A stretch of DNA of 36,831 nucleotides from a virus. A program made the position numbers and the translations under genes. Location of the stretch: positions 1-36,831 of the IMG/VR virus record IMGVR_UViG_3300031951_020888, one strand, 5' to 3'. The notes under the pieces were generated by a model. It had not been told where the DNA came from. It made no database searches and saw nothing but the letters and a program-made list of their open reading frames with translations. Position 1 is the first letter of the stretch, and each line of letters begins with the position of its first letter. Shown one piece after another: positions 1 to 36,831 of this stretch.

Positions 1-3000
1 CTGAGGAACCTGCAACAACGAGCCGAGCATCGAGCGCACTCGTTCCGATGCCAACATTCGTTCCATCATCGTAAATGATGGAGTTTGCGAGTGCCCTCTC
101 GCTGGTGAACTTCGGAACGTAGTTGGCGGTGCCACTTCCCGTGATCGTGTTGGGCGATGATATGTTAACAGATCCGTTGGAGCCCGTTGCGATCGTGATG
201 TTGGTGCCTGCTATGAGGTAGGAGGTTCCATCGATCAACCGCGTGAGAGAGCCTGAGAGCCCGGAAGCCCCGAAGAGAGTTCCGCTAACGTATGTATCGC
301 CTGCAAAAAGTGAGCGATCTGTGCCGCCGATGGTGCCCGTTACGTAGAGGAACACATTCGTTCCAGCCGGTACGGTTGCCATCGATTGCCGCACCACCAC
401 CTTCGATTTCTGTGCGGTGAGGATGATGTTGCCCGGGGTAGTTGCGGAGTTCGCGGCTCCTGAGGTGAGCTCTATTCGCCCTGCAGTGCCCGTGCCGGCA
501 GAGGGCAAGGATCCTGCGTTGAGGATGATGTTGCCTGCAGTTGCAGATCCAACGGTTGATGTTGTATCTCCCGCCGAGAGCGTGATGCTGCCGGCCGTTG
601 CAGAAGTTGTGGTGGATCCGCCTGCGATGGTTACGGAGCCTCCGGGCGATGATGATCCACCTGAAGTGCCCGCAGAGATTGAGATTGGGCCGCCACCTAT
701 CGTTGTTGTTCCTGTTGCAGCAACGAGAGAGATTCCTCTACCGGTTGCGGTGGTGCCCCTCGTGGAACCGCTGAGAGCGAGAGATGTTACCGTTGATGCG
801 ATGGAAGGGTTCGATATCGTTGAAACCTGGAGGGTTCCAGATACCACTGCATCTCCACCGAAGGCAGAAACTCCGGAGCTCGATCCCGAGGATCCCGAAA
901 CGAAGAAGTAAACATCAGTTCCAATGCTCTGTGCCGCGTGCGATGATCCGAGGCCGCCTGCGATGGAAACAGATGCAGTTGTGTTGAGCCGAGGCGAGGG
1001 CGAGAGCTCGTTCCACTGGTAGAAGATCGGTGCGGTATTGCTTATCGTTACGGAACCGTTCGATCCTGTGGATATGCCGATGTTCGTTCCGGCCACGAGG
1101 TACGAGGTGCCATCAGTGAGCTTCGTGAGGGAGCCGCTCAAACCCTGCGGAGCCTTGATCGCCCCGGAGATGATGTTCGTGCCCAGCGCGGTTCCGATGT
1201 TGATGGAAGTTGCAGCCCCCGCGAAGTTCACCGTGGTTGCCGAGGTGTTTACGAGATCGAACGTGGCACCTGCAGTTATTAGCTTTGCAGATATAGTTCC
1301 ATCTCCAATCCGCAGGATGTGGTTGATCTTGTCGAATGTTAGGCCGGCATCTCCTCCGAATGTGGATCCACCATCGTTGAACTGCACGTAGGTATCCAGC
1401 CCACCCGGCACGGTTGCGATGCTTCCACCTCCGCCTCCACCTGAGGAATCTGCACCCCTGAAGAGCCCACCGCGCACGAATCGGGCCTGAGATGTATTTG
1501 ATAGATCCGTTGCATTTCCTCGAACTATTACTGCCCCGAGGTAGATGGCTGCATCGAGCGTGTTGGCACCCTCTGTGAAGGCCTCTGCGTTGATGGCCGC
1601 CTCTGCGAGATCGAGCGTTGCGTATGTGGCGGATCCGTAGTAAACGAAGAACGCCTTGTTCACAGAGTTGGGAAACCAGTACACGCGTTGTATCGAGAAC
1701 TGGCCGCCTGAAACTGCCGCGAGGGTTCCTCCGTTGTTGTACAACGTGGGATCTATCGTTGGGTAACCTGCATTGGCGATGCCGTTATCGATCACCGGTG
1801 TGGATCCGCTCACGTACTCCCTGAATATCTTCGAGGCGGTGGGAGCAGTATCCGTGCTCGAGAGAATGAGGTTGGGGGAATCAGGATTTGCAGTGTAGTT
1901 CCTACCCGCAACGTATGAAGTTCCTGAAGTTTTAGAGAGTGATAGGTTGGAACCGCTGTTCTCCAGGAGGTGCCCGCTCACCTTCAGTGGCCCGAACGCC
2001 CTGTTGAACTGCTCGTTCGATTGGTTGAGCCCGTATGCAACGGTAGGAGCGGTGATCGTGCCGTTCGTTACAGAGCCCGATTGGTGAAGCACGCGGCCGA
2101 TCGATATGATATCCGCGAAATCGTTGTTGGCGAAGGGGGTGAACTGTTGTATCAGGCCGCCCGATGAGTTGATGCCGATGTACGTGATCTGGGCGGATCC
2201 ACTGTATGTGAGGGATTGGCTCACGAAGGCCGGCCACGAAACGTAGTGAACCGTTGGGTAGGGATCGGATGTGGTGGAGGCGTTGTAATCCACCACGAGG
2301 CCGCTGCCCGAAGTGATTGAGAATGAAGTGGAACCGTTCGCAGTGGAGAGAACACCACCGTGCAGGAGGCCCGTGGAGAGGGAACCTTCAAACCACCTCA
2401 TTCTAACGGTGTTGGTGAATCCCGTGCCGGGTTGGTACTGGGTGTAGTAGAGATCGTTGGTGGAGCCCGATGTGTAGATGTACGATGCCGATGTGTTCGT
2501 GGGTATCCTGAGGTTACCAACCGGCTTCATCTGGATGTAATCGGATACCCCGAAGGCACCGGAGATGAACGTATCTCCACCGAAAACTATCGAGGGATCA
2601 TCGGCTCCCGTGGAGGTTCGCGTTCCTGAAACGTAGAAGTTCACGCTCGCACCCACATCGAAAGGAGAATCGATTCCCACTTGATTTCCTATGAATGCGG
2701 CGGAGCCCGTGGTGTAGATGGAGCCGGCGGTGGTGGAGAAGAAGAAATCGGAGTTCGCAGTTGCGTTCGTGGAGATTGTTACGGATCCGTTCGATGCCGA
2801 GGATATGCCGATGTTGTTGCCGGCAATGAGATAGGAAGTGCCGTCCGCGAGGCGTGTGAGAGATCCTGAGAAGCCGTTGGTTGCCCTGAAGGTGGATGCT
2901 GTGAGGGCACCAGTGAGTTTATTGAAGGTGAGGAGAGAAGATCCAGCAGGAGCTCCCCCATCGTTGAATATTACCTGAGTATCAGATCCTGCGATGGGTC

Positions 3001-3607
3001 CGGTGGCTCCGGTAGCACCCACCGGACCGGTTGCACCAGTTGGTCCCGTGGCGCCTGTAGGACCTGCAGATCCTGGGGTTCCGGATGCTCCAGCTGGTCC
3101 TGCAGGCCCGGCTGACCCCGTTGCACCCGTGGCGCCTGCAGCTCCACCTCCACCACCTGTTGTTGAGAGAGTTATCCACCTGCCTCCAGACCAGGTGATT
3201 CCTACTGCATCATAATTGTTAGATAGAACTTTTGTTGTCGATCCATCAATTAAAACTCCGCTCTTCGATGATTGAAGCATGATGTTGTTCGTAGAACACC
3301 TGCCTGCTGAATCTTTGATGTAATACAGGGTTCCTTCACGAGGTGAGGCTGGAAGTGAGATCGTTACGGATCCGTTTCCTGGTTTGATCGTTACATCTAG
3401 TATCGTGGATGCACGCCCGATCGAGTGCGTGGCACCCGGTGCGATCGAGACGGGACGAGTGCGGAGTATCAGATCTCCTGTTACCTGCAACTCCGATTCA
3501 TCCACAGGTGTACCAATCTGCACATCGGTGGTGAGTACGGTACGCTTCACACCGCCGTTCTCAGAAACAAAAACGATTACATCGTTTGGTTTTTTGTTGA
3601 TCGCCAT
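1..3607 (-). CDS. Long tail fibre-like protein with collagen-like stalk (C-terminus outside window)
   Basis: An open frame on the minus strand runs from an ATG at 3607 to the left edge with no stop (checked directly over roughly 1-1080 and translated beyond), giving about 1202 residues without the C-terminus. The start follows the upstream TGA by one base (TGAAATG), so translation is probably coupled. Order: about 145 residues of N-terminal region, a Gly-rich linker, 17 uninterrupted G-X-Y triplets (about 150-206), then Gly/Ser/Thr-rich beta sequence with three copies of an SGSLTxLxDGTSYL module, a set of short beta repeats (about 970-1066), and near the edge NVGIGTSALDARLVV. The last motif is of a type common in phage fibres ahead of a trimerising or self-cleaving chaperone domain, which would lie outside the window. 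Role by inference: receptor-binding or virion-surface fibre. Base composition is clearly GC-richer than the neighbours (60% counted over 601-660). Confidence 0.85.
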   Translation of the reverse strand, partial: MAINKKPNDVIVFVSENGGVKRTVLTTDVQIGTPVDESELQVTGDLILRTRPVSIAPGATHSIGRASTILDVTIKPGNGSVTISLPASPREGTLYYIKDSAGRCSTNNIMLQSSKSGVLIDGSTTKVLSNNYDAVGITWSGGRWITLSTTGGGGGAAGATGATGSAGPAGPAGASGTPGSAGPTGATGPTGATGPVGATGATGPIAGSDTQVIFNDGGAPAGSSLLTFNKLTGALTASTFRATNGFSGSLTRLADGTSYLIAGNNIGISSASNGSVTISTNATANSDFFFSTTAGSIYTTGSAAFIGNQVGIDSPFDVGASVNFYVSGTRTSTGADDPSIVFGGDTFISGAFGVSDYIQMKPVGNLRIPTNTSASYIYTSGSTNDLYYTQYQPGTGFTNTVRMRWFEGSLSTGLLHGGVLSTANGSTSFSITSGSGLVVDYNASTTSDPYPTVHYVSWPAFVSQSLTYSGSAQITYIGINSSGGLIQQFTPFANNDFADIISIGRVLHQSGSVTNGTITAPTVAYGLNQSNEQFNRAFGPLKVSGHLLENSGSNLSLSKTSGTSYVAGRNYTANPDSPNLILSSTDTAPTASKIFREYVSGSTPVIDNGIANAGYPTIDPTLYNNGGTLAAVSGGQFSIQRVYWFPNSVNKAFFVYYGSATYATLDLAEAAINAEAFTEGANTLDAAIYLGAVIVRGNATDLSNTSQARFVRGGLFRGADSSGGGGGGSIATVPGGLDTYVQFNDGGSTFGGDAGLTFDKINHILRIGDGTISAKLITAGATFDLVNTSATTVNFAGAATSINIGTALGTNIISGAIKAPQGLSGSLTKLTDGTSYLVAGTNIGISTGSNGSVTISNTAPIFYQWNELSPSPRLNTTASVSIAGGLGSSHAAQSIGTDVYFFVSGSSGSSSGVSAFGGDAVVSGTLQVSTISNPSIASTVTSLALSGSTRGTTATGRGISLVAATGTTTIGGGPISISAGTSGGSSSPGGSVTIAGGSTTTSATAGSITLSAGDTTSTVGSATAGNIILNAGSLPSAGTGTAGRIELTSGAANSATTPGNIILTAQKSKVVVRQSMATVPAGTNVFLYVTGTIGGTDRSLFAGDTYVSGTLFGASGLSGSLTRLIDGTSYLIAGTNITIATGSNGSVNISSPNTITGSGTANYVPKFTSERALANSIIYDDGTNVGIGTSALDARLVVAGSS
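156..262 (-). repeat. Tail fibre module copy 3 (SGSLTxLxDGTSYL)
   Basis: Third copy of a roughly 35-residue module with the core GLSGSLTRLIDGTSYLIAG followed by N-I-T-I and a GSNGSV turn. The other copies are at about 1042-1144 and 2771-2874 in the same gene. Confidence 0.75.
411..697 (-). repeat. Short tandem beta repeats in tail fibre
   Basis: About six imperfect units of 16-19 residues begin with alternating hydrophobics (ISISAG, VTIAGG, ITLSAG, IILNAG, IELTSG, IILTAQ). Each is followed by a Ser/Thr/Gly/Ala-rich turn ending in Gly. The spacing suggests a beta-solenoid or stacked beta segment in the fibre shaft. That structural reading is inference; the repeat itself is visible. Confidence 0.7.
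1042..1144 (-). repeat. Tail fibre module copy 2 (SGSLTxLxDGTSYL)
   Basis: Second copy of the module, with the core GLSGSLTKLTDGTSYLVAG and the following NIGI and GSNGSVTIS elements. Confidence 0.75.
2771..2874 (-). repeat. Tail fibre module copy 1 (SGSLTxLxDGTSYL)
   Basis: First copy of the module, not far downstream of the collagen-like stalk, with the core SGSLTRLADGTSYLIAG and the NIGI and SNGSVTIS elements. It is clearly related to the two later copies at both DNA and protein level. Confidence 0.75.
2985..3162 (-). repeat. Collagen-like G-X-Y repeat in tail fibre
   Basis: The minus-strand frame gives a short poly-Gly linker followed by 17 consecutive G-X-Y triplets (for example GAT, GPA, GPT, GPV) ending at GPI. 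Collagen-like segments of this kind are well known in phage tail fibres, where they form trimeric stalks. The matching Pro/Ala-rich frame on the plus strand is only the shadow of this repeat. Confidence 0.9.
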
Positions 3608-3608
3608 T

Positions 3609-6194
3609 TCAAGTTACCGTAAGCCCACTCGGATCGAACTGAAGCGAGGTGAGGGTTGCATCAGTAATTAATCTCAAATCAGATTCCTGCCTCAACTTTG
3701 CTTCTCCATCGAAGTACGGAAGGGAAGAGGTCACTTCTGGGCTGAGGTTCTGTGAGTAGGTTCTTGCGGGGTTCACCTTCTCGTTGTATATATAACCAAT
3801 CCCTCTGTCGTCTTTCTTGTAGCGCTGGCGTATGAAATTGACCTCCGCGGCAGGAGGTCCTATCTGTGTTATCTCTTTTAGTATCGTCAACTTTGAATCT
3901 GTCTGATTGTTGAAGTTATCGTTCGTCATGGCGTCGTCGTCCACGACGGACGAATTTACGTTTATAAACTTCGTATAAGGACGTTGCTCGAGCATGTCTC
4001 TGAATTGTCCGAACTTGTCTCTCCTGAATATCACCTTTGAGTTTACGGGGAGGCCGCTGAATAGACCGTACTTCCATCCTCTGATTTCAGGCGATATTCC
4101 AAATACTATTGATTTTGAGGTGGCCGCTGAACCAGACACGAGGTACTCAGTGTTGAACGCTGACGTACCAGAAAGAATTGGATTTAATCTGTCGTCTGTT
4201 CTATACCCTTTAAATTTCGGGTAATTATTGCCACCTATTCTGCTGTTATCTACGACAGGAAACGATTCTTCTCTGTATGTGAAGATCTTGAAGTTATCAA
4301 TTGCAGCAGCTTGAGGGTCTGATGTTGCGAGAGGAGGATCATTTGGTAGCGCAAGAGTATATAAAAATATAAATCTATATTCGCCGGGATCAAGAAGATA
4401 ATCTCCCAGATTATCAGGCGGGTAAGACAATCCGTACCCAGGCGACCCATATTCAAAACCAGGATAATAGCTCTCCTTAAAGTTATAATTTGACATTGTG
4501 ACAAATGTATTTAATGTAGATGACGATCCCGAAACATGATCAAAAGTTCTATCAGGGCCATAATTTGTTCCAATTATAACATCACCCGAAGGATTTCCAG
4601 GATAGGCACCAAAATAGCACGTCAATGAACCGTAATTATATCTTCCTGCAATGGCTCTGTCATAGCTAAAATTCCACGGATAAGAAGAAGTTATGTCAAC
4701 AATGACTGGTGACTTATTGTCTTCTGAGCTCATTAGACCGCCGTAATCTGTCAAAGTATTCGACAGAAGAATCTTATTTCCTCCTTCTTGCTTTCTCCAT
4801 GCTATTCCCTTTGTGGAGGTTGTTCCACTTACAATATTGTATAGATCGCCTTGATAAGGATAGTCTGCGGTTTTATAGCTTGTCACCACCCATGGAAATG
4901 ACCAATCAGGATCTGAAACGTTGCTTGCAGACCAGCTTACTTTAAGTCCTTCTTCTTCATAGCTCGGTATTTGATCTGCAGGAGTTCCGTCTGGTATGGT
5001 TTCTAGGTCTAGCTTGTATGACAAAATAAATTTCGTAGGATCGAAGGTTCTCTTTCCGTACGTTATATTGTTAACGTCTCCAAATCCAAACAAAAATTTT
5101 ATGATGTCGTCGGTACCCATTGACTGTGTCAACAGCATCGAACCGGCTTCTGCATTAGCATATGTTGAAAGAAAATCTCTGTCAGAAAATTTCGAAAGAT
5201 TGACATCTCCGGGCACTAAAAGAGAATAGCCGTAAGACGTGTCGGCTATTCTCTTGTAATTCCATTCTTCTCCAGTTTCTGGTCCGTACCAGCCCGGTCT
5301 TATCTTGCCAGTGCCTAGAGATCCTTCAATATTTGACTTTATTCTTAGTGAATTTCTCGCGTTTTCGTTGTACCCGGGAAGCAACGGAAAGAAATTGTCT
5401 ATTTTTAACGTCTTGTTAAATTCTACAAGATCTACGGGTGTCGCGTCTGTTTCAATTGAACCAGAGTCAAAGCTTTTAAATTCTCTCTCTCGCTTGTCGT
5501 AAACAGGCAATCTTGCAGAAAGAGTTGATCTCAATCCGAGAGTTTTGTCAAATCCTACAAATCTCTTTTCGGGATTATATTTCCCTTCGAACGGGAACGA
5601 CCACGTCCAGCTGTTGTTGACGGTCGGGTCAGTGTCGTATCCCTCGCCCGATCTGTCTTGAACAAGTGAGTTAAATATTAAATATCCTCCGCTGCCCGTC
5701 ACGGTGGTGCCGTACGGAGACAAGACTGTGTGCTCCGAATTTTGGCTAGTCCACACTCTAGAGCCTTCTGCCCCTAGACATTCCGGTATGTTGGGCAGAC
5801 AAGAATCGTAGTATCTTTCACTTGGATCGAAGTGTTGATTGATTCTGTACGACGTAGTCGAAGTCTTTTCATGCCAGGGGACCAACCTATAAGAAAGTCT
5901 TGGAATACTTCTCACGGCGTCTGATCCGTACGTTGAATCAAGCGCGGGAAAAGATTCTGCGTAGTATTTGCTAAAAAGTCGTCCCCTAGACCCAGTGACG
6001 AAGATTCTGTCTTTTTTCTCTGACTTAGATCTCGTATAATCGGATACAACTTCTGACACTATTGTGCCTGTGACGAAGTCGTCCTGCATCGTTCCGTAAA
6101 AGGATGCTTCGTAATAAGTGTCAAACTGATCTAAGACGGGATCATTTCCTATTACGTCTTTGACGACATCTGTGTAGACTTTTTCATAACTCAT
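3609..6194 (-). CDS. Large unrecognised virion/tail protein (861 aa)
   Basis: I do not recognise a family. The protein is long, has no signal peptide or obvious membrane segment, and is rich in Ser, Tyr, Gly, Asp and Asn with many aromatic turns, a composition typical of beta-rich phage structural proteins. The first 60 residues look more helical and charged (MSYEKVYTDVVKDVIG onward) and could be the attachment end. Near residue 590-650 it carries a DYLLDPGEYRF stretch that loosely resembles LLNPGDKLVL in the next gene upstream. It starts 4 nt inside the 3' end of that gene (ATGA overlap) and ends one base before the tail fibre ATG. Position between the baseplate genes and the fibre suggests a baseplate-peripheral or fibre-connector role, which is inference only. 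Confidence 0.8.
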   Translation of the reverse strand: MSYEKVYTDVVKDVIGNDPVLDQFDTYYEASFYGTMQDDFVTGTIVSEVVSDYTRSKSEKKDRIFVTGSRGRLFSKYYAESFPALDSTYGSDAVRSIPRLSYRLVPWHEKTSTTSYRINQHFDPSERYYDSCLPNIPECLGAEGSRVWTSQNSEHTVLSPYGTTVTGSGGYLIFNSLVQDRSGEGYDTDPTVNNSWTWSFPFEGKYNPEKRFVGFDKTLGLRSTLSARLPVYDKREREFKSFDSGSIETDATPVDLVEFNKTLKIDNFFPLLPGYNENARNSLRIKSNIEGSLGTGKIRPGWYGPETGEEWNYKRIADTSYGYSLLVPGDVNLSKFSDRDFLSTYANAEAGSMLLTQSMGTDDIIKFLFGFGDVNNITYGKRTFDPTKFILSYKLDLETIPDGTPADQIPSYEEEGLKVSWSASNVSDPDWSFPWVVTSYKTADYPYQGDLYNIVSGTTSTKGIAWRKQEGGNKILLSNTLTDYGGLMSSEDNKSPVIVDITSSYPWNFSYDRAIAGRYNYGSLTCYFGAYPGNPSGDVIIGTNYGPDRTFDHVSGSSSTLNTFVTMSNYNFKESYYPGFEYGSPGYGLSYPPDNLGDYLLDPGEYRFIFLYTLALPNDPPLATSDPQAAAIDNFKIFTYREESFPVVDNSRIGGNNYPKFKGYRTDDRLNPILSGTSAFNTEYLVSGSAATSKSIVFGISPEIRGWKYGLFSGLPVNSKVIFRRDKFGQFRDMLEQRPYTKFINVNSSVVDDDAMTNDNFNNQTDSKLTILKEITQIGPPAAEVNFIRQRYKKDDRGIGYIYNEKVNPARTYSQNLSPEVTSSLPYFDGEAKLRQESDLRLITDATLTSLQFDPSGLTVT

Positions 6195-8038
6195 GGTATG
6201 TAGCTGTTTCCTGCTCTTACATATGATCCGTAGAAAGTCATATTAATACTACCAGTATTCAAAGTCACATCATGACCTGTAACTGAGCCTACTAGCGGAA
6301 TCAATTTTGTTAAAACATTATTTCCTGTGTTTGCGTCTGCAGCGCTGTTAATATTGTGACCACTTGCTGATACAGCAGGTCTTGTTTTTGATATTGCCAA
6401 AACTAACTTATCTCCAGGATTTAAGAGATAGGGAGCGTCTTTACTTGATGAAAATACTTCAGATGGGTATACATTGTAAATCCAAGCTTGGGGCGTGAAC
6501 GTGGTGGAGTATGGCAGGTCTACAGGCACACCGTTATAATTGGGAACATAGCTTTGAATATCGATGTCAAGCTGAGAGAAAAATTCTTTTAAGTTACCGT
6601 AAGCTGTTGATCTATCAACCTCAGTAGAATTTTCTGAGTAATAAGGGTTTAAAATAGTCGGGTCTCCTGTTTTGCTAAAAGCCTGACTGGATGTGTATTC
6701 TCCTCCGAATATAGACCCTCCGCTGGGAGCAAATCCTGTCATTCCTCTGCCAAACGGATCTATAGAAGAAACGATAGAAAGCTGACTTTGAGCAAAAGTT
6801 GAGAGCGAAAAAGTTTTATTTCCAAAATATTCAGGTTCCCAAACGATCTTTCTATACTTATCCATTATCTCACGATAATAATAAACTTCACGCCCAAACT
6901 GTGGCTGCTTATAAGCATCAACTGCTGCATTTGGAATGCTTGAAGTCATATACCACACGGCAAGAGAGAGTCCGTTTACGCCATTTGATATGTTGGCTAC
7001 AGTTTTTACAGTTATAGATCCTGTAAAAGCTGAATTTGCAGAAGGTTGATAAATAGTGGCATTTGGGCTTCTTAGCCCGTAGGGCTCGACGACGACTGCA
7101 TAAGCTCCTCTTTCTGCAGATTCCGGAGGAAGCCTCCTTGCTATTGCGGTCAACTTTGAATCTTGTAAGTGTGTTATGGTCCCTTTGGCAACTAAGTCTC
7201 TTATGTTGCTTTGACCGTATTTTTTTTGGCAAAAGAGCGAGAGCGTTAAAGCAGGTCCTCCCGAATCAATATACAAATTCTGTTTTATTTGAGTATTGGT
7301 TGGCAAGTAAGTCCCAGTTGCGGTCGCCAAAGACGTAACAGTCCTATCCTGGAACCAGGATTCTCCCAAACAAAAAGGTATTTCAAATACCGCTTTTTCC
7401 AATAAGAACGGTCTGTCTATGTCAAGTTCAAAAGTCTCATCACTAGAAGCATCATAAATTTCAGATCTTTGAACTGACTTTGGGAAATCTTCGAGCAATG
7501 CATCAATTACGCTCGCGCCGCGCCGCCCTTGCGCGTCACGTATCTTATTTCCAATTATTTGTGATCCAACATAGCGAGACGTTGAGTTTGAGCGGCCCAG
7601 TCCACCAGCATCAGCTTCTGTGACTTGTCTGTATATGTCAAGACTTCCTGACATTACAGGATGACCGTAACAATCAAATCCCTTTGCGTCTTCAATAATA
7701 AGAGAGCCTACTGTATAACCATCTCCTAATGTCCCAGAAGCTGGACTCCATTGAGTATTTATTGCAAATCTATTAAAAGGGCCGACGTGATCTCCTGTGC
7801 TGCGTGCCGGTATGTTCCAAGATTTTAATGTCTTGTTAAAGTAATAAATGCTGCAACTGCTAGGCAGCATTGAAGTCTTTGCTGCTATATTAAATGACAT
7901 CTTGATCTGCTCTTTGCTTAAAAGAGAGCGAGAAAAGCTGCCTGGTGTTTCACCAATTGGTCCGGCAGACCCCGTTGCATAAAAGGAATCATTTAAATTA
8001 CCTTGCTCAAATCTTGCATATTCAGAAAAAGGCTTCAT
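6191..8038 (-). CDS. Large unrecognised virion/tail protein (615 aa)
   Basis: No family recognised. The N-terminus (MKPFSEYARFEQGNLNDSF) is followed by Ser/Thr/Tyr/Asn-rich, probably beta-structured sequence. A stretch at about residues 210-290 contains RPFLLEKAVFEIPF and PALTLSLFCQKK. Toward the C-terminus there is a PYLLNPGDKLVLAISKTRP segment, which has the look of a beta-sandwich edge and is loosely echoed in the 861-residue neighbour. The protein ends in short beta-type sequence (SINMTFYGSYVRAGNSYIP). Both ends overlap neighbouring genes by 4 nt (ATGA), so it is probably translationally coupled with them. By context it is a structural component of the tail or baseplate periphery. Confidence 0.8.
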   Translation of the reverse strand: MKPFSEYARFEQGNLNDSFYATGSAGPIGETPGSFSRSLLSKEQIKMSFNIAAKTSMLPSSCSIYYFNKTLKSWNIPARSTGDHVGPFNRFAINTQWSPASGTLGDGYTVGSLIIEDAKGFDCYGHPVMSGSLDIYRQVTEADAGGLGRSNSTSRYVGSQIIGNKIRDAQGRRGASVIDALLEDFPKSVQRSEIYDASSDETFELDIDRPFLLEKAVFEIPFCLGESWFQDRTVTSLATATGTYLPTNTQIKQNLYIDSGGPALTLSLFCQKKYGQSNIRDLVAKGTITHLQDSKLTAIARRLPPESAERGAYAVVVEPYGLRSPNATIYQPSANSAFTGSITVKTVANISNGVNGLSLAVWYMTSSIPNAAVDAYKQPQFGREVYYYREIMDKYRKIVWEPEYFGNKTFSLSTFAQSQLSIVSSIDPFGRGMTGFAPSGGSIFGGEYTSSQAFSKTGDPTILNPYYSENSTEVDRSTAYGNLKEFFSQLDIDIQSYVPNYNGVPVDLPYSTTFTPQAWIYNVYPSEVFSSSKDAPYLLNPGDKLVLAISKTRPAVSASGHNINSAADANTGNNVLTKLIPLVGSVTGHDVTLNTGSINMTFYGSYVRAGNSYIP

Positions 8039-9372
8039 GGATTAACGTCTCTTTCAGTAAGAATTATGCTGTCATTTAATGCGGAATCAAATAATCCAGG
8101 TTTCGTAGTTCTTTGAACTCTTATCCCGCCTCCACGGCATATTTCAGATGCAGAACTTGACAAAGCTGTTATAGAAGAAGAAAGAAAAGACGACGGAATC
8201 ATTGAGGGATATTCTACGCTCTGCGCAATAAAACTCACGGTAGATAAGTCGTTAAATGTTGCGCCGCTCGAGAGAAAAGATCTTTCATCCCTAGCTTTTA
8301 TAATTGATCTGTTTTGTTTTTTAGACTCACTTCTCAAGTATCCGCCGTATGCAATTGAATCCGTCCCTTTTACAGCCTGATCATAGGTAAATCCACAAGT
8401 TGCAGATCTTTCCTTCGATGTTACGTAAGTGGTTCCACCGGGCGGAAGATCTTCAAGAGCAGATATCAAGTCTTCCGTGTAGGAAGAATTCGGTTTTTCT
8501 CCCCTCGTATAGCGAGCATCCTCAAAGAATGAGATGCCGTTCTCTCCAGTTGAAGCATATCCTAGCGAAGGACCAACAATCACGCCGCCCCCGTTTTCAT
8601 CTGGCATTCCGATCAGATCTACTGCATCGAAATAGGGCGACTTATTTGTCCTTGATGGTTCGAAGTAGTCGACCGACAACACTTGATCTGAGTACAGAAG
8701 AATTGTGGTGTTTCCATTTCCGAACTCTCCGCGGGTCGCGTGCGGCTCGAATGGGAAATTAATTGAAGAATTTGAAATTACAGGTCTTATCGGGAAAGGC
8801 TCTATGATTCCGTTTAAGACGAGATTTTCTTCTTGATTGCTGTTGGAGGTGACTATGGGGTAGACTATGTTATTTGAACTACCTCCGATTTCAACAAAAG
8901 TGACAGGATTGAAAGTCTCTACCTCGTAGTAGACGTCAGGAGACAGTATGTCAAAATCTGTGTATCCATATCTCTGAGAATCGTACAAGTGACCCGGTGT
9001 TCCGGCAGTTATCTTGGCAACACCAGCCGTCCAGTGCTTCTCCTGCGTTATTTCTATTCCGTTCTTGTAGGAGTCTATGCTCCCAGATATCAGATAGTCA
9101 TTTGAAGATGCTAGAATTTTTCTATCATTACCGCTCGCATCTGTGACAGTCGAGCTTGTCAAGTAAAGGCTGTGGCCGTACTCCAGGTCATCTTTAACTA
9201 TCCTCTTTCTGGACATTAGACCCGAAACTGCATTTGACCCAGAAATTCTTGACGGAGACGTGGTTTCTAGGAAGCTTCGATTTCGTCTTATCTCTATCTG
9301 TTCTCTCGTGTTAAAGTAATTACTTTCACAGTCAATATTGATAAAGTCTATCTTTTTTGGTTGCTGACTCAT
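8035..9372 (-). CDS. Unrecognised virion/tail protein (445 aa)
   Basis: No family recognised. The protein opens with a polar, charged region (MSQQPKKIDFINIDCESNYF) and continues as Ser/Gly/Tyr-rich sequence with several short hydrophobic beta-type runs, and no membrane segment or signal peptide. The C-terminal third carries a long Ser-rich stretch (about residues 385-415) with few charges. It lies 3 bp after the LamG protein stop and overlaps the 615-residue gene by 4 nt. By position and composition it is probably a virion protein linking the baseplate wedge to peripheral tail structures. This is inference. Confidence 0.78.
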   Translation of the reverse strand: MSQQPKKIDFINIDCESNYFNTREQIEIRRNRSFLETTSPSRISGSNAVSGLMSRKRIVKDDLEYGHSLYLTSSTVTDASGNDRKILASSNDYLISGSIDSYKNGIEITQEKHWTAGVAKITAGTPGHLYDSQRYGYTDFDILSPDVYYEVETFNPVTFVEIGGSSNNIVYPIVTSNSNQEENLVLNGIIEPFPIRPVISNSSINFPFEPHATRGEFGNGNTTILLYSDQVLSVDYFEPSRTNKSPYFDAVDLIGMPDENGGGVIVGPSLGYASTGENGISFFEDARYTRGEKPNSSYTEDLISALEDLPPGGTTYVTSKERSATCGFTYDQAVKGTDSIAYGGYLRSESKKQNRSIIKARDERSFLSSGATFNDLSTVSFIAQSVEYPSMIPSSFLSSSITALSSSASEICRGGGIRVQRTTKPGLFDSALNDSIILTERDVNP

Positions 9373-9375
9373 GGC

Positions 9376-12300
9376 CTAGTACTTCTTTAGCTTTCCGACA
9401 ATTTGTTGAACCAATAAGCTGTCTTCTATTACCTGCCTATCTCCGAGGTAATTGTCGCTGTGTCTGTACGTGTTCTTGTGCCTTTCAAGAACGTGAGACT
9501 CAACTACAAAATTGGTTCCCTTGTAAAGAGTTTTGCTTGGTATGAGCTGTTCGATGAAAGACGACATCGATACATCAAACCATCGATAAAACTCGAGAAA
9601 CTTTCTAAAATCTGGTTTTCCTGAGAGTCTGTTGAAATAGACGTCTCTCAGTCTCTCAAGGTCTGGGTAGTCTGGTGAGAACATCAGCTCTGGTGCGCCT
9701 AGCGCATTATTCAAAGCGTCAAATGACGAGAACATGGAGATTATGTCTTTGTCTAGAGAGTCTACCATTGAAAATTCGATGGATAGCCTTAAGTCGTCAA
9801 CGGGCTCCTCTTGTAAGAATCTCTCGTTACTTAAGAAGCTGGGCGCCGGTATTGCCCAGGGATTCTCTTCTATTAGATCGTTGCTCTCAAAACTTCTGAT
9901 TCTAATCTTGTCGTCAGTTGCGGCTTCATCAAAGAACGGAGAAAGATATGAATAGTTGAATATCTCTCCAGAGAGAACCTTTTCTCCAGGTGAGAAACCA
10001 CTGCCTGTAGCTTCCAAATTATTCTTGCTAAAATCAAGAAACTGTATATTTCCTAGATTGTCTGAGTTTTTTTGAGGTTGCTTTTGAAGCGTGTCCAGAC
10101 GTAACTTCTGGAAAGATCCTGAAGCTTTATTGATAAAATTGTAGTTTACTAAGGGATTGTTGACACCAACAGACTTCGGATTTCTTACGTGCTCTTTCCA
10201 CTCTTCCGCAGTCATAGATTTTGTCCAAAATCTAAGATTACCAGCTCTGCCTACGAATTCTGTCGTTCTTGCAACGTCGTCGACGTTTAGCGTGTCATTC
10301 AAGAACAGGTATCCAATTCCTTCGGGAATTGTCTGATTAGATCCAATCGATATAAAGGAGCCCGAAGAATTGTACTGTATCGATCCAGTTCTAAAAATAT
10401 TCCCAGCGTTAGCTGGGTCTTCTTGAAAGTATGATGCGGTAACATAAGCATCTGAAAGCTCTCCTGATTCACACTTTCCAACCCTGAGATAGTAAGAAGA
10501 AGAAACGTCTGATTCTATTTCGTCGTTTCTTTTACATCCGAGCGACACATTCCAGACGTCTCCGTCAAATATTCCTTTTCCTCTCATGTCAATGTTGAGA
10601 GAAAGCACGGGAGAATTAGACGACATGCCAGGTCTCAAGAATGCCTTGATGGATGCAGGCTGCTTTGGATATTCTTTGTTCTGTACGGCTACAACGTTTG
10701 CAATAAGACCAGGACCTGACGTAACATTGCTGCCCGTTACAAATATCCTAAAGATAGATTGACCTTCTGCGCTTGTCGCTTGAGATAATTTTTGGGGAGG
10801 AATTTTGAATATTGCCTCCATGTTCCAAGAGCCCGACGTCAATAGACCGTCCCATTGATAGTCAGTTCCTAGATTGACGCCAAGATCATTTTTATAAAAA
10901 TTACCTCTCGGTAAAGGGAACCCAGGTTCAACTCTAGAAGACGATAGCGGGTAAGTAACTACGAGGGAAGAAGTTAGAAAATCGACCATCGCAAGCGACT
11001 CTATCCTCTTTTCTCTTGATGAAGACAGCTGCTTTATGGATGATCCACCGTATTCTCTTATTCTAATGCTGTTATCAGGATCTATTCCAATCGATCTCAA
11101 GAAAGATCTTATGCTGTGTTGAGTACCTTTTGACCTGATGATGTCAGGCATGTTTATTAGCACTCTTCGTGTTAAAATTGATTGTATCTTCTTTAGCGGA
11201 GTTTCAAAATTTGTTAAACCCTCTATTGCCTGACCCTCAGCAAATTGTTCAACTGTAGAATTGTTAAAGAACTTAGGAAGATAGAAGCCATAGTGTCTAA
11301 TCATGTCTTCTAGAAAGTTGTCTGGTATGCTCTCTTCGTCGTTGTAGCTTACCGTCTTGAGAGTCACAAAAGCGTCTATGTAAGTTTTAATCTCATCAAA
11401 GAATTTTGCCCAAATGTAAAGAAAAGACAGAATTATCTGTACAGAGCCTCTCTTTCCTTGACCCGGTATCCCTTCTCCTCCGTAAGGACTACCTCCTTCT
11501 CCTTCGATCGTGTTAAATCCATCCTGAGAAGCACCCTCGAGAAGATAGTGCTGCGGGATTAATTTAATAATATTGTTGGGATTATTTCTGTCGAAGTTGC
11601 TTGCTGACAAGAGCAAGCTTGCGTTTAGATTTAAAATCTCAGAGTAAGCAGGAAATAATATTTTTTGAAAGTCGCTTCTTTCATTGACAAGCAGGTTACC
11701 TTCTTGGTCAGATGCATTAATTCTAAGATCGCTATTGAAATTATTCACATTTGCATGCAAAGAATTACCAGAACTGTCAAGGACAATTGAATCAATTGAA
11801 GAATTTCCATTCAAAGAAAGAGAACCGGAGGGTTCATTAAATCTATAATATAGCTTCAAATCAGGGGTCGAGTATAGACCCATCGAAGAGAAGAGTTTTT
11901 GAGTTTTTTCATCTCTGACAGAGTGAAAAACTCTTAGTTCATCCATCGTTCCGCTTAGAGTTTGAGTTGGACTAACAAGTGTATCACCTGAATAGAAGGA
12001 GCTGCCTGACCCTATCAAGAAGTTTGAATTGTCTATGTTTAACTTTTTAATTCTTAAAGAATTGAAACTTTGTGAGGCAAGAGTTTCGTTTACATAGAAC
12101 TGTAGGACATCTTCCCTTGTGTCTTGTTTGTTAAGAATTAAGCATAGATGATTGTATTTGCCTTTTGCTAGTGTTGCAGTAACATTATTTCTTACAGATC
12201 CGGAAGCAACGCAGAATACAGCATTTGTGTATTCTGTCGATGAAGAGGGCTCTAGGTAAAAAGTAAAACCATCTATCAGTGACGATGTTTTTTGAATTAC

Positions 12301-12873
12301 AATCTGTGTGTCATTCGTAATTGTTGGTAAAAATAGTAAAATCTCCAAAGAAAGAGAATCACCATCCCCGGGATTTAATACGGGCTCTCCCTTCTTGTTC
12401 TTTGCGAGGTCGGGATACAACGTTCCAGATTTATCCTTGACAGATATCCAGTTGCCGCTGTTAGATGAAGGAATTTCTCCTACTTGCGTGCCAGAAAAGT
12501 GAAGAGCTCCCGACCACGTAGGAAAAGAATCAAATACCCACTTCTCATATCCCGTAAGAGAATCTAAAAATTCTTCTACTTCTTTTTTTGTTCCATCAAA
12601 GGGATAACCATTAATGATTCTATTGAATGCTTCGTTAACTTTGACCTCTGCCGAAGAGAAAAATGTATGATTTTCAAACTTCGACCAGTCTAGATTTATC
12701 TGCTGTGTGCTTTTTAATGGATAGTCTAGTGGATCGTATTTAAAAGAATTTTCACTTTCGCTGTTAGAGTCCGAAAGATTAAAGTCTGAGTAGCTTAGCT
12801 GTATGGGCCTGGTGTCCCTAATTGAGCTTTTTATGAAAGAAGGTACAAAAGGAGAGTTGGATCTAGTTGTCAT
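9376..12873 (-). CDS. LamG-domain baseplate wedge protein, gp7/gpI-like candidate (1165 aa)
   Basis: Residues about 120-390 look like a laminin-G/concanavalin-type domain: SGALHFSG, SLSLEILL, the strand MDELRVFHSVR (about 320-330), LKLYYRFNEPSGS and VLDSSGNSLHANV. The middle (about 490-620) is helical and includes IIRSKGTQHSIRSFLRSIGI, which resembles the conserved 'KGT' segment of P2 gpI-type tail proteins that partner gpJ; T4 gp7 partners gp6 in the wedge. A second LamG-like stretch occurs at about 680-900 (LFLNDTLNV then GRAGNLRFWTKSMTAEEW). The C-terminus is helical and aromatic. The start is supported by a strong Shine-Dalgarno (AAAGGAGA, 6 nt before ATG). LamG is firmly visible; the gp7/gpI assignment is inference from the KGT segment and proximity to the gp6-like gene. 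LamG domains often bind carbohydrate or protein. Confidence 0.75.
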   Translation of the reverse strand: MTTRSNSPFVPSFIKSSIRDTRPIQLSYSDFNLSDSNSESENSFKYDPLDYPLKSTQQINLDWSKFENHTFFSSAEVKVNEAFNRIINGYPFDGTKKEVEEFLDSLTGYEKWVFDSFPTWSGALHFSGTQVGEIPSSNSGNWISVKDKSGTLYPDLAKNKKGEPVLNPGDGDSLSLEILLFLPTITNDTQIVIQKTSSLIDGFTFYLEPSSSTEYTNAVFCVASGSVRNNVTATLAKGKYNHLCLILNKQDTREDVLQFYVNETLASQSFNSLRIKKLNIDNSNFLIGSGSSFYSGDTLVSPTQTLSGTMDELRVFHSVRDEKTQKLFSSMGLYSTPDLKLYYRFNEPSGSLSLNGNSSIDSIVLDSSGNSLHANVNNFNSDLRINASDQEGNLLVNERSDFQKILFPAYSEILNLNASLLLSASNFDRNNPNNIIKLIPQHYLLEGASQDGFNTIEGEGGSPYGGEGIPGQGKRGSVQIILSFLYIWAKFFDEIKTYIDAFVTLKTVSYNDEESIPDNFLEDMIRHYGFYLPKFFNNSTVEQFAEGQAIEGLTNFETPLKKIQSILTRRVLINMPDIIRSKGTQHSIRSFLRSIGIDPDNSIRIREYGGSSIKQLSSSREKRIESLAMVDFLTSSLVVTYPLSSSRVEPGFPLPRGNFYKNDLGVNLGTDYQWDGLLTSGSWNMEAIFKIPPQKLSQATSAEGQSIFRIFVTGSNVTSGPGLIANVVAVQNKEYPKQPASIKAFLRPGMSSNSPVLSLNIDMRGKGIFDGDVWNVSLGCKRNDEIESDVSSSYYLRVGKCESGELSDAYVTASYFQEDPANAGNIFRTGSIQYNSSGSFISIGSNQTIPEGIGYLFLNDTLNVDDVARTTEFVGRAGNLRFWTKSMTAEEWKEHVRNPKSVGVNNPLVNYNFINKASGSFQKLRLDTLQKQPQKNSDNLGNIQFLDFSKNNLEATGSGFSPGEKVLSGEIFNYSYLSPFFDEAATDDKIRIRSFESNDLIEENPWAIPAPSFLSNERFLQEEPVDDLRLSIEFSMVDSLDKDIISMFSSFDALNNALGAPELMFSPDYPDLERLRDVYFNRLSGKPDFRKFLEFYRWFDVSMSSFIEQLIPSKTLYKGTNFVVESHVLERHKNTYRHSDNYLGDRQVIEDSLLVQQIVGKLKKY

Positions 12874-12879
12874 TTATTT

Positions 12880-12884
12880 CTCCT
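12880..12884 (-). promoter_or_regulatory. Shine-Dalgarno for LamG wedge protein
   Basis: Minus-strand AGGAG (within AAAGGAGA) lies 6 nt before the ATG at 12873, just 3' of the stop codon of the preceding gene. It confirms the chosen start. Confidence 0.8.
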
Positions 12885-12885
12885 T

Positions 12886-14400
12886 TCAAGATGCATAAAA
12901 AGATCTTTCGATTTTAAAAATCGGGGAGACGTCTCGAAACAGCTTTTTGATCCCATTGTGAGATATTAGAACATCTATGACATAAGTTCGACCAGGAGAC
13001 AAATTTGAAGCGTCAAGATTAAAAAACATACCGCTTGAATCGCTCGAGATTCTTGTTGAATTTTTCTCTTCATCAAACGGGACTATTGTATTTCCCGATA
13101 CAGCGTCTCTTATTTGGTAAAAAACATTTCTTATTACAGCACGTGGAGACTCTACTGGGAGCTTAGAAATCTTAATTCCTGGGTGGGATGCATCAAATAT
13201 GTTGACTCTCACCGTCTGTTCTTCGTTGTCAAAGTACGAATCTTTGATATCTGTGATGGTGACAGTATAGTTCTTTATGCTTCTAGTAGAGTTACGATGC
13301 GGAGACGAAAAAGTAAGAGTGCTTCCTGTCAAGTAATCGACTGTTCCGTCAATAGAAGACCAGACCGGGGTGAAATCTACGGATCCAGACTGTAATATCT
13401 TTGTTTTTATAACGGGGTCGTTTGAAGAGAGGTTCACGACAGAGGAATATGTTCCTGTCAAGTACGTCGAACCCAAAGAAAATTGAGAACCAGAAAACTG
13501 AGTTTTATAAAATCCTCCTGAAACTTCTGTAAGAAGACTGAGTACAACACAATTGCTCCCAGTTACTTCTGACAAAGAACTGCCTGAAAGGATGTTGCTC
13601 AGAGATCCTGCAGCGTAGTTGTAAAGATTGAGATTGCAGTTTGTATCAAAAGTTAGATTTTGTGAATCATCTGAGATTGAATCGTCAAATCCGATCGTCA
13701 GTCTCGGTCTTTTTAATTCGCTATATGCTGTCCTTGAGGCAAATCTTTTTACGAAATAAGTTTGATTATTGTCTTCAATTGAATTTTTAAAACTTATTCT
13801 GAGACCACTATCCGGAAGCTCCCCGGTAAGCGTGGCAGACATTATCTTTGTCACATCTACTAGAAGCTCTTCTTCACCGCTCTGAAATCTTTGTGTGACT
13901 TCTGTGTTTGGTATGCTTACTGAACTAGTTATGTAGTCTCCTGCGCTAGTCGCGTCAACCGAAAGATTGCATCCCGGTAAATACCAACTATTTCCTAACG
14001 AAGCAGTAATCCAGTTGCAGGCATCGTAATCAGAGAAATAAGATATGTCTTTTCCTACTCCTTCGTCAAATGACGAAGATAAAGGAAAAACACTGACATC
14101 AAAATTGCTGGGAGTTGTCTGTCCACCGTAGACATCGCTTAAGTGTACTTTGCACCAAAAGCTGGAGTCACTTACATCCAGCTTACCTTGTTTCACAAGA
14201 GACTTTATAGAAGAAAGATCAAAGTGAATCAGAATTCTTGAAATTTCTGTGTTTGGAGAAGATCCTGAAAAAGTAGATCCGTAAAGTTTAAACAGGTCAA
14301 GAGTTCCTGCCCCTCCGGTGTTTGAGTTGTTCTTTCTTTCTCCTCTAACTACCTTGTTTGTAATGTAGGCGTCTTTGTCTGCTTTGACTATTTTAAACAT
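12886..14400 (-). CDS. Tail/baseplate protein with DNRLRE-like N-terminal domain
   Basis: The start is the ATG at 14400 (MFKIVKADKDAYITNK), preceded by AGGA at suitable spacing. A TTG five codons upstream would also extend the frame but has poorer support. Residues 1-230 fit the pattern of DNRLRE-type beta domains: DAYI near the N-terminus, an N-rich turn and Gly-rich loop, then ISRILIHFDLSSI, FDVSVFPLSSSFDEG with a W-rich loop, and a later ELKRPRLTIGF strand. Such domains occur in extracellular and phage structural proteins. The C-terminal half is Ser/Thr-rich beta sequence of unknown type. It sits between the gp6-like and LamG genes (gaps 11 and 12 bp), so it is probably part of or attached to the baseplate wedge. 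The DNRLRE similarity is judged by eye. Confidence 0.7.
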   Translation of the reverse strand: MFKIVKADKDAYITNKVVRGERKNNSNTGGAGTLDLFKLYGSTFSGSSPNTEISRILIHFDLSSIKSLVKQGKLDVSDSSFWCKVHLSDVYGGQTTPSNFDVSVFPLSSSFDEGVGKDISYFSDYDACNWITASLGNSWYLPGCNLSVDATSAGDYITSSVSIPNTEVTQRFQSGEEELLVDVTKIMSATLTGELPDSGLRISFKNSIEDNNQTYFVKRFASRTAYSELKRPRLTIGFDDSISDDSQNLTFDTNCNLNLYNYAAGSLSNILSGSSLSEVTGSNCVVLSLLTEVSGGFYKTQFSGSQFSLGSTYLTGTYSSVVNLSSNDPVIKTKILQSGSVDFTPVWSSIDGTVDYLTGSTLTFSSPHRNSTRSIKNYTVTITDIKDSYFDNEEQTVRVNIFDASHPGIKISKLPVESPRAVIRNVFYQIRDAVSGNTIVPFDEEKNSTRISSDSSGMFFNLDASNLSPGRTYVIDVLISHNGIKKLFRDVSPIFKIERSFYAS

Positions 14401-14411
14401 ATCTTTTCCTA

Positions 14412-16283
14412 TCAAAGGTTAGTGACGCATTTACCCACGATATTGATGTCTGGGTACTTAATTTCAAAAATTGCACCTTCCGGGGGATAAACGATCTGAT
14501 TCTTAGTGTTCAACTGTACATCGAATATCACGGGAGAATATTGCCTGTTCTTTACGTTTCCGTAAAGATTGTTAATTTTTATTGAATCTACAGAGATAAC
14601 TCCCTTTTTTGAAAAAATTGTCGAGATGATATCTGATATAACGATTGGCTGTCCTATGTGAAAATTAGTTATTGAGAATTGGGACTTAAGATCTGCTATT
14701 ATGCTCTGTAAAACTAGCTGTTTGTTAAGTGAAGGATCTACTACTATTTGAAAGAAAATCTCAAGGTTTATTACACCAGCATCCATTACATCGATTGCAT
14801 CCGATATCATTCTATATGAACTAAGATATCTCTTTAGATTTATCTTTAGTTCGTCAGGAGAAGTTATCAATTGATTTTCTGTATTTCTTGATATTATAAA
14901 GAGGCGAGAAGCCAAGGGATTGTCTGGGTTCTTTACTATTGATGCCCTAAAGACTCTTCCAAGATTGCTTGGCATCGTGTATACTCTTGACAAGAGATCT
15001 TCTTTAGTTACTATTCTCTCTTGAGAATTTCTGATGGTTGGAACTAAAGCTAGGAGTTCTTCTGCAGTTGGAGCATCTTCACCACCAGAGGCAGGGAGTG
15101 GATTGGTTGCTTCTATTGTGCTTCTGATCTGTGCTTGCTGACCAGGTGAAGGGTTTGAAGGAAAAGAAACTAAAATATTAGTAATACTTCTAATTGTATT
15201 TGCCGGGACGTTATGTGATAGTCCGCCTCCATATCTGTAAGTTACAGACAGGGTTGTATTTGATGCAGCAACTCCAAGAGTTGAAGTTTGTAACATTTTC
15301 TGGGGATTTACAGGAACTCTTGAAAAAACTTGTGAGTAAGGCAACGGTATAGAAAATTCTGAGGGATCTGGTATTACGTCGTCTTCTAAATTATCCGCTG
15401 TGCCTCCACCAAAAACAAGAGTTGCTTTTCTGTCTCTCAAAGACACTTCTTTAACAAATCTATACGGAGCAGGAATAACCTTAAGATTGTCCTTGACAAG
15501 TCCCAGTGCGTTTGCGTTGGTCGTATTGTTAAGAACATTTTTGTAAACAACATCGTGTGTTAAATTTTCAACTTCATAATATGTGTTGCCAAGAGCATCT
15601 GTCACAGATATTATCTGTGTTACATTAGAATTATTGAGAGATAATCTTCTGAATTGTACGAAATTTCCTATCGTGAATGTGTCGGTAGTCTGAACACCGG
15701 ACGTACACAGACCCGACTTTTTTAGAATTTTTGTTACAACTTCTCCGGTTATTCTTCTTCCGTTGATAATTTCTACAGTACTCGAAACAGAAATCTCTCC
15801 TGTAACAGGATTGACATCCCAAAACTGAACGTCTTCCAGCAGTGAAAATTCTATGCCGTTTTCAGATTGAATTGTAGTGCCTGCATTAATAGTCGGTAAA
15901 AGAACTGGGTCTGGGTTTAATGATCCATCTCCCAGAACCGGTATCTCTACATAAAAGTCAATCGTAGCTATCGCAGAAGATGCACCTACGATCGGGACTC
16001 CTGCATTTCTGAGAGCGCGCTCTATATTTACGGTCTCTACGACTGTGTCGTTATGTAGCTCTCCGTACAAATGATCTAGATAAAACGACATGTTGTCGCC
16101 AATATACGCGGCCATGTCTAAGAAAAGACCACCAAGAGAAGACTCAGAAAAATCTTGAATTCTATCAGGGTAGTATTGTCTAGCATACTCCAGCAAGACA
16201 GCTCTAAAACCATCAAAATCTCTCGCAAGGTAATTTCTTTGCCTTACCGATTTAAGAGCAGTTTTGTTATCTTCAATAGCCAT
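14412..16283 (-). CDS. Baseplate wedge protein, gp6/gpJ-like (Baseplate J family)
   Basis: The N-terminus matches the Baseplate_J / T4 gp6 signature: RNYLARDFDGFR, then YYPDRIQDFSESSLGGLFLDM and AAYIGDNMSFYLDHLYGE (about residues 36-75), followed by a helix of the ERALRNAGVPIVGA type. The middle is beta-rich, and the C-terminal third has the wedge-core pattern (RIVTKEDLLSRVY, then VINLEIFFQIVVDPS). Known family role: gp6 forms the ring of baseplate wedges that clamps the hub and controls sheath contraction. At 623 residues it is close to T4 gp6. It follows the gp25-like gene after 30 bp. The gp6-gp25 adjacency is typical of contractile tails and supports both calls. Confidence 0.88.
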   Translation of the reverse strand: MAIEDNKTALKSVRQRNYLARDFDGFRAVLLEYARQYYPDRIQDFSESSLGGLFLDMAAYIGDNMSFYLDHLYGELHNDTVVETVNIERALRNAGVPIVGASSAIATIDFYVEIPVLGDGSLNPDPVLLPTINAGTTIQSENGIEFSLLEDVQFWDVNPVTGEISVSSTVEIINGRRITGEVVTKILKKSGLCTSGVQTTDTFTIGNFVQFRRLSLNNSNVTQIISVTDALGNTYYEVENLTHDVVYKNVLNNTTNANALGLVKDNLKVIPAPYRFVKEVSLRDRKATLVFGGGTADNLEDDVIPDPSEFSIPLPYSQVFSRVPVNPQKMLQTSTLGVAASNTTLSVTYRYGGGLSHNVPANTIRSITNILVSFPSNPSPGQQAQIRSTIEATNPLPASGGEDAPTAEELLALVPTIRNSQERIVTKEDLLSRVYTMPSNLGRVFRASIVKNPDNPLASRLFIISRNTENQLITSPDELKINLKRYLSSYRMISDAIDVMDAGVINLEIFFQIVVDPSLNKQLVLQSIIADLKSQFSITNFHIGQPIVISDIISTIFSKKGVISVDSIKINNLYGNVKNRQYSPVIFDVQLNTKNQIVYPPEGAIFEIKYPDINIVGKCVTNL

Positions 16284-16313
16284 TTCATGTCCTATCAGGT
16301 AATAAAATATCTG

Positions 16314-16781
16314 TTACATAACATACAAGACTATTTGAAGAGATTTCTTTGTCACTTCAAGTGCGGGTATATTGTATGTGATTGTAATCTTAATAATTGC
16401 CGTATTTTTATTTTCAATTCTATCTACTGTAGAGGAAAAGTCTTCTAGGTCGATGAAAGGCATCCACTTTTGTACTGCGTTTCTTATTCTGTCAATTGCT
16501 TCCGTATCAAAAGAATCTTGAGAAACAAATTCTGAAGTCAAGGGCTTTAAATTTGCTCCAAAATCATAATGTCCTAATCTTTCTCCCCAATTTGTCAGTA
16601 AAAGATTTTTTAGATTGTCAGCAAATTGGTCTGCCAAGCTATAGTTCATAGCAAATATGCCCTCGCTAGTTCCGAGCGCTAGCGGTGTCTTAATTCCAAA
16701 AGGTATGCGAGAAACCTCAGGAGTTTCTTCTGCAATTTGCTCTCTTGTCTTTCCAACGCTTTTAAAGCTATAAGCTGCCAT
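16314..16781 (-). CDS. Baseplate wedge protein, gp25-like
   Basis: A 155-residue protein with the GPW/gp25 fold pattern: IPFGIKTPLALG near residue 30, a long helix with FADNLKNLLLTNWGERLGHYDFGANL (the conserved NLLLTxxGER and FG region), the ERLxxPxFG-like turn, a helix AIDRIRNAVQKWMPFIDLEDF, and a final beta hairpin (AIIKITITYNIPAL). Known family role: gp25 is a conserved wedge component that contacts gp6 and helps nucleate sheath assembly. A 55-bp gap precedes it, the largest in the window, with no clear promoter and a weak ribosome binding site. Length and motifs match the family well. Confidence 0.9.
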   Translation of the reverse strand: MAAYSFKSVGKTREQIAEETPEVSRIPFGIKTPLALGTSEGIFAMNYSLADQFADNLKNLLLTNWGERLGHYDFGANLKPLTSEFVSQDSFDTEAIDRIRNAVQKWMPFIDLEDFSSTVDRIENKNTAIIKITITYNIPALEVTKKSLQIVLYVM

Positions 16782-16836
16782 ACAGCTTAACTATCGATCA
16801 ATTTAACTTAGAGTACGTAGTTTTTGTTGCCAGAGA

Positions 16837-18309
16837 CTACTTCATTAAAACTTTCTTTGCAAAAGTTCCGAGACTTGTCCCACCCTCAGGAGAAATTCCT
16901 TGTTTTCCACCCATAGTATCAGTTATACCTCCCGGACATGTTACTAGACCAGGTTTTGCAACGGTTGCTTTTTCACAAAGAACAGCAAGATTTGCTTCCT
17001 CGCCGCCAAGCTTAATGACACCTTCTTCTGAAGGTGTAAACACGATATCTCCATTTGATTTAATGACTATCGAAGACCATCTCTTAGTGTCTCCGCTTTC
17101 ATTTTTTATGTCTTTTTTATCGACAGATTCTCCAGAATCAAATCCTGTAACCAGTATCTCCACGTCAGATCTCGCAATCATTCTAATTTTGTCAGACTTT
17201 ATAATGATTGCTGCATCTCCTGTGTCTGAGTCTTTCAAGTCAGGTTTTGAAAATTTGCTGTTATAGCTAGATAGCTTAAAATTCTTATCGACCTCGGTTC
17301 TTTGAGAGACTAAAATTCTACTTCTGTCATTATCAAAGTCAGGGTCTCCTTCTTCTGGTACGAGGTCGTCGATATTCTTTTCTAGCTCTTTCTTTAACTC
17401 CTTTAAATCTTTTCCTCTTTTGTCTGGGCCCGATCCTATGATGCTAAAGGTCGAGGTTTCTTTTCCAGACGTCTTCTTTGTCTGCCCTCTACCAGCAACT
17501 ATGTCTATAGCTCCTGAATCAAATCTAGTCTTCGCTATAGGCCCCTGACGGTCTGTTCCCAAGACCACGAGAGAATTATTGCTTCCTTCTAGAACCACAT
17601 CTCCAGGTCTTTTTCTAAATCTTGGAATTGATGCATAAGACATCAGCTTAGATGCGTCTGATTGAGTTATCAGTTTTTCAAAGATGTCTTCAGGTTCACC
17701 CTTAAGAAAAAGATTGTCGATAGAAGTTCGGCGTTCTCCTGCAACTTTTATTGTTGGTCCATTTCTCAGCTCTCTAATTTTTTGAGAGTCTTGATCTCCC
17801 GATTTCTCTCTTTGTGCTCTTTCCTGCATGGTGAGAGAGTTTCCAACGTCAAGACTAGCTCCAATGTGAGTGTGATTTACATCGTCTGATATGTGAGGTT
17901 CGACCACTCTGCAGAACCAGAATGCCATGTCAGATTGAACGGCGTCAGGCTTTTCAAACATCACCCACATGCATTCTCCCGGCTTGCAAGGCATGGATAG
18001 GTGTGAAGGAAAAAATGGGAAGACAAACATGGGATTGACGTCTTCTCCAATTTTTTTTGCAATTATTGTGTTTCTAGGGAGAGTATCTGCATATCTCATG
18101 TTTGAGATGCCCAGAGATTGCCACTCAGTTTTTTTGTTCTCGCTTTTTAGAGACGTATTAGGATCAGAGATGACATCCAGAACTATCATTCTGACAAATG
18201 TGGAGGCTGCAGGAGGAGAATGTATGTAATTGTCAGAATCAAAACTTCCTTCTGCTATTTGTCGAAGATTGTCAGAAAATTTTGTCTTCGTAGAAGATTT
18301 AAGAGTCAT
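16837..18309 (-). CDS. Baseplate hub/spike protein, gp5-like candidate
   Basis: 490 residues. The N-terminal 150 residues look like an OB-fold hub domain: PAASTFVRMIVLDVISDP, RYADTLPRNTIIAKKIGED, then FPFFPSHLSMPCKPGECMW and a VVEPH strand. The middle is charged and flexible. The C-terminal third has beta strands (WSSIVIKSNGDIVFTP, EEGVIKLGG) that could form the spike stem, ending with a Gly-rich CPGGITDTMGGKQG segment. In T4, gp5 is the central spike and carries a lysozyme domain; no lysozyme domain is seen here. It lies 4 bp after the gp33 candidate and upstream of gp25, a plausible place for a hub gene. The hub call is inference from the OB-like N-terminus and context. Confidence 0.65.
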   Translation of the reverse strand: MTLKSSTKTKFSDNLRQIAEGSFDSDNYIHSPPAASTFVRMIVLDVISDPNTSLKSENKKTEWQSLGISNMRYADTLPRNTIIAKKIGEDVNPMFVFPFFPSHLSMPCKPGECMWVMFEKPDAVQSDMAFWFCRVVEPHISDDVNHTHIGASLDVGNSLTMQERAQREKSGDQDSQKIRELRNGPTIKVAGERRTSIDNLFLKGEPEDIFEKLITQSDASKLMSYASIPRFRKRPGDVVLEGSNNSLVVLGTDRQGPIAKTRFDSGAIDIVAGRGQTKKTSGKETSTFSIIGSGPDKRGKDLKELKKELEKNIDDLVPEEGDPDFDNDRSRILVSQRTEVDKNFKLSSYNSKFSKPDLKDSDTGDAAIIIKSDKIRMIARSDVEILVTGFDSGESVDKKDIKNESGDTKRWSSIVIKSNGDIVFTPSEEGVIKLGGEEANLAVLCEKATVAKPGLVTCPGGITDTMGGKQGISPEGGTSLGTFAKKVLMK

Positions 18310-18313
18310 TCAA

Positions 18314-18664
18314 TCAAGATCCTATCTTTTTAAACATTTCTTCCGCGTCAATTTCTTCTTCTTGCTTTTGCTCAGATTTTGAAACTAATTCTGCGAGCTT
18401 TATGATTTGATCATTTGCTCGACTCATTCTCTCTATGTAGGTGGCCATTGTTTTTCCATGAATGGCGTGCTCAGTGCTTTTGTCTTGAACCATTTCCACG
18501 AGCGTAGTGAACAAGACGTATGCATTCTGCCTATCAGTTACAGCATTTTCATAAATCTCTTTCCAGAGTCTTTTTTTCTTATCAGTTACACCGTCCAGCT
18601 GTTGCAATAGATCAGAAAAATCTTTGATTTTTTCGTCTAAAGTCATTGTCTTGTCTTTTTTCAT
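18314..18664 (-). CDS. Small helical protein, candidate gp33-like late-transcription coactivator
   Basis: 116 residues, almost entirely alpha-helical and charged, with an acidic tail EEEIDAEEMFKKIGS. The core (KKKRLWKEIYENAVTDRQNAYVLF, then YIERMSRANDQIIKLAELV) forms three probable helices. T4 gp33 is a helical protein of about the same size that bridges RNA polymerase and the sliding clamp through an acidic-hydrophobic C-terminus. The partner of gp33 in T4 is gp55, and a gp55-like gene lies 17 bp upstream. That context and size are the basis of the suggestion, and no motif is decisive. The alternative is an unrelated tail-assembly helper. It has a good Shine-Dalgarno (AGGAG, 9 nt before ATG). 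Confidence 0.5.
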   Translation of the reverse strand: MKKDKTMTLDEKIKDFSDLLQQLDGVTDKKKRLWKEIYENAVTDRQNAYVLFTTLVEMVQDKSTEHAIHGKTMATYIERMSRANDQIIKLAELVSKSEQKQEEEIDAEEMFKKIGS

Positions 18665-18673
18665 ATTTGACTT

Positions 18674-18678
18674 CTCCT
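18674..18678 (-). promoter_or_regulatory. Shine-Dalgarno for 116-aa helical protein
   Basis: Minus-strand AGGAG lies 9 nt before the ATG at 18664, inside the 17-bp gap after the sigma factor gene. Confidence 0.75.
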
Positions 18679-18681
18679 AGA

Positions 18682-19467
18682 TCAGATATCTCTAAAGTCG
18701 ATTCTAGACTTTTTATACCTTCTCTTTATGGATTGCATTGCTGTTGTAAGTTGCTTTGGAGAAAGACCTGAAAGCTCTCTCATGTAGAGTAAAACTGCAC
18801 TCTTATTCAAGAGGTCAATCTCGTCAATATTCTCAAAAATTGTAATTATTGCATTAATACAAGTCAGCTCGTTTTCTGTTTTCACTCTAGACCTAATTTC
18901 GTACAGGAGGCCGATAGTGCCTTCAACTGTACCACCAGATTCAAAGAAAAGATCCTGAGCTTCTACAGTATTGTATTCCTCTATTATTAGAGATTCATGA
19001 GTCGTAAGTGACTGAGGATCATCTAGACTTACGCTCTTTTTTGTTCTCTGTGACTTTTGTTTCGTCTTTATAATAAGCCAATTTTTGGCAACGACATTGA
19101 AGTAGGAAAAAGCATTCGTTCCTCTCGATGCATCAAACTTGTGGATAGTCTCGAATAGAAAATTGACACAATCGTTCTTAAGCTCTTCATATGTGTCATG
19201 CATCCCAGTAAACTTATGAATGTTGATAAGATTTTCAACTAACTTCTTGAATGCTGGTAGTATCTTCTCTACGTAGAGTTTGTCTTTTTCTTTCTTTAAA
19301 TTTTCTGACTGATATGCTACAATTGCATCTTGGGTGTCTGAGTTGAAATAAAGTTTGAGTTTGTCTTTTTCCTCTTTGGTCTCCTTTTTCTCAGGAGTTT
19401 TATTAATTTCTTCGGAGACTTTCTCTATCTTTTTCTCCTTTCTTTTTTTTGCTATTCTTGTTTTCAT
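18682..19467 (-). CDS. Late-transcription sigma factor, T4 gp55-like
   Basis: 261 residues. A Lys/Glu-rich N-terminal tail (1-38) precedes a sigma-region-2-like domain. LYFNSDTQDAIVAY (about 39-52) and the helices to residue 105 correspond to regions 1.2-2.1, and HKFDASRGTNAFSYFNVVAKNW (109-130) matches the region 2.2-2.4 pattern of D-x-S-x-G-x-x-x-F-x-Y-F and a Trp. A short C-terminal helix pair (RELSGLSPKQLTTAMQSIKRR, about 220-240) looks like a reduced helix-turn-helix. In T4-like phages gp55 directs host RNA polymerase to late promoters. The protein is longer than T4 gp55 (185 aa) because of the N-terminal tail. It overlaps the membrane protein gene by 4 nt (ATGA). Confidence 0.78.
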   Translation of the reverse strand: MKTRIAKKRKEKKIEKVSEEINKTPEKKETKEEKDKLKLYFNSDTQDAIVAYQSENLKKEKDKLYVEKILPAFKKLVENLINIHKFTGMHDTYEELKNDCVNFLFETIHKFDASRGTNAFSYFNVVAKNWLIIKTKQKSQRTKKSVSLDDPQSLTTHESLIIEEYNTVEAQDLFFESGGTVEGTIGLLYEIRSRVKTENELTCINAIITIFENIDEIDLLNKSAVLLYMRELSGLSPKQLTTAMQSIKRRYKKSRIDFRDI

Positions 19468-19772
19468 TCTTCTTCTTTGCCTTCTATTGAATCTTCAATC
19501 ATAGAATCATCTAGTAATTTTGCAACTCGTACGACAGCATTTTTTGATTCTATGATGTCTTTTATTAAGTTTCTCACAACGGGTTCATCAGAAAAAACCT
19601 CTAATTTAGCTTTTTGCTCGATCTTTTTGGATTGGATTTCGAGTATTTCTAAAGAATTCTCAAGAGCTTCTTGTATTTCGTCTATCTTTTCCATAAGCTC
19701 TATGTTCTTTTTTAGACTTATGGCTAGAAATGACGCAATCAAAAAAAATGATACTGAAACAATTTCTATCAT
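19464..19772 (-). CDS. Small membrane-anchored coiled-coil protein (102 aa)
   Basis: The start is the ATG at 19772, which overlaps the stop codon of the upstream glycosyltransferase by one base (TAATG) and has AGAGG about 10 nt before it. The longer frame to 19865 would lie inside that gene and is less likely. Residues 3-21 (EIVSVSFFLIASFLAISLK) form one hydrophobic segment, followed by a Glu/Lys/Ile-rich probable coiled coil (KIDEIQEALENSLEILEIQ) and an acidic C-terminus (EGKEEE). I do not recognise a family. Topology is probably one N-terminal membrane anchor with a cytoplasmic coil. It is the only clear membrane protein in the window. Confidence 0.72.
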   Translation of the reverse strand: MIEIVSVSFFLIASFLAISLKKNIELMEKIDEIQEALENSLEILEIQSKKIEQKAKLEVFSDEPVVRNLIKDIIESKNAVVRVAKLLDDSMIEDSIEGKEEE

Positions 19773-20968
19773 TACATCATGCCTCTTGTAGCTTCTTCGT
19801 ATAAAGATTTTACAGCTTCTATTGAATATTTCTTTTGTATTTTTTCTCTTAGATCTTTTGCCCATTCCTTTGGAATGGTCGAAGCTGATCTGAACTTCAT
19901 GACTTTTTTCTTAAAGTCGTCTTCTATTACATTTGCCCACTTACTCCCCTTCATAAAAATTCTGTTGTCGACTCTAGAGGGATGAATTTCAGAAAGCTTG
20001 TAGTCGATTTCGATAAATTTTCCGTGAGATAAAAAGTCCTTGTGACCCGACCAATTCGTTGCCATGACAGGAAGACCTGACGCTGCAGCTTCAAGAATTG
20101 GTAATCCGTACCCTTCTCCCTTTGTTAGAGAAACTAGACATTTAATCTTGGGATGTCTGTACAAAGAGCTAATTTCTTCGTCGGACATGTCTCCGTGAAT
20201 TAAATGAATTCTTGGGAATGGGCCTTTTCTTACTTCCTTGATCAAGGCTTCGAAAGTTTGTTGCATTAATCTTCTATCAATACAAGTATTTCTACCAGAA
20301 TTTGTCTTTATTACGATGCCTGCGTCCGGGTCCTTGGAAAAAACTTCGCACAACCACTTAACTGTATAAAAGATGTTCTTTCTTTCATTTTCTGGATTGT
20401 TCCCAGTTATTTGTCCAAAAATTAAAAAATTAAAGCTAGTAGAAAAATCTAATTCATCAACTCTAGTCTCTTTAAAATTAAGAATTGCGTTTGAATAAGC
20501 TTCGGGAATTACTTCGATACGAGTTAAAATTTTACCAGTATTGCACAAACTGCTTTTTGCATGCAAAGAAGGAACAATGATTAAAGACATCTTATTGCAA
20601 CAACTTACCCACTCAGGATTGCATCTATCTGTTTCAACAGAAGCTGTAATTCCAATGTTTGTATTGGAAAATTGAGTATCCCATTCATTTGGTAATTGAA
20701 CCTGAACGGTAGCGTCATATCTTTTGCCCGTGGGATCCACTGTCCTTTCCATAATCCTGCCGACAAATCCGTCATATAGATTTTTATCAATTAACCACGG
20801 AGTGTCACCCCAGGGAAGAGCTTGAACTTCAACGTCAAGGTCGTCTCTATCGAACAGCCATTTTGCAACTTGCCTTGTGTGTACACCGTACCCAGATTGG
20901 GTAAGAACTGGTCCCCTGAGTAAGACTTTCTTTCTTTCTGATTTGCTTGTCATTTCAAATAGATTCAT
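19772..20968 (-). CDS. GT4-type glycosyltransferase (398 aa)
   Basis: GT-B glycosyltransferase of the GT4/Glycos_transf_1 kind. The N-terminus has the acceptor-domain pattern KVLLRGPVLTQSGYGVHTRQ. The C-terminal domain has KCLVSLTKGEGYGLPILEAA with the E-x7-E motif (EGYGLPILE) that binds the donor nucleotide-sugar, followed by SGLPVMATNWSG. Known family role: transfer of a sugar from a nucleotide-sugar donor with retention; donor and acceptor cannot be read from sequence. The 4-nt overlap with the upstream GT4 gene and the 1-nt overlap with the membrane protein make it the link between the sugar cassette and the late-transcription genes. The two adjacent GT4 proteins share a 'SGxGxxTRQ/QAR' N-terminal loop and may be distant paralogues. 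Confidence 0.85.
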   Translation of the reverse strand: MNLFEMTSKSERKKVLLRGPVLTQSGYGVHTRQVAKWLFDRDDLDVEVQALPWGDTPWLIDKNLYDGFVGRIMERTVDPTGKRYDATVQVQLPNEWDTQFSNTNIGITASVETDRCNPEWVSCCNKMSLIIVPSLHAKSSLCNTGKILTRIEVIPEAYSNAILNFKETRVDELDFSTSFNFLIFGQITGNNPENERKNIFYTVKWLCEVFSKDPDAGIVIKTNSGRNTCIDRRLMQQTFEALIKEVRKGPFPRIHLIHGDMSDEEISSLYRHPKIKCLVSLTKGEGYGLPILEAAASGLPVMATNWSGHKDFLSHGKFIEIDYKLSEIHPSRVDNRIFMKGSKWANVIEDDFKKKVMKFRSASTIPKEWAKDLREKIQKKYSIEAVKSLYEEATRGMM

Positions 20969-22218
20969 AGTTCAATGGCCTTCCACAGTGGATTTTCCTT
21001 TGAATTCCACTTCTCTATTGTATCGCTTAAAGTCCTATCCCAATCATCGACGACTTTTTTAAGACTGTATTCACTTCTTGCTCTTTCCATTGCCCTTAGA
21101 CCAAGAGATTCTCGTGCTTCAGACCCCATTTCATACATCTTCATGAATGCATTCTTGACAGTTTCATGAGAGACAAAATCTTCATAGATGTAAGGAACCA
21201 TGTGATTTCCTACCATCGTTCTGACCTCTGGTTCCATTCCGATTCCGAACTGCTCACCTGTCTCTGGATCTTCAACTTGACGAGTTAAACCACCCGTCTT
21301 AATTGCGATGATGGGCTTTCCACACATCATCATTTCGAGAGTGGGGAGCCCAAAACCTTCATTGCAACTCCTATTGATGATTGTGTCACATACGTTGTAA
21401 AGGGATTTCATTTCATGAAATCCAATTCTATCTTTTGAAAAGACGATATTGTCCTTTATCTCCAGAAGGTCTATGACCTGATGAAGGTTAGTTCCTTCTT
21501 GATCCATGGGATCAGTGTGCAAAACAAGCGTTGCTTTTTTGTGTCCGTGCTTTTCTTCTAATTCATTAATAAAATCTCTCCAAGATACAAGAATATCACT
21601 TACCATTTTTCTTCTTGCATTTCTTGAAACATACAGACACGTAAAGTGGTCTATTCTTTCTTGACCCAAGAGAGCTGATTTAAACTTTAGCGTCTCTTCG
21701 CTTGGAATTGGACAAAATAGATCTTCTGGTACTGCATGAGGGATATAATTTGTTTTTTCAGGAAATCTTTCCTTTACCATCTCGTACGTTGGATAGTTAA
21801 TGCAGTTAATTAAATCTGTAGATTCATATAGAGGTCTGTTAAAATCTGGCCACGGAGGATTATCCCATAGATGCCAATAAACTATTGGGCATATTTGGTG
21901 TATCTCATCAGACATCTCCCACGTCCAGATAAAAAATCTAGGATCTGTGAAGAGAAAGACTGCGTCTGGTCTTACCTGGGCAAGAGTTTTTCTTAGAAGA
22001 GACTTATCTCCAAACCCGTTTGTTGGCTTGATGATGAAATCTGGGTTGACAACTACAGTTTCGTAGCTGTCATGCCTGATTGCGCCTCCAAAGCACTTAA
22101 AACTGTATTTGCCTGTGTTTATGAGGCCATTTATCAACCAACGTGCTTGAGTTCCAACACCGGAAGTGCTCAAGGGGTGATCCGACAAAAATAAGATAGT
22201 CTTCTTTTGATTCTGCAT
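20965..22218 (-). CDS. GT4-type glycosyltransferase (about 417 aa)
   Basis: The preferred start is the ATG at 22218 (MQNQKKTILFLSDHPL), preceded by AGGG at short spacing; a TTG six codons upstream is the alternative. N-terminal domain: ILFLSDHPLSTSGVGTQARW. C-terminal domain: NEGFGLPTLEMMMCGKPII with the GT4 E-x7-E motif (EGFGLPTLE), then KTGGLTRQVEDPETG, a long bacterial/phage form. The central YWHLWDNPPWPDFN aromatic cluster is unusual and may shape the acceptor site. It follows the nuclease gene after a 45-bp gap and overlaps the next GT4 by 4 nt. Substrate unknown. Confidence 0.85.
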   Translation of the reverse strand: MQNQKKTILFLSDHPLSTSGVGTQARWLINGLINTGKYSFKCFGGAIRHDSYETVVVNPDFIIKPTNGFGDKSLLRKTLAQVRPDAVFLFTDPRFFIWTWEMSDEIHQICPIVYWHLWDNPPWPDFNRPLYESTDLINCINYPTYEMVKERFPEKTNYIPHAVPEDLFCPIPSEETLKFKSALLGQERIDHFTCLYVSRNARRKMVSDILVSWRDFINELEEKHGHKKATLVLHTDPMDQEGTNLHQVIDLLEIKDNIVFSKDRIGFHEMKSLYNVCDTIINRSCNEGFGLPTLEMMMCGKPIIAIKTGGLTRQVEDPETGEQFGIGMEPEVRTMVGNHMVPYIYEDFVSHETVKNAFMKMYEMGSEARESLGLRAMERARSEYSLKKVVDDWDRTLSDTIEKWNSKENPLWKAIEL

Positions 22219-22263
22219 TGTCCCTATATTACCCAAAAATGAAAAGTTGTAATAAAAGTTAGA

Positions 22264-23076
22264 TCAAGTGCAGTGTTCTGTTCCCTTGTACTCACAGTAC
22301 GTACAGGAATCTCTGTTCTTCAGGGCGATTCCGCGCTTGACTGAGGTGATCATGTTGCTGACAACCTTGAGAGACTTCTTGATGGGAACATCACCCATGG
22401 AGACGGAGAAGAGTTCACAGTGTTGGCCAGGTTTCGCCGACTTCTTGAGGATGGCGAAGGCACACCTGATATCCTTGAAGGGAACCTGTGGGTTCTTCTG
22501 GTGCCAATAGTTCTTGTAGAGGGCCAATTGGGCCTTGGTCATCTCATCCGAACGCTTCTCTCGCCTCCACCCATTCGCGGAAGTCTTCCAGTCGATGATC
22601 CAGTAGAGGTCTTCCCCTCGCTTACCTTTGCACTTGATAACGCCATCGATGAAGCCTTTGAATGCGTGGGGATGACCCTCCACTGATTCATATAGGGCAT
22701 GCTCCGCATCCACAACAGTCCACTCCGGAAACTCCCTGTCAAGGAAGGCAGGAACCTCCAAGAGAATTGATTCGGACTCTGTCTTGGCAACCTTTAATGC
22801 CTTTTCTGAGAATTCTTCCTGACCACTGTGTTTGGTCCATGCCTCATCAAGAGCATCGTGACACAACTTCACGTCCATCTCGCGAGTGAGTAGGTACTTC
22901 TCGCAGGACGCGTGGACTGCTGTACCAAACTCAAGCACGGGTGAGGGCTTGAAGAAATCGATCTTCTTCACGTGGGTGAGGTGGTGTCTGTAGGAACAAT
23001 CCTTCCAGGTCTTCACCTCCGAAAAAGATACGTGCGGTTTGCCTGTTGGAAGTACTTGGAATTCAGTTTCTGACAT
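22264..23076 (-). CDS. PD-(D/E)XK nuclease, RecB/Cas4-like with probable Fe-S cysteines
   Basis: 270 residues with the RecB-family nuclease order: H55 in FGTAVHASCEKYL, D134 in FKGFIDGVIK, D152-W-K154 in IIDWKTS, and Q173/Y177 in AQLALYKNY. Four cysteines sit as in Fe-S nucleases of the AddB/Cas4 type: C27 in WKDCSYR near the N-terminus, and C258-x2-C261-x7-C269 at the extreme C-terminus. Known family role: DNA end processing or exonuclease activity in replication and recombination. There is no sugar-related function, so it looks out of place in the cassette. It is GC-richer than its neighbours (55% counted over 22381-22440) and flanked by gaps of 36 and 45 bp. No clear Shine-Dalgarno precedes the ATG, and an inverted repeat ends at the start codon. 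Confidence 0.88.
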   Translation of the reverse strand: MSETEFQVLPTGKPHVSFSEVKTWKDCSYRHHLTHVKKIDFFKPSPVLEFGTAVHASCEKYLLTREMDVKLCHDALDEAWTKHSGQEEFSEKALKVAKTESESILLEVPAFLDREFPEWTVVDAEHALYESVEGHPHAFKGFIDGVIKCKGKRGEDLYWIIDWKTSANGWRREKRSDEMTKAQLALYKNYWHQKNPQVPFKDIRCAFAILKKSAKPGQHCELFSVSMGDVPIKKSLKVVSNMITSVKRGIALKNRDSCTYCEYKGTEHCT

Positions 23077-23095
23077 GTTAGTTTTGATACTAACA
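23076..23095. repeat. Perfect 7-bp inverted repeat at nuclease start codon
   Basis: TGTTAGT, a 6-base loop (TTTGAT), then ACTAACA: a perfect hairpin or dyad in the 36-bp gap whose last stem base is the A of the nuclease ATG. It could be an operator, a translational hairpin, or a remnant of the insertion junction. There is no T-run, so it is not a convincing terminator. Confidence 0.55.
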
Positions 23096-23112
23096 CGTGA
23101 GACGGTAACAGT

Positions 23113-24027
23113 TCAAGTTCTCTTCTTTGACACGGCCCGACCTGACATCTTCTCCCAATCTCTATGCTCAGGTTGCCGCACCTCGAGGTTCTTCTCCCAG
23201 GCAGCAATTAGAATTTTTGGATCCACTCCGTTCTTCTTGGCGACACTAATCATGGCATTGATGTCCTTTGGAAAGCAGTGACCACCATACCCCCTATATC
23301 CATCTGGTCCGGGTACATTCCAGTGACTCTTTCCTACTCTTTCATCGTAAGATGCATATTCAACCACCTTGTCATAGTCGACATTGAGGCCGGAGGCATC
23401 GAGAGCCTCACAAATCTGAGCCATCTCGTTTGCAAATGCAACCTTAACTGTAAGAAAATTATTAGTTAGATACTTGATCATCTCTGCAGTTGTCGAAGAT
23501 GTCTTCACTATTGGTACGTTGCTAAAAGCTATTCTAAAAATCTGCTTGACTTGGTTGATCCAAGGGCGCGGGCCTCCAAGAATTATTCTATCTTGATTTC
23601 TCATGTCTTCTAAGGCTGTTCTCTCAGTTAAAAACTCTGGATTGAACACAACTCTTAGCTCGGAATTTTCATACTTTTTATTCCAAGATTCTGTAGATCC
23701 TGGTGGCACCGTTGACTTGACAACTGCTATCCTCTTGCCGGGTATTTCTGCTAATTGATCAAGAACTTCATTGACAATGCTTAAATCTGCAGATCCATCT
23801 TCGAACATAGGAGTCGGCAAACAAACAAAGTAAATGCCTGAAAAATCTTTCTGAGATTCTGATATATCTACTAAATCTTTGATGCTGCTTGGTCTATGTT
23901 TGCTTACTCCATTTGCAATCTTTCCAGCCTTGTCATAAGCTATAACATTAAATCCCTTTTCAGAAAAAACAGTGCTTAAAGATCCGCCTACAAATCCCTG
24001 TCCTATGACAGCAATTGTCTTGTTCAT
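23113..24027 (-). CDS. UDP-glucose 6-dehydrogenase-like enzyme, short form
   Basis: 304 residues. N-terminal NAD-binding domain: IAVIGQGFVGG (G9-x-G11-x2-G14), CLPTP, KSTVPPGST (104-112). Central domain: FNPEFLTE (about 128-135), AEMIKYLTNNF with the conserved Lys and Asn, and YGGHCFPKD with the catalytic Cys at 251. Known reaction: oxidation of UDP-glucose to UDP-glucuronate (or a related UDP/GDP-sugar) with two NAD+. The usual C-terminal UDP-binding domain of about 100 residues is missing (family members are mostly 390-450 aa), so substrate range is uncertain. Base composition changes within the gene: the N-terminal part is about 35% GC (23941-24000), the C-terminal part about 50% (23161-23220). 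Start ATG at 24027 overlaps the upstream GT2 gene by 4 nt. Confidence 0.82.
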   Translation of the reverse strand: MNKTIAVIGQGFVGGSLSTVFSEKGFNVIAYDKAGKIANGVSKHRPSSIKDLVDISESQKDFSGIYFVCLPTPMFEDGSADLSIVNEVLDQLAEIPGKRIAVVKSTVPPGSTESWNKKYENSELRVVFNPEFLTERTALEDMRNQDRIILGGPRPWINQVKQIFRIAFSNVPIVKTSSTTAEMIKYLTNNFLTVKVAFANEMAQICEALDASGLNVDYDKVVEYASYDERVGKSHWNVPGPDGYRGYGGHCFPKDINAMISVAKKNGVDPKILIAAWEKNLEVRQPEHRDWEKMSGRAVSKKRT

Positions 24028-24671
24028 TGATATTTTCCTTTAAGAAGAGTATCGTATATTTTTAATTCTTCAGAATTGTTGGTTCTGTTGTGTTCATGCA
24101 TTCTATACCTGTATAGAGATACTGGTAGATGAAAGATCTTGAACCTATTTGAAAATCTTTCAATGAGATCATGTCCTTCCCTCATTTTAAAATTTTCATC
24201 ATAGAAATTAATATCGCATAAAGATTCATATGTAAACATGATTCCACATGCAATAGGCTCTTCTTGATAAGAGCATACTTTAATAGGAGTTCCTACCTCA
24301 TTTACCTTGCTATAGTCGCAAGAGACTGCCTGGTAGGTTCTGTTTAAGTCGAGTATTAAGGATAAAGTTTGTAAAAAGTGAGAAGAAACATAGTCGTCAC
24401 TGTCCACTCTAACAAAATATCTTCCTCTTGCAGTCTTTAGTATTTTATTTAAAGACGAAGGAAGCCCTAAATTTGTAGGATTTTTTATGATTCTGACGTT
24501 AATTCTATCCTTGACAATTTCACAAACATCTTCCAAAGATTCTTCAGGATCGTCGTTTACAATGACAACTTCGAATTCATCTTTTGGTAAAGTCTGATTC
24601 TCAAGGCTTCTGAGGCAACGATATAGCCACTTTTTCTGCTTATAGCAAGAAATTCCAACAGTTACTTTCAT
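24024..24671 (-). CDS. GT2 family glycosyltransferase (215 aa)
   Basis: GT-A fold family 2 transferase. The N-terminus VTVGISCYKQKKWLYRCLRSLE is the typical nucleotide-binding start, followed by VVIVNDDPEES, then NPTNLGLPSSLNKILKTARG and the metal-binding DxD region YFVRVDSDDYV. The later REGHDL could supply the ED-type catalytic pair (E/H-D). Short for the family (usually 230-330) but the core is complete. Donor and acceptor unknown. It lies 6 bp after the 2-hydroxyacid dehydrogenase and overlaps the UDP-glucose dehydrogenase gene by 4 nt. Confidence 0.85.
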   Translation of the reverse strand: MKVTVGISCYKQKKWLYRCLRSLENQTLPKDEFEVVIVNDDPEESLEDVCEIVKDRINVRIIKNPTNLGLPSSLNKILKTARGRYFVRVDSDDYVSSHFLQTLSLILDLNRTYQAVSCDYSKVNEVGTPIKVCSYQEEPIACGIMFTYESLCDINFYDENFKMREGHDLIERFSNRFKIFHLPVSLYRYRMHEHNRTNNSEELKIYDTLLKGKYQ

Positions 24672-24677
24672 CTATTC

Positions 24678-25598
24678 TTAGACCTTTACTGAAAGATTAA
24701 TGACGGCTTCAAGCGCTTTTTTTTGGCTTTCTATGGTAGCTCCTGCCACGTGAGGGGTTATTATCACGTCTTCTCTTGCCTTTGAAAGACTTAAAAGTCT
24801 TGATTTTTTTAATTCATTTACATCTTGTTCTCCGCAAAGAACATCTGCTGCAAATCTTATAGACTTGTTTTCTATTAAGTGACAAATATACCTCTCGTCA
24901 ACAACTTCTCCTCGAGAGGTATTCACAACTATTGATCCTTCTTTTAAGTCGTCTAGAGAGCCCCACGTTATCATTCCGTAGGTCTCAGAAGTTAAATAAC
25001 AATTAATGCTTATTATGTGGCATTGACACAATTCATGTAAATTGCTAATTTTTTTGGCGTATTCGGGGGCAAGTTCTTGATTGACATAAGGGTCGTAGTA
25101 GAATATCTCAAGCCCAAAAGAGTTTGCGTACTTTGCGATCTTTTTTCCTATTCTACCTAGACCTATAATTCCAATTTTTTTGCCGTGTAATTCATTAGAT
25201 CTAAGAAAATTTTCGTTAGACTTGTCTCTCCAGCTATCGACGTTCTTTATAGAAAGACTGAATTTTCTACACAAATTCATTATGTGAATCCAGGTAAACT
25301 CTGCCGAAGCATGAATATTGTCCAACGAATCTCTATCGTCAAGCAAGCATAAAGTCTTTACGTTTCTTTCTTTTAGATAGTTCACATCTATGTGGTTCAC
25401 ACCGGTAGACGGTGTTGCAACTACCTTCAAAGACTTTATGCTAGAAAAGTGTCTTTTATCGAGAAATTTTTCTGTTCCTGGATTGACGACGAGAATTTCT
25501 GGGTCTTTGTCATCTACGACAAGACTGTGTCGTAGCAAGAGAGAAGATAAATCTTCTTTGCTGTAAAAGTCTAAGGGACACTCAAATTTTACCTTCAT
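24678..25598 (-). CDS. D-2-hydroxyacid dehydrogenase (SerA-like)
   Basis: 306 residues with the D-isomer-specific 2-hydroxyacid dehydrogenase layout. The substrate-side half contains [18 protein letters not shown]. The Rossmann half has [18 protein letters not shown] (GxGxxG) with the acidic YYDPY after it. The catalytic triad is visible as Arg in [12 protein letters not shown], Glu in LCGEQDV and His in ITPHVAGAT. Known family reaction: NAD(H)-dependent interconversion of D-2-hydroxyacids and 2-oxoacids (3-phosphoglycerate dehydrogenase, glycerate dehydrogenase and relatives). The start overlaps the cytidylyltransferase gene by 17 nt. Its role in a NeuB/NeuA neighbourhood is unclear; it may make or modify a precursor of the CMP-activated sugar acid. 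That is inference. Confidence 0.82.
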
Positions 25599-26295
25599 TT
25601 TTTAGCCTAATAAGAGTTTCAGCAAGATAAAAATCTATCATTGAGTCTATGTTGACTGAATGCAATTCATCCATGACATAAGGTCTAGAAACATTGCCGT
25701 TTCTTGAAAAGAACTCAACAATGCACTTTCTAGTCATTGCATAAATTGCGCCATTTCTAATATAGCAGGCTTCTAAATCCTGTCTCCTTGAACCCTCTCC
25801 CTCTGGGAATTCCTTGCAAAAATCTTGCAAAGTATCTTCGGAAGTTATTCTTTTCATTCTTACAGGATGTTTGTCCTGCATCTTACAGACAGATATGACG
25901 CTATCTGCATTTGTCGCCACTAACTTATCAATTGCTTCTTTTATGTGAAGCTCATTTCTAAGAGGAGATACGCAAGGTAGTTCCACTACGTAGTCGTATG
26001 TCTTGTGAAATATTTTTTCACATTCCAGTACAGCGTGTTTTAGCGCGTCTCTTGACCAAACGGAGTCTCCTGACAGTTCTTCAGGTCTAACGAAGGGAAC
26101 ACTTGCTCCAAAAGACTTTGCAACTTCTGCAATTTCTTTGGAATCTGTACTTACAACAAAGTCTTCAAAAAGTCCTGTCTTTAAAGCAGCCTCAATCGTA
26201 TAGCCTATCAAAGGCTTTCCTTCAAGTAGCTTAATATTCTTTTTTGGTATGCCTTTTGATCCACCCCTAGCCAGAATAACTCCGAGTATTTTCAT
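25582..26295 (-). CDS. CMP-sugar acid cytidylyltransferase (NeuA/PseF-like)
   Basis: 237 residues. The signature [23 protein letters not shown] (from about residue 7) is the CMP-NeuAc synthetase-type nucleotide-binding loop. [40 protein letters not shown] and [11 protein letters not shown] are the following conserved blocks of the family. Known reaction: CTP plus a nonulosonic acid or related 3-deoxy sugar acid gives the CMP-sugar. It overlaps NeuB by 4 nt (ATGA), which fits a coupled synthase-activase pair. Exact sugar (sialic, legionaminic, pseudaminic or other) cannot be read. Confidence 0.85.
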
Positions 26296-27011
26296 GGAAT
26301 CCTCTTTAATTCTTTGGTCTTGTTTCTACAAATTAAGATCTCATCTCCCATTCGTCTGAGATCGCATAGCTCTTTTAAATCCATAGAACCTATGTGATCA
26401 TTTCCTTGTGAAGATTTGTTCAAAGTAAAGTGCTTTTCTATCACATTTGCACCGAGCGCTATGTGATACAAACAATTGGATATTCCATATCCGTGGTCAC
26501 TTAACCCAACTACTCTATTGTCGTAAGAATAGTATTGGTGCTCTGAAAGATAATTTATGCTTGTCGGATATTTTGAAATACAGTTAAAATAAAACACGTT
26601 CGGAAGTGTAGAAAGTAATAAATCTTCTTTCCACATGCCAAGAGAAACATAGGAATTGATTCCTGTTTTTATTATTTTTTCAAATAAATCAGGCTCTTTA
26701 ACAAGTGTTCTACTTGCCACTTTAAAGTTTTTGACGTTTAGATCTAGACACCACTGTAATTTTTCTTCATCAAAAACAGATGCAAAAAATTCAATACCGT
26801 ATGTGTCACAGATGTCTTTGATGTCTTTTACTTGATTAAAAGTAAATTCATTCTTCTTTCTTGATTCATCACCAAAGACTCTAACAGAATCGTATAGTTG
26901 AAACTTTGCGAAATCTGCACCACCAGATTTCGATTGCCTTACCAGCTCTTCTATTAATCTAAAATCACCGTTATGATTAATTCCTATCTCTGATATAATG
27001 CTTAATTTCAT
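26292..27011 (-). CDS. NeuB-like sugar acid synthase, catalytic barrel only
   Basis: 239 residues covering the NeuB TIM barrel. [12 protein letters not shown] (5-16), [53 protein letters not shown] and [19 protein letters not shown] are the expected conserved blocks, in order. Known reaction: PEP-dependent aldol-type condensation with an N-acyl amino sugar to give a nonulosonic acid. The C-terminal SAF/antifreeze-like domain (about 60-80 residues) found in most NeuB proteins (about 345 aa) is absent. The start is supported by the ATGA overlap with the GT-B-like gene. No NeuC (UDP-GlcNAc 2-epimerase) is recognised nearby, so the amino-sugar substrate source is open. Confidence 0.85.
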
Positions 27012-28144
27012 ATTTTGTCATTATACAGCATATCTTTTACTATTTCAACTATTTTTTGGATTGATTCAGTTCTTTCAAAGTAATCATTTTCTTCTTTGTG
27101 AACTTTTTCAAACTTAAAGACGTCTTGAATTGACTTAATCTCTTTGTTATAAATGTCATCCGGATAGACAATACCTTTTAGATAATTGACAGACTTATAG
27201 TAAGGTTTGTCTGAATGATTTGAAGTATAGGACTGATTTTTTGTAAAATGAGTTTCCCAAGAAACGTGAGAACCAGACATGTTAAACAAAGAATCGCAGT
27301 GAGAAATAGCTTCAAAGTGATCTTGACTCTCCAGTATTATTATCTCAGGAAACATAGACCTTATTAGTTCATATTGAGGAACGTCAGAGAAAGTACGTCT
27401 ATAAACTCCTGTATACTTTTCATCACTATCATAGAAAAGATAGTCATTGGGATATGTCTTTACCATGACTTTGGCATCTATCTCTTTTGATGCTTCTACA
27501 ATTCTTTTTAAGATTTCAATATTTTCATTGAATTGAATCTTGTGTGATCCTGGATTGGAGGGACACACCAGTATTTTTCTTTTATTCTCTAGCTGATACT
27601 TTTTTTCGAAAAGACTAATATCTTTGGTAATTGCGTAGGGATCGTAATGGGGAGATCCTGTGACAAATATGTTGTCTTTATTTATCCCCAAGTTACCTAG
27701 CCAATTTTTCCAAATTTTTCCTTTTACGAAGTAAAAGGTTGAAAAATGGGGAGCATTTGTCAAGATGTCCGCGCCTCCTATGTCCCAGCAAGCAACTGGG
27801 CATTTCAAGCTTCTTTTTATTTCGTGTGGATACCTGGTCTTTGGAGCGATGTGAACAGAGGAAAGAATTAATCTGTAATTTTTGCTACACTTATAAAGAT
27901 CTTCCCAGTCTTTCAAAACAACCAAAGAGTCATTCTTGGAAAAGATATCTGTAGAAAATCTATACCTTTCCTTGTCTCCAAATTTTTTATTTAATCTAAT
28001 GTCTTTCTCAAACATTAGGAGATCTGCTTCTATGCCTTGAGATTTTAGTCTATCTAAAAGCTCAATTCCGTCGTAAGGAATGCTACTCCAGAAAAAATCT
28101 CCTAGTAGAACAGCTACTTTTTTTACTTCTTTACTATGAACCAT
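27008..28144 (-). CDS. GT-B fold protein, glycosyltransferase or epimerase-like (unassigned)
   Basis: 378 residues that look like two Rossmann-type halves: KKVAVLLGDFFWSSIPYDGI at the N-terminus, and DNIFVTGSPHYDPYA (about 158-171) at the domain junction, a pattern seen in UDP-GlcNAc 2-epimerase-like and CDP-glycerol-transferase-like proteins. RKILVCPSNPGSHK and KVMVKTYPND follow, then SHCDSLFNMSGSHVSWETHF near the donor-site region. No GT4 E-x7-E motif. It sits directly upstream of NeuB (4-nt overlap), where NeuC is often found, but it does not start like NeuC. It could be a transferase of the sugar acid or a divergent 2-epimerase. The start overlaps the TylF gene by 22 nt. Confidence 0.6.
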   Translation of the reverse strand: MVHSKEVKKVAVLLGDFFWSSIPYDGIELLDRLKSQGIEADLLMFEKDIRLNKKFGDKERYRFSTDIFSKNDSLVVLKDWEDLYKCSKNYRLILSSVHIAPKTRYPHEIKRSLKCPVACWDIGGADILTNAPHFSTFYFVKGKIWKNWLGNLGINKDNIFVTGSPHYDPYAITKDISLFEKKYQLENKRKILVCPSNPGSHKIQFNENIEILKRIVEASKEIDAKVMVKTYPNDYLFYDSDEKYTGVYRRTFSDVPQYELIRSMFPEIIILESQDHFEAISHCDSLFNMSGSHVSWETHFTKNQSYTSNHSDKPYYKSVNYLKGIVYPDDIYNKEIKSIQDVFKFEKVHKEENDYFERTESIQKIVEIVKDMLYNDKI

Positions 28145-28857
28145 CTCTCAAAATCGCCTGTTAGATGCATTTTTAATTCATAGGTATTAGAATTTAAAGA
28201 TTTGAGGAATTCATCTACGGCTATTCTAGCTCCTGGGTACTTTAAGGAGTAATATTCGTCTAGAACTATTATTCCGCCTTTGGCAACGTTGCAAAATTGA
28301 GTTTCCAGGCAAATTTTATAAGGATCGTACAGATCACAGTCAATATGAAGAACAGCTATTTCTTCTTTTAAAAAAGGCAGCGTGTCTGAAAATTTACCTT
28401 TTATTAATCTTATATTCCTGTTTGAAGACTCAGAAAACACTAGACTTTCAGTATTTGCAAAATACTCAGTCGAAAGGTGCTCTTGATTAGATAAAGAAAC
28501 TAGCCTTTTCTTGCTTAATTCATAGTGATTTTTTGTTATTCTTCCTTCGCTGTGTAGCTTTTCAAACATCTCAGGCTTGTCGTTGTTGTTGACTTCTTCT
28601 GTCTCAGGAAAACCTGAAAAAGTGTCACAACCGATAAAATTCCTATCTATCTTTCTTAGTCTACAAAATTCATTTGCAGTTAAAAGAGTGGTTCCCTTAA
28701 AAACACCGCATTCAACGTAAGACCCTTTTAAATTTTTTGTTTTTTCAAGAGCGTAGCATATTGTGAATACGTTGTCTCCAACAGAGAGACCCATATTTCT
28801 AACTGTCTCTCTTGACTTTTGAATATCTTCAGATATCGTGCTGTATAAATTTGTCAT
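28123..28857 (-). CDS. TylF/MycF-like sugar O-methyltransferase
   Basis: 244 residues matching the TylF (macrocin O-methyltransferase) family. GSYVECGVFKGTTLLTA (about 45-61) binds S-adenosylmethionine, FIGCDTFSGFPET (about 74-86) is the family block with the acidic ribose contact, HIDCDLYDPYKICLE (171-185) and IIVLDEYYSLKYPGAR (196-211) supply the metal-binding acidic residues. Known family role: metal-dependent O-methylation of sugar hydroxyls. In phage and surface polysaccharide loci, members are thought to cap or decorate glycans. It is followed by the GT-B-like gene (22-nt overlap) and preceded within 1 bp by a methyltransferase-like gene. Confidence 0.85.
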   Translation of the reverse strand: MTNLYSTISEDIQKSRETVRNMGLSVGDNVFTICYALEKTKNLKGSYVECGVFKGTTLLTANEFCRLRKIDRNFIGCDTFSGFPETEEVNNNDKPEMFEKLHSEGRITKNHYELSKKRLVSLSNQEHLSTEYFANTESLVFSESSNRNIRLIKGKFSDTLPFLKEEIAVLHIDCDLYDPYKICLETQFCNVAKGGIIVLDEYYSLKYPGARIAVDEFLKSLNSNTYELKMHLTGDFERWFIVKK

Positions 28858-28858
28858 T

Positions 28859-29497
28859 TTAGTACTTATCTACAAGTGTAATGATATAAAGCTGCGGTTT
28901 TTCTGGCCATAGAAATCTGGTTCTTAGTTCTTTTGTCTTGTAGTCAATTAATACAGGTACTTCTGATTTTATTACCTGTGCTAGATCGTCTTTTGAACTG
29001 TAGGGAGAGTTTTTCATGGACAAAACATTCTGCCAGAAGAGCTTTACCTGTTCGTCTTTTACTAGACTGTCTCTCCAAAAGCAGGAATACAGAAAGTTGT
29101 CTTTTGAGTATGCATTTTCATGCTCTCCGTTTCTTACCCACCCTACTTTATAGTTGCTAAATCTCCAATGATCACCCAGTCCCCAGTCCATTAAAAGATG
29201 ACCGTTTGCTTTTAGCTTTTTCTGACATTCAAGGAGTAATTTATCGGGAATCTTACAGAAATATGCGCATCTTGTACATATGATTAAGTCGTATTCTTCT
29301 TTCAAAGAATAGTTTGTATTAACATCCCAATTTCCAAGACTTATATCGTAAAAGTGTCTTATTTTTCCAAAAATTCTTCTTGTTAGTTCGTTTTCAGAAG
29401 AAAATCCTAAAAATGCAACGGATTCTACATTGGGATTATTGACTTCTCCCAAAATGTCTAGATAGTCTTGAAATATTAAGAAATCTGATTTACCCAT
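28859..29497 (-). CDS. Methyltransferase-like protein (212 aa), divergent
   Basis: A class I methyltransferase-like layout is likely but weak. VESVAFLGFSSENELTRRIF could be a degenerate SAM-binding loop, YDISLGNWDVN the acidic second strand, YDLIICTRCAYFCKI the post-fourth-strand motif, and KLKANGHLLMDWGLGDHW the typical 'LKPGGxLL' element. The canonical GxGxG is missing. The second half is aromatic and may bind the acceptor. It overlaps the upstream methyltransferase gene by 8 nt and ends 1 bp before the TylF gene, making a run of three methyltransferase-type genes. Function unknown; sugar or protein methylation are possible. Confidence 0.55.
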   Translation of the reverse strand: MGKSDFLIFQDYLDILGEVNNPNVESVAFLGFSSENELTRRIFGKIRHFYDISLGNWDVNTNYSLKEEYDLIICTRCAYFCKIPDKLLLECQKKLKANGHLLMDWGLGDHWRFSNYKVGWVRNGEHENAYSKDNFLYSCFWRDSLVKDEQVKLFWQNVLSMKNSPYSSKDDLAQVIKSEVPVLIDYKTKELRTRFLWPEKPQLYIITLVDKY

Positions 29498-30119
29498 TTT
29501 TTTGAAACACCAACGTTACATACCTGTCCGTCTGTAAACCGTAATGTTTTTCTATAAAAGATTCTATAAATTTTTCAGTATCTGAAAAATTATTCTGAAG
29601 ATTCATGTACTTAATTTTTGACCACAAGAAATAGTCGCTTATTTGTAAATTTCTTGCACACATAATGCACGCCATGTCTAAATGGCCGCAAATATTCTTA
29701 TGATCAAAATCAGAAAAGAAGACTCCATAGCAATACATGTTAGGAACTGTTATTATTAATTTCCCGTCATCTAAAAGCAAATCATAGAATCTTTTAGATA
29801 ATTCATGAACAAAATAATTAGTTTCAACATGCTCTAAAACGTGTTCAGCGATTATTAGACTAAATTTTGAGTCAACTTCTTCAATTGAAGAAAAATCTGC
29901 TCCTGAATTTGGATCAGAATCACAACAAAATACTTCCTGATAGTAATGAAGTAATTCTAAATTGTGAGCTCCGTCTTTTTTTCCTGATCCAAAATTGAGT
30001 ACGGGTCCCGTAGTGGGATAATCCTTCCACATTCTAGGCTTTCTAATAGGCTTTGGAAATTTTTCAGATACTTTTGATCTAAAAGAAACTATTTCAGAAT
30101 ATGAAAGTTTTTTACTCAT
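29490..30119 (-). CDS. Class I SAM-dependent methyltransferase (209 aa)
   Basis: TTGPVLNFGSGKKDG is a modified GxGxG SAM loop, EVFCCDSDPNSGADF the acidic strand 2, FSLIIAEHVLEHV the classical 'xxxExLEH' motif, and LLLDDGKLIITVPN the LKPGGxLxxxxPN motif of Methyltransf_11/23-type enzymes. The C-terminal 60 residues are aromatic and may form the acceptor lid. The protein is about the usual length of a single-domain methyltransferase. It lies 4 bp after the GT2 gene and overlaps the next methyltransferase-like gene by 8 nt. Acceptor unknown; context suggests a sugar. Confidence 0.75.
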   Translation of the reverse strand: MSKKLSYSEIVSFRSKVSEKFPKPIRKPRMWKDYPTTGPVLNFGSGKKDGAHNLELLHYYQEVFCCDSDPNSGADFSSIEEVDSKFSLIIAEHVLEHVETNYFVHELSKRFYDLLLDDGKLIITVPNMYCYGVFFSDFDHKNICGHLDMACIMCARNLQISDYFLWSKIKYMNLQNNFSDTEKFIESFIEKHYGLQTDRYVTLVFQKNG

Positions 30120-30123
30120 TAAA

Positions 30124-30867
30124 TTAGCCGTTCAGAATGTTGTCACAGATTTGTTTCCACTTAGAAAAAGATATTTTCTTGTCATTTGAATAAGAATTAT
30201 CGTATTTTGGCGTTCCTCTTCCTTGATGAATAAACATTACCTTATTAGAAGAGTCAAGACACCTATCCATCCCGCAGTCTTTTCCAAGTTCTCTAAAGGG
30301 AGAATTGCAAATGTCAACAAGTGAAGAGTCGTTGTAGGTATTTCTAAATAAACGAGTTTTTAGACCGTTTTCTCTACAATAGACTGTCAAAAGGTCTGCG
30401 GAGTCGATGTGCGGGTATACAGGAAAAAGAGAAGTAGATTTAAATAAAGAAGATTCAACAAAAAGACCTGAACTGTGCAAGGCATTTACTCTATTGTCAG
30501 CTTTGTCTTCACAGACTCCTGCTAAAAAGACGTTATCTTCTATACATCTTTTTAATTCATCGAAAAAGCTGCTAGATACAACGCACGTATCGCTGTGACA
30601 AGTAAAAACATAATTGGTATTAATGTGAGACTTAGAAATTTCTAGCGCTTCGGCGTGAGCATCTGAATTTTTTAAATTAGTAGGATTTTTTAAGACTAAA
30701 CAGTCTTCAGAAGAAAATTTCTCCAAATTAAAATCAGAATTTTCTATCACTATAAACTTTAAAGAGAAGTCTTTTGTTAAGAATTTCTTAAAACTCTTGA
30801 TCATAATCTCTAGGAGATCGGGAGTTTTGTACGTAGCTGACACTACTGTTATCTCATATTGACTCAT
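30124..30867 (-). CDS. GT2-like glycosyltransferase (about 247 aa)
   Basis: The start is the ATG at 30867 (MSQYEITVVSATYKTPDLL); a TTG six codons upstream would overlap the deacetylase gene by 14 nt. The GT-A N-terminus ITVVSATYKTPDLLEIMIKS is followed by LKFIVIENSDFN, NPTNLKNSDAHAEALEISKS and the metal-site region NYVFTCHSDTCVV, where the usual DxD appears as HSDT. The C-terminal half has ALHSSGLFVESS and an RELGKDCGMD segment, and ends with HQGRGTP. It resembles rhamnosyltransferase-like GT2 proteins. It is 4 bp from the genes on both sides. Donor unknown. Confidence 0.72.
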   Translation of the reverse strand: MSQYEITVVSATYKTPDLLEIMIKSFKKFLTKDFSLKFIVIENSDFNLEKFSSEDCLVLKNPTNLKNSDAHAEALEISKSHINTNYVFTCHSDTCVVSSSFFDELKRCIEDNVFLAGVCEDKADNRVNALHSSGLFVESSLFKSTSLFPVYPHIDSADLLTVYCRENGLKTRLFRNTYNDSSLVDICNSPFRELGKDCGMDRCLDSSNKVMFIHQGRGTPKYDNSYSNDKKISFSKWKQICDNILNG

Positions 30868-30871
30868 TTTT

Positions 30872-31585
30872 TTATAATTCTTCAATAAAACAAAATTGTA
30901 TACTTTCTTCTTTTCTCAGGATCCAATTTTGAAGATCTTCCTTCATGTTTTTACTCAAATAACTTTTGTCCCATTCGCACGCATGGTAAACTATTTCAAG
31001 AGCTTCTCTTTCATAAGTTTCTGGTAGGGGCTCGAAGGGTGGACTTATGTCGTAATAGACTACCTTATTGAAGGATTCGTCTTCTTTTGCGTAAGTCTCT
31101 TTTGCATAGTCTTTTTTTGAAAGAGCAAGTGTCTTAATTCCAACGTCTGCCGCAGCTTTTATAGCACTAGGAGACATTCTCCATGCTGGTGGCCTGAAAA
31201 TCTTTTTAAACTTACTCTCTAGACCTGATTGAGATACAATTGAAAACATTGTATTGAATTTTTCAATGGCCTGATCGTATGTCAAGTATTGAAATTCATC
31301 ATTATCTGATTTCCCCGGTATTCCATGAAATAATCCGTGATAGCAAATCTCGAAATTTTTTTCAGGTAGGCTATTGATAAAGAAAATAAAATCTTGATAG
31401 TCAGAAATAACCAAGGGTCTGTCGGATATAGTTTCTCTTTTTATTGTTCGCCAATAGGCGATAGGAATAAAAAGTGTAAACTTAATATTGGGAAATTTTT
31501 CTATTAATTCAAAGCAGGAATCTAAAACTTTTATTGAAGACAAGGGATGAGGTGAGACATCATCTATGCTTATGTTAACCTTCAT
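30872..31585 (-). CDS. Polysaccharide deacetylase-like (NodB-fold) protein
   Basis: The start is the ATG at 31585 (MKVNISIDDVSPHP), which has a strong Shine-Dalgarno and an ATGA overlap with the upstream GT4 gene. The longer frame to 31648 would sit inside that gene. Motifs fit the NodB/CE4 or related DUF2334-type barrel: NISIDDV with the catalytic Asp pair, ICYHGLFHG with two metal-binding His, FRPPAWRMSPSAIKAAADVG (the RPP motif), and a later VYHACEW His. Known family role: metal-dependent removal of acetyl groups from amino sugars in glycans. No signal peptide is seen, so it would act in the cytosol, unusual for cell-wall-acting members and consistent with editing a glycan intermediate. 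Confidence 0.72.
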   Translation of the reverse strand: MKVNISIDDVSPHPLSSIKVLDSCFELIEKFPNIKFTLFIPIAYWRTIKRETISDRPLVISDYQDFIFFINSLPEKNFEICYHGLFHGIPGKSDNDEFQYLTYDQAIEKFNTMFSIVSQSGLESKFKKIFRPPAWRMSPSAIKAAADVGIKTLALSKKDYAKETYAKEDESFNKVVYYDISPPFEPLPETYEREALEIVYHACEWDKSYLSKNMKEDLQNWILRKEESIQFCFIEEL

Positions 31586-32499
31586 GCAATTTCCTCCAAG
31601 AAATCTAAGTATTCTTTTGACATATCGTGAGAATTTCTTACGTAACAAGATTCCTTGTAGAGATTTTCAAACTCTGTCTTTTTATTTTTTAGTATATCTT
31701 TTAGATTCTCAAAGTTATTGTAACTCATTCCATTATTTTGACAATATTCATTAATACTTCCTCCTTCACAATGGTAAAGAACAGGAAGACCTGCAGCCAT
31801 AGCTTCTAGTACGTGATTCGCTCCTGCCTCTTTCTTAGATGCAGTTATATAAAGATGATTTTCAGGTAAAATTCTTGAAAGACTTTGCGTATCTTGGGGT
31901 CCGAGGTAATTTGTTAGATTAACTCCTTCAGGTTTTCTTCCTACGAAAAGAAAACTGTATTCACCCTTGCTATTTATACAAAATTCATCTAATTCTTGGT
32001 ATAAGTCAAATCCTTTCATCTGGTTGTTGGACCAGTGATGAGACACTATCTTTATAGTATTGGAAAACTGAAGTTTATTTGTATTGAGAAAGAAATCTTT
32101 CAGAGGAGCATTTGCTATGACCTTGTCGTTCTTATGATTTAGACCAAGGTAATTCTTAGCCCAGAAGCTCGGATATATCAGTACGTCAGAAAGTCTAGCA
32201 GTCTGGGAAACTATGTCAAAAAGCTCAGGCTTGCCATGTGTTCCAAGATCACCTATTCTTTGAACAATTTTAGAATTACTATTATTTCTTCTCTTTAAGA
32301 GCATGTCCATGTAAGAGACATGCTGAGTAGATCTTGGATCCAAACAAAAATAAATGTCAAATGAATTAGATTTATGTAGCTCTTCTTCGAAGAAAACTTG
32401 ATGTTTCCTTCTTTGAGCTTCTTCCACTATCGCAGAAAGAACTTTAGATCCTCCACCCCAAGGTCCAGGATTAGGTCTTCTGTTAAAATAGATTTTCAT
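31582..32499 (-). CDS. GT4-type glycosyltransferase (305 aa)
   Basis: Short GT-B transferase. The N-terminus MKIYFNRRPNPGPWGGGSKV carries a Gly-rich acceptor-domain loop, VLIYPSFWAKNYLG is a mid-protein block, IKIVSHHWSNNQMKG opens the donor domain, FLFVGRKPEG follows, and the GT4 E-x7-E motif is KEAGANHVLEAMAAGLPVL (E-AGANHVL-E). It is shorter than most GT4 proteins (350-400) but has both halves. The start overlaps the upstream GT4 gene by 17 nt and the 3' end overlaps the deacetylase by 4 nt. Substrate unknown. A TATAAATA octamer lies inside it. Confidence 0.8.
   Translation of the reverse strand: MKIYFNRRPNPGPWGGGSKVLSAIVEEAQRRKHQVFFEEELHKSNSFDIYFCLDPRSTQHVSYMDMLLKRRNNSNSKIVQRIGDLGTHGKPELFDIVSQTARLSDVLIYPSFWAKNYLGLNHKNDKVIANAPLKDFFLNTNKLQFSNTIKIVSHHWSNNQMKGFDLYQELDEFCINSKGEYSFLFVGRKPEGVNLTNYLGPQDTQSLSRILPENHLYITASKKEAGANHVLEAMAAGLPVLYHCEGGSINEYCQNNGMSYNNFENLKDILKNKKTEFENLYKESCYVRNSHDMSKEYLDFLEEIA
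31590..31597 (-). promoter_or_regulatory. Strong Shine-Dalgarno fixing the deacetylase start
   Basis: Minus-strand GGAGGAAA, with GGAGG 7 nt before the ATG at 31585, lies inside the 3' end of the upstream GT4 gene. It argues strongly for this start over the longer frame. Confidence 0.85.
31971..31978 (-). promoter_or_regulatory. TATAAATA octamer, possible T4-type late promoter core
   Basis: The minus strand reads TATAAATA, the T4 late promoter consensus recognised by gp55. A gp55-like sigma factor is encoded in this window. However, it lies inside the 305-residue GT4 gene, is the only copy I found, and such an AT-rich octamer can occur by chance. It points toward the deacetylase and everything downstream of it. 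Confidence 0.2.
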
Positions 32500-33589
32500 T
32501 AAAAATTTTACTCTTTTCTTTTATGTCTTTTACCAGCTCTGGGTATATGAATTCGGGCTTGATAGACTGAGATACATGCTTGGCGGAAGTTAGATACTCG
32601 CCAGCATTATACTTGTCTAGCATTTCATAAAATTTTGAGACATCTTCCATTCTTTGAATTGTCTCACCGTTTTTACCTGGTGTTACTAGGTCCGAAACAC
32701 CAATATGAGGCATAGTAAAAATTGGTACTCCTGCTTGAATGGCCTCTATCATTGCCCTCGGTCCATATTCAAACTCGGCGGTATTTACAAAAATCTTGCT
32801 CTTTGAGAGTAATTCGATCTTTAGCTCATCGTTTGTATTAAAGTATATGTCTACATTTGAAGCTATATTTTTGACTTCTTTAAGGACGTGGTGTCCATTA
32901 TTGAGATATCCTTTATTGTCAGGGTTTCTTCCTGCTATGCAGCCCTTTAAGTTTTTAAATCTTGGATCTCTTGACAACATTCTTAAGAATTCAACTTGTC
33001 TTTTTCTTGGATCGAAAGAAGAAATCATTATCCAGTCGTAGACTTTTTCTGTCTTTTGAATTTTGTCTACGTCTAGTTCTGTAAATTTCTTGCAAGTTGT
33101 TCTCGATATTCCTATGGGAATATCTGCCGGGACTGTTTTAAATTTTGCTTGATGAGAAATTCCTTCCAAGATAGCGTAATGGTGGTATTTCTTGTCAAGA
33201 CAATTTCTAGAATTAGTACCAAGAATAACTGGATTGAACATAACGAATATGTCTTTTAATTCCCTGCATGTTTCATATTCGCTAAAACAATAACCATAAG
33301 ATCCAGGATCAGAGTTAATAATTTTTATCATATTTTCTCTATCCCAATTATTGACAATAAATTTTCCTTTTTCTACTTCTATCTTGTCTATAATTTCATC
33401 TCTGTGATTGTCGTGGGGTCCTTTTCTTGGAAAAATGACTACCTGATCTACAAGTCCAAACTTAATAAAGTTATAATACATGTATGTGTAATGCTCAGAA
33501 AGTGGGTCTGAGTTTAGCACTTGTCCACAAGTGTGGCTTGGGTGGTCCATTACGTAAGATGGAGAATTAAAAACGTATAGCTTTTTCAT
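32483..33589 (-). CDS. GT4-type glycosyltransferase (368 aa)
   Basis: The N-terminus is divergent (KLYVFNSPSYVMDHPSHTCG), with HYTYMYYNFIKFGLVDQVVIF. The donor domain is recognisable: VYDWIMISSFDPRKRQVEFL, LKGCIAGRNPDNKGYL, then KIFVNTAEFEYGPRAMIEA with E-x7-E (EYGPRAMIE) and AGVPIFTMPHIGVSDL. These are GT4 hallmarks. The gene follows the Methyltransf_24-like gene after 4 bp. Donor and acceptor unknown. Although the donor half is secure, the N-terminal half could have another acceptor specificity. Confidence 0.78.
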   Translation of the reverse strand: MKKLYVFNSPSYVMDHPSHTCGQVLNSDPLSEHYTYMYYNFIKFGLVDQVVIFPRKGPHDNHRDEIIDKIEVEKGKFIVNNWDRENMIKIINSDPGSYGYCFSEYETCRELKDIFVMFNPVILGTNSRNCLDKKYHHYAILEGISHQAKFKTVPADIPIGISRTTCKKFTELDVDKIQKTEKVYDWIMISSFDPRKRQVEFLRMLSRDPRFKNLKGCIAGRNPDNKGYLNNGHHVLKEVKNIASNVDIYFNTNDELKIELLSKSKIFVNTAEFEYGPRAMIEAIQAGVPIFTMPHIGVSDLVTPGKNGETIQRMEDVSKFYEMLDKYNAGEYLTSAKHVSQSIKPEFIYPELVKDIKEKSKIFNENLF

Positions 33590-33593
33590 GTTA

Positions 33594-34295
33594 TTAAAAC
33601 CGGGTTAGTAGAACCTGACCGTAATCTATTTCTTCATCAGAAAGCCTTCTATCGTCAAAGAAAATTCTCCTATCCATGATTATGAGTTCTTTAGATTCAT
33701 CTTCAATTTCATTGATTAATTTTGAACACTCTATGTCTTTTTGAACTTTTGAAGGCATGTGATAATCGTCAAAGAGAAGAACTTTTTGCCATTTATCTTT
33801 ACATAAATCCCAGTCTTTCTTTACACCTTCGTAAGTGTGATCTCCATCAATGTATATCATGTCAAAATTGCCAATATTTTTAAGAGCAATTTCTGATTTT
33901 TCTTGAACAAAGTTTATTCTTTGAAACCAGCTTGAAGGAAATATCTTTAATAGATTTTGTATGTGATTCTTGTCAAAGTTTGGATCTATTGTAGTTACCT
34001 TGCCATCAATACCAGCTTCTTCCATCGCTTTAACGGCACAAAAGGCGGAATATCCTCTACCAAACCCTACCTCAAGATATGAACTTACGTTATACTTTTT
34101 TATTAGTGCATGAATTAGCATGCCTCTTTCGTAATTGGGTCTATAAAAACAGCCTACCTTCTTGTAAAGGTCAGATCCAGGAGATCTAGTTTTTTTTGCT
34201 GTAAATTCTCCTATTGTGTCAAAATCTCCCAAAGACAGAGAATCAACAGGGCAGCCAAGTTGAGATAGTTTTTCTTTAATGTGGGTTATTTTCAT
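33594..34295 (-). CDS. Class I SAM methyltransferase (Methyltransf_24-like)
   Basis: 233 residues. The SAM loop is SSYLEVGFGRGYSAFCAV (E-V-G-x-G-x-G), strand 2 is GKVTTIDPNF, the conserved acidic block is FDMIYIDGDHTYEGVKKDWD, followed by LLFDDYHMPS. This YIDGDHTYEGVxxD block is typical of Methyltransf_24 (class I, cephalosporin hydroxylase/TylF-neighbour type) proteins found in glycan clusters. It probably methylates a sugar or small molecule; the acceptor is not visible. It lies 1 bp after a GT4 gene and 4 bp before another. Confidence 0.82.
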   Translation of the reverse strand: MKITHIKEKLSQLGCPVDSLSLGDFDTIGEFTAKKTRSPGSDLYKKVGCFYRPNYERGMLIHALIKKYNVSSYLEVGFGRGYSAFCAVKAMEEAGIDGKVTTIDPNFDKNHIQNLLKIFPSSWFQRINFVQEKSEIALKNIGNFDMIYIDGDHTYEGVKKDWDLCKDKWQKVLLFDDYHMPSKVQKDIECSKLINEIEDESKELIIMDRRIFFDDRRLSDEEIDYGQVLLTRF

Positions 34296-34296
34296 C

Positions 34297-35190
34297 CTAG
34301 AGAGATAATATTAAATTTCTATAAGATGAATAACCCGATGGAATCTTTAGAAGATCTACGTTAGGAACTTGAGAAATTGCTTTGGAAACATCTTCTGATA
34401 TTGAATCTTTTTCAAGAACAATCTCAGCGATTCCTACGGGCCTGGATACGACCGGTATATTGAGAAGACCGCATTCTATCAAAGACTGTGGACCGCCTTC
34501 ACACCTAGATGTAACAGGGTATAGATCAAGGCATTGATATAGCTCGTTCAAGACATTCTGAGATGGTCTATCAAAATATGTGTAATTGATGTTTAAGTCC
34601 ATCAGCTTATTAATGACATATTGTCTACGCCAACCTGCAAGGACAACATGAAGATCATCTCTTTTTATCTTCTCTAGATAGTCAACTAGAAGATCTGGGC
34701 CTTTTTCTAACTTTGGAGACAAAAGATCGGAACCTTCCGTATCTCTTTGAAATGATCCCACGCAGAAACTATCGACAGGCAGTCCATGCTTTGCTCTAAG
34801 ATCTTTCTTATCTCCTGTCCTTTTCCAAATTTTTTGATTTGCCCAATAAGGAATTACATGAACAGGTTTATCTGTTATATTTTTTACAAATTTTTCTGTT
34901 CTAAAATTTGGAACGTGGTAAACTGATGTCAAAGAATCTCTATCTAGAAATTCTTTAAGCTTATTGTTGTTAAATTTATCTTCTACGATATGATGTATCG
35001 TAGTTATAACCTTCTTTTTTGTCAAGAAATTTCTGGGTATATTGTTATAACACCAACTTGCCATCAACCAGACTACATCAGCTTCAACTATGTTGTTTGT
35101 GCTAATATCAAAATTATCTTGATACCACTCATCAACAAGCCTGTCTACTATCCAGTCTTCTGATGGTCTAAGTAGAAATACTTTGTTCAT
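34297..35190 (-). CDS. GT4-type glycosyltransferase (297 aa)
   Basis: A short GT-B protein. N-terminal half: MNKVFLLRPSEDWIVDRLVD, VVWLMASWCYNNIPRNF, KVITTIHHIVEDKF. Donor half: FCVGSFQRDTEGSD, LHVVLAGWRRQYV, then CLDLYPVTSRCEGGPQSLIE with E-x7-E (EGGPQSLIE) and NIPVVSRPVGIAEIVL. The composition of both halves is typical of compact phage and archaeal GT4 proteins. It overlaps gmd by 4 nt, so it may use the product pathway of that enzyme (GDP-linked deoxysugar); that link is inference. Confidence 0.8.
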   Translation of the reverse strand: MNKVFLLRPSEDWIVDRLVDEWYQDNFDISTNNIVEADVVWLMASWCYNNIPRNFLTKKKVITTIHHIVEDKFNNNKLKEFLDRDSLTSVYHVPNFRTEKFVKNITDKPVHVIPYWANQKIWKRTGDKKDLRAKHGLPVDSFCVGSFQRDTEGSDLLSPKLEKGPDLLVDYLEKIKRDDLHVVLAGWRRQYVINKLMDLNINYTYFDRPSQNVLNELYQCLDLYPVTSRCEGGPQSLIECGLLNIPVVSRPVGIAEIVLEKDSISEDVSKAISQVPNVDLLKIPSGYSSYRNLILSL

Positions 35191-36182
35191 AGACCAAGTG
35201 AAGCCTTTTCTCTTTTTGCAAGTTCAATGTCATGAACTACCATTTTAGTGACCAAAGACTTAAAATCAACTTTGGGAGACCACCCAAGTAAAGTTTTTGC
35301 TTTGTTGTAGTCGCCTGTCAGAGTATCAACTTCTGAAGGCCTCATGAATTTCTCGTCTATCTTTAAATATTTTTTAGGATCAAGTTGAGCAGCTTCAAAT
35401 GCTGCATTCACAAAATCATGAACAGAATGCTGCACTCCTGTTCCAATCACAAAATCTTCAGGAGATTCATGCTGTAACATTCGCCACATTGCTTCCACAT
35501 ATTCAGGAGCATAACCCCAGTCTCTCATGGCAGAAGTATTTCCCAGCTTAAGATCTTCCTGAAGACCTTCCTTAATTCTTCCAACAGCCCTCGTTATCTT
35601 TCTTGTGACGAAATTTTCTCCTCTGCGCTCAGACTCATGATTAAAAAGAATTCCGCTACATGCAAATATTCCATATGATTCTCTATAGTTCTGGGTGATG
35701 TAATGGGCATACACCTTTGCACATCCATATGGGCTTCTAGGGTAGAACGGCGTAGATTCATTTTGTGGAGTTTCTCTCACTTTGCCAAACATTTCGCTGG
35801 ATGATGCTTGATAAAATTTACAATTAATTTTTGATCTTCTAATTGCGTCGAGAAGATTAAGTGCACCTAAAGCAGTTACTTCAGAAGTATTAACAGGCTG
35901 ATCGAAAGAAAGACCTACGTGACTTTGAGCTGCAAGATTATAAACTTCATCAGGCCCTATGTCTTCTAGCAGTCCTCTCATACCAGACGCGTCCATTAAA
36001 TCTCCGTGGTGGACAACTAGCTTGTTGGTCAACATAGCATTCTTGAGATGACCCCACCTATCTGGTGTGAATTGTGTTGACTGTCTTATAAGACCATGTA
36101 CTTCGTATCCTTTGTCTATTAAAAGATCTACAAGATAGCTTCCATCTTGACCTGTCACACCTGTTATAAATGCCTTTTTCAT
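35187..36182 (-). CDS. gmd: GDP-mannose 4,6-dehydratase
   Basis: The start is the ATG at 36182, overlapping the preceding stop by one base (TGATG); a TTG one codon upstream is possible but less likely. Short-chain dehydrogenase fold: ITGVTGQDGSYLVDLLIDKG (NADP loop, residues 6-25), HGDLMD, YNLAAQSHVGLSFDQP, the catalytic SSSEMFG (127-133), and the Tyr-x3-Lys pair in SPYGCAKVYAH (Y152, K156), then FNHESERRGENFVTRK, NTSAMRDWGYAPEYVEAMW. These are the GMD-specific blocks. Reaction: GDP-D-mannose to GDP-4-keto-6-deoxy-D-mannose, the precursor of GDP-fucose, rhamnose, perosamine and others. The enzyme that takes the next step is not recognised in the window. At 331 aa it is near full length. Confidence 0.93.
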   Translation of the reverse strand: MKKAFITGVTGQDGSYLVDLLIDKGYEVHGLIRQSTQFTPDRWGHLKNAMLTNKLVVHHGDLMDASGMRGLLEDIGPDEVYNLAAQSHVGLSFDQPVNTSEVTALGALNLLDAIRRSKINCKFYQASSSEMFGKVRETPQNESTPFYPRSPYGCAKVYAHYITQNYRESYGIFACSGILFNHESERRGENFVTRKITRAVGRIKEGLQEDLKLGNTSAMRDWGYAPEYVEAMWRMLQHESPEDFVIGTGVQHSVHDFVNAAFEAAQLDPKKYLKIDEKFMRPSEVDTLTGDYNKAKTLLGWSPKVDFKSLVTKMVVHDIELAKREKASLGL

Positions 36183-36541
36183 CAAGACCTCTTCTTAATT
36201 TCGTGAACAAATATTGGAGAAAAAGCAGTACCATTAAACATCGTTGCTAGCATCGCCAATTCTTTGGTTGTAATATTTTCAAGCTTTGCTCTCTTGTCAA
36301 AGATGTTTGGATCTAGTTCTTCTCTTCCGTTTATGTTTACGGAATCATAATACATCTGTGCTATTAGATTAACACCTTCATTAGAAATGGGAATGTTTGA
36401 CTCTTGAAATACGTCTACTAGACAATTGAAGATATCTGTATAAATTTGAATACACGTAGAAGAATTTAAATTACTCTCTTTGTAGGACTCTAGCTTAGAA
36501 ACAAGTAGCTTAGATAAAGAATCGTGAATTTGCTTATTCAT
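36182..36541 (-). CDS. Small protein of unknown function (119 aa)
   Basis: I do not recognise a family. The sequence is mostly helical, with no signal peptide, membrane segment or cysteine motif. SLSKLLVSKLESYKESNL, CIQIYTDIFNCLVDVF and GVNLIAQMYYDSVNI form probable amphipathic helices. The last third (ENITTKELAMLATMFNGTAF) contains a possible short helix-turn before a basic end (HEIKKRS). Its only context is its place between two nucleotide-sugar dehydratases, with overlaps of 8 nt (upstream) and 1 nt (downstream). It might be a phage-specific accessory protein unrelated to sugar metabolism. Confidence 0.7.
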   Translation of the reverse strand: MNKQIHDSLSKLLVSKLESYKESNLNSSTCIQIYTDIFNCLVDVFQESNIPISNEGVNLIAQMYYDSVNINGREELDPNIFDKRAKLENITTKELAMLATMFNGTAFSPIFVHEIKKRS

Positions 36542-36831
36542 TTGTCATTCCATTTATTGTTTTTTCAAGTCCGTCATCAAAAGATGTGTAATTAGTTTTT
36601 ATTATTCTTGAAAGCTTTTTTGAAGATATGCTGTACCGTTTGTCATGTCCTGGTCTATCTTGTGAAGTAACTACAATATCTTCAAATTTAATAGTTTTGT
36701 CTTTCTTTTTGTTGTAAGCGTTAAGAACTTTTCTTAATACTTCGATATTCTTCAAAGAGATGCCGGAGCTCAAGTTATACGTGTTATTCCAGACAACAGA
36801 TTCTTTATTTAGAATAGATCTTACAATTTTT
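36534..36831 (-). CDS. dTDP-glucose 4,6-dehydratase-like, C-terminal part (N-terminus outside window)
   Basis: An open frame enters from the right edge and ends with TAA at 36534. Visible sequence: NTYNLSSGISLKNIEVLRKV, matching the 'YN(I/L)GxGxxxxN' segment of RmlB-type SDR enzymes, then SQDRPGHDKRYSISSKKL, the diagnostic 'DRPGHDRRYxID' block that binds the substrate nucleotide sugar. It is followed by the typical SFDDGLEKTI helix and a C-terminal tail. Known reaction for RmlB: dTDP-glucose to dTDP-4-keto-6-deoxyglucose. The catalytic residues lie outside the window, so activity cannot be checked. The TTG in YNLSS is not the start. Confidence 0.8.
   Translation of the reverse strand, partial: KIVRSILNKESVVWNNTYNLSSGISLKNIEVLRKVLNAYNKKKDKTIKFEDIVVTSQDRPGHDKRYSISSKKLSRIIKTNYTSFDDGLEKTINGMTNE

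Follow-up and report, generated by a model that had tools for sequence, protein, structure and literature searches.

Gene content of the island

The window analysed here (36,831 nt) is the complete IMG/VR record IMGVR_UViG_3300031951_020888 and is a fragment of a T4-like phage, recognizable by its baseplate wedge genes and a gp55-type sigma factor gene. The gp6-like and gp25-like wedge genes occupy 14412..16781, and the gp55-like late sigma factor gene (18682..19467; phrog_234, E 1e-5; no Pfam match) marks the end of the glycan genes; these and all other window features given below lie on the minus strand. The glycan-synthesis cassette proposed in the initial annotation proved real in family scans and is larger than the window. 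In a longer contig identical to the window, G016, which carries the entire island, it continues for ~5.7 kb beyond the window edge and then stops, for a total of ~22.8 kb; the added stretch encodes a 643-aa transferase as well as proteins of the RmlA, RmlD, GT4, and GT2 types. In both sequences the glycan genes run in the same direction as the baseplate genes, and in G016 island and baseplate are joined in a run of 38 successive same-strand genes (G016:19533-59831) whose largest gap is 55 bases. This run and the order GT4b, GT4a, gp55-type, retained in 62 of 63 loci (found via GT4b, this phage among them), both go beyond chance. The island frames are intact and overlapping, and no late-promoter motif was found.

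Occurrence of the genes was compared across 10 contigs picked for having both island ends. Among the nucleotide-sugar enzymes, the GDP-mannose 4,6-dehydratase Gmd (35187..36185) exceeds its family cut-off (TIGR01472, 445 bits vs 415) and is present in 5 of the 10 contigs, its own included. The UGDH-type nucleotide-sugar dehydrogenase (23113..24027; 9/10 contigs) is also above cut-off for TIGR03026, at positions 2-297 of 413, the C-terminal domain being unmatched in this alignment. The RmlB-type dTDP-glucose 4,6-dehydratase matches TIGR01181 (E 2e-12) as claimed, but the window, ending inside the gene, holds just its C-terminal 98 aa (36534..36831); the complete gene encodes 311 aa at G016:24635-25570.

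The NeuB-type nonulosonate synthase (26292..27011; PF03102, 119 bits vs a 22.1 cut-off), likewise as first annotated, is a 239-aa protein without an SAF domain. In an alignment of 11 viruses, a 20-residue segment and the motif EKHFTL are invariant or nearly so, and we take these conserved segments to have catalytic roles. PDB alignments stop at position 272-274 in chains of ~350 residues, presumably ahead of the SAF domain, and the C-terminal SAF domain of NeuB synthases was not found in the phage protein by these alignments. The 290-residue synthetase chain 6ncs also matches, so short NeuB forms may not be unique. The adjacent gene (25582..26295) encodes a CMP-nonulosonate cytidylyltransferase of the NeuA/PseF type, consistent with the initial assignment; it is above cut-off for PF02348 and nearest to PseF (TIGR03584, 161.8 bits, below the 205.7 cut-off). 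A 2-hydroxyacid dehydrogenase (24678..25598; PF02826) and a clear GT2 glycosyltransferase, GT2a (24024..24671; PF00535), complete a four-gene module whose order is retained in 12 of 15 other loci. This SAF-less module is common to distant phages, and no close cellular match was found. Among 50,697 phage records, NeuB matches three and NeuA one, at 26-38% identity. The neighboring 378-aa protein (27008..28144) shows weak NeuC/Epimerase_2 similarity (E 1.4e-4 in Pfam and 2.6e-5 in NCBIfam, both below cut-off), which makes it a candidate nonulosonate transferase or epimerase; searches with two sequence patterns found no relative in cellular genomes.

The five GT4 glycosyltransferases reported initially were recovered, one of them below Pfam cut-offs, whereas of the two reported GT2 proteins one is clear and the second was assigned by reading only. 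GT4a (19772..20968; PF00534) is present in 62 of 63 loci. GT4b (20965..22236), found in 63 viral loci with its own contigs included, has a soluble GT-B fold (AF2 model, pLDDT 85.7); in sequence it comes closest, among PDB entries, to chlorovirus NY-2A B736L (E 5.8e-10), with bacterial GT4s close behind (3.7e-9), and the fold is generic and uninformative on the acceptor. GT4d (34297..35190; 5/10 contigs) and GT4e (32483..33589; only this phage among the 10 contigs) match Pfam GT4, GT4f (31582..32499; 3/10 contigs) does so weakly, and the GT2b-like protein (30124..30885; 1/10 contigs) has no Pfam match at E 0.01. The island glycosyltransferases are without predicted membrane helices.

Three of the four methyltransferases first listed match Pfam families: Methyltransf_24 (33594..34295; 3/10 contigs), Methyltransf_23 (29490..30119; 1/10 contigs), and a TylF-type O-methyltransferase (28123..28857). 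The fourth (28859..29497; 2/10 contigs) is methyltransferase-like by reading only, with no Pfam match at E 0.01. The deacetylase-like protein corresponds to DUF2334 (30872..31648; Pfam; 2/10 contigs). Missing from the initial list, as were the 2-hydroxyacid dehydrogenase and the 378-aa protein, are a PD-(D/E)XK nuclease (22264..23076; PF12705), a conserved neighbor in 10/10 contigs that is probably not a glycan enzyme, and a 119-aa protein (36182..36541) conserved in the islands of 10/10 contigs, whose modelled structure has five helices and resembles no fold in the PDB at E<=0.001.

Search for export functions

The initial annotation saw no flippase, polymerase, or priming transferase, and this holds in G016, just outside the window, as well, where their presence had been named initially as a refuting result; none of these marks of a Wzx/Wzy-dependent locus was encountered in the records scanned. 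Wzx-type flippases (PF01943) were found neither in the window nor in 24 records including G016 nor in 36 records, most of which are fragments; the control for this search was positive in 13 of 14 genomes. Priming transferases (PF02397) were found in 0 of 25 records, a set that leaves the largest relatives outside. For a multi-spanning polymerase, absence was judged by hydropathy alone: none of 615 ORFs exceeds 2 predicted helices in a simple scan that undercounts helices, and that in E. coli K-12 gives 9 for flippases and 6 and 8 for polymerases. Applied to six large relatives, one of them 369 kb with a 110-base terminal repeat, the same kind of scan revealed no membrane protein resembling a flippase or polymerase. 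These six have 16 ORFs with at least 3 predicted helices; four very long ORFs (1,249 to 1,807 aa) have 6 to 9 and the other ORFs at most 4. Two of the large relatives, G026 and G034, encode half-size EamA membrane proteins, which could serve lipid-linked transport.

As initially stated, the only predicted transmembrane protein of the window is a small single-TM anchor of 133 aa (or 102 aa; 19464..19865), with a relative in 48 of 63 loci. By reading, G049 keeps a similar small TM protein beside gp55 although GT4a is no longer next to it, so the anchor is probably not part of the glycan system.

Conserved core and variable interior

Comparison of the 10 contigs showed that a fixed core flanks a variable interior on both sides, an organization that is new here. 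The core consists of GT4a, GT4b, the 643-aa transferase, and the 119-aa protein, usually with GT2c, GT4c, and the UGDH-type enzyme; most interior genes vary between phages. Identity of GT4a and GT4b tracks that of gp6 (r 0.87, 1,410 pairs, and r 0.85, 1,358 pairs), as does that of gp25, gp55-like, p116, and p509 (r 0.83-0.85). NeuB shows no such relation (r 0.09, only 14 pairs), but some interior genes are linked to gp6 (Gmd, r 0.73, 51 pairs; RmlB, r 1.00, 9 pairs). In a set selected by gp6 and not by the transferases, both GT4a and GT4b were present in 17/17 loci with gp6 identity of at least 60% and at least 6.8 kb upstream; the association drops to 0/9 within the flank at gp6 identities of 30-38%. 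With gp6 identities of 31-32%, G049 and G052 also carry the core. Relative to G018, identities are uneven: TylF reaches 87%, against 75% for gp6 and 52% for the 378-aa protein next to it, a pattern that suggests recombination.

Comparison with known systems

Sugar clusters of phages are already known and the island is a new variant of them, so the initial description of a largely undescribed system was too strong. Jumbo cyanophages such as P-SSM2 carry LPS-type clusters with epimerases and several transferases that are polymorphic between relatives (PMC7824862, in excerpt), moraphages have four core transferase families (PMC12619734, in excerpt), and jumbo phage XacN1 encodes two transferases, proteomics having detected at least two glycoproteins (PMC5852040, in excerpt). 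The island resembles the cyanophage clusters in its NAD-dependent epimerase/dehydratases, its several transferases, and its polymorphism, and Gmd has relatives of ~50-53% identity in S-SKS1, S-CAM7, and ACG-2014f. It differs in that no phage record matched by NeuB or NeuA bears a cyanophage name and that the 10 records matched by each of GT4a and GT4b include no Synechococcus or Prochlorococcus phages. XacN1 is not among the latter records either, an absence that is meaningful only if the collection holds this phage.

In chloroviruses, virus-encoded transferases and nucleotide-sugar enzymes including GMD glycosylate the capsid protein (PBCV-1 Vp54) in the cytoplasm; two transferases occur in 43/43 viruses, the decorations are each virus's signature, and the function of NY-2A B736L remains to be elucidated (PMC5408694, in excerpt). 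The island is likewise virus-encoded, with core transferases in all 10 contigs holding both ends and other genes variable. Homology is claimed only at the level of the GT4 fold, and the island, known here from genes alone, differs in belonging to a phage with a bacterial host, a T4-like virion, and NeuB/NeuA. Caulobacter FlmG, which in the cytoplasm transfers a NeuB-made nonulosonate onto flagellin before export and assembly (PMC7591256, in excerpt), offers a further parallel to the scheme proposed below, in which a structural protein would be glycosylated in the cytoplasm before assembly.

Possible acceptors of the glycan

The phage carries gene types for nucleotide sugars, non-membrane glycosyltransferases, and methyltransferases, adjoining late-sigma and baseplate genes. 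With a fixed core, exchangeable parts, and no exporter seen, it may sugar-coat its own particles. The explanation that we favor, with about even confidence, is that an acceptor specific to the phage, probably a virion protein, is glycosylated in the cytosol, as in chloroviruses. RmlA/B/D-type, Gmd, UGDH-type, and NeuB/NeuA enzymes of the phage would supply the nucleotide sugars, the core transferases would, before virion assembly, build up an invariant inner glycan step by step on the acceptor (most likely a protein of the virion surface), and the variable interior enzymes would attach strain-specific outer sugars. A glycan built on a cytosolic acceptor would need no membrane carrier, flippase, or polymerase, and the presumed benefit is a masked or altered particle surface. 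Adjacency to virion genes alone does not show function, and an obvious acceptor candidate, a Gly-X-Tyr tail-fibre tract, was not found in 8 of 19 sequence sets scanned, including G026, G034, G049, and G052.

The strongest alternative, a serious one that we rate as somewhat less probable, is remodelling of the host surface, suggested initially as hand-over to the host's export system: the glycan would be assembled on LPS or capsule chains already present, or on the lipid carrier of the host, and exported by host machinery, blocking superinfection or altering the cell. Such a product is the published view for cyanophage clusters (PMC7824862, PMC9602691, and PMC5332604, in excerpts). It would suit the similarity of the interior enzymes to O-antigen genes, the half-size EamA proteins, the GT29-like and sulfotransferase-like proteins beside NeuB in G049 (both barely above Pfam cut-offs), and the hypervariable interior, since hypervariability equally suits surface-antigen change. 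That no priming transferase was found in 25 records, a set without the largest relatives, and no flippase- or polymerase-like protein in the six large relatives speaks against it, but weakly, because a phage using the host exporter needs no such proteins of its own. A glycan on a phage acceptor fits better with a core retained across phages of GC 0.39 to 0.56, presumably infecting different hosts, and the island's position next to baseplate genes also tells against a host-surface product.

We consider it improbable that the interior serves as a repository of acquired sugar genes without a single product, or that it makes a soluble glycoside. Its low GC in G016 (0.348 vs 0.380 for the whole contig; the difference is not distinctive in G026) and the mosaic identities in G018 would agree with cargo, whereas the intact overlapping frames and the conserved order of the NeuB module argue for use.

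Some phage transferases act on DNA. Such activities are on record (PMC12619734, in excerpt), TS/hydroxymethylase-family genes occur in 4 of 23 records, and the G028 gene has CMP 5-hydroxymethylase as its closest match (E 9e-43 vs 2e-16 for the best thymidylate synthase). Glycosylation of hydroxymethylated bases of the phage genome by the island, as suggested initially, is nevertheless unlikely, because in three large relatives this gene and an epimerase sit elsewhere: in G026 and G028 it lies a long way from the island, beside an epimerase and a protein of 434-477 aa, and in G032 the epimerase is within 3 kb of it, in what looks like a separate DNA locus (the fourth record, G025, is outside this comparison). 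PHROGs labels these proteins thymidylate synthases, so a DNA role even of that locus is only putative. The mark of DNA hypermodification, a hydroxymethylase with transferases, is absent from G016, which holds the whole island and has no PF00303 match.

Returning to a cytosolic virion glycan, we tentatively extend it to a T4-like lineage of large phages (up to 369 kb) whose virions would bear a two-layer, cytosol-made glycan: an inner part from the baseplate-linked core transferases and a serotype-like outer layer swapped between phages, tipped in some members by a sialic-acid-like sugar from the virus-confined SAF-less NeuB/NeuA module. If true, this would be a bacterial-virus counterpart to chlorovirus capsid glycosylation. 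With the virion as acceptor, bacterial viruses would have independently evolved autonomous, export-free glycosylation of the chlorovirus type, in which the core is fixed and the antigens can be swapped. It could also account for the 'LPS' genes of large phages that have no means of export, and the annotation of such genes would change.

The question is experimentally accessible now, since relatives of the core pair exist in two cultured phages, immuto and Mel-JY01. In both, the PD-(D/E)XK, GT4b, and GT4a relatives are grouped together, which favors the virion reading, but their distance from gp6 tells against it, GT4a lying ~30 kb away in immuto and ~77 kb away in Mel-JY01. In Mel-JY01, an IMP-dehydrogenase gene lies between the nuclease and GT4b, and GT4b is annotated as two pieces.

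Extent and gene content of the glycan island

The window, 36,831 bases long, is a complete IMG/VR virus record, so that flanking DNA could not be read from the record itself. It carries baseplate wedge genes of the gp6 and gp25 types (14412-16781), a gene for a tail fibre and one for a late sigma factor of gp55 type, and it is therefore a fragment of a T4-like phage. A longer contig, G016 (59,833 bases; locus L020), is 100% identical to window positions 2271-36831 over 34,561 bases and extends 25,272 bases beyond the upper end of the window (G016 position = 62104 minus window position). Family scans substantially upheld the gene list of the initial annotation for the minus-strand cassette at 19772-36831, with two of the genes assigned by reading only. 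Followed into G016, the cassette gains full-length genes of the RmlB, RmlD and RmlA types, one GT4, one GT2 and a protein of 643 aa that contains a GT2 domain; the N-terminal half of the latter is GT4-like by reading only and has no Pfam match. The cassette ends at G016:19533, beyond which genes lie on the opposite strand, giving an island of ~22.8 kb (G016:19533-42332). Because the 38 script-called genes from G016:19533 to the contig end share a single strand with gaps of at most 55 bases, the island, sigma factor and baseplate genes form one block.

The UGDH-type dehydrogenase (23113-24027) aligns only to family positions 2-297 of 413, and NeuB (26292-27011; 239 aa) has no SAF domain, so both proteins lack their C-terminal parts. 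Candidate regulatory signals were set aside: the late promoter TATAAATA occurred in 2 of 431 upstream regions, and sigma-70 patterns (57 in the island versus 54.8 in shuffles) and terminator patterns (16 versus 12.0) were near chance. The Rfam search gave no match and no tRNA genes were found.

A conserved core and a variable interior

Relatives of GT4b (20965-22236) were found in 63 viral loci, counting the contigs of this phage. GT4a (19772-20968) follows GT4b in 62 of the 63, with a gp55-type gene after both in the same number; the sole exception to this order is a 4.3-kb contig. Since these loci had been selected through GT4b, loci selected through gp6 served as a check. Both GT4 genes were present in all 17 such loci whose gp6 reached 60% identity and that had 6.8 kb or more upstream; at 39-59% identity and at least 4 kb upstream, GT4a was found in 3 of 4 and GT4b in 1 of 4, and at 30-38% neither occurred within the flank (0/9). 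Two contigs with gp6 31-32% identical, G049 and G052, hold relatives of GT4a, GT4b, GT2c, GT4c, the 643-aa protein and the UGDH-type dehydrogenase in one island of different order. A single 701-aa frame in G049 (L360:4974-7079) spans both GT4a-type and 643-aa-type matches, a hint that these two transferases may act in sequence.

We compared 10 contigs holding both island ends, this phage included, counting as relatives proteins of at least 30% identity. The set was derived from 12 contigs by dropping the near-duplicate partners G005, G011 and G009, as well as G020, which stops short of the far end, and G024 (gp6 32%, core GT4 not found), and by adding G026, G034 and G028; G032, whose island is split across the record ends, was left out. 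GT4a, the PD-(D/E)XK nuclease (22264-23076) and a 119-aa protein were present in all 10, as were GT4b and the 643-aa protein, for which 10/10 is a consequence of contig selection. The UGDH-type gene was found in 9 contigs and GT2c and GT4c in 8 each. Gmd and GT4d occurred in 5 of 10, and 16 other interior families in 1 to 3 each. The 119-aa five-helix protein (36182-36541) is thus kept despite changing neighbours; no PDB fold match at E<=0.001 was found for it. Other relatives carry different sugar genes in their interiors (L085, G001:40643-46869; L218:3344-7690 in G026): by reading, both encode a PseB-like dehydratase, an aminotransferase and an acetyltransferase, and G001 additionally a UDP-galactopyranose-mutase-like protein.

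Pairwise identities of the core transferases correlated with those of gp6 (r 0.87 for GT4a, 0.85 for GT4b), as did those of gp25, the gp55-like protein, p116 and p509 (r 0.83-0.85), the nuclease (r 0.83), the UGDH-type protein (r 0.78) and Gmd (r 0.73; 51 pairs), these values being descriptive, as pairs are non-independent and some loci near-duplicates. For RmlB (r 1.00, 9 pairs) and NeuB (r 0.09, 14 pairs) the pairs were few.

Island DNA of G052 had no megablast match among phages, and the 643-aa protein had none in the phage collection. Relatives of the core occur in two cultured phages with complete genomes, Flavobacterium phage immuto, whose host strain is LMO8, and Microcystis phage Mel-JY01, where those of the nuclease, GT4b and GT4a lie together at 26-35% identity. 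In immuto the trio leads into a run of sugar genes that includes a GT2, transaminases and an epimerase, the whole stretch lying at 48-60 kb. The trio of Mel-JY01 precedes genes for transferases and methyltransferases; here an IMP-dehydrogenase gene separates the nuclease from GT4b, which is annotated as two pieces.

The nonulosonate module

NeuB relatives were found in 15 other viral loci, 12 of which keep the order NeuB, NeuA (25582-26295), 2-hydroxyacid dehydrogenase (24678-25598) and GT2a (24024-24671). Locus L191 has the module without NeuA, L199 and L200 have only distant NeuB and NeuA, and L195 and L201 are apparently near-duplicates. The module proteins of G049 and G052 are 56-70% identical, versus 31-32% for gp6, which points to transfer between phages. 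Among the matches listed by a cellular scan with two short patterns, the closest NeuB was 43% identical (an Omnitrophota contig) and the next 34%; the best 80 cellular loci among these matches held a NeuA relative in 32 cases, the dehydrogenase in 2, GT2a in 2 and the 378-aa protein (27008-28144) in none. As a lead from these matches, the module may be confined to viruses. A phage collection of 50,697 records gave 3 NeuB matches and 1 NeuA match, at 26-38% identity.

The viral pattern search for the 378-aa protein returned its own contig and two viral relatives only, and direct comparison added those in L187 and L189; the pattern search found no cellular relative, and the one PDB match was chance-like. 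In G049, NeuA and NeuB are separated by a GT29-type sialyltransferase-like protein, and NeuB adjoins a sulfotransferase-like protein (L359:18771-19601 and L360:281-1231), both barely above Pfam cut-offs. The former (25.9 bits, cut-off 23) matches over residues 19-88 only, has no PHROGs match, and finds sialyltransferases as its best, weak PDB match (E 0.8).

Export machinery

No Wzx-type flippase was found in the window, in 24 related contigs or in 36 further records, the control being positive in 13 of 14 genomes in every run. No PF02397 priming transferase was found in 25 records (control positive in 10 of 14). Under a simple hydropathy scan, in which flippases, polymerases and the priming enzyme of E. 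coli K-12 gave 9, 9, 8, 6 and 3 helices, none of 615 ORFs from 13 partly overlapping contigs, window included, had more than two predicted helices. The 102-aa anchor was judged unrelated to the glycan system.

Six of the 10 virus records above 130 kb were also scanned, among them G026 (369,475 bases), which is probably complete given its exact 110-base terminal repeat. They hold 16 ORFs with at least three helices (G026, 5; G032, 4; G034, 3; G028, 2; G049, 2; G052, 0). Four of these, with 6 to 9 helices, are very long (1,249-1,807 aa) and resemble tape-measure proteins. The remainder have 3 or 4 helices each and include two proteins from G026 (399 and 315 aa), one from G028 (644 aa) and one from G049 (315 aa; phosphate-permease-like by reading). 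Half-size EamA transporters were detected in G026 (158325-158741; L209:18325-18741; 58.9 bits) and G034 (5400-5813; L238:5400-5813; 40.2 bits) against a cut-off of 28.2, with a second G034 match below it. Both are distant from the glycan island; such a protein may assist lipid-linked sugar movement. The two cultured phages each encode an unassigned 4-helix protein (immuto, 381 aa; Mel-JY01, 377 aa).

Possible acceptors of the glycan

With soluble donors, soluble transferases and no carrier, the simplest mechanism would add sugars one step at a time, in the cytosol, to an acceptor common to all these phages. Divergence of the core GT4s parallels that of the baseplate gene, and these transferases persist in phages whose GC spans 0.39 to 0.56; a phage acceptor accounts for this better than a host glycan would. 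We infer that the acceptor would be a phage component, most likely a virion protein.

Virion glycosylation is known in mycobacteriophages, work cited in PMC12619734. Cases similar to the present island have been described for moraphages (PMC12619734), phage XacN1 (PMC5852040), cyanophage S-SCSM1 (PMC9602691) and a marine virus that encodes Gmd and NeuA (PMC5332604). The proposed mechanism would work like chlorovirus capsid glycosylation, in which two transferases are present in all viruses and the decorations are virus-specific (PMC5408694, PMC7826918), and like cytoplasmic flagellin glycosylation by Caulobacter FlmG (PMC7591256). Neither the core-plus-interior arrangement nor the NeuB module in phages was found among the literature matches listed, whose coverage lies mostly outside subscription journals.

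Threonines of a collagen-like tail fibre were rejected as a universal acceptor. A Gly-X-Tyr tract occurs in the window and several relatives and was not found in G005, G008, G018, G024, G026, G034, G049 and G052, some of them fragments that may stop before the fibre gene. The tail-fibre protein of the window (2-3607) has 18 such triplets, 9 with Ser/Thr in third place, and its relative in G010 has 418. Nor does the GT4b fold point to an acceptor, being that of a generic soluble GT4.

The main rival to a virion protein is that phage sugars change the host surface, the printed view for cyanophages (PMC7824862). DNA is a less likely target, as a TS/hydroxymethylase-family gene and nearby epimerase exist in G026, G028 and G032 but sit far from the island (L211:1786-5493, L255:7252-11531 and G032:138780-144576 in L227-L228, respectively), the G028 protein of this separate locus being closest to CMP 5-hydroxymethylase. 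The PF00303 match was not accepted as proof of DNA modification: PHROGs placed the three proteins with thymidylate synthases, and PDB placed the one tested nearer CMP 5-hydroxymethylase. This second locus is possibly a separate DNA base-modification system. In G026 and G028 it also encodes a 434-477 aa protein without Pfam match; by reading, thymidine-kinase-like genes lie near the locus, together with deaminase-like genes in G028 and G032.

What the first reader, a model, noticed from the sequence alone, without database searches (positions are those of the whole stretch)
24678..27011. NeuB-NeuA-hydroxyacid dehydrogenase trio without NeuC
Three overlapping genes encode a NeuB-like synthase (barrel only, no SAF domain), a CMP-sugar acid cytidylyltransferase and a D-2-hydroxyacid dehydrogenase with an intact R/E/H triad. 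A CMP-activated sugar acid seems likely, but the usual 2-epimerase is not recognised, and the dehydrogenase is an unexpected partner. The phage may make a non-standard nonulosonic or 3-deoxy acid, or draw on a host precursor.
Basis: partly seen in the sequence, partly recalled or inferred. Interest (0 to 1): 0.65.

Follow-up and report, generated by a model that had tools for sequence, protein, structure and literature searches.

The report
Phage sugar-acid cassette with dehydrogenase partner
A marine virus of bacteria carries a compact four-gene kit that probably builds, activates and attaches an unusual sialic-acid-like sugar, and an unexplained redox enzyme in the kit is its regular partner in unrelated viruses and bacteria too.

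Summary
Three intact overlapping genes encode a barrel-only NeuB, a NeuA/PseF-like cytidylyltransferase and a D-2-hydroxyacid dehydrogenase (DH). A GT2 glycosyltransferase completes the unit. The same unit lies in 19 other viral contigs, with one exception for NeuA (L007). It also occurs in bacteria: about nine Pseudomonadota genomes and one genome of a second phylum have NeuA and DH fused in one reading frame, and several of these have the same GT2 and a SAF-less NeuB next door. DH-only searches of three further phyla gave 16 hits; 12 had both NeuB and NeuA nearby, against 0 of 10 ordinary 2-hydroxyacid dehydrogenases. So the DH is a recurrent, dedicated partner, not an odd neighbour. The synthase belongs to a separate SAF-less clan, keeps the PEP/metal residues, and carries an 'SRT' substrate-site motif shared with its bacterial counterparts. 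No curated cut-off for sialic, pseudaminic or Kdo enzymes is reached. 'Without NeuC' is less sure: the gene just upstream is a weak 2-epimerase-superfamily protein. Best reading: a CMP-ulosonic (nonulosonate-like) acid cassette with a pathway-specific NAD dehydrogenase. The exact sugar and the DH substrate are unknown. The held literature has only one sentence on a related fusion (Leptospira santarosai).

The parts
26292..27011 (-). SAF-less NeuB-type synthase (239 aa, 'KVASRT' site)
   Evidence: Pfam NeuB E=2.3e-34; AlphaFold pLDDT 88.3, best PDB matches NeuB/PseI/SpsE, KDO8PS and DAHPS far lower; metal/PEP residues kept; 228-239 aa in full-length phage relatives
25582..26295 (-). NeuA/PseF-like cytidylyltransferase (237 aa)
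   Evidence: CTP_transf_3 E=6.2e-24; PseF 161.8 bits, below cut-off 205.7; GSKGIPKKN and RRQDL..RNGAIY motifs
24678..25598 (-). D-2-hydroxyacid dehydrogenase of the NeuA-linked subfamily (306 aa)
   Evidence: 2-Hacid_dh_C E=2.1e-39; GxGRIG, D169, R229/E257/H283 invariant; subfamily split 98/99 from generic 2-HADHs; fused to NeuA in bacteria
24024..24671 (-). GT2 glycosyltransferase of the same conserved unit (215 aa)
   Evidence: Pfam GT2 E=3.9e-21; GT2 beside bacterial NeuA-DH fusions scores 245-267 bits with the viral GT2 profile, against under 47 for unrelated GT2s
23113..24027 (-). Short UGDH-like dehydrogenase without the C-terminal UDP-binding domain (304 aa); usual but not universal neighbour
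   Evidence: PF03721+PF00984 only; catalytic GGHCFPKD kept; downstream of GT2 in nearly all viral relatives
27008..28144 (-). GT-B/2-epimerase-superfamily protein (378 aa), possible NeuC-like enzyme or glycosyltransferase; optional
   Evidence: Epimerase_2 E=1.4e-4 and NeuC E=2.6e-5, both below cut-off; fold search best hits are 2-epimerases incl. NeuC, model pLDDT 64; found otherwise in L003, L005, L032, L033 only

Best explanation
The genes are a mobile, self-contained cassette for making and transferring a CMP-activated 3-deoxy-2-ulosonic acid of the nonulosonate (sialic-acid-like) kind. A SAF-less NeuB condenses PEP with an aldose supplied by the host or neighbouring sugar genes; NeuA couples the acid to CMP; the GT2 (in some relatives also a GT29 sialyltransferase-like enzyme) transfers it to a phage- or host-made glycan. 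The dehydrogenase is a dedicated pathway enzyme whose substrate or product meets NeuA: an NAD(H)-dependent interconversion of an alpha-keto and a D-alpha-hydroxy acid on a carboxylate-bearing intermediate. Shown here: intact genes, catalytic residues, conserved linkage, NeuA-DH fusion, separate synthase clan. Inferred: the reactions, the order of steps, the DH substrate (least certain) and the biological target.
For: (1) Linkage: 19 other viral contigs carry the DH with NeuB and/or NeuA (L099 is cut at the contig end), and all but L007 with the NeuA homologue. (2) NeuA-DH fusions of 590-630 aa in about nine of 398 Pseudomonadota genomes and 577 aa in another phylum, with homologous GT2 and/or SAF-less NeuB adjacent in several. 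(3) Predictive test: 12 of 16 DH-only hits in three more phyla have NeuB and NeuA within about 8 kb, against 0 of 10 control 2-HADHs (Fisher p=1.9e-4). (4) NeuB fold with metal/PEP residues kept. (5) SRT motif shared by the viral, the bacterial trio-short and three further SAF-less synthases. (6) GT29 genes at the unit in L033 (E=1.9e-18), L111 (E=2.4e-12), L006 and L009 (E about 1e-6 to 1e-5). (7) 16 of 19 trio-bearing bacteria also have a standard NeuC, and 12 of 17 genomes searched a standard NeuB, on other contigs, so the unit is a separate pathway.
Against: No product or activity is known. A free NeuB product reduced at C2 could not be a normal CMP donor, so a DH acting simply on C1/C2 after NeuB does not fit easily. 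In four bacteria (L117-L120) the NeuA half of the fusion has lost its motifs while the DH half is intact, so DH need not depend on its fused NeuA. CMP-sugar transfer by a GT2 would be unusual (background knowledge). NeuA residue N215 stands where sialic-acid CMP synthetases have a metal-binding Asp (recalled; alignments).
Confidence: 0.62

Rival explanations
1. The DH makes a small D-2-hydroxy acid (D-glycerate, D-lactate, glycolate) used as an acyl decoration of an otherwise ordinary nonulosonic acid.
For: Hydroxyacyl groups are known on bacterial nonulosonates (background knowledge); deacetylase and formyltransferase genes lie beside the unit in L114 and apparently L237, so acyl exchange is plausible.
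Against: No acyl-activating or acyl-transferring enzyme is part of the conserved unit; adjacency and fusion of the DH to NeuA point to the activation step instead.
Confidence: 0.15
2. The cassette makes a chain-end dicarboxylic ulosonic acid: the UGDH-like enzyme oxidises the terminal carbon and the DH works on the alpha-hydroxyl next to that second carboxylate (oxidation or epimerisation).
For: A short UGDH without the UDP-binding domain follows GT2 in nearly all viral relatives; UGDH-like genes also lie near the unit in bacterial L233, L234, L237 and L246. The chemistry gives DH a normal D-2-hydroxy acid substrate that is still compatible with CMP activation.
Against: UGDH profile matches are absent from the L140-L157 bacterial loci; UGDH is common in polysaccharide loci for other reasons; no such nonulosonate is known to me.
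Confidence: 0.12
3. The trio is a standard Neu5Ac/legionaminic/pseudaminic set with the upstream 378-aa gene as NeuC, and the DH is a hitchhiking SerA-like gene.
For: Upstream gene gives weak NeuC and best-fold NeuC matches; NeuA is nearest to PseF.
Against: The DH linkage recurs across phyla; the synthase lies in its own clan apart from canonical NeuB/PseI and below cut-offs; the upstream gene was found in only four other contigs; canonical NeuC-NeuB pairs lie elsewhere in the same bacteria.
Confidence: 0.08

Closest known systems
Sialic, legionaminic and pseudaminic acid synthases (NeuB/LegI/PseI; TIGR03569, TIGR03586)
   Same: TIM barrel, PEP/metal residues, gene beside a CMP transferase
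   Different: No SAF domain; separate clan; E134 position is Thr in an SRT motif; 129 and 100 bits against cut-offs of 399.65 and 340.25
CMP-sugar synthetases (PseF TIGR03584, NeuA, KdsB)
   Same: CTP_transf_3 fold and NTP motif; closest to PseF
   Different: 161.8 bits against cut-off 205.7; often joined or fused to the DH
D-3-phosphoglycerate dehydrogenase and other D-2-hydroxyacid dehydrogenases
   Same: Fold, NAD motif, R/E/H triad
   Different: 148 bits against PGDH cut-off 454; the Arg residues of PGDH at two substrate-side positions are Asn39 and Thr62; own subfamily tied to NeuA
Leptospira santarosai NeuB-type protein with a phosphoglycerate dehydrogenase domain (PMC4758666)
   Same: Only published mention found of a sialic-acid-type enzyme joined to a PGDH domain
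   Different: One sentence, no function; fusion partner reported as the synthetase, here it is NeuA; sequence not compared
B. subtilis sps legionaminic acid pathway (PMC7439481)
   Same: NeuB-type and CMP-transferase genes in a surface-glycan locus; SpsF-type transferases replace NeuA in some relatives (L007, apparently L234 and L237)
   Different: No 2-hydroxyacid dehydrogenase known to me in it (only the start of the abstract was seen)

Membership tests
NeuB/PseI nonulosonate synthase | NeuB TIM barrel | tested here: met
   Pfam E=2.3e-34; fold matches 6ncs E=4.8e-16, PseI, NeuB, SpsE
NeuB/PseI nonulosonate synthase | PEP and metal-site residues | tested here: met
   Equivalents of E25, K53, Q55, K129, S154, Y186, S213, H215, E234, H236, D247 present (residue roles recalled)
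NeuB/PseI nonulosonate synthase | C-terminal SAF (antifreeze-like) domain supplying Arg314 | tested here: not met
   Protein ends at the barrel in the window and all full-length group I relatives
NeuB/PseI nonulosonate synthase | Curated equivalog cut-off | tested here: not met
   129 of 399.65 bits (NeuB) and 100.2 of 340.25 (PseI)
PseF/NeuA CMP-sugar synthetase | CTP_transf_3 domain and nucleotide motif | tested here: met
PseF/NeuA CMP-sugar synthetase | PseF equivalog cut-off | tested here: not met
   161.8 of 205.7 bits; PseF is best family for the window protein and matches all 13 members
D-2-hydroxyacid dehydrogenase superfamily | NAD motif and R/E/H triad | tested here: met
   Invariant in 18 sequences
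Phosphoglycerate dehydrogenase (SerA) | PGDH cut-off and substrate-side Arg residues | tested here: not met
   148.4 of 454 bits; Arg positions are Asn39 and Thr62 (alignment; their role recalled)
NeuC UDP-GlcNAc 2-epimerase (upstream 378-aa gene) | Family cut-off, fold and catalytic motifs | tested here: inconclusive
   NeuC 23.3 of 235.9 bits; fold best hit NeuC but TM about 0.4 on a pLDDT 64 model; HR..EN motif of 2-epimerases not seen by eye
Any CMP-nonulosonate pathway | Product identified by mass spectrometry | not testable with these tools
   Needs expression and LC-MS

The most novel reading that the evidence does not exclude
A so far undescribed class of CMP-ulosonic acid pathway, spread by phages and found in several bacterial phyla, defined by an SRT-type SAF-less synthase and a dedicated NAD-dependent 2-hydroxyacid dehydrogenase joined or fused to the CMP-transferase, making a nonulosonate (for example an oxidised or dicarboxylic one) not yet known in nature.
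Probability: 0.35. Interest if true: 0.78.

Novelty: new variant of a known kind. Interest (0 to 1): 0.58.

Why it matters
If true, sialic-acid-like sugar pathways have an unrecognised redox branch, flagged by a simple genomic signature (NeuA joined to a 2-hydroxyacid dehydrogenase) found in marine phages and in at least four bacterial phyla. It gives a concrete route to a possibly new sugar acid, explains clusters that annotation calls 'phosphoglycerate dehydrogenase', and shows phages carrying and swapping whole sugar-acid cassettes at one genomic site, which bears on how phages and hosts change surface glycans.

Tried and rejected
KDO8P/DAHP synthase as the true identity of the barrel: fold search puts NeuB, PseI and SpsE far ahead. 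Kdo pathway for NeuA: PseF beats KdsB models for the window protein. SerA/serine metabolism for the DH: cut-off and Arg residues not met. An upstream family (c8, alignment A7) that looked GT42-like by eye: no PDB profile support, left unassigned. Host assignment: distant matches to Flavobacterium and Microcystis phages at about 30%; no psbA-type gene in 15 records; host left open. Phage records: only 26-30% NeuB relatives. Literature searches for the combination found no functional study. NeuC as a required partner: the upstream gene was found in only four other contigs.

Full report
WHAT IS THERE. The window is a 36.8 kb viral record. Its - strand reads, in order of transcription, a long run of sugar genes (gmd-like dehydratase, glycosyltransferases, methyltransferases), then 27008-28144 (378 aa), NeuB 26292-27011, NeuA 25582-26295, DH 24678-25598, GT2 24024-24671, a short UGDH 23113-24027, then a PD-(D/E)XK nuclease, two GT4s, a late-sigma-like protein, T4-type baseplate genes and a collagen-like fibre protein. 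The three genes of the finding are intact, overlap, and have highly significant domain matches.

THE UNIT IS CONSERVED. A search with NeuB, then with profiles, gave 19 other viral contigs that carry the DH family, plus a near-identical twin of the window (L002). The order NeuB-NeuA-DH-GT2 recurs, although a gene can be inserted (methyltransferase in L003 and L013, GT29-type in L006 and L009, three genes between DH and GT2 in L111), and the usual follower is a short UGDH-like gene with or without an SDR, while upstream genes differ. Identities to the window in the main group are 60-68% (NeuB), 64-83% (NeuA), 52-66% (DH) and 56-73% (GT2). L007 lacks the NeuA homologue and has instead a fused NeuB plus SpsF-type transferase. 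L111, L113 and L114 keep NeuA and DH but have another short NeuB. L033 is more divergent (NeuB 49%, DH 45%); L090 is a distant version in a GC-rich contig (NeuA 41%, NeuB and DH 31%).

BACTERIA. The DH profile was run over 398 genomes of one phylum (the phylum of a Pelagibacteraceae genome, i.e. Pseudomonadota): 23 had matches at E<=1e-44. In about nine of them (L117-L125) NeuA and DH form one reading frame of 590-630 aa. A GT2 lies beside the fusion in L117-L119 and L121-L125, and a SAF-less NeuB of about 228-250 aa near it in L118, L119, L122 (L144), L143 and L146. In L141/L142 the genes form an evident operon: fusion, GT2 (4-base overlap), NeuB. That GT2 scores 245-267 bits with the viral GT2 profile; unrelated GT2s score under 47. 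Other genomes (L126-L139) mostly have DH beside NeuA and/or a SAF-containing NeuB. In L117-L120 the NeuA half has lost the GSKGIPxKN, RRQDL and RNGA motifs while the DH half stays intact.

PREDICTIVE TEST. A DH-only profile (A10), which separates unit DHs (>=300 bits) from generic ones (<=171 bits) in the loci then held, was run on 345, 340 and 338 genomes of three further phyla. All 16 hits were fetched. Twelve have both NeuB and NeuA/SpsF-type genes within about 8 kb, DH and NeuA usually touching; one (L233) is a full fusion-GT2-SAF-less NeuB unit. Of ten control neighbourhoods around ordinary 2-hydroxyacid dehydrogenases, none has both and one has a NeuB-like gene. Fisher p=1.9e-4 for both, 1.8e-3 for either. 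Caveats: the DH profile was built from DHs that lie in such units, but the tested genomes are new; several hits score 228-276 bits, between the two calibration groups.

WHAT THE SYNTHASE IS. A 68-sequence tree puts the viral NeuBs, a second viral SAF-less group, the bacterial short NeuBs and L090 in one clan, split by a strongly supported branch (100/99) from canonical NeuB, PseI and SAF-bearing synthases; the window's group is monophyletic (98/88). The model (pLDDT 88) matches NeuB-family structures best. PEP and metal residues are kept, while the E134 position of N. meningitidis NeuB is Thr in an S-R-T motif shared with the bacterial short NeuBs and with L036, and by eye with L233, L234 and L237 (sequences). 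This suggests one shared, non-standard acceptor sugar. Residue roles are recalled from the NeuB literature.

WHAT THE DEHYDROGENASE IS. All unit DHs lie on one side of a 98/99 branch from generic 2-HADHs; long branches make the inner order unsure. The NAD motif, an Asp expected for NAD rather than NADP, and the R/E/H triad are invariant, so activity is expected. PGDH is not its identity.

MECHANISM. Shown: genes, residues, linkage, fusion. Inferred: PEP + aldose to 3-deoxy-2-ulosonic acid (NeuB*), CMP activation (NeuA), transfer (GT2, perhaps GT29 in relatives), and a DH step on a carboxylate-bearing intermediate next to NeuA. Reduction of C2 itself would spoil the donor, so either the DH oxidises toward the ulosonic acid or it works at another alpha-hydroxy acid of the molecule. 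I put the whole-cassette reading at 0.62 and do not claim the DH substrate.

NEUC. The upstream 378-aa protein has the GT-B/2-epimerase fold with weak NeuC similarity, and a distantly related gene stands before the second viral SAF-less NeuB group. It was found in only four other contigs of the group. Bacteria with the unit mostly have a standard NeuC and NeuB elsewhere. So NeuC is not part of the unit, but the title 'without NeuC' is not proven for this phage.

KNOWN OR NEW. No paper in the held library was found that describes NeuB-NeuA-2-hydroxyacid dehydrogenase. [quoted passage not shown] that species showed no identifiable nonulosonic acid (PMC3438082). I file the finding as a new variant of the CMP-nonulosonate kind.

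Noticed in passing
L044, L045, L057 against window 19772-27011: Close relatives of this phage (65-76% identity in PD-(D/E)XK and GT423, up to 72% in the sigma gene) have, at the same site, a different SAF-less NeuB/short NeuA/GT2 set without the DH (32-39%): whole sugar-acid cassettes seem to be exchanged at one place.
   Followed up: partly
23113-24027 and L006:7181-8044: UGDH-like proteins of about 280-310 aa lack the C-terminal UDP-binding domain but keep the catalytic Cys motif; they may act on something other than UDP-sugars.
   Followed up: partly
L117-L120: NeuA halves of NeuA-DH fusions with all catalytic motifs lost, joined to an intact dehydrogenase.
   Followed up: partly
L007:8684-10456: A 590-aa fusion of a second NeuB (apparently with SAF) and an SpsF-type cytidylyltransferase replaces NeuA in this phage.
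   Followed up: partly
L115:13319-15915: A Pelagibacteraceae genome has DH, NeuA-like, DH in tandem about 10 kb from its NeuB.
   Followed up: partly
L006, L009, L033, L111: GT29 (eukaryotic-type sialyltransferase family) genes in phage genomes at or inside the sugar-acid cassette.
   Followed up: partly
2-3607 and 9376-12873: Collagen-like fibre protein running off the window end, and a 1165-aa tail-region protein with a Laminin-G-like domain.
   Followed up: no
L090/L116:703-4391: GC-rich viral contig where a 398-aa ORF resembling an FMN-dependent hydroxyacid oxidase (by eye) lies between NeuB and DH.
   Followed up: no
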